Origin: an uncultured Dokdonia sp.
Lineage (GTDB): Bacteria; Bacteroidota; Bacteroidia; Flavobacteriales; Flavobacteriaceae
Direction of reading: 5' to 3'
DNA length: 64,000 nucleotides
Assembly (NCBI GenBank): GCA_947503305.1
Contig: CANNDF010000001.1
Coordinates: forward strand, 930,001-994,000
The notes below the pieces were generated by a model. The model was not told the DNA's origin, made no database searches, and worked only from the letters and a program-made list of their open reading frames with translations. Position 1 is the stretch's first letter; every line of letters starts with the position of its first letter. Positions 1-64,000 of the stretch are shown here, one piece after another. A program made the position numbers and the translations under genes.

Positions 1-1
1 A

Positions 2-37
2 ATCAATGGTTTTAATGCCTTTACAGTAATACTATAA
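2..37 (+). CDS. Possible 3' tail of a gene entering from the left edge
   Basis: One forward frame is open from base 2 to a TAA at 35-37 (eleven codons, ending ...AFTVIL) and a strong terminator hairpin follows eight bases later. The closeness of stop and terminator suggests the end of a plus-strand gene. Eleven codons are too few to identify it, and the other forward frames also close within this stretch. Confidence 0.3.
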   Translation: MNGFNAFTVIL

Positions 38-44
38 TTTATAT

Positions 45-78
45 AAAAAGCGGCATATTTTATAATACGCCGCTTTTT
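45..78. terminator. Bidirectional intrinsic terminator
   Basis: A 10-bp stem AAAAAGCGGC/GCCGCTTTTT (45-54 with 69-78) encloses a 14-nt loop and has A and T tracts on the two sides, so it can act on both strands. It lies between the putative left-edge gene and the convergent nuclease gene ending at 115. Confidence 0.75.
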
Positions 79-95
79 GTTTTAGTAAATAGTAT

Positions 96-109
96 GCTTT
101 CGCGAAAGC
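96..109. repeat. Iterated palindrome GCTTTCGCGAAAGC, copy 1 (intergenic)
   Basis: Perfect copy, five bases downstream of the stop codon of the minus-strand nuclease gene and before its terminator. Confidence 0.9.
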
Positions 110-114
110 GAAAC

Positions 115-1170
115 TTACTTTGAAACTTCTTTAATCAATACAATATATACTGGGAAGTGATCACTATATCCGCCTGTATAGCCTCCGTTTGCAAAACTAC
201 GGTATGGGTACCCTTTATAGCGCCCTTTGGGATTGCTTAAATAATTTTTATTATGGATACGAGCTTTAAAGAATCGATATGAGCTGTAATCTTTACGTAG
301 AAGAGGTTCGGTGATTATGATTTGATCAAAAAGATTCCATCCATCACGATATGCTAAGGTGCCAATTCCCTTTTTAAACATAGGTTCCATAGGATTATAT
401 AGCTCCTGATCTTTTACTTTTTCTTTATCTCCTTTTGCATACATTATTTTTTTTACACTAGGGCTTGTAGGATCATCATTAAGATCTCCCATGGTAATAA
501 TTTTTGCATAAGGGTCATTGCTTTGTAGGCTATCAATAATTTTCATGTTAAGTTTTGCGGCAGCTATACGTTTTTTTCGGCTTCGGGCTTCCCCTCCAGA
601 GCGGGAAGGCCAGTGATTAACAATAACATGAATCATATCTCCGTCTAGTAATCCAGATACAAGTAATTGATCACGGGTAAATCTACGTTTTTGAGAATCT
701 TCATTATCATATATTATAAGCTCATGCTTACTGATATTTATAGGTTTAAAAAGGGCTTTCTGATACATGAGTGCTACATCAATACCCCTTCTATCTGGGG
801 AGTCAAAATGAGCTATTCCATAATCTTTAGAGAGCAATTGAGGGTCGTTTGCAAGTGCTTCAACAGTTTTTCTATTTTCTATTTCTGCTAAGCCAATAAG
901 TGCAGGGGCATTTTTGGTTATATCAAAACCAATTTCGGCAATGACACCTGCCATTTTATGAACTTTATCTGCATAAATTTCTTCAGTCCAATTGTCTTTT
1001 CCTGTAGGCGTTCTGTCATCATCAAAAGTGATAGGGTCATTTTCTGTATCAAAAAGATTCTCAACGTTATAGAAGGCTATTGTTTGAGGTTTGAAGGTTT
1101 TATCATTTTGTGCTTTTGCAAAAGCAAAACTTAATAAAACAACAATAATCAAGTGCTTTTTTAAATTCAT
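115..1170 (-). CDS. Secreted endonuclease/exonuclease/phosphatase (EEP) family protein
   Basis: A 351-aa protein with an N-terminal signal peptide (about residues 1-20, ending ...AFAKAQ). EEP-superfamily landmarks appear in order: FYNVENLFD (metal-binding Asn), GLAEIEN (metal-binding Glu), VNHWPSRSGG, GDLNDDP (metal-binding Asp/Asn) and the C-terminal YSDHFPV with the catalytic His. The expected activity is metal-dependent phosphodiester cleavage in the periplasm or outside the cell; the substrate is not readable. It diverges from a TonB receptor followed by a DUF5689 lipoprotein, which suggests use of extracellular nucleic acid or phosphate esters (inference). A paralogue without a clear signal peptide lies at 17493-18473. 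A degenerate palindrome, GCTTTTGCAAAAGC, lies inside the signal-peptide codons at 1112-1125. Confidence 0.85.
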   Translation of the reverse strand: MNLKKHLIIVVLLSFAFAKAQNDKTFKPQTIAFYNVENLFDTENDPITFDDDRTPTGKDNWTEEIYADKVHKMAGVIAEIGFDITKNAPALIGLAEIENRKTVEALANDPQLLSKDYGIAHFDSPDRRGIDVALMYQKALFKPINISKHELIIYDNEDSQKRRFTRDQLLVSGLLDGDMIHVIVNHWPSRSGGEARSRKKRIAAAKLNMKIIDSLQSNDPYAKIITMGDLNDDPTSPSVKKIMYAKGDKEKVKDQELYNPMEPMFKKGIGTLAYRDGWNLFDQIIITEPLLRKDYSSYRFFKARIHNKNYLSNPKGRYKGYPYRSFANGGYTGGYSDHFPVYIVLIKEVSK

Positions 1171-1218
1171 TTAGCAGGTTGTATTAATTTTATGTAAAGA
1201 GATAAACATATCTCGTGC

Positions 1219-1254
1219 CAAAGGTACTGAATACCTTTAAAATGAGTATTTTTG
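1219..1254. promoter_or_regulatory. Divergent -7 promoter elements
   Basis: A TACCTTTG box reads on the minus strand (1226-1219) toward the nuclease, and TATTTTTG reads on the plus strand (1247-1254) toward the TonB receptor. Both fit the Bacteroidota -7 consensus TAnnTTTG. No clean TTTG -33 box was seen at the expected spacing for either, so the call rests on the -7 match and position. Confidence 0.45.
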
Positions 1255-1312
1255 CGCGGCAAATGTTAACAGTTTTATAATAAGTAACTGTTACACTAAT
1301 CTAATTTATTTT

Positions 1313-4180
1313 ATGAAGCAACTTATTTTAAGACTTTTATTCGTTTTTGTAGCTGTTCCAGTAATTGCACAATCTTCGGTAAAAGGGGTAGTTATAGATG
1401 CTCTTACTACAGAACCATTGCAAGGTGTTGCAATTACTGTTGAAGGTGCAGGTATTACTACAGAGACAGATGCGACGGGCGCATTTTCATTGAGTCAAAA
1501 CTTACCTTTTGGAGATCAGATACTATCGATCGTAAAAGTAGGTTTTGTATCGAGACGTCTTCCTATAATAATACAGGAAGGTAATTTACTTGATCTTGCA
1601 GAGATCACTCTTGAAGTAGATCTGGCAGCAGAGCAAGAGCAGGTAGGGTTGATTTCACTATCTGATAATGAACTTAATGGGGACGATGGTGATTTGGGTA
1701 GTTTTAATGTTTCTGGTTTACTTTCTGCTGGGCGAGATGTATTTTTAAGTGCAGCAGCATTTGACTGGAGTGCTACTTTTTTTAGACCAAGAGGCCTTGA
1801 TAATGCAAATGGAAAAGTTCTTATCAATGGTGTTGAAATGAACAAACAATTCAATGGACGCCCACAATGGGGTAACTGGGGAGGTCTTAATGATGCTCAG
1901 CGTAATCGAGAATTTACACAAGGGCTTACTGCTAATGAATACTCTTTTGGGGGACTTGCAGGAGTAACAAATATTATAATGAGAGCCTCTCAATACCGTA
2001 AGGGGGCAGGTGTTTCTTACGCTGGAGCAAATCGTTCTTATGAAGGACGTATCATGGCCAATTATAGCACGGGGCTTCTTTCAAACGGTTGGGCTTTTAG
2101 TGTAATGGCATCGAGACGTTTTGGAAACGAAGGTTTTATAGATGGAACATTGTATGACGCAAATTCCTTTTTTGTAGCTATAGAAAAAAAGATTAATGAT
2201 AAGCATAGTATTAACCTTACTTCTTTCTTCACTCCAAATAGAAGAGGTAGAAGTACTGCGTTAACTCAAGAGATATTTGACTTAAAAGGGCGCCAGTATA
2301 ACCCTTTCTGGGGATATCAAGATGGGGAAATACGAAATACACGTACTAGGGAAATAGAAGAACCCGTTACATTATTAAGCCATTACTGGAATGTTTCTGA
2401 TAAAACATCTATTAATACCAATATTGGATACCAAACGGGAACAATAAAAAATAGCCGAATAGATAATAATGGAGCTACACTAGTAGAGATTGATGGGCAG
2501 CAGTTTTTCTCGGGAGGTGCTCGTAATCCTTCTCCAGATTATTATCAATTACTACCTAGTTTCTTTTTACAAGATGAAACGCCTAGTCTTTCAGATTTTC
2601 AAAATGCTTTCTTGGCACAACAAGACTTTATCAATGACGGGCAATTTGATTGGAATAACTTATATGAAGGAAATGCTATTTTAAGATCGCAAGGTAGAAA
2701 TGCAGTATATGTAGTTCAAAATGACGTAATAGAAGATTCTCAATTAAGTGCAAACATTATATTAAATACGATCCTTACAGAAAACATAACGCTTAATGCT
2801 AATGTAAGTTATCGTGGTTTAAAGAGCGAGAATTATGCTGAGGTAGAAGATTTATTAGGTAGTACAGGATATTTAGATATAGACACATTTACTGAAGCCG
2901 AGTCTGGAGATGCTTCTGGGGATATTGCGACTACAAAAGCGCAGAGTGATGTCCGAAACCCTAACCGTATTGTAGGCGTAGGAGATCGTTATAAATACAA
3001 TTATGAGATAGATGCCGATGTGGTTTCTGGTTTTGCACAAGCTCAATTCAAATATAATAAGGTCGATTTTTATTTAGGAGGAACGATTTCTCAGACCAAT
3101 TATCAACGTAACGGATTATATGAAAACGGGAACTTCCAAAATATTGAAGGCCAGGTAGGCTCTTTTGGAAACAGTGAAAAACTAGAATTCACAAATGGTG
3201 GTTTCAAAGCTGGACTTACATATAAAGTTACGGGTCGTCATCTTATAGATGTAAACGGAGGATTCTATTCTAATGCTCCTACAATACGAAATTCTTTTGT
3301 AAATGCACGTCAAAATAATGAAGTAGTTGCTGGTTTAGAGAGTGAAAAGATTCGATCTATAGATGCAAGTTATATTTTTAGATCCCCATTAGTAAAGGCT
3401 AGACTTACAGGATATTATACTGGTTTTAGCGATGGTACAGATATAGGGTTTTACTTTACCGAAGATCTAGGAGGATTGGGTGCTGGTGAAGGTGATGCTT
3501 TTGTACAAGAAGTGGTAAATAATATAGAACGTCGTAATATCGGAGCAGAAATAGGAATAGAAGCACAGGTACTACCTACATTAAAACTTAAGGCAGCTGC
3601 TAGTATTGGACAATATACATTTACTAATAACCCTAATCTATACTTGAGAAGTGATGATTTTGAAGGGGCACTTACTTTTGGTGATGGGACAACACAATTG
3701 GAAGATTTACATGTTGCCGGCGGACCTGAACGCGCGTTTCAGTTAGGGTTTGAATACCGTGATCCTGATTTTTGGTGGATAGGTGCTACAACAAACTATT
3801 TTTCAAATGCATATATAGATGTAAGTAATCTTGCACGATCTGCAAATTTTGCTACCGATGCAGATGGATTACCTTTTAATGATTATGATGAAGGTGTTGC
3901 AAGAGATTTATTAAGGCAACAACAATTTGATGACTATTTCTTAGTCAATATAGTAGGTGGAAAATCTTGGAAAATAAAAGATTATTTTGTTGGCTTTTTT
4001 GCGACTATAAATAATGTTCTTGATGAACAATATGTTACTGGAGGATTTGAACAATCACGTAATGCAACTTTTAGAAACGTACGTGAAGATAAAGCCAGAG
4101 AAAATGGCCCTGTTTTTGGACCTCGATTTTTCTTTGGAAATGGAACAACTTATTACGTAAATTTTTACGTTCGCTTTTAA
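1313..4180 (+). CDS. TonB-dependent outer-membrane receptor with carboxypeptidase-like regulatory domain
   Basis: A 955-aa protein with a signal peptide (1-20, ending VIAQ). A CarboxypepD_reg-like beta-sandwich follows (about 22-105, starting SSVKGVVIDALTTEPLQGV), then a plug domain (about 120-230) and a long beta-barrel ending in a terminal aromatic residue (...NFYVRF), as usual for outer-membrane barrels. It imports a ligand energised by TonB/ExbBD. The ATG at 1313 gives a standard signal peptide. The DUF5689 lipoprotein gene begins 28 bases after the stop and is probably co-transcribed, in the arrangement of a receptor with its surface lipoprotein. With the divergent EEP nuclease, the locus may take up products of nuclease action; the ligand itself cannot be read from sequence. 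Confidence 0.88.
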   Translation: MKQLILRLLFVFVAVPVIAQSSVKGVVIDALTTEPLQGVAITVEGAGITTETDATGAFSLSQNLPFGDQILSIVKVGFVSRRLPIIIQEGNLLDLAEITLEVDLAAEQEQVGLISLSDNELNGDDGDLGSFNVSGLLSAGRDVFLSAAAFDWSATFFRPRGLDNANGKVLINGVEMNKQFNGRPQWGNWGGLNDAQRNREFTQGLTANEYSFGGLAGVTNIIMRASQYRKGAGVSYAGANRSYEGRIMANYSTGLLSNGWAFSVMASRRFGNEGFIDGTLYDANSFFVAIEKKINDKHSINLTSFFTPNRRGRSTALTQEIFDLKGRQYNPFWGYQDGEIRNTRTREIEEPVTLLSHYWNVSDKTSINTNIGYQTGTIKNSRIDNNGATLVEIDGQQFFSGGARNPSPDYYQLLPSFFLQDETPSLSDFQNAFLAQQDFINDGQFDWNNLYEGNAILRSQGRNAVYVVQNDVIEDSQLSANIILNTILTENITLNANVSYRGLKSENYAEVEDLLGSTGYLDIDTFTEAESGDASGDIATTKAQSDVRNPNRIVGVGDRYKYNYEIDADVVSGFAQAQFKYNKVDFYLGGTISQTNYQRNGLYENGNFQNIEGQVGSFGNSEKLEFTNGGFKAGLTYKVTGRHLIDVNGGFYSNAPTIRNSFVNARQNNEVVAGLESEKIRSIDASYIFRSPLVKARLTGYYTGFSDGTDIGFYFTEDLGGLGAGEGDAFVQEVVNNIERRNIGAEIGIEAQVLPTLKLKAAASIGQYTFTNNPNLYLRSDDFEGALTFGDGTTQLEDLHVAGGPERAFQLGFEYRDPDFWWIGATTNYFSNAYIDVSNLARSANFATDADGLPFNDYDEGVARDLLRQQQFDDYFLVNIVGGKSWKIKDYFVGFFATINNVLDEQYVTGGFEQSRNATFRNVREDKARENGPVFGPRFFFGNGTTYYVNFYVRF

Positions 4181-4208
4181 ATTGATATGAATTTTAGAAT
4201 AAATGATT

Positions 4209-6182
4209 ATGAAAACAAATAAATTAACACAATTATTTACAGCACTTTTTGCCATGATGGTAATCGTAAGCTGTGTGCAAGATGACGATTTTTCTATCCC
4301 AGATTTGGATAATGAAGTTTTGCAGATAGAAGGACAGTTAATCCCTATAAGTAGTGTTGCTGGGCAAGTTGCACAAGCTAATGCTAATGGAGATGCGACT
4401 GTTACTTTTGAGGATACGGATACTTTTATTGAAGGATATGTAATTTCTAGTGATGAAGCAGGAAACTTTTTTGAAGAAATAATTATTCAAGATGCTCCTG
4501 AGAATCCAACTACTGGAATACGTGTACTTATAGATGTTAACCCATTGTTTACTAGTTACGAATTTGGTAGAAAAATATTTGTACGACTAAACGGACTTTC
4601 GGCAGGCTTTTCCAATGGAGTCCTTACATTAGGAATTAGAGATGGTGACTTAGCCGAAAAAATACCAGCTTCTTTACAGGATCAGGTAATTGCAAGAAGT
4701 AGTGAGGTGGCAACAATTGTACCTTTGTCAATATCGTTTAGTGATTTTTCAGTTGATAGAACAAACCTTTTTATATCTCTTGCAGATGTACAGTTTAATG
4801 CGAGTGAAGTTATTGTACAACGTAAATCATATGCTGCAGAGCCAGAAGATGAGTTTGATGGTGAACGTGTATTAGAAGACTGTTCTACAGGAGGCCGTAC
4901 TATATTTAGCACAAGTACTTTTGCAGATTTTAAAGGATTATTGCTTCCGGTAGGAAGAGGTAGTATCAATGGGATACTTACTAGAGATTTCTTTGGGGAA
5001 GTTTTTAACATAACAGTTAATGATCCTAGTGGAATGGATTTTCCAACAGAAGAGCGTTGTGATTTATGTGGGCTAGCAGAAGAAGTAGGTGATGGTGATG
5101 TATTTGTAGACTCACTTGATAATGGATCATTAAGTAGTGAATGGACTAATTTTACACAAGAAGGGACAGAGTCATGGGAACCTTTTAGTGCAGGTGGTGG
5201 TTTTGGTACTGCTGCTCGTATAGGGTCATTTATGTCTGGAGATGAGAGTACAATAGCATGGTTAATTACACCAGAAATTGATTTTGATGCTCAAGAGATG
5301 GAAACTATGAATTTTGAAACGTCTAATAGTTTTTCTGATGGTAGTGAACTTGCCTTACTTTTTTCTGATGATTGGGATGGAAATACCGATAATATTGATG
5401 ATGCAACGTGGAGACCTATTTTAGAGGCTGTTATCGTATCTGATGATACGTTTTTTGAGGATTGGGTACCTTCTGGTAATATAGACTTATCTTGCCTTAC
5501 TGGAACAGCGCATATAGCATTTAGATATATGGGAAGTGGTGATGCCGATTTTGATGGAACCTATGAACTTGATAATTTTGCTATCAATGGTTTAGGAGAG
5601 GAGACACCTCCAGCCGGATCTGTAGATTGCGGTGTAGCAAGTAGTGCAGGAGCGACTGTACTTTTTGAAGACTTTTTTGAAACACAAACAGTGGGGCAAA
5701 TTATTTCTGGAAATGGGTGGACAAATTTCCAAGAAGATGGAACACGTACTTGGGAAGCATTCACAGGTAGTGGAGATAATGTTTCTTTAGGTATTTCTGC
5801 TAGAGTGAGTCCATTTATGTCTGGAGATGCATCTACCGTTGCATGGTTAGTAACCCCAGAAGTAAACTTTGATGCACAGGAAGAAGAGACGCTTCAATTT
5901 ATGACTTCTAATAGTTTTTCTGATGGGAGTACATTAGAACTTTTATTTTCAAGTGATTGGGATGGTGTTCCAGAAAATATTCCAAGTGCAACTTGGGATA
6001 CGTTATCATCTGGTATTATCGTTTCTGATGATGAATTCTTCGGAAATTGGGTAGATTCAGGAATTGTAGATCTTTCATGTATTGAGGGATCTGGATATAT
6101 AGGATTTAAGTATGTAGGAAGTGGAGATGGAAACTTTGACGGGACGTATGAGCTTGACGAAATACAGATCAATGCACAATAA
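4209..6182 (+). CDS. DUF5689-type lipoprotein with two tandem choice-of-anchor-J-like domains
   Basis: The start MKTNKL at 4209 is chosen because it puts a basic N-terminus before the hydrophobic stretch; another ATG lies two codons upstream at 4203. A lipobox VIVSC gives an acylated Cys at about residue 22, followed by acidic residues (CVQDDD) resembling the flavobacterial surface-export signal. A DUF5689-like domain covers about residues 40-265. Two homologous domains follow (about 296-462 and 485-657), both carrying W-TNF-QEGT/EDGT, FMSGD-ST-AWL-TPE, SNSFSDGS and FDGTYELD blocks. It is probably surface-exposed and works with the receptor encoded just upstream, either as ligand-binding partner or as a carbohydrate- or nucleic-acid-binding scaffold (inference). 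A strong terminator follows 32 bases after the stop. Confidence 0.8.
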   Translation: MKTNKLTQLFTALFAMMVIVSCVQDDDFSIPDLDNEVLQIEGQLIPISSVAGQVAQANANGDATVTFEDTDTFIEGYVISSDEAGNFFEEIIIQDAPENPTTGIRVLIDVNPLFTSYEFGRKIFVRLNGLSAGFSNGVLTLGIRDGDLAEKIPASLQDQVIARSSEVATIVPLSISFSDFSVDRTNLFISLADVQFNASEVIVQRKSYAAEPEDEFDGERVLEDCSTGGRTIFSTSTFADFKGLLLPVGRGSINGILTRDFFGEVFNITVNDPSGMDFPTEERCDLCGLAEEVGDGDVFVDSLDNGSLSSEWTNFTQEGTESWEPFSAGGGFGTAARIGSFMSGDESTIAWLITPEIDFDAQEMETMNFETSNSFSDGSELALLFSDDWDGNTDNIDDATWRPILEAVIVSDDTFFEDWVPSGNIDLSCLTGTAHIAFRYMGSGDADFDGTYELDNFAINGLGEETPPAGSVDCGVASSAGATVLFEDFFETQTVGQIISGNGWTNFQEDGTRTWEAFTGSGDNVSLGISARVSPFMSGDASTVAWLVTPEVNFDAQEEETLQFMTSNSFSDGSTLELLFSSDWDGVPENIPSATWDTLSSGIIVSDDEFFGNWVDSGIVDLSCIEGSGYIGFKYVGSGDGNFDGTYELDEIQINAQ

Positions 6183-6213
6183 TTAGATAGAAAAATTATT
6201 CTATTATAGATTG

Positions 6214-6247
6214 AATACCCGATACTTTTAAAGTATCGGGTATTTTT
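6214..6247 (+). terminator. Intrinsic terminator of the TonB/DUF5689 operon
   Basis: A near-perfect inverted repeat, AATACCCGATACTTT with its complement (6214-6228 and 6230-6244), is followed by a T run. It sits just after the DUF5689 gene. Confidence 0.85.
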
Positions 6248-6328
6248 ATGGATAGTAAATTATAATATAAAGGCATACCGAAACTTTATATTTTATATGT
6301 AATTGTGTGTTTATTAAATACATAAATA

Positions 6329-6365
6329 CCTATAGTAAGAGGAGCCTATAGTATTTTAGTATAGG
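6329..6365. repeat. Short repeat cluster CCTATAGTA x2 plus inverted TATAGG
   Basis: CCTATAGTA occurs at 6329-6337 and 6345-6353, and the second copy can pair with TATAGG at 6360-6365. It lies between two terminators, so a promoter role for a neighbouring gene is unlikely. The function is unknown. Confidence 0.4.
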
Positions 6366-6427
6366 ATTAATTTAAAAAGGGTAATACTATTTATGAAAAG
6401 GGATAATAGTGTACTTTTTTACTCATA

Positions 6428-6459
6428 AAAAAAGGCTCTAAATAAATAGAACCTTTTTT
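6428..6459 (-). terminator. Intrinsic terminator of the adhesin-PorP-OmpA operon
   Basis: Stem AAAAAAGGCTCTA/TAGAACCTTTTTT with a 6-nt loop. The single mismatch becomes a G-U pair when transcribed from the minus strand, so the structure favours terminating the minus-strand operon. Confidence 0.7.
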
Positions 6460-6490
6460 AAGAGTGATTAAGAGTATGATTTGTTAGCTT

Positions 6491-8377
6491 TTATTTTACA
6501 ATTTTAAAGACACAACGTCTATTTAATTGGTGATCATCTTCACTACAGTTAGAAGCACAATTTACGGCTAGGTCTGTTTCTCCTTTTCCAACACCAGAAA
6601 TACGACTTGCATCTATTCCTTTACTTATGATATAATCTCTCATAGATTTTGCTCTTTTTTCAGAGAGCGTCATATTATACGAATCTGATCCACGAGCATC
6701 TGTATGACTTTCTGCAGCGATTACAAGATCTGGATACGTATTCATGGCGAGTATAAGACGATCTAACTCAGCTGCTGCAGAAGGTCTTATATTCCATTTG
6801 TCAAAATCAAAGTAGATAGGGTTAAGTACTACTTCTGTAGGTGTAATTTCTGGTTGTTTGATTTCTTCTAGAGTAACTATATTATTACTACTAGCTTTAC
6901 CTACAGAAAGTTTTCTTGTTTTGGACTTAAATCCATCGGCAGATATTGTTACTGTATACTCTCGATTACATTTTGAACTGAATAAATATTTTCCTGTAGT
7001 TGTTGCTGTATCTGAATCGGATGTGTTTTCAGAATCATTTTGAATGGTTACTAAGGCTTTACTTATTCCGTTTCCAGATTCGTCTTCTACATTAATAGCT
7101 ACATCCACATCACATGGAGGTACTTGACCTAAGATATAGATATCATCACTTCCTTTTCCACCATCTCTATTGGAAGAGACATATCCAGTTTCTTTAACAG
7201 GATCAATACTAATTGCAAAGTCATCACTTGTACTATTTACTCCAGGTCCCATGTTTGATGGAGATTGGAATGAGTTCGCTTTCGCGGAAGCGGAAAAAAC
7301 ATCCAACCCACCTAATCCTAAATGACCATTACTAGAGAAGTATAGAGTCCCATTTGCATCTACGAATGGAAAAACTTCAGATCCTGTAGTATTTATTGTA
7401 TCATCTAGGCGCTGTGGCTCACCGAAAGTCCCATTGTCATTGATAGCAACCATGTATAAATCTGATTGCCCTTTTCCTCCTGGTTTATCGCTAGTAAAGT
7501 AAAGTGTTTTCCCATCGGGACTCAATGCGGGATGTCCTGTAGAGAAATTATCATCATTAAAAGGAGCAGAAGTGATATTTTCCCATCGTCCAGCAACTTT
7601 TTCGGCAGTATATAAATTAATTTGATTAATTCCTTCTTCACTTTTGTCATAATCTCCTTCAAAATAATCATTACGATCAAAATACATTTTCATTCCGTCT
7701 GGCGAAATTGCAATTGTACTTTCATGAAATCGAGTATTTACATCTCCTTCTAGTATTTCTGGTTTTCCCATGGAAGATCCATCAGTAGTAGCTGTATATA
7801 TATCTAAAAAAGGTTCTCCATTAAGTTTGTGATTCTTTCTAGACATATTACGAGAAGATGAAAAATAAAGGGTATTATCTTTTACATATCCTCCAAAATC
7901 TGCATACTTTGAGTTTAAACTTCCAGCATTGGTTACTGTATATAGAGGTTCTCTGTTTTTTAGATTTTCCAAATAATTTGGTGTTTCTAAAAAGGCGATA
8001 GCTCTGGAATCATTAGGAGCGACTTTTGCAAATTTTTTCATCCAAGTAGTATATCCTTTTTCATCACCATTTGCTTTTAGTGTTTCAGCATACGTAAGCA
8101 TAGTACTCGGAGAAACATCTTTTTTATTTTTGACTGCTCGTTTAAAAAAGGAAGCTGCTTTTTTTGAATCATTTAAAATGGCATAACTTTTAGCAAGTTG
8201 TTCATAGACATAGGTGTCTGCTTTACCCTTTTCAATAAGGCCTGTGTATGCATCTATCGCTTCTTTATATTCCAATCTACTAAAGAGTTGATCGGCTTTT
8301 TTTGTGTCTTTATTTTGTCCATACGTATAAGATATACTTAGTACGGCTAGCAATATATATATGTAAAACTTCTTCAT
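6491..8377 (-). CDS. OmpA-family protein with TPR, PD40 propeller and carboxypeptidase-like domains
   Basis: The start MKKFYIYILL is preferred (628 aa); an ATG three codons upstream at 8386 is the alternative. Signal peptide (ending YTYGQ), TPR-like helices (about 20-110), WD40/PD40 beta-propeller repeats (about 185-415, with SPDGMKMYF, SPDGKTLYFTSD, NGTLYFSSNG and GYVSSNRDGG), a carboxypeptidase-regulatory-like sandwich (about 425-500) and a C-terminal OmpA peptidoglycan-binding domain (about 520-628, YFDFDKWNIRP, ESHTDARGS, LSEKRAKSMRDYI). It should tether an outer-membrane assembly to peptidoglycan. It follows PorP/SprF and a type-B-sorted adhesin in one operon, the common arrangement for SprF-dependent export and attachment. 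A one-mismatch copy of the iterated palindrome lies in frame at 7278-7291. Confidence 0.88.
   Translation of the reverse strand: MKKFYIYILLAVLSISYTYGQNKDTKKADQLFSRLEYKEAIDAYTGLIEKGKADTYVYEQLAKSYAILNDSKKAASFFKRAVKNKKDVSPSTMLTYAETLKANGDEKGYTTWMKKFAKVAPNDSRAIAFLETPNYLENLKNREPLYTVTNAGSLNSKYADFGGYVKDNTLYFSSSRNMSRKNHKLNGEPFLDIYTATTDGSSMGKPEILEGDVNTRFHESTIAISPDGMKMYFDRNDYFEGDYDKSEEGINQINLYTAEKVAGRWENITSAPFNDDNFSTGHPALSPDGKTLYFTSDKPGGKGQSDLYMVAINDNGTFGEPQRLDDTINTTGSEVFPFVDANGTLYFSSNGHLGLGGLDVFSASAKANSFQSPSNMGPGVNSTSDDFAISIDPVKETGYVSSNRDGGKGSDDIYILGQVPPCDVDVAINVEDESGNGISKALVTIQNDSENTSDSDTATTTGKYLFSSKCNREYTVTISADGFKSKTRKLSVGKASSNNIVTLEEIKQPEITPTEVVLNPIYFDFDKWNIRPSAAAELDRLILAMNTYPDLVIAAESHTDARGSDSYNMTLSEKRAKSMRDYIISKGIDASRISGVGKGETDLAVNCASNCSEDDHQLNRRCVFKIVK
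7278..7291. repeat. Degenerate copy of the iterated palindrome (one mismatch)
   Basis: GCTTTCGCGGAAGC differs from the consensus at one base and encodes part of ASAKAN in the OmpA-family gene. Confidence 0.75.
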
Positions 8378-8394
8378 GTGTAACATATTTTATT

Positions 8395-9309
8395 TTAGAA
8401 GTATCTAGGTGAGCGAAGCACACGCTTGTTAAAGATAATATTATACGTAAGGATGATCTCATGTGATGATGGTGCTACCTCATTAATATCTGATACAACA
8501 GCATCATATGCATATCCTATTCTTAAATCTGGTGTCACTTGGAATCCTACAAGACCACTAAAAGAGTCGTCAAGTCTATAGGAAACACCTAGTTCAAATT
8601 TTTCTAGGAATAATGCATTTAAGTTTACATCAAATGAAAGCGGAGCATCAAATGCTGATTTTACTAGGGCAGATGGTTTAAGTTTGATATTATCTGTTGC
8701 TTGGTATACATAACCTACAGTAGCAAAGTAATGACTTGTTTCTGATCCAAAGCTTAGGCCATTTTCATCGAGATGCGTTGAGTTTAATATATTAGGTACG
8801 GATACTCCTAGATAAAAATTATCACTATATAAGAATGCACCAGCACCTATGTTAGGGGTTGTGTTATTTACATTTTGTGAGAAGAACGGATCTCCAGGAT
8901 CTTGTAAATCTAGTCCAATAAGTCCAACGTCATGGAAAGTGGCCCCTGCTTTTAATCCTAATGCAAGTTGGAAATTAGTACTCACCTGTAGGGTATAAGA
9001 AAAATCTACATAAGCATTGGTTTCCTGAACAGGACCTAATTCATCACGTATAAGTGATATTCCTAACCCTGTTTTTTCTCCTATAGGGGAATGCGCATTA
9101 AATGTATAGGTTTCTGGTGCTCCATCAAGGGAAGACCATTGATTTCTATATAGTAAATTTAAGGCTAGTCCCTCCTTTAAACCTGCATATGCCGGATTAA
9201 CCACATTCATATTATACATATACTGTGTATACTGAGGGTCTTGTTGTGCAGATGCAAAATCAACACTTAGGACACTCGTAATGAAGATTAATAAAATTAG
9301 TTTTTTCAT
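8395..9309 (-). CDS. PorP/SprF family type IX secretion/gliding membrane protein
   Basis: A 304-aa protein (start MKKLILLIF; another ATG two codons upstream at 9315). It has a signal peptide ending FASAQ and then the family hallmark QDPQYTQYMYNMNVVNPAYAG. The rest is outer-membrane beta-barrel sequence (ALGLKAGATFHDVG, DLRIGYAYDAV) ending HEIILTYNI and a terminal aromatic. Known members assist export or surface anchoring of partner adhesins that carry CHU_C/type B sorting domains. Its upstream neighbour is exactly such an adhesin and its downstream neighbour an OmpA-family protein, so a dedicated substrate-anchor set is likely. It ends 17 bases before the OmpA gene start. Confidence 0.92.
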   Translation of the reverse strand: MKKLILLIFITSVLSVDFASAQQDPQYTQYMYNMNVVNPAYAGLKEGLALNLLYRNQWSSLDGAPETYTFNAHSPIGEKTGLGISLIRDELGPVQETNAYVDFSYTLQVSTNFQLALGLKAGATFHDVGLIGLDLQDPGDPFFSQNVNNTTPNIGAGAFLYSDNFYLGVSVPNILNSTHLDENGLSFGSETSHYFATVGYVYQATDNIKLKPSALVKSAFDAPLSFDVNLNALFLEKFELGVSYRLDDSFSGLVGFQVTPDLRIGYAYDAVVSDINEVAPSSHEIILTYNIIFNKRVLRSPRYF

Positions 9310-9413
9310 TATCAAAAAGTTATTTATTGCATATGAATGCGTTAATAGGTGATAAGGTTTTTAAATATTTGACATTTCATACTACCTATTATTTTGTGTA
9401 TTAAATCTATCTT

Positions 9414-12400
9414 TTATTCGGCTCTATTTATATATATCCATCCTGTAGCTTGTCTTCCAAATGCAGGATCTTCTGCAGTAAAATCAATAACATAAAAATA
9501 GGTTCCAGTAGGAAGTTCATTTCCATCATCTGTTTGACCTTGCCATTCATTTACATAGTTTTCACGCTCAAATACAAGTCTACCACTTCTGTTAAAAATC
9601 TGTAGTTTTTCAATTCCTGTTCTGTCTGATAAGAACTCTAAATCTAGTGAGTCATTAAATCCAGGAGAACCATCTGGAGAGATCCCTTGAGAGATTGTAC
9701 AGTTTCCTACATCGTATAAAGTAATTCCAACAACACTGCTGCCAGTACATTGCCCTTGGGTAATAGTAACACTATACTCTTGAGTTCCTACTGTTGTTTC
9801 TGTGAGGGTAAAGACGAGTGTTGCATTTGTTTCTCCAGCAATTGCATCGCCATTTAAGAACCATTGATAGGTAACTCCAGCTTCTTCGGTACTTGCGGTT
9901 AATGTTTGTTCTTCATTAGGGCAAGTTCTAAAATCTCCTTCAATAATTGAGACTAGTAAATCTGCTCTTGGACTTATTATAATAGCATCTGTTCCTGTAC
10001 ACTCTCCTAGAGTAATAACAACTTCATACGTACCATTTTCAAAAACATCTAGGGTCTGATTTACTTCTCCTATTATTTCTTCACCATTAAAGAACCATTG
10101 ATAGGTAACTCCTACTTCATCAGTAGTGGCTGTAAGGGTTTCTATTTGCTCAAAACATGTTTCAAAATCGTCACCTAATGAGACTTCTAAATCACTTCTT
10201 GGGTTAACAGTGATCGTATCTGTTCCTGTACAATTACCTAAAGTCACTTGCAGTTCATAAGTTCCATTTTCAGTAATGGTTAATGTAGGATCTATAGCTC
10301 CAGTGATTTCTGTGCCGTCTAGGAACCATACATATGTTGCCATAGTAGCATCTACATTAGAAGGAGTTCCATCTAATGTAACGACATTGTCAAAGCATGT
10401 CTCTATATCACTACCAAGATCAAAATCGGGAGTTGTACCAAAATCTAATGTGATACTTTGCATTTGTACACATGTATCTATCGTTACTTCTACAGTGTAT
10501 GTGTCTGAATCTGTAACTGTGATAGATTGCGTAGTTTCTCCAGTACTCCATAAGTAAGTAGCACCATCTATGTCTTCTCCTTCTAATGTGGCAGTAATTT
10601 CAAAAGAGTCTACATCACAGAATTGTTGATCTTCTCCTATATCTAGTGTAAACGGAATATCTATCGTCACTGTAACATCATCGGTCACAGTACTTACTGT
10701 TCCATCTGGGAGTGTAATTGTAAGAGATGCGGTATATACAGTAACGGGCTCTGTAGGACATACTTCAAAACTCAAATCATTACTAAGTACATTTCCATCT
10801 GCATCTAACCAAGCAAATACATCTTCTCCTCCTCCAGCATCTCCATTTGGAATGAATCTCCAGCTTTCGTTCATAGCTGCCCAGTTATCTGTATTTCTTC
10901 CTGGGGCTACTGCAAATTCGGTAAGATCATTACCCATAATTCCTAACGTTGCAAGACCATCATTCCAAGTCTCACATACAGGCTTATCAATAATATTAAC
11001 TTCAATAATATTTAAAGATTCATATAATAGAATTTGCTGTGTGGTGAGTAAATCTGTACAGCTAAATTGAGGAACTTCATTAAAGCTAAGAACAAAAACT
11101 CGATAAGGAGCTGTTCCGGATATAAAGAAATTAATAGCGTCTGGATCCCCATTAGTCCCTGGATTTATATCATGGAATGCACCGTAAATTGTATTTAATG
11201 GGAATGTTCCAGGATCATCTACAGGGATGAGTTGCCCTACATCCGAGTTCCAATCATTAAATCCATTTGCAAGGGATGTGTCGAAAGAAATTTGACCATT
11301 GGCACCTACAACGAGGCTTGTATAATCATTTTGATAGTAATTAAATGTAAATGGTAAATCGATCACATCACTCCATACATCATCTGTAGTTAAATTAGTA
11401 GGATCTCCTCCATCTATAGGAGGTAAAGGACAATCTATATCATTAACAACATAAGAAGATGTTGTCGTAAACGGAATCGTAATAACCGAAGCTTCTAAAG
11501 TTGTACATGGAGTTTCACAATCTAAAGCGACATCTTCTCCAGCGTCTAAAATTTCGCAGATTTCTATAGTACACGGACCTCCATCTGGATTCTGTCTTGT
11601 GACAAGAATGTCATCTGTTATTGTGTTTGTAGTTCCATCTGGCAATTCAAAAGTAAGAGATGCTATATATGTTGTCTCTTCTTCTGTAGGGCATACCTCA
11701 AACATAGGATCATTACTAAGTACATTTCCATCTGTATCTAACCATTCAAATACAGAGTCAGAGTCTACATCTCCATTAGGAATGAATCTCCAACTCTCGT
11801 TAGAAGCTGCCCAGTTATCTGTATTTCTTCCTGGAGCTACAGCAAATTCGGTAAGATCATTACCCATAATTCCTAGTGTAGCAAGACCATCATTCCAAGT
11901 CTCACATACAGGCTTGTCAATAATGTTAACTTCAATAATGTTTAATGATTCATATAGAATAATTTGTTGTGTAGTCAGTAAATCTGTACAACTAAACTGA
12001 GGTACGGCATCAAAATTAAGAACGAAAGTACGGTAAGGCGCATCGCCAGATACAAAGAAATTAATAGCATCTGGATCTCCATTAGTTCCAGGATTTATAT
12101 CATGAAATGCACCATAAATTGTATTTAATGGGAATGTTCCTGGATCATCTACAGGGATGAGTTGTCCCACATCAGAATTCCAATCATTAAATCCATTTGC
12201 AAGAGATGTGTCAAAAGAAATTTGACCATTGGCACCTACAACGAGGCTTGTATAATCATTTTGATAGTAATTAAATGTAAATGGTAAATCGATCACGTCA
12301 CTCCATACATCATCGGTAGTAAGATTTGTTGCATCTCCACCAGAAACAGGAGGAAGAGGACACTCTATCTGATTTACAATATATGATGATGTAGCGGTTA

Positions 12401-14279
12401 GAGGTAAGCTAATTAGAGCAGCATCTAAAGTAACACATTCTGTATCACAATCAATAATAATGTCTTCCCCTGCTTCTAATAAAACGCAACCTGCTCCTCC
12501 ATCTTCACAGATACTTCCATCAGGATTTGCTTGTTGTACAAGTATTGTATCTGTAAATGTACATATACCAAAAGTAATCGTCACTCCATAACTTCCCGGA
12601 TCTACAATCGTTAGCGTAGGTAGTGTCTCACCAGCTATTACAGCACCGTTCAATGTCCATTCGTAAGTAGCAAGAGTTGGATCTATATTAGTAGGCGTTG
12701 CATCTAGCATAGCTACATCTTGGAAACAGGTATTAAAATCGTCTCCTAAATCTGAGTCAATTGCAACAGGAGATACTGTAACAGAGTCTGTCGCAGTACA
12801 CATACCTATAGTAACGACTACTTGGTATGTTCCTGCAGCGTCAATATCTAGTGTTGGACCTGTTTCTCCTGCAATAACTACCCCTCCAAGTGACCATTCA
12901 TAGGTGGCTGTTGCGGGGTCTGCATTTGATGGGGATGCATCTAATGTTGTTGTGTTTTCTAAACAACTTTCTATAGCATCTCCTAATTCGATATCTGGTG
13001 TGGTTAAAAAGGTCACCATAGCAGTATCACTAAAAGCACAACCAGCATTAAAAGTGACTTGAACTTCATAATTTCCTGTAATTGGCGCTACAAGTGTAGG
13101 TCCAAATTCATCGGGAATAGGGATATTATTAAATAACCAAGCAAAGGTTGCAGAGTCTGATGGAATTCCTGTATCTAAAAGGACAGTGTCTCCTTCACAT
13201 GCTTCTATATCATCTCCAAGATCTACAGAATCTTCAGTAATAAATTCTACAATAATTTCATCTTCTATGGTACAATCTGTCCCATTTAAAGTAACAGATA
13301 CACTATATGTGCCAGCAACGGTTACATCTAGTGTTGAACTCGTTTCTCCTACTATTTCTACACCATCCATGAACCACGTATATGTAAGAGCATCTGGATC
13401 TTCGGCATCTAGAGTTATAACATCTCCTTCACAGCCAGCATTTCCTGTAGAGACTAAAATATCATCTCCTAAGTTGGTAGCGCCTATATTAAAACTACCA
13501 GCTTCTAGAAATACGCCTATATCAAAATTACTATCTCCCTGATCTGCAACGACAAGTTTTATTGTATATAAATTTCCTACAACAACATCTGCCATAGCAC
13601 TAAGAGGAACTGTCTGTCCATTGAAGTTTGTTGCAGAGGTATTCTCATCATTAAATGGTAAGAAATTATATCGATCAAAAAACTCTTCATTAACAGCAGC
13701 ACATTGTCCAGGTACTTCTGGACGTATATTTGTAACTTCAATAGGAATAGTTGTCCCTGGAAGAACGGCTAAATTTTGAACCGTTCCCGTAGTTTGATCT
13801 GTCAAGATAAATGCAAATGCATCTGAGAAAGTACATTCAAAATTTTGGTCATACTCTTCAGAAGCCATGATAAAATTAAAACTTATCTGTTCAATAAAAG
13901 GGGTGAAGTCAAACTGAATAGACGAAGCGTTATTTGTATTAACAGCAGTAGTATTTGCTTCCAGGTCTGCATCTCCCGGCCAGCCTCCAGCACCTTGTAT
14001 ATTTGTATTGGGTCCAGGTACATCAGTAACATCTCCTGAAATAAGAACAATTCCTGCTTCAAAAGGAAAATCACTTCCGTTTGCATCAAAAGCAGCGATT
14101 CCATTAACGTCTCCAAAATCTGTTCCTGTTGAAGAAGAGAAGTTTGAAACTTCTGCACATGAAGAATTAATCAAGATATCTTCTACAAGTTCTTGAGTCG
14201 TTAATGTATCATCTATAGTAATTTGTGAAAATACGGATGTGGAGAATACCCAAAAAACGAGTACGACTAGTTTTTTCAT
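9414..14279 (-). CDS. Giant T9SS type-B-sorted adhesin (choice-of-anchor L, Ig-like repeats, duplicated module)
   Basis: 1,621 aa. Signal peptide (1-19, STSVFSQ), then a choice-of-anchor-L-like domain (about 20-265; IQGAGGWPGD, FIMASEEYDQ, VVADQGDSNFDIGVFLEAG). Four Ig/PKD-like repeats follow (about 270-590; pattern LGDD...C...LDA...YxW...G.Y.V.VT...C), then two consecutive ~300-aa nidogen-like modules (about 603-895 and 912-1205) that are nearly identical over long stretches, and four more Ig-like repeats. The C-terminal gliding-associated CHU_C/type B sorting domain begins near ISPDGSPGFND and contains LQIFNRSGRLVFE, W-G-TDDGNELPTGTYFYVI and GWIYINRAE. It is probably exported by T9SS and anchored on the surface with the help of the adjacent PorP/SprF protein, with a likely role in adhesion or gliding. 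Confidence 0.9.
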   Translation of the reverse strand: MKKLVVLVFWVFSTSVFSQITIDDTLTTQELVEDILINSSCAEVSNFSSSTGTDFGDVNGIAAFDANGSDFPFEAGIVLISGDVTDVPGPNTNIQGAGGWPGDADLEANTTAVNTNNASSIQFDFTPFIEQISFNFIMASEEYDQNFECTFSDAFAFILTDQTTGTVQNLAVLPGTTIPIEVTNIRPEVPGQCAAVNEEFFDRYNFLPFNDENTSATNFNGQTVPLSAMADVVVGNLYTIKLVVADQGDSNFDIGVFLEAGSFNIGATNLGDDILVSTGNAGCEGDVITLDAEDPDALTYTWFMDGVEIVGETSSTLDVTVAGTYSVSVTLNGTDCTIEDEIIVEFITEDSVDLGDDIEACEGDTVLLDTGIPSDSATFAWLFNNIPIPDEFGPTLVAPITGNYEVQVTFNAGCAFSDTAMVTFLTTPDIELGDAIESCLENTTTLDASPSNADPATATYEWSLGGVVIAGETGPTLDIDAAGTYQVVVTIGMCTATDSVTVSPVAIDSDLGDDFNTCFQDVAMLDATPTNIDPTLATYEWTLNGAVIAGETLPTLTIVDPGSYGVTITFGICTFTDTILVQQANPDGSICEDGGAGCVLLEAGEDIIIDCDTECVTLDAALISLPLTATSSYIVNQIECPLPPVSGGDATNLTTDDVWSDVIDLPFTFNYYQNDYTSLVVGANGQISFDTSLANGFNDWNSDVGQLIPVDDPGTFPLNTIYGAFHDINPGTNGDPDAINFFVSGDAPYRTFVLNFDAVPQFSCTDLLTTQQIILYESLNIIEVNIIDKPVCETWNDGLATLGIMGNDLTEFAVAPGRNTDNWAASNESWRFIPNGDVDSDSVFEWLDTDGNVLSNDPMFEVCPTEEETTYIASLTFELPDGTTNTITDDILVTRQNPDGGPCTIEICEILDAGEDVALDCETPCTTLEASVITIPFTTTSSYVVNDIDCPLPPIDGGDPTNLTTDDVWSDVIDLPFTFNYYQNDYTSLVVGANGQISFDTSLANGFNDWNSDVGQLIPVDDPGTFPLNTIYGAFHDINPGTNGDPDAINFFISGTAPYRVFVLSFNEVPQFSCTDLLTTQQILLYESLNIIEVNIIDKPVCETWNDGLATLGIMGNDLTEFAVAPGRNTDNWAAMNESWRFIPNGDAGGGEDVFAWLDADGNVLSNDLSFEVCPTEPVTVYTASLTITLPDGTVSTVTDDVTVTIDIPFTLDIGEDQQFCDVDSFEITATLEGEDIDGATYLWSTGETTQSITVTDSDTYTVEVTIDTCVQMQSITLDFGTTPDFDLGSDIETCFDNVVTLDGTPSNVDATMATYVWFLDGTEITGAIDPTLTITENGTYELQVTLGNCTGTDTITVNPRSDLEVSLGDDFETCFEQIETLTATTDEVGVTYQWFFNGEEIIGEVNQTLDVFENGTYEVVITLGECTGTDAIIISPRADLLVSIIEGDFRTCPNEEQTLTASTEEAGVTYQWFLNGDAIAGETNATLVFTLTETTVGTQEYSVTITQGQCTGSSVVGITLYDVGNCTISQGISPDGSPGFNDSLDLEFLSDRTGIEKLQIFNRSGRLVFERENYVNEWQGQTDDGNELPTGTYFYVIDFTAEDPAFGRQATGWIYINRAE
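10667..11543. repeat. Intragenic tandem repeat, copy 2 (C-terminal module of the adhesin)
   Basis: About 875 bp homologous to 11597-12473 with a period of about 930 bp. The stretch 11284-11366 (83 bp) is identical to 12214-12296. Boundaries are approximate. Confidence 0.85.
11597..12473. repeat. Intragenic tandem repeat, copy 1 (N-terminal module of the adhesin)
   Basis: Partner of 10667-11543. Identity is highest in the part coding for FNYYQNDYTSLVVGANGQ and SLNIIEVNIIDKPVCETW, and falls toward the module edges. Confidence 0.85.
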
Positions 14280-14821
14280 TTGATTATTTTTTGCTGTCTT
14301 AATCTGGTTTGACTATGATATCAATAACTATGATATATAGAATAATCCCATTATTATATAGTAATCTTTAGACTGGACTAAATAATCAAAAAAGAACTAG
14401 TTTTTGGTGGTTAGTTAGTTTTTGAGTGTCAGAATGTAAATTCTATAGACAGTGTTCTATATAATAATAGCGATTACTAAGGTGTAACAAAAAATGATGC
14501 CTACAAAAAATTAACTTTTTTTTTAGATATAATGCTCAAAATCATCGATAACTAACAAGCGTTAACATTAATTAATTTAAAAAGAGTAGAATCTGTTTAA
14601 TGGATATTAGTTTTTTTAATACGCGTAATGTTAAAATAAATCAATATGAACAATATTGTTAGACCAGTTGCATCTTATGGATACATGAAAACATATAGTA
14701 GGGTTAATTGATTTTTTTGATAGTTAAAAGATAATGATAATACTTGTCCTAAAGGTACGTGATCATTTATAATATTATTGTTTGTATATTACACATTACT
14801 AACAATTTAAACTCAAATCAT
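14280..14821. other. AT-rich divergent intergenic region
   Basis: About 540 bp separate the divergent adhesin operon and the T9SS-A protein gene. It should hold both promoters, but no clear TTTG/TAnnTTTG pair at canonical spacing was seen on either strand. There is no convincing small gene; an in-frame ATG at 14759 upstream of the plus gene is rejected as its start. Confidence 0.5.
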
Positions 14822-17437
14822 ATGAAAATCAAATTATTATTTCTTTTTTTTGTTTCAATCTCATTTACGGGGTTTTCTCAAAATAACAACAAAACCAAAC
14901 CTTTTTATAAAGGAAAAATTTCTTCTGTAGAATATGTGACTTCAATGGCATCAAGACCTAATGATCTTGTCGCATCTGAAAATTCAACAAAAGAAGCAAA
15001 AGACAAAAGATCATTAGCTCCTCAAATAGTAACAGGGAAAGATCCTCAAACTGAGAATGATTACTTTGTAAGGAATAGACATGAAATGGAACAGAGTGTT
15101 CGAATGGCATCTGCCAGTCTTGTTTTTGATGCGTACGCATCAGGTTCTCAACCTACTGACCCTTCTCTAGCAGTTGGACCTAATCATGTTATGGTTGTAT
15201 TTAATACAGGTTTTGCTATTTATGATAAATCGGGAAATCAATTACTAGGTCAGACAGCTCCTAATCCAGCAATTTTTCCTTCTGGCGGATGTTGTGATCT
15301 TACGGCTTCTTATGATAACGCTGCAGATAGATGGGTACTTTCTTTTTTAGGATCTGGAGCGCAAGTAGCAATCTCCGATGGGCCTAACCCTCTTACTTCT
15401 GGATGGTTTGTATATACTATTGCGGGAATACAAGATTATCAGAAGTTATCTGTATGGAGTGACGGTTACTATATTACCGAAAACACAGGAGGGGCAAATA
15501 GGCTATGGGCATTAGAGAGAAATGCTATGTTAATAGGAGATCCAAATGCTCAAATTTTAGGGTTTAACCTTCCTGGAATAGTTACTAATGGATTCTTTAG
15601 TCCACAAGCTTTAAACGTGACGGATAGCAATTTACCAGCTCCAGGAGGAGCAACAATTGTTTATCTGCAAGACAATGCATGGAATGGTGTATCTGTAGAT
15701 CATATTAAGATATGGACTGCGGATGTAAACTGGACCAATCCTTCAAATTCAACAGTTTCAAATCCTACAGAATTTAATACAACACCTTTCATTAGTGTTT
15801 TCGATAATGGGAGTTTTTCAAATTTATTACAACCTGGAAATGGTAGACGTATTAATATAGATGCTTTGCAAGCAACTATTATGAATCAGGCACAGTTTAG
15901 AAAATTTGCTACTCATAATTCTGCAGTTTTTAATTTTGTGGTAGACGCAGATGCAACTTCTGGAGAACAAGCGGCTGTACGCTGGTATGAATTCCGTCAG
16001 AATGGAGATAATCAACCTTGGTCTATGTATCAGGAAGGAACATATACTGCTCCAGATGGAAGACATGCGTGGAATGCAAGTATGGCGATGGACGCTCAAG
16101 GAAATATTGGTATGGGATATACTTCAATGTCTGGACCTTCTACTTCATCAACTGTATTTGTGAGTTCTTATTTTACAGGAAGATTAAGTACAGATCCATT
16201 GGGAACCATGACAGCGATGGAAGGACTAATTGCAAACGGTGATGCAAAAATACCTGGAACTCGTTATGGAGATTATAGTAAAATGGATGTTGACCCATCA
16301 AACGGTTCAACATTCTGGTTTATCAATGAGTATATGAATAATGGAAGAAGAGGCGTTGTAGGGACTTTTCAATTGCAAACAGGACCTCCAGATACCGAAG
16401 CACCTACAGACCCAATAAATATTGTAGCTTCTAATATTACTTCGAATAGTGCGACTTTAAGTTGGGATGCTTCGACAGATAATGTAGGAGTGACTCAGTA
16501 TAATGTTTTTATAGATGGAGCTTTGGTTGGAACTTCTGCTACAACCACTTTTGATGTGACTGGACTTTCCGAATTAACATTATATAGTGCTTCTGTAAAT
16601 GCTGAAGATGCAGCTGGAAACACATCAGGAAGCGCAAATACATCATTTACAACTTTAGAAAATGGAGGAGGAACACCTGGTGTAATTGCTGGATACTTTT
16701 TTGAAACTGGATTTGAAGGTTGGATAGATGGTGGTAATGATTGTGCTAGACAATCTACATCAAACTCATTTGAAGGATCTTTTTCAATACGTTTAAGGGA
16801 CAATTCTAATTCTTCAAATATGGTGTCTCCAGTTTTAGATCTGTCTGGAAATAACCAGATTACTATAGAGTTTCATTCATTTGCTAATAGTATGGAAAAT
16901 GGGGAAGATTATTTTGTAGAATTTTTTAATGGATCTTCATATCAAGTAATTGGTCAATATATAAGCGGAACAGATTTTTCTAATGGTTCTTTCTTTACAG
17001 ACACAATTACATTGGATAGTAGTAACTTTAACTTTAATACTTCAAATAGATTTCGGATCCGTTGTGATGCGAGTGCCAATAATGATCAAATTTGGATAGA
17101 TCAAGTTATTGTTTCTGGAGATAATGTAAGTTCTGCACGAGTTTCATCTCCAGAAGAAGCGCCTACAGTTGTAGCATTACGTTCATTTACGGAAGCTTCT
17201 AAGGATAATATCAAAATATATCCTAACCCTACACAATCTCGTCTAACCATTGACATTTTAGATAGTGACTATGATGAAGTTATGATTTTCTCATCTACTG
17301 GGACATTAGTTAAGGTTATAAATCCTAAAACAGATGAACTCTCTATAGACGTTTCAAAATTATCTTCAGGAATGTACTTTGTAAGGTTTGTTTCTAAAGA
17401 AGGTCTTGCTGTAACCAAAAGATTTATTAAGCAATAA
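14822..17437 (+). CDS. Secreted protein with FN3 domain and T9SS type A sorting domain
   Basis: Start MKIKLLFLFF at 14822 (871 aa) gives a proper signal peptide ending TGFSQ; an upstream in-frame ATG at 14759 would bury it. Residues about 60-515 form a propeller-like or protease-associated region of unknown family (TDPSLAVGPNHVMVVFNTGFAIYD, AWNASMAMDAQGNIGMGYT). A fibronectin type III domain (about 525-612; APTDPINIVASNITSNSATLSW), a MAM/CBM-like jelly-roll (about 620-770; FETGFEGWIDGGNDC) and a C-terminal type A sorting domain (about 795-871; IKIYPNPTQSRLTID, GMYFVRFVSKEG, KRFIKQ) follow. It should be exported by T9SS and attached to the surface or released. A terminator follows. Confidence 0.85.
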   Translation: MKIKLLFLFFVSISFTGFSQNNNKTKPFYKGKISSVEYVTSMASRPNDLVASENSTKEAKDKRSLAPQIVTGKDPQTENDYFVRNRHEMEQSVRMASASLVFDAYASGSQPTDPSLAVGPNHVMVVFNTGFAIYDKSGNQLLGQTAPNPAIFPSGGCCDLTASYDNAADRWVLSFLGSGAQVAISDGPNPLTSGWFVYTIAGIQDYQKLSVWSDGYYITENTGGANRLWALERNAMLIGDPNAQILGFNLPGIVTNGFFSPQALNVTDSNLPAPGGATIVYLQDNAWNGVSVDHIKIWTADVNWTNPSNSTVSNPTEFNTTPFISVFDNGSFSNLLQPGNGRRINIDALQATIMNQAQFRKFATHNSAVFNFVVDADATSGEQAAVRWYEFRQNGDNQPWSMYQEGTYTAPDGRHAWNASMAMDAQGNIGMGYTSMSGPSTSSTVFVSSYFTGRLSTDPLGTMTAMEGLIANGDAKIPGTRYGDYSKMDVDPSNGSTFWFINEYMNNGRRGVVGTFQLQTGPPDTEAPTDPINIVASNITSNSATLSWDASTDNVGVTQYNVFIDGALVGTSATTTFDVTGLSELTLYSASVNAEDAAGNTSGSANTSFTTLENGGGTPGVIAGYFFETGFEGWIDGGNDCARQSTSNSFEGSFSIRLRDNSNSSNMVSPVLDLSGNNQITIEFHSFANSMENGEDYFVEFFNGSSYQVIGQYISGTDFSNGSFFTDTITLDSSNFNFNTSNRFRIRCDASANNDQIWIDQVIVSGDNVSSARVSSPEEAPTVVALRSFTEASKDNIKIYPNPTQSRLTIDILDSDYDEVMIFSSTGTLVKVINPKTDELSIDVSKLSSGMYFVRFVSKEGLAVTKRFIKQ

Positions 17438-17457
17438 TAAAATAGAGTGACATTAAT

Positions 17458-17489
17458 AAAAGCCTGTAGAAAATTTCTACAGGTTTTTT
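17458..17489. terminator. Intrinsic terminator between convergent genes
   Basis: Stem AAAGCCTGTAGAAA/TTTCTACAGGTTTTTT at 17458-17489, placed just after the T9SS-A gene and abutting the end of the convergent nuclease gene. Confidence 0.8.
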
Positions 17490-17492
17490 AGT

Positions 17493-18473
17493 TTATAATC
17501 GATTCTTAAAAACACAATACACAGGAAAATGATCACTATAGCCACCTAAATATTTTTTACCTGCATAGGTGCGAAAAGGGTTGCCTTTAAAACGCCCTTT
17601 AAATTCAGTTAAGTAATGTTCATTATAGATATCAGATTTACTATATCTAAGCGTGTTTTCATGCATACGCATAAAATTTGTAGACAAGATAATTTGATCA
17701 AAGAGGTACCATTCAAAACTATGATTAAGGCTTCCCTCATATCTGGTATTTAAAAAGACCATTGGATTATAAAGATCTTTTTGAACTAAATTGTTTTTAA
17801 CACTTTCATTATGTGGCCCATCATTAAAATCTCCCATGACAATAATACGAGCATCTTCATCTTCTGCTTTTATTTTTTCAATAATAGCCCTGTTTTTTAA
17901 AGCAGCTTCTATGCGTTTGTGTTCCGTTTCATTTTCTCCACGCCTACGAGAAGGCCAGTGATTTACTAAAACATGAACTTTTATTCCCTGTAAGTTTCCG
18001 ATTACATATAAAATATCGCGTGTATAATCTCGCTCACCAGAGGGTGTTTCTAGATAGACTGTAATTGTCTCATGGGATAGTACTTCAAAACAATCTGTAC
18101 GGTATAGCAAGCCTACGTCAATCCCCCTCTCATCAGGAGAATCATAATGTACCACATCATATGGGTACTTTTTTAACGCTTTGGTATCTATTAAGTCCAC
18201 TAAGACGTCTATGTTTTCTACTTCTGCAACACCTAAGAGAGCTGGAGGAGCCTTGGTCTCTTTTTTGCCTATCTGGGCGATGACCTTTCCTAATTTACGT
18301 AGCTTGTTTTTGTACTTTTTTTTATCCCAGTTTTTGTATCCTTTAGGAGTAAAATCATCATCAAGGATAGTGGGATCGTCTTCGGTATCAAAAAGATTCT
18401 CTAAGTTATAAAACCCTACAGTTAGTTTTTTTTGTTTTGAGTATGCTTTCGCGAAAGCGGTATCGTCATCCAT
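17493..18473 (-). CDS. EEP-family nuclease/phosphatase, probably cytoplasmic paralogue
   Basis: Start MDDDTAFAKAY at 18473 (326 aa) is preferred; the longer start at 18518 would add 15 residues and begin only 22 bases from the divergent hflX start codon, across its promoter box. EEP landmarks: GFYNLENLFDTEDDP, GVAEVEN, SPDERGIDVGLLY, VNHWPSRRRGE, GDFNDGP and YSDHFPVYCV. It is clearly paralogous to the secreted protein at 115-1170, but no convincing signal peptide is visible, so it may act in the cytoplasm. A perfect iterated palindrome encodes residues AFAKA right at the N-terminus, where family members usually begin directly with the YN-ENLFD strand. Confidence 0.8.
   Translation of the reverse strand: MDDDTAFAKAYSKQKKLTVGFYNLENLFDTEDDPTILDDDFTPKGYKNWDKKKYKNKLRKLGKVIAQIGKKETKAPPALLGVAEVENIDVLVDLIDTKALKKYPYDVVHYDSPDERGIDVGLLYRTDCFEVLSHETITVYLETPSGERDYTRDILYVIGNLQGIKVHVLVNHWPSRRRGENETEHKRIEAALKNRAIIEKIKAEDEDARIIVMGDFNDGPHNESVKNNLVQKDLYNPMVFLNTRYEGSLNHSFEWYLFDQIILSTNFMRMHENTLRYSKSDIYNEHYLTEFKGRFKGNPFRTYAGKKYLGGYSDHFPVYCVFKNRL
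18445..18458. repeat. Iterated palindrome, copy 2 (in CDS)
   Basis: Perfect GCTTTCGCGAAAGC inside the first ten codons of the EEP nuclease, read in the AFAKA phase. Confidence 0.9.
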
Positions 18474-18527
18474 AAGTATATAAATTAGTATATACGAATT
18501 TAATGAAAATGGTTTCAACGCATTTGC

Positions 18528-18535
18528 TACCTTTG
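18528..18535 (+). promoter_or_regulatory. -7 promoter box of hflX (predicted leaderless transcript)
   Basis: TACCTTTG fits TAnnTTTG and ends five bases before the hflX ATG (18540), which would put the transcription start at or next to the start codon. No TTTG -33 box was seen. Confidence 0.5.
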
Positions 18536-18539
18536 TGGC

Positions 18540-19754
18540 ATGCTAGAAACGGAACGAATACAGTATGAAAAATGTGTCCTTATTGGTCTGACAACACGTC
18601 ATCAGAATGAGGAAAAAATGAACGAGTATCTGGACGAGCTCGAATTTCTTGCTTATACAGCAGGAGGAGAAGTGATCAAACGCTTTACTCAAAAAATGGA
18701 CATGCCTAATCCCAAAACTTTTTTAGGATCTGGAAAGATGGAAGATGTAAAAGCATTTGTAGATGAGTATGATATTGGAACTGTAATTTTTGATGATGAA
18801 CTTTCTCCTGGACAACAACGTAATATAGAAAAGTTATTAGAATGTAAGATAGTAGATCGAACCTATCTAATCTTAGATATATTTGCTCAGCGGGCACAAA
18901 CAAGCTATGCACGTACACAAGTAGAACTTGCTCAGTATCAATATTTATTACCACGTCTAACAGGATTATGGACGCACCTTGAACGACAACGAGGGGGTAT
19001 TGGAATGCGTGGGCCTGGAGAAACAGAAATCGAGACAGATAGGCGTATTGTAAGAGATCGTATTACATTACTCAAAGATAAAATGAAAACCATCGATAAA
19101 CAGATGGCTGTTCAGAGAGGGAATAGAGGTTCTTTAATACGTGTCGCATTAGTAGGGTATACAAATGTAGGAAAGTCTACTTTGATGAATGTAATTAGTA
19201 AAAGTGAAGTGTTTGCCGAAAATAAACTCTTTGCCACACTAGATACTACAGTACGTAAAGTCGTGATTGGGAATTTACCTTTTCTACTTTCAGATACTGT
19301 AGGGTTTATACGAAAGCTTCCTACGCAACTGGTAGACTCCTTCAAGAGTACACTAGATGAAGTACGAGAAGCCGACTTGTTATTACACGTAGTAGACATA
19401 TCTCATCCTCAGTTTGAAGATCATATTGCTTCTGTAAATCAAATTCTGGATGAAATCAAAAGTGCAGATAAACCCATGCTTATGGTTTTTAATAAAATAG
19501 ATGCATATCAACCGACACCTTTTGATGAAGATGATCTTGTGATAGAACGTTCTGAGCAACATTTTTCTTTAGAAGAATGGAAAAAAACATGGATGGCTCG
19601 TACTAATGGAGATTCTATTTTTATATCTGCATTAAACAAAGATAATTTTGAAACATTTAGACAAAAAGTATATGCTCGTGTACGAGAAATACACATTACA
19701 CGATTTCCCTATAACAATTTCTTATATCCAGAATATGAAGAAGGGTTATTTTAA
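18540..19754 (+). CDS. hflX: GTPase HflX
   Basis: 404 aa. The N-terminal HflX-specific domain (about 1-195) has GLTTRHQNEEKMNEYLDELEFL, TFLGSGKMEDVKAF, FDDELSPGQQRNIE, and the conserved RGGIGMRGPGETEIETDRR helix-linker. The G domain follows with G1 GYTNVGKST (about 205-213), G3 DTVGFIRKLP and G4 NKID. HflX binds the 50S subunit and splits or rescues stalled 70S ribosomes in stress. The ATG at 18540 lies directly behind a -7 box. Standard length and no anomalies; the gene is monocistronic and ends in a perfect palindromic terminator. Confidence 0.96.
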   Translation: MLETERIQYEKCVLIGLTTRHQNEEKMNEYLDELEFLAYTAGGEVIKRFTQKMDMPNPKTFLGSGKMEDVKAFVDEYDIGTVIFDDELSPGQQRNIEKLLECKIVDRTYLILDIFAQRAQTSYARTQVELAQYQYLLPRLTGLWTHLERQRGGIGMRGPGETEIETDRRIVRDRITLLKDKMKTIDKQMAVQRGNRGSLIRVALVGYTNVGKSTLMNVISKSEVFAENKLFATLDTTVRKVVIGNLPFLLSDTVGFIRKLPTQLVDSFKSTLDEVREADLLLHVVDISHPQFEDHIASVNQILDEIKSADKPMLMVFNKIDAYQPTPFDEDDLVIERSEQHFSLEEWKKTWMARTNGDSIFISALNKDNFETFRQKVYARVREIHITRFPYNNFLYPEYEEGLF

Positions 19755-19769
19755 ATACCTATAGTCTAT

Positions 19770-19805
19770 AAAAAAAAGCGATCTAGTACTAGATCGCTTT
19801 TTTTT
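19770..19805. terminator. Perfectly symmetrical bidirectional terminator
   Basis: A perfect 36-bp inverted repeat centred at 19787/19788 (core AGCGATCTAGT/ACTAGATCGCT) is flanked by eight A and eight T. It serves hflX on the plus strand and the SUF/DUF3078 operon on the minus strand. Confidence 0.9.
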
Positions 19806-19823
19806 ATAGATATTGTTTTATGC

Positions 19824-20753
19824 TTAAAAGGAGTAGCTTAACCCTAAGGTCCAATAACTTTGTATTTCTGTATCTATGCTATCAAAAGTGGCATCGGCTT
19901 GTTCTAGAGTGTTTATAGTATAGAATAAGGTTTCTTGTGGACTATTTCTCAATCCAAATTCAAATCCTACTCCAATCTTTTTCCATAATGTGTACCCAAA
20001 AGAATTGGTCCATGTCCAGTTTGATAAATCACTCGTGTCATAGCTTTGAAAAGCAGATAGATTACTTTTAAAGTTAATGGCTCCGATTTTTCGAGTATAA
20101 TCTATTAATATTTTTGCTCCTAATGATGAGTCAAATGTTGATTCTCCATCTGCAAAAACAAAATTGTAGTTTAATGGATGTACTACGACAACAAGGTCTT
20201 TTATAGGTAGCCATGTAAAACCAACTCCAAGATCAAGATATCCAGGGTCATTAAGGTTATTTAAAAGTGTAGTTCTATATTCTCCGAGAACAGAATATGC
20301 CAGTTTCTCTGTAATATTTCTTCCGTAAAGAGAGCTTATGTTAAATACATCTGTACTTTGTTCAAAGTCTTCACTATCAGTATCTATATCTTCATCGTCA
20401 AATTTTACCCACCCTAGATTAACATTTAATGCATTACGCCAGAAATCTTTTTCTCGTTTTAAATTTGCAAAGGCATTTGCATTAATACCAAAATTACCAG
20501 AAGATACATTAGGATTACTTTGATTGAACCACTGGTCAAACTTAGAAATATTTCCACCTATAGTTCCAAACACTCCTTTTTTCCATCCTGGGAGTGCATC
20601 TATTTGAGCCTGTATAGCATCTACACGAGCTTGAATTGCTGCTATCGAATCTTTCTTAGGACCTTGAAGAGCTTTTAATTCTTCTTCCGTTTGCTGTGCA
20701 AATAATGTAATGCTTGACAGCAATATAATACTAGTGAGTAGTATTCTTTTCAT
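19824..20753 (-). CDS. DUF3078 family outer-membrane protein
   Basis: Start MKRILLTSIILL at 20753 (309 aa) is chosen because it begins a clean signal peptide ending LFAQQ; the open frame extends 26 codons further upstream without one. A short helical segment (ALQGPKKDSIAAIQARVDAI) is followed by DUF3078-like sequence (PGWKKGVFGTIGGNISKFDQWF, GNFGINANAFANLKREKDFWRN) and beta-strands ending YWTLGLSYSF, as in an outer-membrane barrel. The function of the family is unknown. It is the last gene before the terminator at 19770; a -7-like box lies between it and the SUF genes, so it may also have its own promoter. Confidence 0.82.
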   Translation of the reverse strand: MKRILLTSIILLSSITLFAQQTEEELKALQGPKKDSIAAIQARVDAIQAQIDALPGWKKGVFGTIGGNISKFDQWFNQSNPNVSSGNFGINANAFANLKREKDFWRNALNVNLGWVKFDDEDIDTDSEDFEQSTDVFNISSLYGRNITEKLAYSVLGEYRTTLLNNLNDPGYLDLGVGFTWLPIKDLVVVVHPLNYNFVFADGESTFDSSLGAKILIDYTRKIGAINFKSNLSAFQSYDTSDLSNWTWTNSFGYTLWKKIGVGFEFGLRNSPQETLFYTINTLEQADATFDSIDTEIQSYWTLGLSYSF

Positions 20754-20778
20754 GTGAATATGTTTAAAATTGTTGGTG

Positions 20779-20786
20779 CAAAGATA
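20779..20786 (-). promoter_or_regulatory. -7-like box upstream of the DUF3078 gene
   Basis: Reads TATCTTTG on the minus strand, 26 bases upstream of the ATG. No -33 box was seen at canonical spacing. Confidence 0.4.
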
Positions 20787-20861
20787 ATTTTTATACCAAA
20801 AATTATATCTGATTGTCAGAAAAATAGACAATTAATATCTTTAATCGATAGTATAGTGCAG

Positions 20862-21371
20862 TTAATCCTTTTTCTTTTTATAAAGAGGAACAGAAGAACA
20901 CGCTTCTCCAAACATCAAGCTTTTTGCTACGGGTTGTAGTTTTTCGATTAGTAAGAGGTATGCATTTTCGGGCACAGGTTTATGAGTACATCCTTTTACA
21001 ATAACTGGGACATTAGTATACGGAGATATATCTATCATACTGATACTTTCTGTATAAAGTATCGTTTCTAGAGTTTCTAGAGTTCCTGTTATAGTTTTTT
21101 TTGCAATACCTTGTAATTGTGTCGCTAGTAACATATACGCCCATGCAGGAACGATAGCATCTGTACTACAATAAAATGCTACATAACTATTTTCATACTG
21201 AAGCCAATTGTGATCTTTTACACTTGTGCGAAAACTATTTTCTCGTAACAAAAAACCTTCTTCTAGCCATTGAGAAATATCTATAAGTACTCGATCTCCT
21301 TCTTGATATAAATCCTCAAGATCAAAAGTGACTAGTTTACTATTTGCAACTCTATTTACAATTTCTTCCAT
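20862..21371 (-). CDS. DUF2480 family protein
   Basis: 169 aa, cytoplasmic by composition. It matches the DUF2480 pattern read by eye: EIVNRVANSKLVTFDLEDLY, DISQWLEEGFLLREN-FR, YVAFYCSTDAIVPAWAYML, VIVKGCTHKPVPENAY. In flavobacteria this gene usually travels at the end of suf operons, as here (48 bases after the sufT-like gene), so an Fe-S-related role is plausible but unproven. Conserved Cys in the CSTDA and KGCTHK segments could bind metal (inference). Confidence 0.85.
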   Translation of the reverse strand: MEEIVNRVANSKLVTFDLEDLYQEGDRVLIDISQWLEEGFLLRENSFRTSVKDHNWLQYENSYVAFYCSTDAIVPAWAYMLLATQLQGIAKKTITGTLETLETILYTESISMIDISPYTNVPVIVKGCTHKPVPENAYLLLIEKLQPVAKSLMFGEACSSVPLYKKKKD

Positions 21372-21418
21372 CTTGCATGTGTGCTTTATAATGGGTTTTG
21401 ATACTCTAGATCATAAGA

Positions 21419-21745
21419 TTAAAGCATTCCTAATTCCAACTTTGCTTCTTCACTCATTAAATCTTGTGTCCATGGAGGATCAAAAGTAATCTCTACTTCA
21501 CAATCTTTTACATCTTTAATAGATTTTACTTTCTCTTCTACTTCCAAGGGTAATGTTTCAGCAACAGGACAGTTGGGAGTTGTAAGTGTCATTAAAATCT
21601 TAGTATCGTAATCTTCATTTACAAATACATCGTAGATCAATCCCAATTCATAGATATCTACGGGTATTTCTGGATCAAAAATAGTCTTTAATACACGTAC
21701 AATTTTTTCTCCTAAATCTTCTGTGTTTATCGTCTCACTCATCAA
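21419..21745 (-). CDS. sufT: SufT-like/MIP18 (DUF59) Fe-S assembly protein
   Basis: 108 aa with the DUF59/MIP18 fold signature: DPEIPVDIYELGLIYDV, LMTLTTPNCPVAETLP with the conserved Cys at about 59, and VEITFDPPWTQDLMSEEAK near the C-terminus. Members assist maturation of Fe-S proteins. It lies 32 bases after sufE and 47 before the DUF2480 gene in the same orientation, consistent with one operon. The first two codons are both ATG, and either may be used. Confidence 0.88.
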   Translation of the reverse strand: MMSETINTEDLGEKIVRVLKTIFDPEIPVDIYELGLIYDVFVNEDYDTKILMTLTTPNCPVAETLPLEVEEKVKSIKDVKDCEVEITFDPPWTQDLMSEEAKLELGML

Positions 21746-21777
21746 AATATATTTTATCTCCGTTTATACGGATATCC

Positions 21778-22203
21778 TTAGTTTACTTGTGTTTGATATG
21801 CTATTGCATATAGTTTTAATTGTTTTATCATACTTACAAGACCATTTGCACGTGTAGGGGATAAGTGTTCTTTAAGCCCTATCTCATCAATAAAATCTGT
21901 ATCGGCATCTATAATTTCCTGTGGCGAGTGGCCTGAAAATGCGCGTATTAAAATTGCAATAATCCCTTTTGTTATGATAGCATCACTGTCTGCTGTAAAA
22001 TGAATTTTTTCGTCTTTCATATCTGCATGCACCCATACTTTACTTTGACACCCTTTTATAATATAATCATCGGTTTTATATTGTTCATCTATAAGGGGTA
22101 ATGATTTACCAAGATCAATCATATACTCATAGCGTTGCATCCAGTCCTCAAACATAGAAAACTCATCTATAATTTCTTCTTGTATTATATGTATTGCGGC
22201 CAT
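21778..22203 (-). CDS. sufE: Cysteine desulfuration protein SufE
   Basis: 141 aa. The persulfide-accepting Cys is at about residue 52 in DDYIIKGCQSKVWVHA; LGKSLPLIDE and the conserved GIIAILIRAFSGHSPQEI and IGLKEHLSPTRANGLVSM segments complete the SufE fold. It takes sulfur from SufS for transfer to SufBCD. It starts three bases after the META lipoprotein gene ends, so the two are translationally close. Confidence 0.94.
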   Translation of the reverse strand: MAAIHIIQEEIIDEFSMFEDWMQRYEYMIDLGKSLPLIDEQYKTDDYIIKGCQSKVWVHADMKDEKIHFTADSDAIITKGIIAILIRAFSGHSPQEIIDADTDFIDEIGLKEHLSPTRANGLVSMIKQLKLYAIAYQTQVN

Positions 22204-22205
22204 AT

Positions 22206-22625
22206 TTAAAATATAAAGAGTGTTGCTTTTAGAATTTCTTTCTGATTATCATATAAGGTGAGTTTATCATCCTTAATTTTATATTCTTTACTCGACTTAA
22301 AGATATTCAAAAAGCGTGTTTCTAGCTCCATAAGGTCTGCACAAAATCGTTTTGTAGCAGTTACTGGAGCAAAGTTAATAGTGTTTGCATTTTGTTCAAA
22401 AGATACAGCGTAGGTATTACATCCTGAAAGCCCAGAAATTTCAGAGGTTCGATCATTAATCTTTAAATTAAGGTCATACCCTTCGATAGTTTCTCCATAT
22501 AATGATGTGACCATATATGTCCCTGCAAAAACAGAAGACTCTTCAGTTTGTGGCAATGCGTCTTTTGTTGATTTACAAGAAATCATAAGACTTAGGGGTA
22601 CTATGAAAAATAAAAATCGCAACAT
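22206..22625 (-). CDS. META-domain lipoprotein (HslJ-like)
   Basis: 139 aa with lipobox LMISC (Cys17), then a META domain: GTYMVTSLYGETIEGYDLNLKIND, SGLSGCNTYAVSFEQ, INFAPVTATKRFCADLMELETRFL, KLTLYDNQ. META/HslJ proteins are envelope proteins linked to heat, novobiocin or acid phenotypes in other bacteria; the role here is unknown. It is set inside the suf operon between the GNAT gene and sufE. A -7-like box (22640-22647) just upstream suggests an internal promoter. Confidence 0.85.
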   Translation of the reverse strand: MLRFLFFIVPLSLMISCKSTKDALPQTEESSVFAGTYMVTSLYGETIEGYDLNLKINDRTSEISGLSGCNTYAVSFEQNANTINFAPVTATKRFCADLMELETRFLNIFKSSKEYKIKDDKLTLYDNQKEILKATLFIF

Positions 22626-22639
22626 CTTTTATATATAGG

Positions 22640-22647
22640 CAAAGATA
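22640..22647 (-). promoter_or_regulatory. Internal -7-like box in the suf operon
   Basis: Reads TATCTTTG on the minus strand, 14 bases before the META lipoprotein ATG, inside a 61-bp gap. It could drive the META-sufE-sufT-DUF2480 segment separately. Confidence 0.4.
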
Positions 22648-22686
22648 GTGCCTAAAGTAAGATCTGTCATTCTGACGTCACTTTAA

Positions 22687-23244
22687 TTATAGTTTTTTAT
22701 ATAAATACCACATAGGACGATACGGTGCATGTAATAAGTCAAAATCCAATAGTTGTAATCCTCCTTTCTGAAATCCTAAGCGTTCGTAAAAATACATAGC
22801 TTGTGGATGTTTATCCATAGCGTCAAGCCAAATAATTTTGTGATGCGTTTTACGTGCACGCTCTTCAGTATATTTAATAATTTTCTTTCCTATACCTTTT
22901 CCTTGTATAGCGGGATCCAAATAGATACGATGCACTTTAAGGCTTGGGGACTTTGGTAATTCTGGGTAAATGTAATTTTCTATAATTTTTAATATACCTA
23001 TATAGGAGTCGAATTCTGATAGTGCGCTTTCGCGAAAGCGTATAAAATAATAATACGACCCTTCTTCTAAGAGTTCTTTTTTGAGGTTTTTATGTGTATA
23101 TAATGTATCTATGTACCATTTTCCTTGATCTTTCCAAAAATGTGAATATGCAGGCGGGTAGATACGTTTCATAAGTGTATATAACACTTCTTGGTCATCT
23201 AGAGTAATTGGAATAAGTTGAAGTTGATCTGAAATAGAAATCAC
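22687..23244 (-). CDS. GNAT family N-acetyltransferase
   Basis: 185 aa. The acetyl-CoA-binding motif A reads LKVHRIYLDPAIQGKGIGKKII (Q-x-x-G-x-G/A variant), followed by IIWLDAMDKHPQAMYFYERLGFQKGG, typical of GNAT C-termini. The substrate is unknown. It begins 11 bases after sufS ends, so it is co-transcribed with the SUF genes. A perfect iterated palindrome lies in frame in the RFRES phase at 23026-23039. Confidence 0.88.
   Translation of the reverse strand: MISISDQLQLIPITLDDQEVLYTLMKRIYPPAYSHFWKDQGKWYIDTLYTHKNLKKELLEEGSYYYFIRFRESALSEFDSYIGILKIIENYIYPELPKSPSLKVHRIYLDPAIQGKGIGKKIIKYTEERARKTHHKIIWLDAMDKHPQAMYFYERLGFQKGGLQLLDFDLLHAPYRPMWYLYKKL
23026..23039. repeat. Iterated palindrome, copy 3 (in CDS)
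   Basis: Perfect copy in the GNAT gene, read in a different codon phase (FRES) from the AFAKA copies. Confidence 0.9.
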
Positions 23245-23255
23245 AACAAGTACAT

Positions 23256-24494
23256 TTAAGATAGCATCATGACAGCACGTTGCACTCCTTGTATAAAAGT
23301 GTCTATCTCTTCTTTAGTATTATAAAACGAGAACGAAGCCCTTACAGTTCCTGGGATTTGATAAAAATCCATGATAGGTTGTGCACAATGATGGCCCGTA
23401 CGTACTGCTATTCCTAGTTTGTCCAGAATAGTTCCTATATCATACGGATGGATATCACCTACATTAAATGAAATAACCGCAGTCTTATGATCTGATATTC
23501 CATATATTTTTAAACCTTCAATCCCTAGTAGCTTCTGTGTTGCATACTGTAATAGTTGATCTTCATAGTAAGCAATAGTTTCAAAACCTATAGCATTCAT
23601 ATAATCCAGAGCAACTCCAGTAGCAATCCCTCCACAGATATTAGGAGTACCTGCTTCAAACTTATGTGGAAGTCCGGCATATGTGGTTTTTTCAAAAGTA
23701 ACTTGATCAATCATTTCACCCCCTCCTTGGTATGGAGGTAGTTTTTCTAACCATGCTTCTTTTCCGTACAATATGCCTACTCCTGTAGGACCACATATTT
23801 TATGCGCGCTTGCCACATAAAAATCTACATCGAGTGCTTGAACATCAGGCTTTATATGGGGGCAAGCTTGTGCCCCATCTATTAATACAGCTGCGCCTAC
23901 ATTATGCGCTTTTTTTATTATTAATTCGATTGGGTTTACTGTACCCAAAGCATTGGAAACATGATTTACAAATACCAATTTAAGATTAGATGAGATTACT
24001 TTGTTAAAAGCATCCATGTCTAATTCTCCACTTTGAGTCATTGGAAGCACTTTTAGTATAGCTCCCGTTTTTTGACAAAGCATTTGCCATGGGACTATAT
24101 TACTATGGTGTTCTAGTGCCGATACGAGTACTTCATCTCCTTTTTTTAAAATAGCGGCAAAACCGTTTGCTACGAGATTTATAGAATGTGTTGTTCCAGA
24201 AGTAAGTATTATCTCATGTGATTTTGTTGCATTAAAATGTTTCTGTACTTTGATACGTGCTTCTTCATAGGCATCTGTAGCTTCCTGAGAGAGTGAGTGT
24301 ACACCACGATGGATATTTGCATTATACCTAGAGTAGTAATCTACGATAGCCTCTATTACAACTTGTGGGGTTTGAGAAGTAGCTGCATTATCAAAATAAA
24401 TAAGAGGTTGCCCATTTACTTTTCTCTTTAGTATCGGGAAGTCTTTTCTGATAGTATGTACATCAAAATCGATCTGTTGAGAACGGTTTTTCAT
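23256..24494 (-). CDS. sufS: Cysteine desulfurase SufS
   Basis: 412 aa class-V aminotransferase fold. YFDNAATSQTP at the N-terminus, the PLP-binding Lys at about 232 in VASAHKICGPTGVG, LSALEHHSNIVPWQ, and the catalytic Cys at about 370 in RTGHHCAQPIM (group II/SufS type loop). It removes sulfur from cysteine and hands it to SufE. Length is as usual for SufS. It is separated from sufD by 77 bases and from the GNAT gene by 11. Confidence 0.95.
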   Translation of the reverse strand: MKNRSQQIDFDVHTIRKDFPILKRKVNGQPLIYFDNAATSQTPQVVIEAIVDYYSRYNANIHRGVHSLSQEATDAYEEARIKVQKHFNATKSHEIILTSGTTHSINLVANGFAAILKKGDEVLVSALEHHSNIVPWQMLCQKTGAILKVLPMTQSGELDMDAFNKVISSNLKLVFVNHVSNALGTVNPIELIIKKAHNVGAAVLIDGAQACPHIKPDVQALDVDFYVASAHKICGPTGVGILYGKEAWLEKLPPYQGGGEMIDQVTFEKTTYAGLPHKFEAGTPNICGGIATGVALDYMNAIGFETIAYYEDQLLQYATQKLLGIEGLKIYGISDHKTAVISFNVGDIHPYDIGTILDKLGIAVRTGHHCAQPIMDFYQIPGTVRASFSFYNTKEEIDTFIQGVQRAVMMLS

Positions 24495-24571
24495 ATGCTG
24501 TTATACTTATACAAAGGTTGAAACCTTATTTAATTATTTTGATGAGCGTCTATGAAATAACATTTTGATAT

Positions 24572-25885
24572 CTAAATATCAAAACCAATGTTAACACCTA
24601 TTTTATTTGCTATAAGTTTAGTTATACGTTGTTTGAGCTGTGGTATTTTTACACTTGACAACACTGTATTAGCAAACGCATACATTAATAAAGCTCTAGC
24701 TTCTTTTTGAGCAATACCTCTTGATTGTAGATAAAATAATGCACTTTCATCTAGTTGACCTATTGTACATCCGTGTGAACAACGTACATCATCTGCAAAA
24801 ATCTCTAGCTGAGGTTTTGAATTAATCGTCGCTTTATCATCTATCAAAATATTATTATTAGATTGGTAAGCGTTGGTTTTTTGTGCTTCTTTTTCTACAA
24901 CTACTTTTCCGTTAAAAACTCCTGTTGCACTATCTGCAAAGATGCCTTTATAATCTTGATGAGACTCGCAGTTAGGTTCTATATGGTGTACAAGTGTATT
25001 ATGATCTACATGTTGTTTTCCTTCTATGATAGTCACCCCTTTAAGGATAGAGTTGATATGTTCTCCTTTTTGGTAATAGTTAAGGTTGTTTCTAGTGATA
25101 TTACCTCCTAAAGAAAAGGTGTGTAATGAAACAACACTTTCTCTATGTTGCTCAATTTCTGTATTGTCTATTAATGAGGCTTCTAGTCTGTCATTCTGGA
25201 TTTTGTAATAATCGATCATTGCACGTTTACCAGCATATACCTCTGTAACGGCATTTGTAAGTATGCGTTTATCTGTAAGGCTTTGATGGCGTTCTACAAT
25301 TTGTACTTCACTGTTTTCTTCGGCAATGATAAGGCTTCTAGGTTGAAGCATGCTTGCTCCTTCTGCACCTGTTGCAAAATGAATAATCTGAATAGGCTTA
25401 TCGGCTACTTTCCCTTTAGGAATGTATATATAAGCACCTTCTTTTGCAAAGGCAGTATTTAATGATGTGAGACTTTCTTCTTTTGCTATCTTATTAAAGT
25501 AAACATCAATAATTTGTTTGTACTTAGGTTTTGTAAGTGCCGAATTTAATGTACAAACATCTATACCATCATGAGTGGTAGACGACAAATGTGCATTAAA
25601 GGTTCCATCTACAAAAACAATTTTATAGGTATCCAGATCATTGAGGAAATACTGTTTGATATCATTAAAATCTAATGGTGCATCTTTACTTGGAAAAATA
25701 TTATAGTTTTCCTTTAAAATGCTATTTAGAGATGTGTATTTCCAAGCTTCATCTTTCTTAGTTGGAAAGCCTTCTGCTTCAAATGTTTTGATAGCCTCGC
25801 CACGCAGATCGTATATAGGAGAGTCTGAATCAAGACTATCTTGAAATACGATATGTGAACTTAATAATTTGTCTTTTAAACTCAT
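24572..25885 (-). CDS. sufD: Fe-S cluster assembly protein SufD
   Basis: 437 aa. The N-terminal helical part carries FPTKKDEAWKYTSLNSIL, followed by the beta-helix core and the C-terminal conserved block DDVRCSHGCTIGQLDESALFYLQSRGI with the functional His and Cys. SufD forms the SufBC2D scaffold with the neighbouring sufC and sufB products. It starts 27 bases after sufC ends. Confidence 0.95.
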   Translation of the reverse strand: MSLKDKLLSSHIVFQDSLDSDSPIYDLRGEAIKTFEAEGFPTKKDEAWKYTSLNSILKENYNIFPSKDAPLDFNDIKQYFLNDLDTYKIVFVDGTFNAHLSSTTHDGIDVCTLNSALTKPKYKQIIDVYFNKIAKEESLTSLNTAFAKEGAYIYIPKGKVADKPIQIIHFATGAEGASMLQPRSLIIAEENSEVQIVERHQSLTDKRILTNAVTEVYAGKRAMIDYYKIQNDRLEASLIDNTEIEQHRESVVSLHTFSLGGNITRNNLNYYQKGEHINSILKGVTIIEGKQHVDHNTLVHHIEPNCESHQDYKGIFADSATGVFNGKVVVEKEAQKTNAYQSNNNILIDDKATINSKPQLEIFADDVRCSHGCTIGQLDESALFYLQSRGIAQKEARALLMYAFANTVLSSVKIPQLKQRITKLIANKIGVNIGFDI

Positions 25886-25912
25886 TTTCCTTCTCGTTAT
25901 AACATAAAACGT

Positions 25913-26665
25913 TTAAACGTTTACTTCGGCTTTTAACCAGTCGTACCCTTTTTCTTCTAGTTCATGTGCGAGTTCTTTACCTCCCGTTTTTACAATTTTA
26001 CCATCCATTAATACATGTACAACATCCGGAACAATATAATCTAGTAATCGCTGGTAATGAGTGATTAAAAGGACCGCATTGTCTTCGCTACGTAATTTAT
26101 TGACTCCATTTGCGACAATACGCAATGCATCGATATCTAGTCCTGAATCTGTTTCATCTAGAATAGCAAGTTTTGGCTCTAGCATAGCCATCTGGAAAAT
26201 TTCATTACGCTTTTTTTCACCTCCGGAAAAACCAACATTAAGAGATCTAGACAAGAATTTACGATCTATTTCTAATAATTCTGATTTCTCACGAATCATC
26301 TTCAGCATATCACTCGCAGGCATATCTTCTAGTCCCTTTGCTTTACGCGTTTCGTTAATAGCAGTTTTAATAAAATTTGTCACAGATACTCCTGGAATCT
26401 CAACAGGGTACTGGAAGGAAAGGAATATACCTTCATGTGCACGTTCTTCTGGGTCCATTTCCAGAATAGATGTTCCATTGAGATTAATATCACCATGAGT
26501 TACTTCGTATTCTTCTTTACCTGCTATTACAGATGATAGTGTGCTTTTCCCAGAACCATTAGGTCCCATGATCGCATGTACTTCTCCTGCTTTAATCTCA
26601 AGATTGATTCCTTTGAGAATATCTTTTTCTTCTATACCTGCGTGTAGGTTTTTTACTGTTAACAT
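25913..26665 (-). CDS. sufC: Fe-S assembly ATPase SufC
   Basis: 250 aa ABC-type ATPase. Walker A GPNGSGKST (34-42), SufC-typical FLSFQYPVEIPGVSV after the Q-loop, signature FSGGEKKRNEI, Walker B LAILDETDSGLDIDAL, and H-loop LLITHYQRLLDYI. It powers the SufBC2D scaffold. It starts 26 bases after the small lipoprotein gene ends, so the lipoprotein genes are genuinely inside the suf transcript. Confidence 0.96.
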   Translation of the reverse strand: MLTVKNLHAGIEEKDILKGINLEIKAGEVHAIMGPNGSGKSTLSSVIAGKEEYEVTHGDINLNGTSILEMDPEERAHEGIFLSFQYPVEIPGVSVTNFIKTAINETRKAKGLEDMPASDMLKMIREKSELLEIDRKFLSRSLNVGFSGGEKKRNEIFQMAMLEPKLAILDETDSGLDIDALRIVANGVNKLRSEDNAVLLITHYQRLLDYIVPDVVHVLMDGKIVKTGGKELAHELEEKGYDWLKAEVNV

Positions 26666-26691
26666 AGTATTTTGTTTATCGTTGAGAAGTA

Positions 26692-27096
26692 TTAACTTCC
26701 TGATTCTATTTTTAAGGGTTCCTCTCCTGTAGGAGAAGAAACTTCTATGATTTCTTTAATAGTTACAATCTCATCCCATCCTTCGGTGCCTTCTGGTTTT
26801 GGATTTATCTCTGCTTTGATAGTCACTGGCACCATATCAAACTCATCTCTTTTTAATGGAGATACTTTTGCTTGGAGCTCGTGCATTTTTTCATCAATTT
26901 TTACACCGTAAATAAAAGTGCCACCCTTGAGAACAGCAGCATCTGCTAGGTAAATAAATTCACCTTTGATCGTTTGGTAGTTATCACTTGTAGTAAATGC
27001 AGGAGTATCAGTAGTAGATGTTTCTTCTTTTTTAGAATCATTTTTACAACTGATGATAGCTAGTGTCAAAACAAAAAGAACAACAATTTTTTTCAT
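26692..27096 (-). CDS. Small lipoprotein in the suf operon, unknown family
   Basis: 134 aa. Lipobox AIISC (Cys17) after MKKIVVLFVLTL, then an acidic/Ser-Thr linker and a small beta-rich domain (YQTIKGEFIYLADAAVLKGGTFIYGVKIDEKMHELQ; PVTIKAEINPKPEGTEGWDEIVTIKEI). I do not recognise the family. It is 11 bases downstream of the metallo-hydrolase lipoprotein and 26 upstream of sufC. The two adjacent lipoproteins may act together in the periplasm (inference). Confidence 0.75.
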   Translation of the reverse strand: MKKIVVLFVLTLAIISCKNDSKKEETSTTDTPAFTTSDNYQTIKGEFIYLADAAVLKGGTFIYGVKIDEKMHELQAKVSPLKRDEFDMVPVTIKAEINPKPEGTEGWDEIVTIKEIIEVSSPTGEEPLKIESGS

Positions 27097-27107
27097 CTTA
27101 GTAATAA

Positions 27108-27980
27108 TTAATTTAAAGTGTTAGGAGTTACAGGCATTTTATCAAAGTCTGCTTGCTCATGTTGGATATATACTTTTGCATTTTTTGCTTTAGCAAAAGC
27201 TTCAAAAGCGTCTATTGAGGTTTTGCTCATAGGAATATCATGATTAAACCCTGGCACTATTTTTCCGTCTCTGTTTTCCTGAAAATGATATAAATCTCCT
27301 GATAATAGTGTTGAGCCATTCTCAGGTAAATCCAAATACAATACTTGATGACCTAATGTGTGTCCAGGCATTGATTTTATAATGACACTTCCATCTCCAA
27401 AAACATCATGATCTCCCGAAAGCGCAATAACATTGGTAAGTGCCTTAAAAGAATCGGGTGCGTAAAAGCCGTTGGTTTTGATCTCTTCACTGATAGCAAA
27501 GTCAAATTCTGGTTTTTGAACGAGCCATTTTGCTCCAGCAAAATGATTTGCTGCACCTGTGTGGTCAAAATGGATATGAGAAAATGCAATATAATCTATA
27601 TCTTCCTTTTTAAGACCTATTGTGGCGAGTTGATTTACAATAGAATCTTTTCTTGAAATTGTAAATGCACCGTCTGGGGTTGTATATGGATCTTGCCCTA
27701 TAAGACCTTCTGGAAGTCCGCTATCCCAGAGTAATATCCCATCAGGATGTTTTATAATATAAAAAGGATTTGAAAGTTGTTTTGATTCTCCTTTGTATGT
27801 GTCACCTTGTGCAAATAGGTTTAAGTTATTTGCACTAATAGCTCCTCCATCAAACGTGTAAAGTGCGATAGCAGGTTTTGTGATTGTCTCTTCCTGAACA
27901 ACTTCGATTTCTTTTTTTACGGCTTCTTTACAAGAGATAACAGCAAAAACGACTAGTATAAGAAGGATAGTATTTTTCAT
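27108..27980 (-). CDS. Metallo-beta-lactamase-fold lipoprotein (AHL-lactonase-like) in the suf operon
   Basis: 290 aa. Lipobox AVISC (Cys17) predicts a membrane-anchored, extracytoplasmic enzyme. The dinuclear metal site is complete: HIHFDH (about 135-140), the His of MPGHTLGHQVLY, the Asp of LLSGDLYHF and the late His of VYIQHEQ. The layout resembles N-acyl-homoserine lactonase/AidC-like hydrolases, but substrate assignment from motifs alone is unsafe; other MBL-fold lactonases or thioesterases are possible. It lies between sufB and the small lipoprotein/sufC, which is unusual for a cytoplasmic Fe-S assembly operon. Confidence 0.82.
   Translation of the reverse strand: MKNTILLILVVFAVISCKEAVKKEIEVVQEETITKPAIALYTFDGGAISANNLNLFAQGDTYKGESKQLSNPFYIIKHPDGILLWDSGLPEGLIGQDPYTTPDGAFTISRKDSIVNQLATIGLKKEDIDYIAFSHIHFDHTGAANHFAGAKWLVQKPEFDFAISEEIKTNGFYAPDSFKALTNVIALSGDHDVFGDGSVIIKSMPGHTLGHQVLYLDLPENGSTLLSGDLYHFQENRDGKIVPGFNHDIPMSKTSIDAFEAFAKAKNAKVYIQHEQADFDKMPVTPNTLN
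27187..27200. repeat. Diverged palindrome-like copy
   Basis: GCTTTAGCAAAAGC encodes FAKA in the MBL-fold lipoprotein and could be a decayed relative of the iterated palindrome. It could also be chance. Confidence 0.3.
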
Positions 27981-28026
27981 GATATAGTGTTGATTACGTA
28001 TATTGTTGAGGTTGTAGCGTACAAGA

Positions 28027-29472
28027 TTAACCTACACTACCTTCCAGACTAATTTCTAGTAATTTTTGAGCTTCTACAGCAAATTCCATAGGAAGCTTAT
28101 TTAATACTTCTTTACTAAATCCATTTACTATAAGTGCAATTGCTTTTTCGGTATCTATACCTCGTTGATTACAATAGAAAATTTGATCTTCTCCTATTTT
28201 ACTTGTAGTTGCTTCATGTTCAATCTGAGCAGATTTATTTTTGGCTTCTATATAAGGAAATGTATGTGCCCCACAGGCATTACCCATTAATAAACTATCA
28301 CATTGCGAAAAGTTACGAGCATTGTGTGCATTAGGACTTATTTTTACTAGACCTCTATAGGAGTTTTGCGATTTACCAGCAGAGATTCCTTTTGAAATAA
28401 TCGTACTTTTTGTATTCTTTCCAAGATGAACCATTTTAGTCCCTGTATCTGCTTGTTGGAAATTATTGGTAACAGCTATAGAATAAAATTCTCCTATTGA
28501 GTTATCTCCTTTTAAAATACAACTAGGATATTTCCAGGTAACAGCACTTCCTGTTTCTACTTGTGTCCATGAGATTTTTGCGTTTTTCTCACAGATACCT
28601 CGTTTTGTCACAAAATTATAAACACCTCCTTTGCCTTCGGCATTTCCAGGGTACCAGTTTTGAACGGTAGAGTACTTAATTTCTGCATCATCTAATGCGA
28701 TAAGTTCTACGACAGCAGCATGTAATTGATTCTCATCACGACTAGGAGCTGTACACCCTTCCAGATAACTTACATAACTTCCCTCATCTGCAATTACAAG
28801 AGTACGTTCAAATTGCCCTGTACCTGCTTGGTTAATTCTAAAGTATGTAGAGAGTTCCATTGGGCATCGTACGCCTTTTGGGATATAACAGAAAGACCCA
28901 TCTGAAAATACAGCACTATTTAATGCTGCATAGAAGTTGTCTTTTTGAGGAACTACAGAACCTATGTGTTTTCTTACTAATTCTGGATGATCCTTAATCG
29001 CTTCAGATATAGAACAAAAAATAATTCCTTTTTCAGCGAGTGTTTTCTTGAAGGTAGTAGCTACAGAAACCGAGTCTACAACAACATCCATTGCTACATT
29101 GGCAAGTTTTTTTTGCTCGTCAATAGAGATCCCTAGTTTTTTAAATGTTTCCAGTAATTCTGGATCTACTTCATCTAGACTATCATACTTAGGTTTGGAG
29201 TTAGGTGCCGAATAATAGGAAATGTCCTGAAAATTTGGTTTTTCATAATGCACATTTGCCCATTCTGGTTCTTCCATTTTTTCCCAAGCATGAAAAGCGT
29301 CCAAACGCCAATCGGTCATCCATTGTGGTTCTTCTTTTTTCTTAGAAATCGCTCGTACAATGTCTTCATTAAGTCCAACTGGAAACGTTTCAGAATCGAT
29401 ATCGGTATAAAACCCATATTCATATTCTTTAGTTTTCAGTTCTTCTCTTAAATCATCTTCAGTATATGCCAT
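28027..29472 (-). CDS. sufB: Fe-S cluster assembly protein SufB
   Basis: 481 aa. Typical SufB segments: [76 protein letters not shown], and the C-terminal [23 protein letters not shown]. It is the cluster-building subunit of SufBC2D. It follows the A-type carrier after a 66-bp gap that contains a perfect iterated palindrome. The MBL-fold lipoprotein gene starts 46 bases downstream. Confidence 0.96.
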
Positions 29473-29506
29473 TATTTTTTTTTCTAATGATGGTTTGGAT
29501 GTGTAC

Positions 29507-29520
29507 GCTTTCGCGAAAGC
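29507..29520. repeat. Iterated palindrome, copy 4 (intergenic, sufA-sufB)
   Basis: Perfect copy, here extended to a perfect 22-bp palindrome at 29503-29524. It begins about 15 bases after the sufA stop codon. Confidence 0.92.
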
Positions 29521-29538
29521 GTACTAAAGATTTGTTGG

Positions 29539-29868
29539 TTATAGTGAAAAACTTTCTCCACACCCACAAGTACGTTGTGCGTTGGGGTTATTAAATACAA
29601 AGCCTTTTCCATTAAGACCTCCACTATATTCAAGGACAGTACCTATAAGATACAGAAAGCTTTTTTTATCTACGATTAATCGAACATCGTTATCTTCAAA
29701 AACCTTATCTCCTTCCGTTTGTTCTTTATCAAATTTTAAGTCATACGAAAGACCAGAGCATCCACCACTTTTTACACCTACACGTACGTAGTCTGTAGTG
29801 ATGTTATAGCCATCATCTTGCATAAGACCAGCAATCTTACTTTTTGCTTCTGTGGTTACTTTAATCAT
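29539..29868 (-). CDS. sufA: A-type Fe-S carrier (HesB/IscA/SufA family)
   Basis: 109 aa with the three invariant cysteines: Cys37 in VKSGGCSGLSY, and Cys101 and Cys103 in RTCGCGESF. It carries Fe-S clusters from the SUF scaffold to targets. As first gene of the operon it takes the place SufA usually occupies, though ErpA/IscA cannot be separated from SufA by motifs. A -7 box lies 20 bases upstream. Confidence 0.93.
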   Translation of the reverse strand: MIKVTTEAKSKIAGLMQDDGYNITTDYVRVGVKSGGCSGLSYDLKFDKEQTEGDKVFEDNDVRLIVDKKSFLYLIGTVLEYSGGLNGKGFVFNNPNAQRTCGCGESFSL

Positions 29869-29887
29869 AATGATTCTAAATAATGTA

Positions 29888-29895
29888 CAAATATA
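29888..29895 (-). promoter_or_regulatory. -7 promoter box of the suf operon
   Basis: Reads TATATTTG on the minus strand, 20 bases before the sufA ATG. No clear TTTG -33 box. No IscR-like site was recognised. Confidence 0.45.
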
Positions 29896-29974
29896 AGATA
29901 TAGGTAGGGTTTTACCATAGAACCTAACATTATTCTAACAATATTATGATAAGCATTCTCTATAGAAGAAATTC

Positions 29975-31093
29975 CTATTCCTTTTTGATAAATCGCCTCA
30001 CTACTTGATTTTGATCTCCTTTAAGTACTAGAAAGTAAAGTCCTTGAGATAAGTAGTTTACATCAATAGTGGATTGAAAAGAATCTTGCTGTTGTATTTT
30101 CCCTTGAAGATCAATGATGGTATAGGATTTTATTTGTAGCATTTGATCACTATCAATAGTAAGAAAATCTGATGTAGGATTAGGATGTATAGTTATATTG
30201 AGTAGTTGATTTATAGCTTCTATACCTAGGAATGCGTTGGTGTAAAATATACGATCTCCATTTTCATCCGTAAGAATAAGCCTGCGTCCTTGTCCTTCTT
30301 CTATGATCTCATAGGTATGTGTTTTTCCCTCTAGCTGTCCTGTAAATGCAAAATCATAGTCATTTAATATCTGGACATCACAATCCAAAGCAAGTTGCGC
30401 TAAAAAACCGATAGAAACAGTTGGAGTTCCAAAATAATTGTACGGGGAGAAGGAACCTGCACCACCAAAAAAACATAAATATTGTTGTTGAAACCCGCTT
30501 TGAGTATCAAAAAAACTAATGCTATTAGTATTAAGTTGGCCTTCTTGTATAGGAGGAGGTGTTTGAGCATTCCCATTTATTTCAAAAAAATCCAGATACC
30601 AACCTTCTTCTGTAAGATCTGTAGGAGGATTTAGGTTAAATGCATTATAGGTAGCTATATCACCATTACTTTTAATAAGTGTCAATTGCAATACTTCTAA
30701 AATATTTCCACTGACGCTATACATAAACTCTTGCGAATCTGGAGCTCCTAAAAAATTGAAATAAGCCGTTTCAAAATCGATTTCTTCAGAAGTATTACAT
30801 ATAGCAAGTGTAGGAGAGATATTAAGTGTAATGGTAGTTTCGGTAGCAGTTACTGGAGCAAGGATTTCATCAGAAAGAAAGCCATTACAAATCCCATTTC
30901 CTTCTACCTGACCCTCAGCATCATTTATGAATATAGAAATTGTTGGATATCCATCTTGGAATTCCTCATTTGGGATACTAATGTCTTCATCGTTTACAGT
31001 AAGTCCAGTTAAAAACCAAGTACGATTTAAATCTTGTTGCGCATTTAAAAAGAGGCTTATAAATAAAAAAAAGAACAGGTAAAAGTATTTCAT
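29975..31093 (-). CDS. Secreted META-like-domain protein with T9SS type A sorting domain
   Basis: 372 aa. Signal peptide ending LFLNAQQ; a META-like domain (about 22-160; LNRTWFLTGLTVNDEDI, GNGICNGFLSDE, TATETTITLNISPTLAICN) probably repeats in degenerate form at about 175-275; a C-terminal type A sorting domain follows (about 295-372; ITIHPNPTSDFLTIDSDQ, GLYFLVLKGDQNQVVRRFIKKE). It is a T9SS cargo of unknown function. It stands alone upstream of sufA in the same orientation, with its own -7 box. Confidence 0.82.
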   Translation of the reverse strand: MKYFYLFFFLFISLFLNAQQDLNRTWFLTGLTVNDEDISIPNEEFQDGYPTISIFINDAEGQVEGNGICNGFLSDEILAPVTATETTITLNISPTLAICNTSEEIDFETAYFNFLGAPDSQEFMYSVSGNILEVLQLTLIKSNGDIATYNAFNLNPPTDLTEEGWYLDFFEINGNAQTPPPIQEGQLNTNSISFFDTQSGFQQQYLCFFGGAGSFSPYNYFGTPTVSIGFLAQLALDCDVQILNDYDFAFTGQLEGKTHTYEIIEEGQGRRLILTDENGDRIFYTNAFLGIEAINQLLNITIHPNPTSDFLTIDSDQMLQIKSYTIIDLQGKIQQQDSFQSTIDVNYLSQGLYFLVLKGDQNQVVRRFIKKE

Positions 31094-31109
31094 AATGAGT
31101 AGTTTATCT

Positions 31110-31117
31110 CAAAGATA
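31110..31117 (-). promoter_or_regulatory. -7 box of the META/T9SS gene
   Basis: Reads TATCTTTG on the minus strand, 16 bases before the ATG at 31093. No convincing -33 box. Confidence 0.4.
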
Positions 31118-31217
31118 AATTATTTTTTCAATACAACCTTTTACTAGAGAGTACGACCTTATAATGCGTAAGCGTAAATGCGTTTCATAAATAGATGTTA
31201 TAATACGCTCAAAAGTT

Positions 31218-33299
31218 TTGAGAACCGTAAACTTCGTATTACTTTTCTCAAAAATTTCTCTTTTGAAGACAATCATTTATATTTTTTTGACAGGACTATT
31301 GTTTTTTACGCTACCTGTTGTTTCTCAAACAAAAACGATCTCTTCTCAAAAACTAGATACGGTCTTCATCTCCTCATCACGCATTTTAAGTACTTCTCAA
31401 AAATTACCTTTTTCTGTTTCTGTGTTTAAGGCAGAAGAAAGTGATGCTATAAGGCAACAGAAATCTCTTCAAGAATATGTACAAGGAGTCCCTGGGTTAT
31501 TTACTCAGAATGCCAATAATTTTGCACAGGATTTACGTATTTCTATTCGAGGGTTTGGTGCACGGTCTGCTTTTGGAATACGTGGGGTTAAACTTATTGT
31601 AGATGGAATTCCAGAAACAACTCCAGATGGGCAAGGACAATTAGATAATCTTAATCTTGGAATTATTGATCGTATAGAAGTGATCAAAGGGCCTAGTTCT
31701 AGTTTGTATGGTAATGCTTCTGGTGGGGTTGTATCTATAAGTACACTTTCAGATTTTGACAAAAATTTCTCAAAATGGAAAGCTGCGGTTGGGGCTTTTG
31801 GTTTTCAAAACTATCAGGCTACTGCGGGTATACAAGCAGGTAATGCGAGTTATGTACTTCATGGTAATTATGCACGATCTAATGGATATCGTGATCAAAG
31901 TGGGTTTGAACAAATTAATACGAACTTCTCAGGCCGTTTTCAGGTTTCTGATCGTCTAGTCATTAAGGCACTTTTGAATTATAGTGATTCTCCAGAGGCA
32001 GAAGACCCAGGGAGTTTAACCATGGAAGATGTAGAAGAGAATAGAAGACAAGCGAGAGATCGCAATGTGCTATTTGATACAGGAGAATCGATACAACAAT
32101 TTAAAATAGGAACTAGTTTGGAATGGGAACACTCACCACATACCAATATTGAAGGATATCTCTTTTATACGAATAGAGGTTTTGATGGGAAGTTACCTTT
32201 TGAGTTTGGAGGAATTATAGATTTGAGCAGAAACTTTTTGGGGCAAGGAGCAAGTATTACATACAAAAAAAATAAAAATACCTTGCGTGCAGGATATGAT
32301 TTTGGATATCAGGATGATGATCGACAACGTTTCAGAAATCTGGAAGGAGTACAAGGCGATCAGACACTCAATCAGAAAGAACGATTTACCAACATCGGAA
32401 TATATGTCACAGATCATTGGGAAATAGGGAAGTGGTACCTCACAGGAGGAATTCGATTTGATTATAACAAACTAGCAGCAGAAGATGCGTTTTTAAGTAA
32501 TGGAGATGATTCTGGTGATCTTACACTTAATGCTGTAAATCCTAGTGTTGGGGTAAGTTATGCTTTCGCGAAAGCGCATACGATCTACTCCAATTTTTCT
32601 ACAGGTTTTGAGACCCCTACCTTATCAGAGCTTTCTGCAGACCCGAATGGAGGTCAGGGATTTAATGAAAATCTTGAAGCACAAAGAGCTACCAATTATG
32701 AAATAGGATTCAAAGGAAGTTTTATAAATAAACTCCGATATCAAATAGCATTTTTTAGAATTGATACTCAGGATGATCTCGTTCCTTTTGAATTAGAAGC
32801 TTTTCCGGATCGTACATTTTTTAGAAATGCAGGAAAGACCAATCGCAATGGCATTGAAGTAGAAGGAGTCTATGCTTTTTCAGAATTATGGAATATCACG
32901 GCATCCTATGCCTTTTCAGATTTTAAATATCGAAACTTTACAACTCCATCTGGAGCTTTTGATGGGAAGGCGTTACCCGGAATACCTAAGCATGTTGCAA
33001 ATATAGGAGTGCGGTATGGTACTGATGATGGATTTTATGCTAGTTTAAATACCAGTATTGTAGGAATGCAATATGCAAATGATAGTAATGATGCAGAAGT
33101 AAATGGATATGAATTATTACATGTGAGAACAGGCTATCTTTTTAAATATAGAAAGGCAGAATTAAGACCATATATAGGAGTAAATAATTTGTTGGATCAA
33201 GAATATACAGACAATGTACGTATCAATGCATTTGGGAATCGATTTTTTGAACCTGCTCCTGGCATTGCTGTATATGGTGGGTTGACAGTACAATTCTAA
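31218..33299 (+). CDS. TonB-dependent outer-membrane receptor (TTG start)
   Basis: About 690 aa. No in-frame ATG exists near the 5' end: the frame can start at TTG 31218 or TTG 31263, and the latter gives MKTIIYIFLTGLLFF...PVVSQ, the better signal peptide. No carboxypeptidase-like domain precedes the plug (about 50-170; LQEYVQGVPGLFTQN, ISIRGFGARSAFGIRGVKLIVDGIP, IDRIEVIKGPSSSLYGNASGGVVSI). The barrel ends GVNNLLDQEYTDNVRINAFG...YGGLTVQF. The layout resembles siderophore or metal-chelate receptors, but the ligand is not determined. The iterated palindrome lies in frame at 32562-32575 (YAFAKAH). Confidence 0.88.
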   Translation: MRTVNFVLLFSKISLLKTIIYIFLTGLLFFTLPVVSQTKTISSQKLDTVFISSSRILSTSQKLPFSVSVFKAEESDAIRQQKSLQEYVQGVPGLFTQNANNFAQDLRISIRGFGARSAFGIRGVKLIVDGIPETTPDGQGQLDNLNLGIIDRIEVIKGPSSSLYGNASGGVVSISTLSDFDKNFSKWKAAVGAFGFQNYQATAGIQAGNASYVLHGNYARSNGYRDQSGFEQINTNFSGRFQVSDRLVIKALLNYSDSPEAEDPGSLTMEDVEENRRQARDRNVLFDTGESIQQFKIGTSLEWEHSPHTNIEGYLFYTNRGFDGKLPFEFGGIIDLSRNFLGQGASITYKKNKNTLRAGYDFGYQDDDRQRFRNLEGVQGDQTLNQKERFTNIGIYVTDHWEIGKWYLTGGIRFDYNKLAAEDAFLSNGDDSGDLTLNAVNPSVGVSYAFAKAHTIYSNFSTGFETPTLSELSADPNGGQGFNENLEAQRATNYEIGFKGSFINKLRYQIAFFRIDTQDDLVPFELEAFPDRTFFRNAGKTNRNGIEVEGVYAFSELWNITASYAFSDFKYRNFTTPSGAFDGKALPGIPKHVANIGVRYGTDDGFYASLNTSIVGMQYANDSNDAEVNGYELLHVRTGYLFKYRKAELRPYIGVNNLLDQEYTDNVRINAFGNRFFEPAPGIAVYGGLTVQF
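32562..32575. repeat. Iterated palindrome, copy 5 (in CDS)
   Basis: Perfect copy in the barrel-coding part of the TonB receptor, AFAKA phase. Confidence 0.9.
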
Positions 33300-33432
33300 A
33301 TAACGCACTTTTTATAGAGTAAAATTACTCTACACGCTAGCCCTCTATGTACTTATAAGTTGTTAAGTGTGTCCTATTTATGTGGTTATAATAACCGAAG
33401 AAAATGGCGTATACAATTTGTGCAAACTAGAG

Positions 33433-33440
33433 TATCTTTG
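33433..33440 (+). promoter_or_regulatory. -7 box abutting the TauE/SafE start codon
   Basis: TATCTTTG ends six bases before the ATG at 33447, predicting a very short or absent 5' leader. It also argues against the upstream in-frame ATG at 33360. Confidence 0.5.
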
Positions 33441-33446
33441 GAATTT

Positions 33447-34205
33447 ATGATAGAACCAGAACTATATGTAATCGCTATTGTAGGGGCTATGCTTGCAGGA
33501 GGGATCAATACATTGGCAGGTAATGGAAGTGCTATTACCCTTACAATTCTTACCGAAGTTTTAGGACTTCCACCTAATATGGCCAATGGGACTAATCGTA
33601 TAGGTGTTTTTACACAGTGTACAGCTACTTCCTGGGTGTTTTATAAAAATGGAAAACTCAACCTATCTGCAACAAAAAAATATGTGCACCCTATTTTTAT
33701 AGGGGCTATAGCCGGTGCGATTCTTGCACTTAATGTGAGTAATGAGCAGTTTAGAGCAGTCTTTCGATTTATGATGGTATTTATGCTGGTTGCCGTATTA
33801 GTCAAACCGAAACGATGGCTACGAAAAACCGACACAGATTTTCAACCTCAATGGTATATCTACTGGCCTTTGTTACTAGCCTTAGGCTTTTATGGAGGCT
33901 TTATTCAAATGGGGATGGGGGTATTCTTTTTGATTATCATGGTTCTGGGAATGCGTCTTAATATTATAGAAGGGAATGCTTTAAAGTCTTTTGTGATTGC
34001 CTTGTATACTCTTTTTGTAATCGGAATGTTTCATTACCAAGGACTTATTGATTGGAAACTAGGAGGTATTATGGCTGTAGGACAGACGATAGGAGGCTAT
34101 CTTACGGCTCGATTTGCTAGTAAGAGTAAGAGGGCAGACCAAGTGGCTTATTATGTACTTATTGTTGTACTTATACTCGCGGTAGGTAAGTTGTGGTTTG
34201 GATAA
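33447..34205 (+). CDS. TauE/SafE (TSUP) family sulfite/anion exporter
   Basis: 252 aa from MIEPELYVIAIVG, the usual length for the family; an open extension to 33360 is disfavoured by the -7 box and its non-hydrophobic N-terminus. It has about eight hydrophobic segments with the family's duplicated Gly-rich helix: GAMLAGGINTLAGNGSAITL near the N-terminus, GAIAGAILAL in the middle, FYGGFIQMGMGVFFLIIMV in the second half. It probably transports a sulfur-containing or other small anion across the inner membrane. It lies 147 bases after the TonB receptor; functional coupling is not evident. Confidence 0.88.
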   Translation: MIEPELYVIAIVGAMLAGGINTLAGNGSAITLTILTEVLGLPPNMANGTNRIGVFTQCTATSWVFYKNGKLNLSATKKYVHPIFIGAIAGAILALNVSNEQFRAVFRFMMVFMLVAVLVKPKRWLRKTDTDFQPQWYIYWPLLLALGFYGGFIQMGMGVFFLIIMVLGMRLNIIEGNALKSFVIALYTLFVIGMFHYQGLIDWKLGGIMAVGQTIGGYLTARFASKSKRADQVAYYVLIVVLILAVGKLWFG

Positions 34206-34311
34206 TAACGATTAAATAAGAAATATTTATTTTTTTAGTATTTTAGCTTCTCTCCCCCTTATAAGAGTAGCGTGCTCTTATTAATTCCGATCATTTTTAA
34301 TTCATATTACG

Positions 34312-35181
34312 ATGAGGTCCGTTCAGAAAAAAATAAAAGCACATGTAATCTTGATGCTATTACTTGTCATTATATCTGTAATCTCATGTCAACAATCTCA
34401 TACAACAAGAGCCTTTGATTATGGGACAAAGAGTGATTCAGCATTGTATTACTTTGATTTAGGATGGGAACAAATTATGGATAAGGGAGAATGGACAAAT
34501 GCTGAAACTTCGTTTCGAAAATCAGTGGCATTTGATCCTGATTTTTTAATTGGAAAGAGTCTTGTAGGGCGTATTACTCAAAACTTAGATGAACGTATAC
34601 AACTTAAGCAAGAACTAGAATCTCAAAAGAATACAGCTACTTCTGAAGAACGTCTTCTACTGGATGTATATTTATTAAATATAGATATTATGAATATGCG
34701 TAATCAAGCTACGCCCGAAGAAGCACAGGCGATTACTCAGAAATTCCAATCATTATCCGAAGTTAATTTTAGAAAATTTGTACATATGTTTCCTGAGGAG
34801 AGTTATGTAAAGGCAGAATATATAGAAGTATTGCGGTCTGTATATGGAGCAAAACCTGCATTAGATTCTTTAAAGAGTCTGGTGAGTGAAACGCAAAAGA
34901 ATATTCCTTTCTTTGCAAGTTATAGTGCATCACTTGAAACCGAACTGGGGAATTTTGAGCAAGCTTTAGTACAAGCAAAACAGCTTAAAAAAATCACACC
35001 TCAAACATCTCCAAGTCCAGAAGTGCTCTTTGCAGAAATTTACTTTAAAATGGATAGTCTTATGCTTGCAAAGAGGCATATTGAGAGGGCTCTTCAAATT
35101 GATCCTAATCATATAATAGCACAACGATGGAAGCAAGGAATTGATCAAACCATTTTAGCTAGAAATACTACTGAGGAATAA
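34312..35181 (+). CDS. TPR-repeat lipoprotein
   Basis: 289 aa. Signal sequence with lipobox VISC (Cys26), then helical TPR-like repeats: a first unit at about 45-80 (ALYYFDLGWEQIMDKGEWTNAETSFRKSVAFDPDF), helical middle, and two near the C-terminus (about 205-275; LGNFEQALVQAKQLKKITP, MLAKRHIERALQIDPNH). It is probably a protein-interaction adaptor in the envelope. I recognise no specific family. It is convergent with the diheme protein gene, with only a four-base gap and no obvious terminator. Confidence 0.78.
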   Translation: MRSVQKKIKAHVILMLLLVIISVISCQQSHTTRAFDYGTKSDSALYYFDLGWEQIMDKGEWTNAETSFRKSVAFDPDFLIGKSLVGRITQNLDERIQLKQELESQKNTATSEERLLLDVYLLNIDIMNMRNQATPEEAQAITQKFQSLSEVNFRKFVHMFPEESYVKAEYIEVLRSVYGAKPALDSLKSLVSETQKNIPFFASYSASLETELGNFEQALVQAKQLKKITPQTSPSPEVLFAEIYFKMDSLMLAKRHIERALQIDPNHIIAQRWKQGIDQTILARNTTEE

Positions 35182-35185
35182 TAAT

Positions 35186-36259
35186 TTAAAACTCGGCAAA
35201 TCGTCTGTCTTCTAGGAAATCATTATCCGTTAATGTTTTTAGAAAGGCTACAAGTTGTACTTTTTCTTCAGGAGTGATATCAAGTCCTAGTGTTCCGTCG
35301 TCACGTCTGAATTGCTCATCTAGGGTTTCGCTATCTACCATTCCGTCTGTATAAAAGTCTAATACATCTTCTAAGGTTGCAATACGTCCATCGTGCATGT
35401 ATGGGAATGTGATTTCTATATTACGTAAACTAGGAACTTTAAATTTAAGATGGTCTTGTGGTAATCCTGTAACACGCTCACGACCTATGTCATTAAAGGG
35501 GTCGACCATGGCTAGCCCATTGTTACGATAGGATTGATCTGTTTGTAATGTGCCTGCATGACAACTTGCACATTTCGTGTCAAATACAATTCGACCTGCT
35601 TCTTCCTGAGCGGTAAATGTAACAGCTTCACCACGCTCCCATTTGTCAAACTTAGAGTTTGCACTTACCATCATGACCATAAATTGTGAGAGGGCCTTAA
35701 ACATACGTTCGGCAGTCACTCCTTCTGATCCAAAGGCATCATAGAACATTGTCGGATACGTATCATCTGCTTCTAGCTTAGAAATTACATTAGAAATCGT
35801 TTCATTCATTTCTACCTCTGCCGTGAGAGGAATTATAGGTTGTGTGTCTAAAAAAGCTGCGGCTCCATCCCATGTAAATTCGTTCATAAATGCCAAATTA
35901 TGCAAGGGCTGTGCATTACGGGTTCCTATTCTCCCGTCTACTCCATGACTAGTAATATGCGTATGATGTGTAAAAGCAAAGGACTGAATATGACAAAAAC
36001 CACACGATACCACTCCATCTGAAGCCAATTGCCCATCATAAAACAGTTTTTTCCCTAATTCAAACCCTCTTTCTGTAGGGGGATTTTGAGCAATGCTGTA
36101 TGTGGCATCTGGAAAATTTGTTGGTACCGAAAAATCCAATAATGCATTTGTTACAGTAGCAGGGGTGTCATCTGTAGAGACAATGGCATTTTCGTCACTA
36201 CTATCGGATGAACATCCGTTTATAAAAAAGATGATGATAATGTATTTTAAATATCTCAT
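35186..36259 (-). CDS. Diheme cytochrome c peroxidase/MauG-MbnH-like lipoprotein
   Basis: 357 aa. Lipobox NGC (Cys16). Two c-type heme sites: CGFCH (86-90) and CASCH (230-234). Between them are the family's Trp-containing EFTWDGAAAFLDTQ segment and PLTAEVEMN. In this superfamily the enzymes either reduce peroxide (CcpA) or oxidise protein Trp residues through bis-Fe(IV) chemistry (MauG, MbnH). Its start codon overlaps the stop of an MbnP-like gene, exactly the pairing known for MbnH-MbnP. I infer that it modifies its neighbour rather than acting as a general peroxidase. It is the last gene of a five-gene minus-strand operon. Confidence 0.85.
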   Translation of the reverse strand: MRYLKYIIIIFFINGCSSDSSDENAIVSTDDTPATVTNALLDFSVPTNFPDATYSIAQNPPTERGFELGKKLFYDGQLASDGVVSCGFCHIQSFAFTHHTHITSHGVDGRIGTRNAQPLHNLAFMNEFTWDGAAAFLDTQPIIPLTAEVEMNETISNVISKLEADDTYPTMFYDAFGSEGVTAERMFKALSQFMVMMVSANSKFDKWERGEAVTFTAQEEAGRIVFDTKCASCHAGTLQTDQSYRNNGLAMVDPFNDIGRERVTGLPQDHLKFKVPSLRNIEITFPYMHDGRIATLEDVLDFYTDGMVDSETLDEQFRRDDGTLGLDITPEEKVQLVAFLKTLTDNDFLEDRRFAEF

Positions 36260-37020
36260 TATTCACTTATACTAAATGCTGTACTGATATTTTCGGCAAT
36301 TTTAGGAGCATTTTCAGGATCTACCATGATTTCATTTTTCGCTTCAAGCGAAAGTGTATGTATGCTATCAAAAATTTTGGCAATATCAAATTGTATGTTT
36401 CTTTCTGTAATATTATCATTCTCGCCATTACTTTGGATAACCATATTAGAAACAGGAATGATAATTTCTTTATAATTATCTAAGGTAGCTCCGTGACTTC
36501 CTACATGATATAAGAAAGGTATTTCAGATCCAGAATTTACACTGTAATTACCTTCAAACTTTATAAATTTATAACCTGCAGACCAACTCCAGAGCATATC
36601 TGCCTCTTCTGCTAGTGGTACAAAATTAAGAGTTCCCGATTCGATAGGATATTTTGTAGGGTCTACTCCAAATCCAAATTTTATGGCTTTATAAGTGTCT
36701 GCTGGGATATTTACTAAAGAAGCCGTTTTGTTCCCTTCTTCATCTATTAAAAAATAACTGTCTTCTACTGGATAAATATATTCTGTATCATCTAGTCGTA
36801 TGAGCGTGATATTTGAAATGATATATTTAAGTTCATTAATCCCATAATTTTCATTACTGGTATTTGTATAAACAAGGTCATTCATCACTAAAGGGCTCGC
36901 ATCTATTGTATTTTGAAATACTAAATTTAAACTTCCTGGTGTAGGAGTATTAGTAGATTCATCATTATTACATGCTATAGCTAGACTTACTAGTAGGCAT
37001 AGTACAATTAATTTTTTCAT
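36259..37020 (-). CDS. MbnP-like copper-binding lipoprotein
   Basis: 253 aa. Lipobox LAIAC (Cys17). MbnP-type features read by eye: INELKYIISNITLIRLDD, IPADTYKAIKFGFGVDPTKYP, then a W-x-W pair (Trp144, Trp146 in DMLWSWSAGYKFIKFEG) and a His pair (His162, His166 in YHVGSHGA), near FDIAKIFD. In characterised MbnP the partner MbnH converts a Trp to kynurenine that takes part in Cu(I) binding (established for methanotroph proteins). The candidates here are Trp144/146. The gene overlaps the diheme gene by one base, so stoichiometric co-translation is likely. The palindrome-like TTTCGCTT-N-AAGCGAAA lies in frame at 36337-36353. Confidence 0.82.
   Translation of the reverse strand: MKKLIVLCLLVSLAIACNNDESTNTPTPGSLNLVFQNTIDASPLVMNDLVYTNTSNENYGINELKYIISNITLIRLDDTEYIYPVEDSYFLIDEEGNKTASLVNIPADTYKAIKFGFGVDPTKYPIESGTLNFVPLAEEADMLWSWSAGYKFIKFEGNYSVNSGSEIPFLYHVGSHGATLDNYKEIIIPVSNMVIQSNGENDNITERNIQFDIAKIFDSIHTLSLEAKNEIMVDPENAPKIAENISTAFSISE
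36337..36353. repeat. Second palindrome type TTTCGCTT-N-AAGCGAAA, copy 1
   Basis: 8-bp arms around one base, in the MbnP-like gene (codes SLEAK). The same structure occurs at 52689-52705. Confidence 0.6.
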
Positions 37021-37025
37021 TTTTC

Positions 37026-38444
37026 TTAGTTTATTTTTATTAATACAGCATCAGAGGCTCCATGAGTACTTGTTAATTCACCAGAGGTACTTTGCGTATC
37101 GCCAGCAACTATAATTGATCCTTGTGGATTACTGGCAATTCCGTATCCAAAATCAATATCATTACCTCCAAAAACTAACTGGTTTTGTAAAACACCTGTA
37201 TCAGATATAATAGCCACCCAGATATCATTTTGGCCATTATTTTCTGTTACATCTATATCTGTGCTTCGCGATGTGCCCGTAAGGGCAAATCCGTTTGGAG
37301 AGGTGGTAATAGCTCTTGCAGAGTCAAATCCAGTTCCTCCTAGGGTTTTCTCCCATAATAAAGTGCCTTGATCATTAATTTTTACTAACCATACATCGGC
37401 ATTTCCCTTAAAGTTTGTTACATCGCCATCATTACTACGTGTATCTCCAGCAATCAAATAATTTCCATCAGGGGTTTTTGTAACGGCATAGGCAATATCA
37501 ATTTCAGACCCTCCATAAGATTGTTCCCATAAAAAACTTCCTTGCGCATCGAGTCGTACAGCCCAAAAATCATAACTTCCTTTGGGGTCAGATATATCAA
37601 AGTCGTTACTTTCACTGGCTCCTACCATAAGAATTCCTCCATCGTCCGTTTGTACCGTTGCATAAGCTCTGTCATTATTGGTTCCTCCAAAATAGCGTCG
37701 CCATTCTCTGGTTCCATTGGCATCAAGTTTATGCCCCCAAAACTCTCCGACACCATGCCGTGCTCCTCGAGTAGGCTCTCCATCATCGCCTTCTCCATCA
37801 GAAGCGGTTACATCTAGAAAACCAGCAGTAAAATAACCGCCGTCACTTGTTTGAACGAGAGAAAATGCTTGATCAGATCCAGAGAATCCATAGTTATTTT
37901 CCCATTCTATTGTTCCATTGGCATCTAATTTAACCAACCAATGATCATGGAACCCTTCATTGGCACTTACATCTCCATCACTACTTCTACTGTACCCAAG
38001 AATGGCATATCCTCCATCAAAGGTTTGGATTACTTTTTCTCCGCGGTCATCTTCACTACCGCCATAGGTTTTTGACCATTGAATATTTCCAGCATTATCT
38101 ATTTTTGTAAGCCAGTACATATTTACTTGAGTAGTATTATCTGTAATGTCTCCATCGATACTTTGAGTATATCCCAGCGCAGCAAAGCCTCCATCTGATG
38201 TAGCAATTACATCATGATAAGTGTCATTTTGGCTTCCTCCCTGAACAGCTATAAAATCTAAGATAAGATCGGTATTAACAGGATCTTCAGAATCTGTATC
38301 TGGAGTGGGCGCCTCTGCTTCAGAATCAGTATTTTCAGGGGTAAGAGTATCACTATCATCATCACTACAACTTATGGCAATGATAATGAATAGGAATAGG
38401 AAAGGTATGCGCTTTCGCGAAAGCATACTTTGTAAATACTTCAT
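37026..38444 (-). CDS. Beta-propeller lipoprotein
   Basis: 472 aa. Lipobox AISC near residue 26 followed by SDDDSD, an acidic Thr/Glu/Pro-rich linker (to about 60), then six to seven repeats of about 55 residues with the pattern TSDGGF-A-GYT-S-DGD...D-W-KID--G--WSKTYGGS--D---. This is a propeller of the SBBP/WD-like type. The repeated DGG and GGS--D loops could bind Ca2+ (inference). It is surface- or periplasm-exposed. It lies third in the operon, six bases upstream of the MbnP-like gene. The start MKYLQSMLSRKR contains the iterated palindrome; a second Met at codon 7 is an alternative. Confidence 0.8.
   Translation of the reverse strand: MKYLQSMLSRKRIPFLFLFIIIAISCSDDDSDTLTPENTDSEAEAPTPDTDSEDPVNTDLILDFIAVQGGSQNDTYHDVIATSDGGFAALGYTQSIDGDITDNTTQVNMYWLTKIDNAGNIQWSKTYGGSEDDRGEKVIQTFDGGYAILGYSRSSDGDVSANEGFHDHWLVKLDANGTIEWENNYGFSGSDQAFSLVQTSDGGYFTAGFLDVTASDGEGDDGEPTRGARHGVGEFWGHKLDANGTREWRRYFGGTNNDRAYATVQTDDGGILMVGASESNDFDISDPKGSYDFWAVRLDAQGSFLWEQSYGGSEIDIAYAVTKTPDGNYLIAGDTRSNDGDVTNFKGNADVWLVKINDQGTLLWEKTLGGTGFDSARAITTSPNGFALTGTSRSTDIDVTENNGQNDIWVAIISDTGVLQNQLVFGGNDIDFGYGIASNPQGSIIVAGDTQSTSGELTSTHGASDAVLIKIN
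38411..38424. repeat. Iterated palindrome, copy 6 (in CDS)
   Basis: Perfect copy in codons 7-11 of the propeller lipoprotein, read in the third possible phase (LSRK). Confidence 0.9.
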
Positions 38445-38473
38445 TTTTCTTCTTTTTCTTGCATTATATATAC

Positions 38474-39715
38474 TTAGGTTCCTGTTTTTCTAATTATGAA
38501 AAGGCCACCTTGTATATCACTTATAATAATATTATTACTAGAGAAGTACGGGTATAAACTCCATACTCCATTAAAAGAGGTGCTGTTATTGCTTGGGAAT
38601 GTATCAAAAGATCCTGTGTCAAATAGTTCTCCAGTAGCGATTCCTGAGAGGTTTGCTACCCGTATTCCAGCTGTATAGTTTGATAAAAATAGCTCATTAT
38701 CACGTATATATAGATTATGGTCTATTGCTAAAGTAGGTCCTGTAAACGTAGAAAAGAAAAAGGGATTGTCGAGGTCTGTAAAATCAAAGAGCAAGGTACG
38801 AGTATTAAATCCTAAATTGCTCTCATCGAGTTCGTCATTTGCAATAAAATACTGGTGATCTTCTGTGAGCCATCCTTGATGTGTGAAACCCACATTGGTA
38901 TACGAAATCGCAGAAATTTGTGATACGTTTGCCTTATCGGTTACATCTAGTATAACAACTTCATTTTCATTACTTCCTATATAAATTTCTCTTCCTGTAT
39001 AATCTGTATCTGGCCCATTATAGGTTACGACTTGTGCATCATGTGTGTAATCTGCATTTCCAAAACCACCTGCAAAGGTAGGATTGAGGGGGTTTTGAAT
39101 ATCTATGATATGAGGTCCGCCACTAAAAGTTGTTGTCCCTACAGCATAGGCAAAACTAGAGGTTTCATTAATTACAATATTATGTGCATTCCCAAACTCT
39201 GTATATAGGGCATCAGCGTCAAATACAGGGGATTCATCTGGTGGAACATTACGGAGTCTTGTAAGATCAAATACCTGCATTCCATGCCCCTCAGCTTCAC
39301 TTACAATAAAGGCATAATTCTGATATACTTTAATATCTCTCCATGCAGATGCTACAGTGGCTGTAGGTAAATTACCTATAATTCTAGGCTCTTCAGGGTT
39401 AGAAACATTAATAAAAAATGTTCCTTCTCTTACGCCAAGAAGCGCATATTCCTCACCTGTTGTAGGATCTGTCCATCCCCATATGTCATTTGCGCCTTGT
39501 GAGTTGTTGAGAGTTGCAAGATCTATTCTACTCATAAAATCATATCCATCGCATGGATAGATGTCTGCAAATCCATTTTCACATATAACCCTATTTGTGA
39601 TAAAAGGTGCCGTCTCTGGATCTGTTATTGGAATAGGATCTAGTGCATTATCATCGTCGCTACAACTGTAGAAACAACTTATGAATAGAAGGGTGATAAA
39701 TAGAGTTTGCCTCAT
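38474..39715 (-). CDS. Choice-of-anchor B family lipoprotein
   Basis: 413 aa. Lipobox FYSC (Cys18) followed by SDDD. The anchor-B region has NGFADIYPCDGYDFMSRIDL, WGWTDPTTGEEYALLGVREGTFFINVSNPEEPRIIGNLP, ASAWRDIKVYQNYAFIVSEAEGHGMQVFDLTRLR, AHNIVINETSSFAYAVGT and FTHQGWLTEDHQYFIANDE, LVIVD-like propeller repeats. The function is unknown; these are cell-surface proteins. It is a tandem paralogue of the upstream gene (39712-41130), overlapping it by four bases, but it is lipid-anchored and lacks the T9SS tail. Confidence 0.88.
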   Translation of the reverse strand: MRQTLFITLLFISCFYSCSDDDNALDPIPITDPETAPFITNRVICENGFADIYPCDGYDFMSRIDLATLNNSQGANDIWGWTDPTTGEEYALLGVREGTFFINVSNPEEPRIIGNLPTATVASAWRDIKVYQNYAFIVSEAEGHGMQVFDLTRLRNVPPDESPVFDADALYTEFGNAHNIVINETSSFAYAVGTTTFSGGPHIIDIQNPLNPTFAGGFGNADYTHDAQVVTYNGPDTDYTGREIYIGSNENEVVILDVTDKANVSQISAISYTNVGFTHQGWLTEDHQYFIANDELDESNLGFNTRTLLFDFTDLDNPFFFSTFTGPTLAIDHNLYIRDNELFLSNYTAGIRVANLSGIATGELFDTGSFDTFPSNNSTSFNGVWSLYPYFSSNNIIISDIQGGLFIIRKTGT

Positions 39716-41130
39716 TGTATAATCAATTTTTGTGTAGTAGTATCTGTTTGTACAAAATAAATACCAGTTTGTAAGTAAGACAAATTGTATTGTGTCTGTA
39801 ATCCAGGAACTTTTCGTTTAAAAATGGGTTGACCTAATGCATTAAAAATAGTAACAGTCCCTAAAGGTTTTTTACTTTCTATAAATACAGTTCCGGAAGA
39901 GGGGTTTGGATAGATGCTAGTTTCAGTAGTCGCTTGAAAAGTGTCAACGGCTAGAGTTTCATTTTGTTTTACCAATGTAAAGCCATTATTTCCACTAAGA
40001 ACAATATTTCCACTTTCAAAAAATGGATATACATTCCACAATCCGGAAGTACCTACATTATTAGAACTTGGGACTGTATCAAAGTAACCGATTTCGGTCA
40101 TATTTTCACTTCCGATATTTGTAATATCTATGACACGCATTCCTGCTCTATAACTGGCTAGGTAATAAATATTGCCTAGTACATAGCCATTATGATCTGT
40201 TGCGTTGTTTGTTCCTTCATAATCAAAATAAAATTCTGGAGCATCTAGATCTAAAAAATCGAGTACGATAGTACGTGTAGGAAATCCAAAGTCTAACTCA
40301 TCTAGTTCATCACCTAGTAGAAAATACCGTTGATCTTCTGTAAACCATCCTTGATGGGTATATCCTATAGCAGGATAGGTAAGTGTTGAGATTTCTACAG
40401 GGTTGTCCTTATCTGTGATATCTACAATGGCAATTTCATCTTCATTACTTCCTATAAGGATTTCTCTTCCTATGTAATCTGTATCAGGTCCATTATAGGT
40501 GACAACCTGAGCATCATGACTATAACTATTATCTGCATATCCTCCAGCAGCAACAGGGTTTAAAGGGTCTTCTATATTTATAAAATGAGGCCCTCCTTCA
40601 AATGTTTGAGTACCTACACCATATGCAAATCCAGAACTAGGGTTAATCACAATATTGTGAGCATTTCCAAACCCATCATAATGTGCATCTTCTGTAAAAG
40701 TAACAGGGGGGGCTGGCACATTTCTTAATCGAGTAAGATCAAAAACCTGCATCCCATGGTCTTCTGCTTCGCTTACTATAAACGCATAGTTTTGATATAC
40801 TTTTATATCACGCCAGCCACTATCTACAGTATGAGTAGGAAGTTTTCCTAAGTAAATAACATTTACGGGATCTGAAATGTCTATAAATGCAGTGCCATTT
40901 CGTAATCCTATTATAGCATATTCTTTCCCATCCTCTGGATCTGTCCATCCCCAACTATCATTTGAAAAATCGGTATCCATTTGTTCGTTGGTCAAACGGT
41001 CTTGAAGGTCAAACCCTGAACATGGAAATCCACCCGCCATATTATCAACACATGGTGTTTGAGCAATAAACGTACATGGGAGTATAACAGACAATAAAAC
41101 AATGAAAGTTTTAAAGGAGTAGGATTTCAT
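39712..41130 (-). CDS. Choice-of-anchor B family protein with T9SS type A sorting domain
   Basis: 472 aa. Signal peptide ending CTFIAQ, anchor-B propeller (about 20-385; MAGGFPCSGFDLQDRL, WGWTDPEDGKEYAIIGLRNGTAFIDISDPVN, SGWRDIKVYQNYAFIVSEAEDHGMQVFDLTRLRNVP, YTHQGWFTEDQRYFLLGDELDE) and a C-terminal type A sorting domain (about 395-472; ETSIYPNPSSGTVFIESKK, GIYFVQTDTTTQKLIIQ). It is the first gene of the five-gene envelope operon, and its paralogue follows with a four-base overlap. T9SS export versus lipid anchoring of the two copies suggests different final locations on the cell surface. Confidence 0.9.
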   Translation of the reverse strand: MKSYSFKTFIVLLSVILPCTFIAQTPCVDNMAGGFPCSGFDLQDRLTNEQMDTDFSNDSWGWTDPEDGKEYAIIGLRNGTAFIDISDPVNVIYLGKLPTHTVDSGWRDIKVYQNYAFIVSEAEDHGMQVFDLTRLRNVPAPPVTFTEDAHYDGFGNAHNIVINPSSGFAYGVGTQTFEGGPHFINIEDPLNPVAAGGYADNSYSHDAQVVTYNGPDTDYIGREILIGSNEDEIAIVDITDKDNPVEISTLTYPAIGYTHQGWFTEDQRYFLLGDELDELDFGFPTRTIVLDFLDLDAPEFYFDYEGTNNATDHNGYVLGNIYYLASYRAGMRVIDITNIGSENMTEIGYFDTVPSSNNVGTSGLWNVYPFFESGNIVLSGNNGFTLVKQNETLAVDTFQATTETSIYPNPSSGTVFIESKKPLGTVTIFNALGQPIFKRKVPGLQTQYNLSYLQTGIYFVQTDTTTQKLIIQ

Positions 41131-41270
41131 AAGAGGTGTTTTGAAAAGTGTAATTGCGTAAAGTTACAAAACACTGTCAGTTATTAGTAATTTCTGATAA
41201 AGTATTCCATGTCAATTTCTCCAAAGTGGGAATAGTACCATAATATAATAGGCTTAAAACTACTATTTAG

Positions 41271-41278
41271 TACCTTTG
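41271..41278 (+). promoter_or_regulatory. -7 box abutting the thiL start codon
   Basis: TACCTTTG ends five bases before the ATG at 41284, which predicts an almost leaderless mRNA. No -33 TTTG box at canonical spacing. Confidence 0.5.
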
Positions 41279-41283
41279 CGGCT

Positions 41284-42336
41284 ATGTTAGAAAATAAAGA
41301 TCAACAGCGTACTTCATTAGGAGATTTAGGAGAATTTGGGTTAATAGATCATCTCACAAAACACTTCGATATCACCCATCAAAGTACGATAAAAGGAATA
41401 GGTGATGATGCTGCGGTACTAGCTTTTCCAGATGAACAGATTGTAGTTACTACAGATCTTTTGGTTGAAGGGGTCCATTTTGATTTGAGCTATATGCCTT
41501 TAAAGCATTTAGGCTATAAAGCTGTTATGGTAAACCTTTCTGATGTATATGCAATGAATGCTTCGGCAAGTCAGATCACCGTTTCTATAGCAGTATCTAA
41601 TCGGTTTCCTCTAGAAGCTCTTGAAGATTTGTATCTAGGGATACAAACCGCATGTAAAAATTATAAAATAGATTTAATAGGAGGGGATACAACATCTTCT
41701 AATGTTGGTCTGGTGATCAGTATTACTGCAATTGGACATGTATCTGCACAAAATGTCACTTCAAGATCTAATGCAAAGCCTAATGATCTTCTGGTGGTGA
41801 CAGGAGATTTAGGAGGGGCGTATATGGGATTACAAATTTTAGAAAGAGAGAAAGAAGTATTTAAGGTCAACCCTAATAGTCAACCGGATCTTGAACAGTA
41901 TAGTTATATTGTAGAAAGACAACTAAAACCCGAAGCTCGAAAAGACATTGTTGCATTATTTGCATCCCTAGAGATCTTTCCTACAGCAATGATCGATATA
42001 AGCGATGGTCTTTCTTCTGAGATCCTCCATATATGTAAAAACTCTATGGTAGGGTGCAATCTTTATGAAGAAAAAATACCTTTAGATCCGCAAGTAATAA
42101 GTACTTGTGAAGAGTTTGATATAGATAGTACAACAATAGCATTAAGTGGTGGTGAAGATTATGAATTATTATTCACAATCTCACAGGATGATTACTCAAA
42201 AATTAAAGCAAATCCTAACTTTACTGTAATTGGTCATATGACGCAACAAAGTGAAGGGGCACACCTTATTACTAGAGCAAATACAAAAATTCCTATCGTA
42301 GCTCGCGGATGGAATGCGTTACAATCTGAAGATTAA
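41284..42336 (+). CDS. thiL: Thiamine-monophosphate kinase ThiL
   Basis: 350 aa. AIR-synthase/ThiL fold: GEFGLIDHLTKHF, GIGDDAAVL (metal-binding Asp pair), VVTTDLLVEGVHFDL, GYKAVMVNLSDVYAMNA, DLIGGDTTSS, VVTGDLGGAYMGLQIL, AMIDISDGLSSEILHI and ALSGGEDYELLFT. It phosphorylates thiamine monophosphate to the diphosphate cofactor. The gene is monocistronic, without other thiamine genes nearby. Its stop codon overlaps the stop of the convergent small gene. Confidence 0.95.
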   Translation: MLENKDQQRTSLGDLGEFGLIDHLTKHFDITHQSTIKGIGDDAAVLAFPDEQIVVTTDLLVEGVHFDLSYMPLKHLGYKAVMVNLSDVYAMNASASQITVSIAVSNRFPLEALEDLYLGIQTACKNYKIDLIGGDTTSSNVGLVISITAIGHVSAQNVTSRSNAKPNDLLVVTGDLGGAYMGLQILEREKEVFKVNPNSQPDLEQYSYIVERQLKPEARKDIVALFASLEIFPTAMIDISDGLSSEILHICKNSMVGCNLYEEKIPLDPQVISTCEEFDIDSTTIALSGGEDYELLFTISQDDYSKIKANPNFTVIGHMTQQSEGAHLITRANTKIPIVARGWNALQSED

Positions 42337-42575
42337 CGCGCAGCTAGCTTTCTAGTATAGAAATTTTCATAAACTTCATTGATACGACGTAACTTTGGAG
42401 TAAGTGGTGTATAATGACCATATCCATCTAACGTAAATTGTTTTTTGCAATGTGCACATTCAAACTCTTTGATGTTAGATTCGTATCTTTTTGTAATACG
42501 ATATTTATGACCAAATAATTTACATTGTAGGTTTGCAAAGGGACTGTAAGTAGGTTGAGTTTCTATTGAGTTCAT
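42333..42575 (-). CDS. Small zinc-ribbon-like protein, DUF1660-like
   Basis: 80 aa. CKLFGHKY and CAHCKKQF provide a possible Cys-Cys-Cys/His metal site, and the LFGHKY signature resembles DUF1660-type small proteins. The basic C-terminus (LRRINEVYENFYTRKLAAR) could bind nucleic acid. It overlaps the thiL stop by three to four bases, tail to tail. Function unknown. Confidence 0.7.
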   Translation of the reverse strand: MNSIETQPTYSPFANLQCKLFGHKYRITKRYESNIKEFECAHCKKQFTLDGYGHYTPLTPKLRRINEVYENFYTRKLAAR

Positions 42576-42617
42576 AGTTGTTTGGGGTTTTATGAGTACT
42601 AATTAAAGTAAAAATCC

Positions 42618-42659
42618 ATGAAGTACACAAAAATATCGATGAAATACACAAAAATTTAA
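42618..42659. repeat. 21-bp tandem duplication upstream of the small zinc-ribbon gene
   Basis: Two units of about 21 bp (ATGAAGTACACAAAAAT and ATGAAATACACAAAAAT cores). On the minus strand the inner unit supplies TATTTTTG (42635-42628), a good -7 box about 53 bases before the gene start. On the plus strand the repeat happens to read as a 13-codon mini-ORF. Confidence 0.6.
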
Positions 42660-42869
42660 CAAATTACTCTTAATTTCCTTAAATAAGTGGTATTTTCTTT
42701 CTTTAAAAAATAAAGAGATACGATCTATTATGAATACAACTTCTTATCTTTCAGTAATTTTGCCTTCTTAAACAAAAATGTAACGTGTTTTACATTTATT
42801 TTACAGAATAATACAAAAGAAGCTTCTATATAATAGTAATTAGTAGTAGTCTTAGAATATCTGGAGGTT

Positions 42870-43643
42870 TTAATGTAAAAATTTTAGCAAGGTGCTAAGT
42901 GTAGCCTCTCTATTAGAAATATGACTCATATGTCCACCGCTTAAAATCTTAAATTCATGGGTGTATTTTTCAAAGCGCTTTTTATGGTCTATGGCATCTA
43001 TGATCCAATCTGTTTCTCCTAAAATCATTCCTTTTTTAATGGAACTGTTTTTCCAAAGCTTTCCCATATCATCTCTTAAGCGCATTCCTTCATTTGCAGC
43101 TATATATCCTTGTATAGGTGTTTTTAATGCTTGAATTAATGCTTTGTCGATCTCAAGTTGGTGTTCATTCTGAGTTTTTGGGTCAAAAAGATTAATAAAC
43201 GACATACGGATGAGTTGCTTATAATGAGCCTTTGCCATTTGGTTTGCTCGAAGGCGTAATTTTTTACGGTCTTCTTGATCTTGATCAGGAGTAGCATTTA
43301 ATAAGCACAATCCTTTTAAGGCTTCTGGATACGCTTTCGCGAAAGCGCAACCTACATATCCTCCCATTGAATGACCAATAATTGTAACCGAGTTTATACC
43401 TAAAAAATCGATAATGCCTTTTACAACATCTGCCATATCATACATGGTATGAATGTATCCTATACATTCAGAACGCCCATGACCTAACATATCTATACAT
43501 AGAACCCTATGCTCTTTCATCAATTCTGGAAGAAAAGAATTCCACATTGTACTATTTTCTAAAAACCCATGTATTAAGATAAGGGGTTCTCCAATACCTT
43601 GATCTGTGTAAAAAATGTGTGAGCCTTTATGTGTAAATTGCAT
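42870..43643 (-). CDS. Alpha/beta hydrolase
   Basis: 257 aa. LILIHGFLEN (oxyanion-hole HG), nucleophile elbow GHSMGG with Ser92, acid in GETDWIID (about 215) and the catalytic His in GGHMSHIS (about 238). Substrate unknown. It has no signal peptide and is probably cytoplasmic. It diverges from brnQ by 35 bases. The iterated palindrome sits in frame at 43333-43346 (AFAKAYPEA), eight residues after the nucleophile elbow. Confidence 0.9.
   Translation of the reverse strand: MQFTHKGSHIFYTDQGIGEPLILIHGFLENSTMWNSFLPELMKEHRVLCIDMLGHGRSECIGYIHTMYDMADVVKGIIDFLGINSVTIIGHSMGGYVGCAFAKAYPEALKGLCLLNATPDQDQEDRKKLRLRANQMAKAHYKQLIRMSFINLFDPKTQNEHQLEIDKALIQALKTPIQGYIAANEGMRLRDDMGKLWKNSSIKKGMILGETDWIIDAIDHKKRFEKYTHEFKILSGGHMSHISNREATLSTLLKFLH
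43333..43346. repeat. Iterated palindrome, copy 7 (in CDS)
   Basis: Perfect copy in the alpha/beta hydrolase gene, AFAKA phase. Confidence 0.9.
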
Positions 43644-43678
43644 TTTCTAGTATATTCGGGGCAAATATCTAGCAACCT

Positions 43679-44941
43679 ATGCGATTCACCAAACAAACTT
43701 TTGTAACTGCTTTTGCCCTATTTTCACTTTTTTTTGGAGCAGGAAATCTTATTTTTCCAGCTTTTTTAGGATACAATGCAGGGGATGGTTGGTTTTTAGT
43801 CGCTGTTGGATTTTTGTTATCTGCCGTTGTCATTCCTATTCTTGCAATTATTGGACATGCAAAGTTGCAAGGAACAATGATGGATTTTGCAAAAAAAGTA
43901 TCTCCTGTCTTTGCACTTATTTATTGCTTAATAGTATACGCAATTTCAATTGCATTGCCGAGTCCTCGCACAGCATCAGTAACATATGAAATGGCTATTC
44001 AGCCATATTTTGAACTATCTTCATGGGGATTAAGCACGATCTATTTTATACTGGTATTGGTATTTGTTTTGAACCGTTCTAAGATCTTAGATATTATAGG
44101 AAAATTTTTGACTCCTGGTATTCTGATTATTTTAGGAGCCATTATATGTATAGGATTGTTTGGAGAATATGAACCTATGCGGGTTTCTACATATACAAGT
44201 AATCTCACTAGTGGTATTCTGGAAGGGTATCAAACCTTTGATGCAATAGGAGGCGTTCTTGTAGGGGGTGTTCTAGTAATATCTTTAGGGTTAAAGGGAG
44301 TTTCTGGAAAGGAACGTCAAGGAATTATTGCAAAAGCAGGACTACTTGCTGGTTTAGGATTTGTTTTGATGTACGTAGGGCTTATAGCATTAGGCGCTTT
44401 AAACAGTGGAACCCTTGTTGTGGAGAATCGTACAGATTTATTAAATCAACTTAGTTTTAACACACTAGGAGCGATGGGAAGGTCAGCACTTGGAGTCCTA
44501 GTATCACTTGCCTGTTTTACAACTGCTGTAGGGATTGTCACAGGAACTGCAGATTTTTTTAAAGGCTTGTTTAATGAGTCAAAACTTGCCTATAGTAGTA
44601 CTGCAGTTATAAGTTGTGTATTAGGTATAGTTATGGGGCAGTTTGATGTACATTATATTGTTGAGGTGGCTATCCCTGCGCTCATGTTTATATATCCTAT
44701 TACTATTGTATTAATACTTCTCAATGTATTACCAGAGCAGTATGCATCTGAAAGGGTTTTTAAAGCAGTTGTGATAACAACGATCTTATTTAGTCTCCCA
44801 GATTTTCTATCAACAATAGGCCTTGCTACATCTGTACAGTCTATAAAGGATATACTTCCCTTAGGTCATATCACATTAGGATGGTTATTACCATCTATTA
44901 TTGCTTTTGTTGTCTCAAATCTGATACCAAAAACTAAATAA
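43679..44941 (+). CDS. brnQ: Branched-chain amino acid transport system II carrier BrnQ
   Basis: 420 aa with about twelve transmembrane segments. Family landmarks: FALFSLFFGAGNLIFPAFLGYNAGDGW at the N-terminus, IALPSPRTASVTYEM, YQTFDAIGGVLVGGVL and SLACFTTAVGIVTGTADFF. It is a cation-coupled importer of Leu/Ile/Val in the inner membrane. Monocistronic; no obvious terminator follows. Confidence 0.94.
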   Translation: MRFTKQTFVTAFALFSLFFGAGNLIFPAFLGYNAGDGWFLVAVGFLLSAVVIPILAIIGHAKLQGTMMDFAKKVSPVFALIYCLIVYAISIALPSPRTASVTYEMAIQPYFELSSWGLSTIYFILVLVFVLNRSKILDIIGKFLTPGILIILGAIICIGLFGEYEPMRVSTYTSNLTSGILEGYQTFDAIGGVLVGGVLVISLGLKGVSGKERQGIIAKAGLLAGLGFVLMYVGLIALGALNSGTLVVENRTDLLNQLSFNTLGAMGRSALGVLVSLACFTTAVGIVTGTADFFKGLFNESKLAYSSTAVISCVLGIVMGQFDVHYIVEVAIPALMFIYPITIVLILLNVLPEQYASERVFKAVVITTILFSLPDFLSTIGLATSVQSIKDILPLGHITLGWLLPSIIAFVVSNLIPKTK

Positions 44942-45171
44942 TATTCTTACCAAAACATCCTTTTGAAAATGCTTTTATTTAATAACTATCTCCCAAAAGC
45001 TATATGTGTTTTAATAGTATAGGTACTTAAAAACTGCATTAAAATAAGGGCTTTTATGATTAAATTGTAAGAAAAAACGTACATATATAATTTTCCTGTG
45101 CAAAAAACATCATTTAATTTTACTACATACTAACTAACCGAATCTTCCCCCTACATTAGATTTTTGAAACT

Positions 45172-45188
45172 TAATGCTTTGAGCATTA
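45172..45188. promoter_or_regulatory. Inverted repeat upstream of the diheme peroxidase gene
   Basis: TAATGCT-TTG-AGCATTA, a perfect 7-bp inverted repeat ending 15 bases before the ATG at 45204. It could be an operator or an mRNA hairpin affecting initiation. It does not match the FNR consensus TTGAT-N4-ATCAA. Confidence 0.4.
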
Positions 45189-45203
45189 GAAAATATAGGA
45201 ATT

Positions 45204-46553
45204 ATGAAAAAATTCATTTTTATAGCCGTGCTACTAACGTGTTTTATATCATGTCAAGATGATGATGATTATCAAAATATTATTAACGACAATTCCTTAG
45301 ATGAATCTCTCAATCTTTTAATTTCTGAATCCTCTAATGGGGAAGGAAATTCATTTTTTACACTTCCAGAAAGTGGGGATTATGCGGCAATTCCTCAAGA
45401 CCCATTAAATCCAATAACAGATGCTAAAGTTGCACTTGGGCAAATGCTTGTTCATGAAACAGCTACTGGAGGGGATCCAAAAATGGAAGATCGTAAATTC
45501 CAATATGCATGTGCAACATGTCATCCTGTAGCAGCAGGTTTTAATGCAGGAAGACGACAGGGTATCGGAGAAGGAGGTGTCGGTTTTGGGATACGTGGAG
45601 AGGGACGATTTATGGACCCTACAATGCCTTTAGACTCTCTAGATGTTCAACCTGTAAGAGTACCTACCTTGTTAAATCTTGCTTATCAGGATGTTGCTTT
45701 ATGGGATGGGCGTTTTGGAGGAACAGGAACAAATGCTGGTACAGAAGCAGGATGGGATCTTATTCCAGAAAATTTTGAAGGCTTTCAAGGAATAGAAGTA
45801 CAGGCAATGCAAGGTCAGGACGAACATAGACTGCTTGTAGATGAAAATTTTGTAGATACCTATAACTATAGGACAATGTTTGATGCAGCATTTCCTGAAC
45901 TATCTCAAGAAGAGCGTTATTCAAGAAGAACTGCGGGACTCGCTATCGCAGCTTTTAATAGGACATTGCTTTCAAATGAAGCACCATGGCAAGAGTATCT
46001 GAAAGGAGATTTAAGTGCTCTATCAGACCAAGAAAAACGAGGGGCAATTGTGTTTTTTGACGAAGGAAAATGTGTATCCTGTCATACAGGGCCAGCATTA
46101 AAAGATCGTAGATTTCACTCTTTTGGATTTGGAGAATTTGATAATACTCCAGATGCTATTGTAAAACCAGGGGTAGACATTACTAGTATTGCCAAAGGAA
46201 GAGGTAATTTTACAGGAAATCCTAATGATGATTTTAAATTTAAAACACCAACATTATATAATCTTGCAGATAATGGATTTTTTGGACATGGGAGTACGTT
46301 CTCGTCAATTAAAGACGTAATTACATATAAAAACGAAGGAATTCCTCAAAATTCAAACATACCTAGCAGTCAACTAGCAGATGAGTTTGGAGGTCTAGAA
46401 CTTACCGAAGATCAAATAAATGATCTTACGGTTTTTATATCTGAGGCGCTTAGGGATCCTAATCTCACAAGATATGTCCCTGAGGCAATAAATAGTGGCT
46501 TTTGTTTTCCTGCAAATGATGATCTAGCTAGGGCAGACCTAGGATGTGATTAA
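45204..46553 (+). CDS. Diheme cytochrome c peroxidase family lipoprotein
   Basis: 449 aa. Lipobox ISC (Cys17), then QDDDD. Heme c sites CATCH (103-107) and CVSCH (290-294). YQDVALWDGRFGG corresponds to the Trp segment of the family, and an insertion (GTNAGTEAGWDLIPENFEGFQGIEVQAMQGQ) lengthens it relative to the 357-aa paralogue at 35186. It has no MbnP-like partner beside it and is probably a peroxidase or other electron-transfer enzyme of the periplasm. An inverted repeat lies just upstream. It is convergent with the aminopeptidase gene, with a seven-base gap. Confidence 0.87.
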   Translation: MKKFIFIAVLLTCFISCQDDDDYQNIINDNSLDESLNLLISESSNGEGNSFFTLPESGDYAAIPQDPLNPITDAKVALGQMLVHETATGGDPKMEDRKFQYACATCHPVAAGFNAGRRQGIGEGGVGFGIRGEGRFMDPTMPLDSLDVQPVRVPTLLNLAYQDVALWDGRFGGTGTNAGTEAGWDLIPENFEGFQGIEVQAMQGQDEHRLLVDENFVDTYNYRTMFDAAFPELSQEERYSRRTAGLAIAAFNRTLLSNEAPWQEYLKGDLSALSDQEKRGAIVFFDEGKCVSCHTGPALKDRRFHSFGFGEFDNTPDAIVKPGVDITSIAKGRGNFTGNPNDDFKFKTPTLYNLADNGFFGHGSTFSSIKDVITYKNEGIPQNSNIPSSQLADEFGGLELTEDQINDLTVFISEALRDPNLTRYVPEAINSGFCFPANDDLARADLGCD

Positions 46554-46560
46554 ATAACGT

Positions 46561-47853
46561 TTATGAGTTCATTAATTCCTCAATTTCTTCTACGGTAATA
46601 GGGATATCACGCATAAGATTAAAAGGTTGCCCATTTTCTTGAATCACTACATCATCTTCAAGTCGAATACCAAAACCTTCATCTGGAATATAGATACCAG
46701 GTTCTACAGTAAATACATTACCTGCCTGCATAGGTTCATGAAGTAATCCATAATCATGTGTATCCAGTCCCATATGATGTGAGGTGCCATGCATGAAGTA
46801 TTTTTTATAAGCAGGCCAGTCTGGGTTTTCATTTTGAATATCGGCTTTGTCTAATAAGCCTAACCCTAGTAGTTCGGAGGTCATTATCTTTCCTACTTCT
46901 ATATGATATTGTTCCCAGTATGCTCCTGGGATCAGCATTTTAGTAGCTTCATCTTTTACTCGTAATACAGCATTATAGACATCTTTTTGTCGTTGTGTAT
47001 AACGACCATTGACTGGAATCGTACGTGTCATATCGCTAGAATAATTTGCATATTCTGCACCGATATCCATTAAAATAAGATCTCCATCTTTACACTGTTG
47101 GTTATTTTCTATATAGTGTAATACATTGGCATTATTTCCAGACGCAACAATGGGTGTATAGGCAAATTTCTTAGAGCGATTACGTAAAAACTCGTGCATA
47201 TATTCAGCTTCGATTTCATATTCCCATACTCCTGGTTGTACAAAACCTAATACACGCCTGAAACCTTTATTAGTAATATCACATGCTTTTTGTATTAAGT
47301 CTATTTCTATAGGGTCTTTTACAGCACGTAAACGTTGTAAAATAGGATTACTTTTTGCAATAGAATGCGCAGGATATTTTCCTTTAAGCCATTTTGTATA
47401 TCGATCTTCGCGCGTCTCAGTTTCTACAGAAGCTCTATAATGCTCATTGGTATTTATATATACAGTATCGCATTGTGTCATCAATTCAAACATAATCTTC
47501 TCCATGTCCTGAAGCCAGTATACTGTTTTGATTCCTGATACTTCTAAAGCGCGTTCTTTGGTTAGTTTTTCTCCTTCCCAAACAGCAATGTGTTCATTGG
47601 TTTCTTTTAAGAAAAGAATCTCTCGATGCTTTTCTTTTGGACAATCTGGAAATACCACTAGGATAGATTCTTCCTGATCTACACCGCTTAAATAAAAGAT
47701 GTCTCTATGTTGCTCAAAAGGCATTGTAGAGTCTGCACTTATAGGATAGATATCATTACTATTAAAAACAGCAAGACTGTTAGGTTTCATTTGCGCTGCA
47801 AAATTCTTACGGTTTTTTATGTACAGGTTGCGATCTATAGGATGGTATTTCAT
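46561..47853 (-). CDS. pepP: Xaa-Pro aminopeptidase (aminopeptidase P family)
   Basis: 430 aa. N-terminal creatinase-like domain (about 1-165; NSNDIYPISADSTMPFEQHRDIFYLSG) and pita-bread catalytic domain with the dimetal ligands: Asp in ILMDIGAEYANYSSD and DMTRT, His in MHGTSHHMGLDTHD, Glu in FTVEPGIYIP and GIRLEDDV. It releases N-terminal residues preceding proline. No signal peptide, so cytoplasmic. Confidence 0.92.
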   Translation of the reverse strand: MKYHPIDRNLYIKNRKNFAAQMKPNSLAVFNSNDIYPISADSTMPFEQHRDIFYLSGVDQEESILVVFPDCPKEKHREILFLKETNEHIAVWEGEKLTKERALEVSGIKTVYWLQDMEKIMFELMTQCDTVYINTNEHYRASVETETREDRYTKWLKGKYPAHSIAKSNPILQRLRAVKDPIEIDLIQKACDITNKGFRRVLGFVQPGVWEYEIEAEYMHEFLRNRSKKFAYTPIVASGNNANVLHYIENNQQCKDGDLILMDIGAEYANYSSDMTRTIPVNGRYTQRQKDVYNAVLRVKDEATKMLIPGAYWEQYHIEVGKIMTSELLGLGLLDKADIQNENPDWPAYKKYFMHGTSHHMGLDTHDYGLLHEPMQAGNVFTVEPGIYIPDEGFGIRLEDDVVIQENGQPFNLMRDIPITVEEIEELMNS

Positions 47854-47927
47854 AATTATAATATTTCAAAAAATAATAGATATCCAAAAATAAGGATTGC
47901 AGTTTTTAATAAATACGCCAAATGGCA

Positions 47928-48509
47928 TTATTTTATATTTTTTCGAATCCTACTCATATGTCTAAGTGAGATACCAAGAAATGAAGCTAAATAATGCAAA
48001 GGGACTTTTTGGATTAATGTAGGTTCGTTTTGGAGTAATTTATGATACCGCTCTTCGGGTGTTAATGTAAGTAAATCAATACGGTGATCGTCTATTTTGT
48101 ATATCTGATTTTCGATAAGATTATAATAAAAAGTATAAAATGCCTTGTTGTTTTGCATTAAGTATTTGAATTCCTGAATCGTAATGACTTGTAAATCACA
48201 ATCGGTTATGGCTTTGATATTCTTTCTAGAAGGCACTTTGTTTTTAAAGCTATTAAGTGCTGCGGTACACGAGTTTTTTAATGCTAAGTAGGTCGTTTTT
48301 TCTTCATCCAAAACCTCTAATGAATGCTGTAAAATCCCAGATTCTATATAGCAAAAATGTTTGCAAACGGTTCCTTTCTTTACAAACAACTCGTTTTTTG
48401 AGAGGTTTGTTTGACAGAAAGTATTAAGAATTTCAGGAACAAGATGTGTAAGTGATATATCATTAATGACAGTATGTAGATAAATCTCAAAAGAAGTAGA
48501 AGGTGTCAT
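47928..48509 (-). CDS. Crp/Fnr family transcriptional regulator
   Basis: 193 aa. A cyclic-nucleotide-binding-like beta-roll (about 20-120; ELFVKKGTVCKHFCYIESGILQHSLE) and a short C-terminal helix-turn-helix (about 150-193; ERYHKLLQNEPTLIQKVPLHYLASFLGISLRHMSRIRKNI). It lacks the FNR-type N-terminal cysteine cluster and a clear cAMP-binding motif, as is common in Bacteroidota members; the signal is unknown. Divergent from the sortilin-like gene, it may regulate it or the neighbouring diheme peroxidase (inference). Confidence 0.88.
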   Translation of the reverse strand: MTPSTSFEIYLHTVINDISLTHLVPEILNTFCQTNLSKNELFVKKGTVCKHFCYIESGILQHSLEVLDEEKTTYLALKNSCTAALNSFKNKVPSRKNIKAITDCDLQVITIQEFKYLMQNNKAFYTFYYNLIENQIYKIDDHRIDLLTLTPEERYHKLLQNEPTLIQKVPLHYLASFLGISLRHMSRIRKNIK

Positions 48510-48719
48510 TATAGATACGCTGTTTTATAGAATGGATTAAAAGTACAAAAAGCAATAGTAGCTTTTTTGTAACTTCATAAGGATAATAATGATTCCGTAT
48601 ATATAAGTAAAGGGATACTTTGATGATGAGTAATCCCTTAATCGTGTTAAACCCATATCAAAAGTTTTGGCAACATCTCACATTTCCGTACTTTCAAGCC
48701 ACTAAAACGAAAACCAAAA

Positions 48720-51569
48720 ATGAAATTACGTTATCTTCTCACTTCGGGAGTGATGTTATTTGCTTTCGCGAAAGCAAATGCACAACAACCCGCAACATCC
48801 GCTTTACAAGTAGAACAGGCATTGATGCAGAAACGAACTGCCATGCAAAAATCACTGGTGAAGAATCTTCCTTTTGAAAATATAGGCCCTTCTGTTATGA
48901 GTGGTCGTGTTGTAGATCTAGCTGTAAATCCAGATATGCCTTCGGAGTTTTATGTAGGATATGCAAGTGGTGGTGTATGGTATACTCACAATAATGGAAC
49001 TACGTTTGAACCTGTATTAGATACTAGCGATACACAGAACGTAGGAGATATTGCTGTAGATTGGAAAAGCGGTACGATATGGGTAGGAACTGGAGAAAAT
49101 AATTCTTCGCGTTCAAGTTATGCAGGAATTGGAATCTTAAAATCTACAGATAAAGGAACGACATGGACACATGTAGGACTTTCTGACTCACATCATATAG
49201 GACGTATTCTTATCAACCCTCAAAACCCAGATGAGGTTGTGGTGGGAGTAGTAGGTCATTTGTATTCTGATAATGATGAACGTGGGGTATATAAAACCAA
49301 AGATGGAGGAGCGACATGGACCAAAACTCTTTTTGTAAATTCAGAAAGTGGGATTATAGATATAGACCATGACCCTGCAAATTATAATCTGATGTATGCT
49401 TCTGCTTGGGATAAAGATCGTAAAGCATGGAATTTTGACGGATCTGGATCTGGATCTGGAGTCTATAAAAGTACTGATGGGGGAGACTCCTGGGAAAAGT
49501 TAAATGGATTCCCTTCTGGAGATGGGGTAGGACGTATAGGATTGGCAGTATATAATTCAAATACAGTATATGCCGTACATGATAGTCAGTTTCGCCGGAA
49601 GGCAGACAAGAAAAAAGATAAGACGTCAAATGCTCTTACAAAAGATGATTTTAAATCAATGACCAAGGATGTTTTTCTTGCTATAGAAAATAAAAAACTG
49701 AATAATTTCTTAAAACAAAATGGGTTTCAGGAAAAATATCGTGCAGAAAATGTAAAAGCGATGGTCAGAGAAGGTTCTGTACAACCTGCAGATCTCGCAA
49801 CCTATCTAGAAACGGCAAATACACAGCTTTTTGATACACCCGTAACTGGAGCAGAAGTGTATCGATCTGATGACGCAGGTAAAACATGGAAAAAAACTCA
49901 TGAAGGATACCTTGATGATATCTATTATAGCTATGGGTATTATTTTGGCGAGATTCATGTAAACCCTCAAGACGATCAAGATATTTATATCTACGGAGTA
50001 CCTATTATTACCTCAAAAGACGGAGGAAAAACGTTTAAGAATATAGGTGCAGAAAACGTCCATGCCGATCATCATGCGTTGTGGATTAATCCCAAAAATG
50101 AAAAACACTTAATCAATGGAAATGATGGAGGGGTAAATATAACCTATGACGATGGCGAAAATTGGATCAAAGCAAATCAACCTAATGTAGGGCAGTTTTA
50201 TGCTATTCAGGTAGATAATGAAGAGCCCTATAATGTATATGGAGGTCTACAGGACAATGGCGTGTGGGTAGGTGCAAATAATGCTCCCGAAAACAAAGGA
50301 TGGCATCAAAGCGGACAATACCCTTGGGAAAGTATAATGGGAGGAGATGGAATGCAAGTACAGGTAGATAGTCGTGATGCAAATGTGGTATATACAGGAT
50401 TTCAATTTGGAAATTATTTTAGGATCAATCGAGAGACCGAAGATTTTAAGCGATTTTCTATCAAGCATGAGTTAGGAGAAAAACCATATCGTTTTAACTG
50501 GCAGACTCCTATATTATTAAGTTCACACAATCAAGATATTTTATATCTGGGAGGTAATAAGTTAATGCGCTCTATGAATCAAGGCGATGACTGGACTGCT
50601 GTAAGTAAAGACCTTACCAATGGTGGTAAAGACGGGAATGTTGCTTATGGAACATTAACTACGATAAGCGAGTCTCCATTTGAGTTTGGTCTTATTTATA
50701 CAGGAAGTGATGATGGTAAGGTATATGTGACTAAGAATTCAGGAGGGAGCTGGACAGATATCGGAACGAGTTTTCCTAAAGATTTATGGGTATCTAGAGT
50801 GGTCGCGTCAGAACACAAAAAAGAGCGTGTGTATGTCACTTTAAATGGATATCGTTGGGATGACTTTACTACCTATGTATATGTATCTGATAACTATGGG
50901 CAATCATGGAAAAATATTTCGGCAGGCATTCCTATGTCTCCTGTGAATGTGATTGTAGAAGATCCTAAAAAAGATACTATTATATATGTAGGGACAGATA
51001 ATGGAGCCTATGTAAGTGTAGATGGAGGAGATTCATATCACGCTTTTGCTCAAGGATTACCCGCTGTGGCGATACATGATATAAAAATTCAAAAAAGAGA
51101 AAACCACCTATTACTAGGAACTCACGGGCGTAGTATTTATAAGGCAGATATAACACCTATTCAAAAGATGGATGTATCCAAAGGAACCCAGCTTTTTGAA
51201 GTGGCTTCTGTACGCAATTCATCACGTTGGGGAAATAGTTTTAGTGTGTGGAGAGATCCATTTGAACCTAAGGTTGCTGTATCCTATGTTACAAGTTCGT
51301 TAGGTAAATTCTCATTAGTAGTAAAAGATGAAAATGAAAAAGAATTACAACGGATACCTTTATCTTCACAGGTAGGAGTAAATGTCGTAGACTATGATCT
51401 TACGATTACTGAAAAAGGAAAAAAAGCACTTGAAAAATCAAACGCTGAGTTGGATATTCAAAAAGCCAAAAACGGCAACTATTATTTGCCTAAAGGGAAG
51501 TATACCCTTGTATTAGATGCAGGAGGTGGAAATTCGAGTGTTGCAACAACGATGTTGGAAATAAAATAA
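48720..51569 (+). CDS. Secreted sortilin/VPS10-like BNR-repeat protein
   Basis: 949 aa. Signal peptide MKLRYLLTSGVMLFAFAKANAQ, in which AFAKA is encoded by the iterated palindrome. At least nine Asp-box (BNR) motifs mark one or two beta-propellers: STDKGTTW, TKDGGATW, STDGGDSW, SDDAGKTW, SKDGGKTF, TYDDGENW, TKNSGGSW, SDNYGQSW, SVDGGDSY. The sequence resembles the VPS10/sortilin-like glycosyl-hydrolase-annotated proteins of Bacteroidota, whose function is not established. The last about 150 residues form a separate beta-domain; no T9SS tail is visible. A terminator follows. Confidence 0.87.
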   Translation: MKLRYLLTSGVMLFAFAKANAQQPATSALQVEQALMQKRTAMQKSLVKNLPFENIGPSVMSGRVVDLAVNPDMPSEFYVGYASGGVWYTHNNGTTFEPVLDTSDTQNVGDIAVDWKSGTIWVGTGENNSSRSSYAGIGILKSTDKGTTWTHVGLSDSHHIGRILINPQNPDEVVVGVVGHLYSDNDERGVYKTKDGGATWTKTLFVNSESGIIDIDHDPANYNLMYASAWDKDRKAWNFDGSGSGSGVYKSTDGGDSWEKLNGFPSGDGVGRIGLAVYNSNTVYAVHDSQFRRKADKKKDKTSNALTKDDFKSMTKDVFLAIENKKLNNFLKQNGFQEKYRAENVKAMVREGSVQPADLATYLETANTQLFDTPVTGAEVYRSDDAGKTWKKTHEGYLDDIYYSYGYYFGEIHVNPQDDQDIYIYGVPIITSKDGGKTFKNIGAENVHADHHALWINPKNEKHLINGNDGGVNITYDDGENWIKANQPNVGQFYAIQVDNEEPYNVYGGLQDNGVWVGANNAPENKGWHQSGQYPWESIMGGDGMQVQVDSRDANVVYTGFQFGNYFRINRETEDFKRFSIKHELGEKPYRFNWQTPILLSSHNQDILYLGGNKLMRSMNQGDDWTAVSKDLTNGGKDGNVAYGTLTTISESPFEFGLIYTGSDDGKVYVTKNSGGSWTDIGTSFPKDLWVSRVVASEHKKERVYVTLNGYRWDDFTTYVYVSDNYGQSWKNISAGIPMSPVNVIVEDPKKDTIIYVGTDNGAYVSVDGGDSYHAFAQGLPAVAIHDIKIQKRENHLLLGTHGRSIYKADITPIQKMDVSKGTQLFEVASVRNSSRWGNSFSVWRDPFEPKVAVSYVTSSLGKFSLVVKDENEKELQRIPLSSQVGVNVVDYDLTITEKGKKALEKSNAELDIQKAKNGNYYLPKGKYTLVLDAGGGNSSVATTMLEIK
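48762..48775. repeat. Iterated palindrome, copy 8 (in signal-peptide codons)
   Basis: Perfect copy, extended to a perfect 22-bp palindrome at 48758-48779, inside the signal-peptide codons of the sortilin-like gene. Confidence 0.92.
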
Positions 51570-51904
51570 AAACAAACGAGGCTAACTTAGATATATAAAA
51601 CCCATTGAACATAAACAATGGGTTTTTTTATATCCCATTAAATCATTAGAATTTTTTTAGATTCATAGATAAAAATCTTTTCAGAAATGGCTTAAGAAAA
51701 TGTCATTTCTCGCATTTCTTTAGGAGTGCATATCCACATGAATTGCGAGGAATTACTATGACTAGGCTATGAGATTTCTGATGCAGTAATAGTTTTAATA
51801 TCTTACAATAAGATAACCCGATCTTTTGTAAAAGGTCATTAATACCATTTTTTTAATACGGTACTATAGTAGCAATAGAATGCCATTTTTTGTATTTTTA
51901 AAAC
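51570..51904. other. Intergenic region before the CDF transporter
   Basis: Contains the terminator at 51597-51629 and then about 275 bases of AT-rich DNA with no convincing gene or RNA. No canonical promoter pair was recognised for the CDF gene. Confidence 0.5.
51597..51629 (+). terminator. Intrinsic terminator of the sortilin-like gene
   Basis: Stem AAAACCCATTG/CAATGGGTTTT with an 8-nt loop and a T run. Confidence 0.85.
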
Positions 51905-52798
51905 ATGTCTCACAATCATCATCATCATGGACATACACATGATACAGGTAATATAAAAGTTGCTTTTTTTATAAATCTCGTCTTTACTATTATTGAGATT
52001 ATAGGAGGAGTAATGACTAATAGTATTGCTATTTTATCAGATGCTGTACATGATTTAGGAGATAGCTTATCATTAGGTCTTGCATGGTATTTTCAGAATT
52101 ACTCAAAAAAAAAGGAATCAAAAAATTATAGTTATGGATATAGTCGTTTCTCCTTATTAGGAGCCATCATTAACTCTATAGTTTTAGTAGTAGGTAGTTT
52201 TTTTATTATCATAAAGGCCATCCCAAGATTAATACATCCGGAACAGCCTGAAACCCAAGGGATGATAATCTTGGCCATTATGGGGGTTGTTTTTAATGGT
52301 GCCGCCGTATTACGTTTAAAAAAAGGGACGAGTATTAATGAGCGTGTCGTTTCCTTACATTTACTAGAAGATGTTTTAGGATGGGTAGCCGTACTTATAG
52401 GTTCTATAATAATGCACTTTTATGACATCCCAATAATAGATCCTATTTTATCATTAGGGATAGCATTGTTTATTCTTTTTAACGTATATAAAAACCTTAA
52501 AGAAACCATTCAAATTGTGATGCAGGGAACTCCAGAGAATACAAATCATGAAGATGTGACAAAATGCATATTAGCATTTTCTGAAGTTCAAGAAATACAC
52601 GATTTGCATATTTGGAGTATGGATGGAGCATTCAATATTTTAACAGCACATCTTGTGATAAAAGGAGATCCATCGTTATCAGATATTATTTCGCTTAAAG
52701 CGAAAGTAAAAGAAGCGCTTCATTCACTCTCTATTGAACACGCAACGATAGAGTTTGAAGGAATTGACGAATCATGTAGCGTACATCACAAACATTGA
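51905..52798 (+). CDS. Cation diffusion facilitator (CDF) family metal efflux transporter
   Basis: 297 aa. His-rich N-terminus (MSHNHHHHGHTHDTG) for metal delivery; six transmembrane segments with the tetrahedral transport site in SDAVHDLGDS (helix 2) and LLEDVLGW (helix 5), HxxxD type as in Zn2+ exporters. The C-terminal cytoplasmic domain (about 210-297) carries IHDLHIWSMDGAFNILTAHLV and ends in SCSVHHKH. It exports Zn2+ or similar divalent ions. The second palindrome type lies in frame at 52689-52705. Confidence 0.93.
   Translation: MSHNHHHHGHTHDTGNIKVAFFINLVFTIIEIIGGVMTNSIAILSDAVHDLGDSLSLGLAWYFQNYSKKKESKNYSYGYSRFSLLGAIINSIVLVVGSFFIIIKAIPRLIHPEQPETQGMIILAIMGVVFNGAAVLRLKKGTSINERVVSLHLLEDVLGWVAVLIGSIIMHFYDIPIIDPILSLGIALFILFNVYKNLKETIQIVMQGTPENTNHEDVTKCILAFSEVQEIHDLHIWSMDGAFNILTAHLVIKGDPSLSDIISLKAKVKEALHSLSIEHATIEFEGIDESCSVHHKH
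52689..52705. repeat. Second palindrome type TTTCGCTT-N-AAGCGAAA, copy 2
   Basis: Same 8-bp arms as at 36337-36353, here coding SLKAK near the end of the CDF gene. Confidence 0.6.
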
Positions 52799-52876
52799 TT
52801 GATGTATTTCTAACAATACTATAATAACAGATTAATTACTTTGTGCGACACCTAATAGTGAATAAACGTATTAAAG

Positions 52877-52908
52877 TTTGTTAAAAAAACGTTTGCGCCG
52901 TACTTTTG
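52877..52908 (+). promoter_or_regulatory. Promoter of the sdhCAB operon
   Basis: TTTG (52877-52880), 20-base spacer, TACTTTTG (52901-52908): an exact match to the Bacteroidota TTTG/TAnnTTTG promoter. The predicted start near 52912 leaves a leader of about 18 bases and excludes the in-frame TTG at 52906 as start. Confidence 0.75.
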
Positions 52909-52929
52909 ATATTCATAAATCAACCTTCT

Positions 52930-53607
52930 ATGAGCGGATTATTAAAATCATCGATAGGCAGAAAAGTGGCAATGGCTCTTTCTGGCCTTTTTCTCGTTGT
53001 CTTTCTTACACAACATTTTGTCATTAATTTACTGTCAGTTTTTTCTGAAGAAACACACAATACAGTATCTCATTTTATGGGAACAAATCCATTTGTGCAG
53101 TTTGGACTCCAACCTGTACTAATCTTTGGAGTATTTTTTCATTTTATAATGGGAATCAAATTAGAATTACAAAACAGGAAATCTAGACCTGTAGCCTATG
53201 CAAGCTATAAAGGAAGTGCAAATGCAAGTTGGATGTCTCGTAATATGATCTACACAGGTCTCGTGATACTAGCTTTTTTAGGACTCCATTTTTATGATTT
53301 TTTTATTCCAGAACTCATTCATAAATATGCAGAAAATCATACTGCAGAGGTAGGAGACTCTACACGTTATTATGCTGAGACGATACATAAGTTTGAGCAA
53401 CCATGGAGAGTAGGGATTTATGTAATTTCATTTGTGCTGTTAATGCTTCACTTATTACATGGATTCCAGTCTTCTTTCCAATCTATAGGATTTAATAATA
53501 AGTATTCTAAGGCTCTTAAAGGGTTTACAAGAGCATGGGCGATTCTCATCCCTCTTGGATTTATCTTTATAGCAATTTATCATCACTTTAATCAAATCCC
53601 ACATTAA
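52930..53607 (+). CDS. sdhC: Succinate dehydrogenase/fumarate reductase cytochrome b subunit
   Basis: 225 aa from [19 protein letters not shown]; the promoter location fixes this ATG. Five transmembrane segments with heme-ligand candidate histidines ([49 protein letters not shown]), the single-subunit, diheme type B membrane anchor found in Bacteroidota. It passes electrons between the flavoprotein/Fe-S subunits and menaquinone. It is 10 bases before sdhA. Confidence 0.93.
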
Positions 53608-53617
53608 AAGAAAAGCT

Positions 53618-55630
53618 ATGGCATTAGACTCTAAAATACCTCAAGGACCACTAGCAGATCAGTGGACAAATCATAAAAATAAAATAAACCTTGTAAATCC
53701 AGCAAATAAGCGTCTTATAGATGTGATTGTTGTAGGAACAGGTTTAGCAGGAGGTTCTGCAGCAGCAACTCTGGCAGAACTCGGATATAACGTAAAAGCA
53801 TTCTGTTTTCAGGATTCTCCTCGTCGTGCGCACTCTATTGCAGCTCAAGGAGGAATAAATGCAGCAAAAAACTATCAAGGAGATGGAGATTCTACCTATC
53901 GTCTTTTTTACGATACAGTAAAAGGAGGAGATTACCGTTCTAGAGAGTCCAATGTATATAGACTTGCAGAAGTATCTACAAATATTATTGATCAATGTGT
54001 GGCACAAGGAGTTCCTTTTGCACGAGATTATGGAGGATTACTAGATAATCGTTCTTTTGGAGGGGTATTAGTAAGTCGTACATTTTATGCCAAAGGACAA
54101 ACGGGACAGCAATTACTCTTAGGGGCATACTCTGCAATGAACCGTCAGATAGGACGTGGTAAGATCAAAATGTATAACCGCCATGAGATGTTGGATGTCG
54201 TCATTGTTGATGGTAAAGCGAGAGGTATTATTACACGTAATCTTATTACAGGAGAAATAGAAAGACATAGCGCACATGCAGTTGTATTAGGAACTGGGGG
54301 ATATGGAAATGTATTCTACCTTTCTACCAATGCAATGGGGAGTAATGTAACTGCAGCATGGAAAGCGCATAAAAGAGGAGCGTATTTTGCAAACCCTTGT
54401 TATACACAAATTCACCCTACCTGTATTCCAGTATCTGGCGATCATCAATCTAAGCTCACATTAATGTCAGAGTCTTTGCGTAATGACGGACGTATCTGGG
54501 TGCCTAAGAAAAAAGAAGATGCTATTGCCATACGAGAAGGACGTTTAAAACCTACAGATCTGTCTGAAGAAGATAGAGATTACTACTTAGAACGTCGTTA
54601 TCCGGCTTTTGGAAATTTAGTGCCTAGGGATGTTGCTTCTCGAGCTGCAAAAGAACGATGCGATGCAGGTTTTGGAGTAAATAAAACAGGAGAAGCCGTG
54701 TACTTGGATTTTGCTTCGGCAATAGAACGTTATGGTAAAGAACAAGCATATATACATCATGAAGATGCCAATAATCCAGCTGTTGTAAAACGATTAGGGC
54801 AAGAGGTCGTAAAAAATAAGTATGGAAACCTCTTTCAAATGTATGAGAAAATTGTAGATCAAAACCCTTATGAGACCCCTATGATGATATATCCTGCGGT
54901 ACATTATACAATGGGAGGTATATGGGTAGACTATAACCTGCAAACTACAGTTCCAGGATTATATGCAATAGGAGAAGCAAACTTCTCAGATCATGGTGCA
55001 AACCGATTAGGAGCATCTGCTCTTATGCAAGGACTGGCCGATGGATATTTTGTACTGCCTTACACCATAGGAGATTATCTGTCAGACGACATTCGTACAG
55101 GTCCAATTTCTACAGATTCTCCGGAGTTTGAAGAAGCAGAGAAAAATGTAAAATCTCAAATAGAAACTCTAATTAATAATAACGGTTCAAAACCTGTAGA
55201 TCATTTCCATAAGCGTTTAGGTAAAATTATGTGGAACAAATGCGGAATGTCACGTAATGCTACTGATCTACAAAGTGCTATAGATGAAATTTCAGCACTT
55301 CGTACAGAATTTTATGCAGAAGTACGCGTGCCAGGAACAGCTTCAGAGTTTAATGAAGAACTTGCAAAAGCAATGCGAGTAGCAGACTTCTTAGAATTAG
55401 GAGAATTGTTTGCAAAAGATGCACTTACTAGAAATGAATCGTGTGGAGGACATTTTAGAGAAGAGTCTGTAGAACTCGATGGTCCTCAAAAAGGAGAAGC
55501 AAAGCGTGATGATAAAAATTTCACATTTGTATCTGCATGGGAATATAAAGGAGAGCCTAAAGATGCAGTATTGCATAAAGAAGCGCTTACCTATGAAAAT
55601 ATTGAATTAAAACAAAGAAGCTATAAATAA
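53618..55630 (+). CDS. sdhA: Succinate dehydrogenase/fumarate reductase flavoprotein subunit
   Basis: 670 aa. FAD-binding [22 protein letters not shown], covalent FAD-His segment [18 protein letters not shown], substrate-site [11 protein letters not shown], and [27 protein letters not shown] near the end of the FAD domain; C-terminal helical domain. It oxidises succinate in the TCA cycle (or reduces fumarate). The gene is central in sdhCAB, seven bases before sdhB. Confidence 0.96.
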
Positions 55631-55637
55631 GAAAGAT

Positions 55638-56384
55638 ATGAAACTAACTTTAAAGATTTGGCGTCAAAAAAACGCTCAGGATAAAGGAAAGATGGTTCAA
55701 TACCCGATAGATGGTATAGATGGTGATATGTCTTTTTTAGAAATGCTCGATGTTCTGAATAATCAATTGATAGAACAAGGAGATGAACCTGTTGCATTTG
55801 ATCACGATTGTCGTGAAGGAATTTGTGGGATGTGTTCTCTCTTTATAAACGGGGAAGCCCATGGGCCAGATCGATTGGTAACAACCTGTCAATTACATAT
55901 GCGTAAATTTAAAGATGGAGATACCATTGTGATTGAACCCTTTAGAGCAAACGCATTTCCAGTGGTAAAAGACCTCGTGGTAGATCGCTCTGCTTTTGAC
56001 CGTGTACAACATGCAGGAGGATTTATATCTATAAATACATCGGGGAATACACAGGATGCAAATGCGATCCCTATAGAAAAAGTAGATGCAGACGCAGCTT
56101 TTGATGCCGCTACATGTATAGGATGCGGAGCATGTGTGGCAACCTGCAAAAACTCAAGTGCAATGCTCTTTGTAAGTGCTAAGGTAAGTCAGTTTGCATT
56201 ATTACCACAAGGACAGGTAGAAGCAACAGATCGAGTGCTTAATATGGTAAACCAGATGGATGAAGAAGGATTTGGTAACTGTACAAATACAGGAGCTTGT
56301 GAAGTAGAATGTCCAAAAGGAATATCCCTCGAGAATATTGCTCGTATGAATCGTGAATTCATGTCTGCAAGTTTAAAAGGTTAA
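55638..56384 (+). CDS. sdhB: Succinate dehydrogenase/fumarate reductase iron-sulfur subunit
   Basis: 248 aa. [2Fe-2S] ligands in [16 protein letters not shown] and the later TTCQLHM, [4Fe-4S] in [14 protein letters not shown] and [3Fe-4S] in [15 protein letters not shown]. It transfers electrons from SdhA to SdhC. It is followed after 13 bases by a perfect iterated palindrome and then a terminator. Confidence 0.96.
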
Positions 56385-56397
56385 TTTTTCTGTTTAC

Positions 56398-56411
56398 GCT
56401 TTCGCGAAAGC
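56398..56411. repeat. Iterated palindrome, copy 9 (intergenic, after sdhB)
   Basis: Perfect copy 13 bases downstream of the sdhB stop codon. Confidence 0.9.
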
Positions 56412-56422
56412 ATAAAAAAGAT

Positions 56423-56459
56423 AAAAAAAGTCTGGGTGTACTATTCCCAGACTTTTTTT
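56423..56459 (+). terminator. Intrinsic terminator of sdhCAB
   Basis: 14-bp stem AAAAAAAGTCTGGG/CCCAGACTTTTTTT with a 9-nt loop. Confidence 0.9.
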
Positions 56460-56570
56460 GTTAAATACCGTATAGATCTAGTTGTATTTGTTTCTGTGTG
56501 AGGACTTGAAAGATGATTATTTTTTTGTCTAATACTTTTTTTTGAATTGAGCTTCATTTTAAATACCAAT

Positions 56571-56591
56571 GTTATCAAAACGTTATCAAAA
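56571..56591. repeat. Direct repeats GTTATCAAAA, 11-bp phase
   Basis: Two identical decamers at 56571-56580 and 56582-56591 are spaced about one helical turn apart, as for a protein bound twice on one DNA face. They lie about 275 bases upstream of nrdB. Confidence 0.5.
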
Positions 56592-56759
56592 ATCTCGCAA
56601 AGCAAGTGTAAAAACCCTTGCTGAGGGCATTTTTAGAGGTAAAAAATACTTCTTTTTTATGTCAAAAAAATAATTTTTAAACAACTGGAAATCAGCAATA
56701 TGATATGTCTGTTTAACATTTATATAAGAAATTAAAAATTTTACTCGTGTTGAAAACTT

Positions 56760-56768
56760 TGTGAATAA
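56760..56768 (-). promoter_or_regulatory. DnaA-box-like sequence upstream of nrdB
   Basis: TGTGAATAA, complement of TTATTCACA, fits the general DnaA box TTATNCACA. A single 9-mer can be chance in AT-rich DNA. Confidence 0.35.
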
Positions 56769-56864
56769 CCACATAGAGATGACGTGTAGCCCGCTGTGTT
56801 TTTTATTGATATTTGTTAGTCCCTAGAGGGATGAAAAAGAATTGAAATTCAAACCTAAAAAACA

Positions 56865-57851
56865 ATGAGTGTAGTAGAGCCTATCTTAGCAGAAAATAAA
56901 GACAGATTTGTGATTTTTCCAATCCAGCATCATGATATATGGGAATGGTATAAAAAATCGGAAGCTAGCTTTTGGACTGCAGAAGAAATTGACTTGCATC
57001 AAGATCTTACAGATTGGTCTACAAAACTTACCGATGATGAACGTTACTTCATCAAACATATCCTTGCTTTTTTTGCCGCATCAGACGGAATAGTAAATGA
57101 AAACTTAGCAGAAAACTTTGTAAATGAAGTACAATATTCTGAAGCTAAATTCTTTTACGGATTCCAAATCATGATGGAAAATATCCATTCTGAAACCTAC
57201 TCTTTACTCATCGATACCTACGTCAAAGATGATAAAGAAAAAAATATGCTCTTTAATGCTATTGAAACTTTTCCTGCTATCAAGAAGAAGGCAGAGTGGG
57301 CATTAAAGTGGATCGATAGTCCAAGCTTTGCCGAACGTCTTATTGCTTTTGCTGCAGTAGAAGGGATCTTTTTCTCAGGAGCTTTCTGTTCTATTTTCTG
57401 GCTTAAGAAAAGAGGGCTTATGCCTGGACTAACCTTCTCTAATGAGTTGATCTCTAGAGACGAAGGTGTGCACTGTGATTTTGCAGTACATCTCCATAAC
57501 CATCATTTAATAAATAAAGTGCCTAAAGAGCGTATCACAGGAATCATTGTAGATGCCCTTAATATAGAACGAGAGTTTATTACCGAATCGCTTCCTGTAA
57601 GTTTAATCGGTATGAATTCTAACCTAATGACACAGTATCTAGAATATGTGACAGATCGCTTACTCACAGAATTAGATTGTGAAAAAGTGTATAACACAGC
57701 AAACCCTTTTGACTTTATGGATATGATCTCGTTACAAGGAAAAACAAACTTCTTTGAAAAACGAGTGGGAGAATATCAAAAAGCAGGTGTTGTAAAAGAT
57801 GCAAATGATGATGGCAAAGGGCAACAAATTAGTTTTGATGCGTCATTCTAA
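56865..57851 (+). CDS. nrdB: Ribonucleotide reductase class I small subunit NrdB
   Basis: 328 aa. Dimetal ligands: Glu/Asp in [21 protein letters not shown], Glu in [12 protein letters not shown] and [10 protein letters not shown]. The C-terminal tail needed to bind NrdA is present ([10 protein letters not shown] ends acidic/aromatic). It provides the radical for dNTP synthesis. It precedes nrdA, the reverse of the E. coli order, with a 197-bp structured gap between them. Confidence 0.95.
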
Positions 57852-58048
57852 AAAAGAACAAATCCTTGGTTTTTTAGATAGTAATCTAAGACCGCTTCGC
57901 AACTAGGTAGGTTGTCTATTAAAGTTGCGAACCCTAATAATAACAAATCATAATTAACGACATCGTTTGAGAAAATGATGGAGTACAAGTCAATTAACCT
58001 TTTTCTCAATTGGGGGAACACTTTTGAGAGCGTAAATTAGTAAAGTGT
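57852..58048 (+). promoter_or_regulatory. nrdB-nrdA intergenic region with two inverted repeats
   Basis: TTCGCAACT (57896-57904) pairs with AGTTGCGAA (57923-57931), an 18-nt loop; TTGAGAAAA (57967-57975) pairs with TTTTCTCAA (58001-58009), a 25-nt loop. Neither is followed by a T run, so these are not ordinary terminators. A regulatory RNA or RNA-processing element is possible. Confidence 0.45.
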
Positions 58049-60655
58049 ATGTATGTAGTAAAAAGAGATGGCCGTCAGGAACCGGTCATGTTCGACAAAA
58101 TTACCGCTAGGGTAAAGAAATTATGTTATGAACTTAGTGAATTTGTAGATCCAGTAAAAATCTCGATGCGTGTCATTGAAGGTCTTTATGATGGAGTAAC
58201 TACAAGTGAATTAGATAATCTCGCCGCGGAGACAGCAGCTTCGATGACAACAAGTCATCCAGATTATGCAAAACTAGCAGCACGTATTTCTGTATCAAAT
58301 CTACATAAGAATACAAAAAAAACATTTAGTGAGGTAATGACAGACTTGTATGAGTATGTCAATCCACGTACTGGTAAGAAAGCACCTATGGTCTCTGATG
58401 AGGTGTATCAGGTGATTATGGATAACAAGGATCAAATAGATTCTATGATTATTTATAATCGTGATTTTGGATATGATTATTTTGGCTTTAAAACCTTAGA
58501 ACGATCTTATCTGTTAAAAATTAATGGAAAAATAGCAGAGCGTCCACAGCATATGTTGATGCGAGTTTCTATAGGAATTCATATGAATGACTTAGAAGCA
58601 GCAAAAGAGACCTATGAGTTAATGTCTAAAAAGTACTTTACACATGCAACTCCAACACTTTTTAATTCAGGTACTCCAAAACCACAGATGTCTTCTTGTT
58701 TCCTACTTACAATGAAAGAAGACAGTATCGAAGGGATATACGATACACTTAAACAAACAGCAAAAATTTCTCAAAGCGCAGGGGGGATAGGATTATCTAT
58801 CCATAATATTCGTGCAAAAGGCTCTTATATTGGAGGTACTAACGGTACATCAAATGGAATTGTTCCTATGCTTAAAGTATTTAACGATACGGCAAGATAC
58901 GTAGATCAAGGTGGTGGAAAACGTAAAGGATCATTTGCTATCTATATGGAACCTTGGCATGCAGATATTTTTGATTTCTTAGACCTTAAGAAAAATCACG
59001 GTGCCGAAGAAATGAGAGCACGTGACCTTTTTTATGCGATGTGGATTTCAGATCTGTTTATGAAACGTGTACAAGAAGATGGCCCATGGACATTAATGTG
59101 TCCTAATGAGTGTCCAGATCTTTTTAATGTATATGGAGATGAGTTTGAAGCTTTATATACAAAATACGAAGAAGCAGGAAAAGGGCGTAGAACAATTAAG
59201 GCTCGTGAACTGTGGGAAAAGATTATGGAGTCTCAAATTGAGACAGGAACGCCTTATATGTTGTATAAAGATGCAGCAAACCGTAAGTCCAACCAGAAAA
59301 ACTTAGGAACGATACGCTCTTCAAACTTATGTACAGAAATTCTTGAGTATACTTCTGAAGATGAAGTAGCTGTATGTAACTTAGCTTCTATCGCATTACC
59401 TATGTTTATAAAGGATGGAGCTTTTGATCATGAGGAGTTATACAGAATTACGGTACGTGCGACTAAGAACTTAAACAAAGTTATAGATCGTAATTACTAC
59501 CCAGTTATAGAAGCAGAAAACTCTAATATGCGTCACCGTCCTATCGGACTTGGTGTACAAGGACTTGCAGATACATTTATCAAGTTACGTTTGCCATTTA
59601 CGAGCGATGAAGCTAAGAAATTAAATCAAGAGATTTTTGAGACCTTATACTTTGCAGCAGTAACAGCTTCTAAGGATATGGCAAAAGAAGAAGGCGCTTA
59701 TCAATCATTTGAAGGATCGCCTATCTCTCAAGGAGAATTCCAACATAACCTTTGGAATATTAAAGATGAAGAGTTGAGCGGTCGTTGGGACTGGGCGGCT
59801 TTACGTAAAGAAGTAATGGAACACGGAGTACGTAACTCATTACTTGTAGCGCCTATGCCTACAGCATCTACATCACAAATTCTAGGAAATAATGAAGCCT
59901 TTGAACCGTATACGTCTAATATCTATACACGTCGTGTGCTTTCTGGTGAATTTATCGTAGTCAATAAACATTTACTAGAAGATCTTGTGTCGCTTAACCT
60001 ATGGAATGATGATCTAAAAGCAGCTATTATGCGTGCTAATGGATCTATCCAGGGAATTGATGTAATCCCTCAAGAGTTGAAGGATTTATATAAAACTGTA
60101 TGGGAGATGAGTATGAAAGACATTATTGATATGTCTCGTCATAGAGGATACTTTATTGATCAGTCTCAATCTCTTAACCTTTTTATGGAGGGTGCCAACT
60201 TTGCAAAACTAACATCAATGCATTTTTATGCATGGCAAAGCGGATTAAAAACAGGAATGTACTATCTACGTACAAAATCTGCTGTAGATGCAAAGAAATT
60301 TACACTCTCTGCCGAAAAGAAAAAAGCACCACAACCTGCACAACAACAAGTAGCCGCAAGAGCAGCTCAAAAGATGGAAGCTTCACAACAGCCAGTTACA
60401 CCTCTACCGCAGAGTACTGTTAACGTGCCAGCACAAGTAGTGCAACATGCACAAGCTGCTGCAGAAATGCAAGTGCAAATGAACCTAGAAGAACCTGCTG
60501 CACCTTATGAAACGCAACAGGCTTCATTGCAATCTCAAATACAAACTCCATCCAATGTCAATACAGATCCTATGACGCCAGAAGAAATGAAAGCAATTAT
60601 TGCACAGGCAAAAGCAGGACAGGGAGATGACGATTGTTTGATGTGTGGATCTTAA
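58049..60655 (+). CDS. nrdA: Ribonucleotide reductase class I large subunit NrdA
   Basis: 868 aa. N-terminal ATP-cone (about 1-90; [22 protein letters not shown]), ten-stranded barrel with active-site Cys in [20 protein letters not shown] and [16 protein letters not shown], and the [18 protein letters not shown] substrate-site loop. A Gln/Ala-rich flexible linker (about 745-850) leads to the redox tail DDDCLMCGS with Cys863 and Cys866, which re-reduces the active site. It is inhibited by dATP via the ATP-cone in related enzymes. A terminator follows. Confidence 0.96.
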
Positions 60656-60675
60656 AAAATTAAATAAGTGTTATT

Positions 60676-60718
60676 ATAAACCCGATTATTTTATCATAAA
60701 TAATCGGGTTTATTTTTT
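60676..60718 (+). terminator. Intrinsic terminator of nrdA
   Basis: 16-bp stem (60676-60691 with 60698-60713; core AAACCCGATTATT) with a 6-nt loop and T run. Confidence 0.88.
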
Positions 60719-60805
60719 GTAATAAATTGGTATAAAATATTTTACAAGTAACACTTTAGTTTTCCTAATTTTTAGAATATCTTCCGTAAAAAAAGGATTG
60801 TATTT

Positions 60806-61306
60806 ATGGAAGAAGTAATACCCCCGTCATTTCAATGCTCATTCTGTGATTCTTCTATGGAAGAATCACAAGTCTTTTGTATATCATGTGGATTTCCAGA
60901 AAATGGAACGGAACAGGAAAAGTCAAAATTCCATGCACATCGTGTATTGGAGATGAGAGATACTAAAGATGCTAAAAAAGGTATTAGTAGTGCTAGAAAT
61001 ACACTATTTGTTATTGCTGCTCTTACGATGTTATGGGGGATTTATTATTTTTTCAAAAGTAATTGGGATATATCTATTATTATAACATATATGATTCTTG
61101 CTTGTATTTATATGGTACTTGGGTATTGGTCACAACAGAAACCACTTATAGCTCTTATATTAGGTTTGCTTGTATACTTAACGATTATTGTATTGGCAGC
61201 ATTATTTGAACCTTCAACTATATTAAGTGGAATTATCGTAAAAATACTAGTGATTATCTATTTAGGGAAAGGGATAAACTCAGCGTTACATATACGTAAA
61301 GTATAA
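60806..61306 (+). CDS. Zinc-ribbon membrane protein
   Basis: 166 aa. N-terminal zinc ribbon CSFC...CISC (Cys11, 14, 25, 28), a charged linker, then about four hydrophobic segments (about 66-165; TLFVIAALTMLWGIYYFF, YMILACIYMVLGYW, ALILGLLVYLTIIVLAALF, SGIIVKILVIIYLG). Unknown family. Its stop codon overlaps the start of the CPBP protease gene (TAATG), so the two are translationally coupled. Confidence 0.78.
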   Translation: MEEVIPPSFQCSFCDSSMEESQVFCISCGFPENGTEQEKSKFHAHRVLEMRDTKDAKKGISSARNTLFVIAALTMLWGIYYFFKSNWDISIIITYMILACIYMVLGYWSQQKPLIALILGLLVYLTIIVLAALFEPSTILSGIIVKILVIIYLGKGINSALHIRKV

Positions 61307-62088
61307 TGGAAAATAAGATACCACAAATAGCATCCTTATCCTGTGAGCAGTGTAATACCCCTTTGCAAAAGAGGGCTAAATTTTGTGGTACTTGTGGGGC
61401 GGCAGTCAATAAACAGCAGAATGATAAACTGCAAAAAAGTGTACAGTACATTATAGTGTTTTATCTTTCTTTTTTAGCATTGGCTATAGCAAATGCTATT
61501 CTTTTTGAAGAAGATACTAGTCTTTCTTCTGAGATTGTCGTTGAGGCGGTATTTATTTTAATGACATTAACCTTTTGCCTACTAGATATAAAAGCAATTC
61601 TCAAATTATATGGACTAGGGGATATTGATTTAAAATCAATAGTATTATCAATAGTGGCTCCCATTATAACAGCTATTATTGTCTACTATACTATAGGATG
61701 GATTAATGTTGTTTTGGAAGGTTATGATAATAATATGTATGAAGCGTATGTCTATTATGATTACCCATTAGTATACGCGATTATTTTTTTGGCAATTTTA
61801 CCTCCTATATTTGAAGAGCTTGCTTTTAGAGGGTTTTTATTCAATCAGATGCGTAAAGTAAGTTCTGTGCAGGTGACTATTATTGGGACTTCTTTTATTT
61901 TTGCATTAGTGCATTTCTCTTTGATTTCTTTTATTTGGATCTTCCCCTTCGGAATGCTTTTAGGGTATTTGCGACAGCGATATCAAACATTATGGTTAGG
62001 AATGATTGTACACTTCATTCATAACTTTTTAGTATTGATGTTGGATTATTATTACTATAACACTACAATTTTAGAATTAGGTTTGTAA
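61306..62088 (+). CDS. CPBP-family intramembrane metalloprotease with N-terminal zinc ribbon
   Basis: 260 aa. Zinc ribbon CEQC...CGTC (Cys13, 16, 27, 30), transmembrane segments, then the CPBP/Abi motifs: EELAFR (Glu170, Glu171, Arg175), FALVHFSL and MIVHFIHNF histidines, forming the in-membrane metal site. Such Rce1-like proteases process membrane peptides, prenylated proteins or bacteriocin-like factors; the substrate here is unknown. Both proteins of this overlapping pair begin with a zinc ribbon, which suggests they bind each other or a shared partner. A 22-bp palindrome follows three bases after the stop. Confidence 0.87.
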   Translation: MENKIPQIASLSCEQCNTPLQKRAKFCGTCGAAVNKQQNDKLQKSVQYIIVFYLSFLALAIANAILFEEDTSLSSEIVVEAVFILMTLTFCLLDIKAILKLYGLGDIDLKSIVLSIVAPIITAIIVYYTIGWINVVLEGYDNNMYEAYVYYDYPLVYAIIFLAILPPIFEELAFRGFLFNQMRKVSSVQVTIIGTSFIFALVHFSLISFIWIFPFGMLLGYLRQRYQTLWLGMIVHFIHNFLVLMLDYYYYNTTILELGL

Positions 62089-62095
62089 AAAGTAC

Positions 62096-62109
62096 GCTTT
62101 CGCGAAAGC
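62096..62109. repeat. Iterated palindrome, copy 10 (intergenic)
   Basis: Perfect copy extended to 22 bp (62092-62113), beginning immediately after the CPBP gene stop codon. Confidence 0.92.
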
Positions 62110-62297
62110 GTACCTTATATCAATAGGAATAGATAGCCTAGTAATATGGTATATCATATTAGATTTTACTATAATATACTAGGTATTGGTGTCTTCTCTT
62201 AACCTCCGAAAACTAATTTAAAAGAGAAGCACTCCTTCTTTGAGTCTTGTTATGATAGGTATACTGGCTTGACATTTAAATAAAAGCCAACACTAAT

Positions 62298-62319
62298 AAA
62301 AATAGGGTTGCCTATTTTT
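62298..62319. terminator. Bidirectional terminator between convergent genes
   Basis: Stem AAAAATAGG-GTTG-CCTATTTTT: a 9-bp stem with a 4-nt loop between the CPBP gene and the PiT gene. Confidence 0.65.
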
Positions 62320-62339
62320 AATATGATAAACTAAACAGT

Positions 62340-64000
62340 TTATGACTGTTGGTGCTCATTGTGATATAAATCCAAAAGATTCATAATCTCTTCAATAAGA
62401 TCTTTGGTTTCTAATAATAAACCAAAGTATAAAGTTGTATTCTTAGGACTTGACTCTTCCGTTCGCGTACGAGCTACTTGCTTTTGGATTTTTTCAGTGA
62501 CACTATTGTATAGCGTTTCTTTCTGGCCTAAGAGTTCCCCAATCTGCGCATAGTTACGTTCCTTAAAGGCGACTTGTGTAGCTGTCAAAAACTCATCCAG
62601 TTTCTGATCAATCTCCTGAAGATCCCTAATTTGATTAAAGCGCAAAGGCTTATGATTGTTGTTTACGTGCTTGTAACTTGCTTTGGCTATATACTCCAGA
62701 GACTGTGTAATGTCTTCTAAAAACCCTAAAATCTCGATGTAAAAGTTACTTCCGCGAACACTGGTCTCTTCCAGATTTTTAATAAAATAGAAAATATTGC
62801 CCCGCAGTTCATCAATTTCATCATTCAATTTTTCGACACCAGCACGACTCTTTTTCAAGCTTCCTACTTTGCCTTTGGCCAAGCCTTTCAGGACATTAGA
62901 ATATATTTTATTGGTTCTTGAGACAGTTTTGGCAATATTATCGGCGCTTTCTTCTATAATCCCTGAAATCGTTTGGCTTTCTGCTTTTTGTAGATCCTCC
63001 TCTAGTTGCGCTTCTTTGTTTTTCTTTTTACTAGAAAGATAGTTGCGTACAAGCATTAGGATAGCAAAGAAGAAGAGTCCAATAATTGCATAATGTCCTC
63101 CAAGATACATAAGATAAGCAAAGATACTGGCTGCGGTAAAAGCGGTTATGGCTGTTAAAAACCATCCTCCAATGACGTTAAGAACTCCGGCAACACGATA
63201 TACGGCACTTTCTGCACCCCATGCGCGATCTGCCAATGATGTACCCATGGCCACCATAAACGTGACATAGGTAGTAGATAATGGTAGTTTTAATCCAGTT
63301 GCTATTGAAATAAGGACACTAGCAATGATAAGATTTACAGAGGCCCTGACCATATCAAAAGCAGGGAGTTCTGATTTTGGGACAGTAGTAGCACTTTCTG
63401 AATCTTTAAAGCTAGTATTAATACCATTTTTTGCACTTTGAGGTAGTATCATATTGATGCTTGCATTTGCCACGATAACAGAGCGCACTAAATTTTGAGA
63501 AAGCCAATTAGGGCGAAAACGTTCTTTTACTTCATCTTGACGAGATAAATCAACAGATGTTTTTACAACACGACGTGCTTTTTTACTAAACCATAATGTA
63601 AGAACCATTACAAGTCCAGCAACTAGTAATAGTAATGGCTGCGTTGGTACTTTGGCAGCTAAGCCTTCCATGCTAAATAATTCAGGCGCAGTACCTGATG
63701 CTGCCCAATCTAAAAATGAATTATATGCTGCCATAGGAACTCCGATAAAGTTAACTAAATCATTACCTGCAAATGCCATGGCTAAAGCAAATGTTCCTAA
63801 GATGATAATAAGTCTATATACATTTATTTTTAGAGCACTTTGCGCGATAAAAGAAATGACAGTCCATATAGCTACATTAAGTCCTAAGAATGCTAATAAG
63901 TTTTCACTTGCCCATGCGCTAAATTCAGCAGGTAGAATATCTGCTCCTTTAAGTCCTTTTATAATTATAAAGTATGCGATTCCTGTAATAGACAATCCCC
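62340..64000 (-). CDS. PiT-family inorganic phosphate transporter with C-terminal PhoU-like domain (5' end outside window)
   Basis: At least 553 codons, open to the right edge; the N-terminus is missing, so a start near 63995 (TTG) is not accepted. The membrane part shows LGTFALAMAFAGNDLVNFIGVPMAAY (first PiT signature with GNDLVNF) and, in the second half, LPLSTTYVTFMVAMGTSLADRAWG. After the last membrane helices (about 325 residues in) a long helical cytoplasmic region follows (KGKVGSLKKSRAGVEKLNDEID, SLEYIAKASYKHVNNNH), resembling PhoU/DUF47. It imports phosphate with H+ or Na+; the fused PhoU-like domain may regulate transport. Confidence 0.9.
   Translation of the reverse strand, partial: GLSITGIAYFIIIKGLKGADILPAEFSAWASENLLAFLGLNVAIWTVISFIAQSALKINVYRLIIILGTFALAMAFAGNDLVNFIGVPMAAYNSFLDWAASGTAPELFSMEGLAAKVPTQPLLLLVAGLVMVLTLWFSKKARRVVKTSVDLSRQDEVKERFRPNWLSQNLVRSVIVANASINMILPQSAKNGINTSFKDSESATTVPKSELPAFDMVRASVNLIIASVLISIATGLKLPLSTTYVTFMVAMGTSLADRAWGAESAVYRVAGVLNVIGGWFLTAITAFTAASIFAYLMYLGGHYAIIGLFFFAILMLVRNYLSSKKKNKEAQLEEDLQKAESQTISGIIEESADNIAKTVSRTNKIYSNVLKGLAKGKVGSLKKSRAGVEKLNDEIDELRGNIFYFIKNLEETSVRGSNFYIEILGFLEDITQSLEYIAKASYKHVNNNHKPLRFNQIRDLQEIDQKLDEFLTATQVAFKERNYAQIGELLGQKETLYNSVTEKIQKQVARTRTEESSPKNTTLYFGLLLETKDLIEEIMNLLDLYHNEHQQS

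Follow-up and report, generated by a model that had tools for sequence, protein, structure and literature searches.

A highly iterated palindromic element of Dokdonia, tentatively read as a DNA-uptake sequence

Uptake sequences have been described from two proteobacterial families, and the reason for their existence is debated. For the USS of Pasteurellaceae and the DUS of Neisseriaceae, 1,465-2,206 and 1,892 copies are quoted in the excerpts available of two papers (PMC7811141, PMC1939737). The same excerpts differ on spacing: one author judged uptake sequences less even than chromosome-compacting sites should be (PMC1939737), while the other paper called the USS relatively even (PMC7811141). 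Excerpts on Riemerella state that transformation of R. anatipestifer requires a barrel/DUF5689 protein pair in a bacterium that lacks pilus homologues (PMC8459023), and that R. columbina favours its own DNA, the motif there being unknown (PMC7965970).

The window analysed here comprises 64,000 nucleotides of the genome of an uncultured Dokdonia sp., in which a sequence-only reading had reported ten perfect copies of the palindrome GCTTTCGCGAAAGC and one copy with a single mismatch. All ten were found at the reported positions, none with a strand assignment, and the one-mismatch copy (7278..7291, also unstranded, inside ORF 6491-8386 with peptide ASAKA) is real. Two-mismatch copies also occur at 1112 and 27187, and the window holds 13 matches at up to 2 mismatches as compared with a mean of 0.08 and a maximum of 2 in dinucleotide shuffles. 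The copies at 96..109 and 29507..29520 lie between genes, the latter with the complete TAC...GTA extension, and those at 56398..56411 and 62096..62109 lie 14 and 8 bp past the stops of ORFs 55638-56384 and 61306-62088, respectively. The six in-gene copies use three codon phases, as had been claimed. The AFAKA phase is found at 18445..18458 (5' part of ORF 17493-18518, whose true start is uncertain), 32562..32575 (TonB-receptor ORF 31218-33299), 43333..43346 (alpha/beta-hydrolase ORF 42870-43643) and 48762..48775 (codon 15 of the sortilin-like ORF 48720-51569); the LSRK phase is found at 38411..38424, close to the start of ORF 37026-38444; and the copy at 23026..23039, inside ORF 22687-23244 (185 aa), is in the remaining third phase, judged from coordinates. 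The copies thus fall in all codon phases, which bears out the view that the action is on DNA and not on one peptide. The likeness to HIP1 in the repetition of a palindrome, with another sequence, also held.

Genome-wide, GCTTTCGCGAAAGC occurs 570 times in the 4.26-Mb genome to which the window belongs (reversed-string control, 0) and 369-905 times in each of the 18 genomes of the genus, which is Dokdonia as judged from its closest named relatives. Markov models of order 1-5 gave an expectation of at most 0.012 for five data sets in which 63, 149, 67, 29 and 46 copies were observed. The ten copies of the window are not a chance cluster, and the genome-wide counts are far from the composition-matched expectation that such a cluster would have implied. 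Among 299 genomes of the family, representing 236 genera, only three genera are motif-rich, namely Dokdonia and two designated g11 and g191; the remainder have 0-19 copies. Hundreds of near-perfect copies accompanied by few near-misses, as expected of uptake sequences, were observed: genome G001 held 899 perfect copies and 1,112 matches at up to 2 mismatches (control 17), and G207 held 408 and 732 (control 48), near-misses being commoner there than elsewhere. At the same threshold, seven of eight motif-poor neighbour genomes gave 6-13 matches against 7-15 in the control, and the motif-poor neighbour G090 gave 31 against 12. Outside the motif, the inner octamer TTCGCGAA was observed 6 times versus 1.4 expected in G000, 17 versus 1.1 in G001, 27 versus 1.2 in other Dokdonia, 26 versus 3.9 in G207 and 3 versus 0.2 in g11. 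Since these numbers are small in absolute terms, though above expectation, we take the long form to be the recognised unit. Other palindromes of similar excess were absent from the 17 usable 20-kb stretches from other genera, in a survey of 20 stretches from 20 genomes of which three were unusable (contigs of 1.3-2.5 kb); only 10 of the 17 sample blindly, the other seven having been positioned over motif clusters already identified. Within open-licence papers the exact 14-mer was absent, TTTCGCGAAA returned nothing relevant by title, Dokdonia with "palindrom" nothing relevant by title or start of abstract, and Dokdonia with methylome nothing.

The palindrome is the core of an element of about 54-58 bp, which extends symmetrically on both sides beyond the 14 bp. 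The TA[C/T]G...CGTA flanks proposed earlier are real and continue into a tract of about 20 bp on each side in the window's genome; in Dokdonia and g11 these outer tracts, again of about 20 bp, are C-poor on the left and G-poor on the right, and in g191 the C-poor tract is weak (19% vs 23%, 29 copies). Strand-specific G/T-rich flanks aim at the centre of the palindrome from both sides, no pairing covariation was seen between left and right flanks, and no border of the element was seen past the graded flanks. The information in the element is about 36-40 bits, where about 12 bits would suffice for that many sites; the core bits are inflated by a selection limited to sites with at most 1 mismatch, and the flanks, which were not selected, contribute 7-11 bits by themselves.

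About half of the copies are inside genes, and an excess lies between genes: 29 of 63 copies where 14% of the DNA is non-coding, 77 of 149 where 17% is non-coding, 13 of 21 and 10 of 17 in further counts, and a weak 3 of 12 in G207. Intergenic copies are often located shortly past stop codons, at a median distance of 31 bp in G000 and 23 bp in G001. The spacing had been described as irregular, and gap lengths do vary, but the gaps are more even than random, as evidenced by a CV of 0.46 in G000 against 0.77 for the null (0 of 20,000 simulations that low) and by P values of 0.001 in G001 and 0.015 in G207. The density is 0.14-0.28 per kb in two Dokdonia samples and even along the G001 chromosome (3-9 copies per 20 kb over 27 stretches); motif-free gaps of 76 and 63 kb are tolerated.

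Motif positions turn over between species, while the copies stay near-perfect. In alignments of less than 75% identity, both sequences were perfect in 32 of 61 site-by-pair comparisons (17 distinct sites) versus 1.8% of control windows. The motif was present at site 48762 of the sortilin-like gene in 4 of the 10 Dokdonia-group sequences compared, and the two sites in this gene, the one orthologous gene traced, arose by substitution with altered residues. The whole motif lay in a gap in none of 23 gapped comparisons; in 15, one letter was missing, nearly always beside a coding insertion at one site. The sites look substituted rather than inserted. Intergenic excess, placement within genes limited by tolerance, and origin by point mutation (traced at two sites of one gene) are all expected of uptake sequences, and all were observed here.

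Genes for a relaxase, for coupling proteins and for integrases lie in the 76-kb motif-free stretch of the window's genome. Phage-like contigs bear the motif complete with its flanks; one group of flavobacterial phage-like contigs has a host-like density, and in related phages the motif was absent from all 24 loci (238 kb). Among the matches listed there are 133 viral copies, of which 26 show at least 5 of 6 flank features and 80 lie in stretches of at least 45% GC; one low-GC viral site among them recurs with identical flanks that lack the flank features. The copies in high-GC stretches and this recurring site were taken as chance and not as true motifs. The motif is also present on related islands, one read as copper resistance, in several motif-poor marine genera.

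In a ribonucleotide-reductase tree of 25 rows most genera were unresolved, and g11 grouped with the motif-poor G104 (98/96). A tree built from ribonucleotide reductase and ParB (16 rows, 4 motif-rich) placed Dokdonia sister to G207 (96/97) and g11 apart from both, so that the motif-rich label requires two changes. The g11 branch in the tree is long. The distribution of the motif may stem from shared ancestry followed by losses, from a transferred reader or from convergence.

Near its left end the window encodes (i) an ExeM/NucH-like extracellular endonuclease (115..1170, minus strand; a weak family match, below cut-off), (ii) a 955-aa CarboxypepD_reg protein (1313..4180, plus strand), barrel-like by analogy and a candidate DNA-uptake channel, and (iii) a 659-aa DUF5689 lipoprotein with two choice-of-anchor-J domains (4203..6182, plus strand), a candidate surface DNA binder whose match to NCBIfam M949_1556 falls below the family cut-off. 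The barrel-like protein resembles RA0C_RS04915, which Riemerella cannot do without in transformation, in domain type and adjacency, a likeness drawn from domains and gene order, and the lipoprotein resembles RA0C_RS04920 in domain types; the Riemerella genes form a pair of the same kind and arrangement, and no motif is known in Riemerella. The pair was present in 21 of 21 loci compared, with the divergent endonuclease gene adjoining it each time, and occurs in motif-poor genera as well. ComEC and DprA were found in 13 of 13 genomes, and competence genes are also carried by motif-poor genomes; their presence is as expected for uptake and does not discriminate. DUF5689 relatives occurred in 53 of 54 genomes tested, including 44 of 45 motif-poor ones. 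Motif-rich genera show no closer likeness in the barrel or in the DUF5689 protein, and neither protein co-varies with the motif. Judged by the aligned part of the window protein, J-domain types vary within Dokdonia though the motif is the same. The notion that the two J domains of the window protein read two half-sites was discarded, as the motif is identical in other Dokdonia genomes that appear to carry a single J domain, of one type or the other. Comparison of g11 and g191 with Dokdonia sample proteins (small samples, unannotated matches) singled out no candidate reader.

The reading that we rank first, at somewhat short of an even chance, is that a protein reads the element as a self tag, probably a DNA-uptake sequence whose copies spread through molecular drive. 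Dokdonia would have a pilus-independent machinery as in Riemerella, consisting of the barrel and the DUF5689 lipoprotein and then ComEC and DprA, some component of which would favour motif-bearing DNA. Kin DNA with a good motif would be taken up and recombined more frequently, such that point mutations making or improving the motif would spread. The drive would run until about one motif is present per DNA fragment, a state in which copies would be evenly spaced, close to perfect and located where the encoded proteins tolerate them. We infer that Dokdonia is competent, that its uptake depends on the motif and that the reading protein belongs to this machinery. A shade more tentatively, we suggest that this may be the first DNA-uptake sequence of the Bacteroidota. 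Such a self tag, palindromic and with strand-polar G/T-rich arms, would be orientation-free and have a pilus-independent reader, and it would also stamp DNA passed to other genera. Points that speak against uptake are the wide occurrence of the pair without co-variation, the motif-bearing phage-like contigs and the weak C-poor tract of g191; the comparison of samples also yielded no reader protein, and the known uptake sequences are non-palindromic and, for one author, less even than compacting sites should be, according to the excerpt of PMC1939737.

A site for a nucleoid, replication or repair protein was among the candidates of the sequence-only reading and may hold; a DNA-uptake sequence was not among them. 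The main rival, which we consider unlikely but serious, is a protein inside the cell that organises or segregates the chromosome; it would bind as a symmetric dimer, cover an extended footprint and require one site every few kb. The symmetry and extended footprint without pairing covariation, the even spacing, the even density over the 27 stretches of G001 and the strong retention would all suit such a protein. They are set against the tolerated gaps of 76 and 63 kb, the turnover of positions between species and an information content about threefold that needed to find the sites (with core bits inflated by selection). No strong regional bias of the MatP or Noc kind was seen in stretches sampled without reference to origin or terminus. 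Each of the 7 motif-rich genomes examined has exactly one ParB, whose helix-turn-helix region resembles, by eye, that of motif-poor genomes, though the fetched loci showed no canonical parS close to parB. A ParB or Noc site is disfavoured, as no extra or diverged ParB paralogue was found in these seven genomes. Rather improbable is a Chi-like recombination or repair signal, in which resection of a break at that point would leave the G/T-rich strand lying 5' of the palindrome on each side as the 3' single strand. The centreward, strand-specific G/T-rich flanks on both sides, the even spacing and the copies in phage-like contigs agree with it; known Chi sites, however, are short and non-palindromic, and a 14-bp palindrome with 20-bp flanks far exceeds what translocating nucleases are known to read.

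High repetition and even spacing, together with the HIP1 precedent in the excerpt of PMC4390886, would also suit a palindrome made by methyltransferase-directed mismatch repair (the Elhai model). We consider this quite improbable, since of the two methyltransferase families searched the C5 family PF00145 is lacking from 4 of 7 motif-rich genomes and PF01555 from 5 of 7, the window's genome having neither, and since recognition seems to require the long form, TTCGCGAA being scarce outside it. The methylation target suggested by the sequence-only reading is weakened by the same searches of two families and by a recognised unit far longer than HIP1. Less probable again is a self-marker by which a defence system spares motif-bearing DNA: the one phage-like contig group at host-like density, with none in related phages, would be explained, but the 76-kb motif-free conjugation/integration stretch persists in the window's genome. 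The small mobile palindrome or REP-like inserting element also put forward earlier accounts for the high copy number and is otherwise barely credible, given that both sites of the traced gene differ by substitution, that the whole motif was never in a gap (0 of 23) and that no border lies past the graded flanks. A bidirectional transcription terminator is equally hard to credit: many intergenic copies do lie shortly past stop codons, but about half of the copies are inside genes, left and right flanks show no pairing covariation, a T-run is missing (TTTT within 15 nt past the hairpin in 26 of 466 flanks versus 12.3% of random 15-mers), and none of the three copies in the scanned interval 44001-64000 was called a terminator.

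If the element is an uptake sequence, a palindromic form in another phylum with different machinery would allow the molecular-drive idea to be tested independently, and it may point to the basis of the self-preference of R. columbina. If it is instead the site of a chromosome protein, an abundant DNA-binding protein would await description. Either way the motif can be used as a stamp of the origin of DNA, as in the islands of motif-poor marine genera.

The arms of the parS consensus are TTTC...GAAA, and the element shares such symmetric arms with ParB/parS and Noc sites; it differs from them in the length of the centre, in having 400-900 sites and in the single ordinary-looking ParB of each of the seven genomes. 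HIP1 (GCGATCGC) and the alternative cyanobacterial HIPs are likewise highly iterated, genome-wide, lineage-specific palindromes. Unlike the 8-bp HIP1, the element has 14 bp and long flanks, occurs at 0.14-0.28 instead of about 1 per kb (value from the excerpt of PMC4390886), and has no consistent methyltransferase among PF00145 and PF01555, which were found in 3 of 7 and 2 of 7 motif-rich genomes, respectively. We do not class the element with USS and DUS because the barrel and DUF5689 proteins do not co-vary with the motif; it also departs from them in being palindromic, with a 14-bp core, in another phylum, rich in 3 of 236 sampled genera and present in phage-like contigs. USS and DUS, as portrayed in the excerpts of PMC7811141 and PMC1939737, are under-represented in newly acquired DNA, where the element gives a mixed picture, being absent from the 76-kb stretch with conjugation and integration genes and present in phage-like contigs. 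What it has in common with USS and DUS is the large number of copies, a core with weaker flanks and under-representation in coding DNA; the gradual accumulation by drive described for them would apply to it as well on the reading ranked first.

The sequence-only reading had placed ten perfect copies of the 14-bp palindrome and one one-mismatch copy in the window, and all were found; at up to two mismatches the window holds 13 matches versus a mean of 0.08 in shuffles. Counting across the 4.26-Mb genome of the window (G000) gave 570 copies and none of the reversed string; its nearest named relatives are Dokdonia, and the genus is called so here on that ground. These numbers lie far above the composition-based expectation of Markov models (order 1–5): 63 and 149 copies in samples of 464 kb from G000 and 540 kb from another Dokdonia genome (G001) versus 0.0002–0.0035 expected, and 67, 29 and 46 in three smaller samples versus at most 0.012. 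The 18 Dokdonia genomes, G000 included, carry 369–905 copies each. Across the family, at least one copy was found in 61 of 299 genomes (236 genera sampled), and only five, from three genera, exceeded 100: G000, another Dokdonia genome (G003, 857), two of genus g11 (578 and 664) and one of genus g191 (408); the other 56 hold 1–19 each. A tree built from two proteins pairs Dokdonia with g191 and places g11 apart. A class-wide sample yielded a match in 19 of 345 genomes, with more than four copies in G000 only. Around one window gene the motif is present in nine of 80 named loci and absent from the other 71; the titles of the nine are eight Dokdonia and one 'Cytophagaceae bacterium SAT149'. Intermediate genomes were also observed (G093, G303, G068 and G090), with 16–19 perfect copies or, in G090, 31 at up to two mismatches versus 12 in the control.

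Outside the 14 bp, a symmetric extension was observed: position −1 is C or T, −2 mostly A, −3 T and −4 G or T. In G000 and G001 it gives way to a tract, reaching about −20, that is poor in C on the left side (mostly 2–12% versus 17–19%) and symmetrically poor in G on the other, with composition near background beyond about 20–25 bp. The C-poor tract recurs in genus g11 (7% versus 16% at greater distance, 46 copies) and weakly in g191 (29 copies, 19% versus 23%), where T at −3 drops to 52%. The tract is present at intergenic copies too, and in genes it changes sign on the coding strand at the palindrome. Pairing of symmetric flank positions was not significantly above that of shuffled ones, and flank strengths on the left and right sides are correlated (r 0.37). 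Among 48 one-mismatch copies, changes fall mostly at half-site positions 1, 2, 5 and 6, with none at position 4, two at 3 and one at 7. The flanks look as expected for a protein that reads two equal halves, not for a nucleic-acid hairpin.

By simple ORF calls, 29 of 63 copies in G000 and 77 of 149 in G001 are intergenic, where non-coding DNA amounts to only 14% and 17%; smaller samples gave 13/21 and 10/17, and the g191 genome G207 only 3/12. In-gene copies do use all three codon phases, the AFAKA phase being commonest (16/34 in G000, 34/72 in G001). The spacing, previously called irregular, is in fact more even than chance: the CV of the G000 gaps, taken from the 93 of 99 that are up to 20 kb, is 0.46 versus 0.77 in a truncated-exponential null, and none of 20,000 simulations was as low. 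Even gaps were also found in G001 (P 0.001) and G207 (P 0.015), the tests drawing on the listed positions up to the 100th in G000 and in G001 and up to the 58th in G207; in G001, 27 stretches of 20 kb hold 3–9 copies each, a variation below Poisson (P 0.012). Long gaps of 63 kb and 76 kb occur; the latter is the largest among the listed G000 positions, and the ten proteins examined there include two integrases, a TrwC relaxase and coupling proteins. The motif-free stretch L025–L027 (contig 1 of G000, 760–820 kb), with its relaxase, coupling-protein and two integrase genes, also encodes beta-lactamase-family (PF00144) hydrolases and a TIR-domain protein.

In a sortilin-like gene the window has the motif at codon 15. 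Of nine named relatives compared, three share that site, five have the motif near codon 775 and one, L094, has it at neither place. Relatives lacking it show substituted sequence at both places, the exceptions at codon 15 being L094 and one outgroup, whose alignments begin further on. Near codon 775, five outgroups read FSKG, FSHG or FSNG versus FAKA in the motif-bearing species, four of which have an eight-codon insertion directly after the site. Dokdonia loci aligned at below 75% identity gave 61 site-by-pair comparisons, which cover 17 distinct sites and so are not independent; the motif is perfect in both sequences in 32 of them, versus 1.8% of control windows. The values are 3/13 versus 6.3% at 75–90% identity and 6/7 versus 50% at 90% or more. 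The other sequence is gapped in 23 of the 61; 15 of these gaps are one letter long, almost all of them next to the coding insertion near codon 775, and none spans the whole motif. Sites are thus under strong retention although their positions change over time, and they look as if they arose by substitution, not by insertion, which argues against the small mobile palindrome once proposed.

Where motif-poor genera have a few copies, these are grouped, in several of the genera, in islands with 65–99% DNA identity to each other (L060, positions 1–20000; L053, L059, L061, L062, L065 and L066, from marine flavobacterial genera). Translations of the L060 island, recognised by eye, include copper/heavy-metal resistance genes (efflux pump, P-type ATPases, multicopper oxidase), and two copies lie 933 bp apart within one TolC-like gene, a spacing shared by four genomes. 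The motif-poor G104 has five perfect copies and two with one mismatch, and all seven fall within about 35 kb. We read such islands as DNA probably derived from motif-rich donors, whose lineage the motif may mark. Among the matches listed, some low-GC viral contigs (L254, L382–L385, L416–L419; L189, L203, L220, L252, L281) also carry the motif with full flanks, beside portal, head, terminase, tape-measure, primase and, in one, integrase genes. The L254 group has about 0.16 copies per kb, overlapping stretches counted; its relatives at 46–58% identity have none in 24 loci (238 kb).

No reader of the motif was found among the methyltransferases PF00145 and PF01555, ParB, ComEC, DprA and the pair formed by a barrel-type gene (1313..4180, +) and a DUF5689 lipoprotein gene (4203..6182, +). 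The C5 methyltransferase PF00145 occurs in three of seven motif-rich genomes and PF01555 in two, and neither was found in G000; absence from four and five of the seven weakens the suggestion of a methylation target for these families. ParB is single-copy in all seven, with a similar helix-turn-helix region, and no canonical parS turned up close to parB in the loci fetched. ComEC and DprA are present in 13/13 genomes, motif-rich and motif-poor alike. In Riemerella anatipestifer, a carboxypeptidase-regulatory-like protein and a DUF5689/choice-of-anchor-J lipoprotein are described as essential for transformation (PMC8459023); the likeness of the window pair to these is one of domain types, and its lipoprotein scores 253 bits against the NCBIfam lipoprotein family, below the 475 cut-off. 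DUF5689 relatives occur in 53 of 54 genomes tested. Since motif-rich genera do not resemble each other more closely in either protein of the pair, the pair alone does not set motif specificity. The lipoprotein (loci L463–L482) is highly variable: choice-of-anchor-J domains seem swapped or duplicated, with two in G000 and the Dokdonia genome G014, whereas other Dokdonia apparently have a single one whose type differs. In some other genera it is the DUF5689 part that seems duplicated. Next to the putative uptake pair, and divergent from it, a gene for an ExeM/NucH-like extracellular endonuclease (115..1170, −) is present in 21/21 loci (9 motif-rich, 12 not), which suggests a role in DNA uptake or processing.

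Two facts weigh most on mechanism. The element holds 36–40 bits of information, its core part inflated by site selection, versus roughly 12 needed for that many sites, with few near-misses; and its spacing is even with long tolerated gaps, which implies that about one copy per fragment would suffice and that a missing one would be harmless. Both agree with a DNA-uptake sequence that builds up by drive, in which perfection beyond the need of a plain binding site would come from competition among taken-up fragments. Such accumulation has been modelled for Haemophilus (PMC7811141), and Riemerella columbina offers a flavobacterial precedent for self-DNA preference, the words listed by its authors being up to 10 bp and A/T-rich (PMC7965970). 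We rank this reading first, but tentatively, as possible rather than probable: the palindromy, the phages carrying the motif and the want of a co-varying receptor count against it. That the motif is instead the site of an intracellular organiser seems to us unlikely, and a recombination signal would be more doubtful still.

The open-licence literature yielded no occurrence of the 14-mer and nothing relevant on Dokdonia palindromes or the Dokdonia methylome. The HIP-like repetition proposed at the outset stands as far as behavior goes: in its working the motif is similar to both HIP and uptake sequences, and we file it under neither class.
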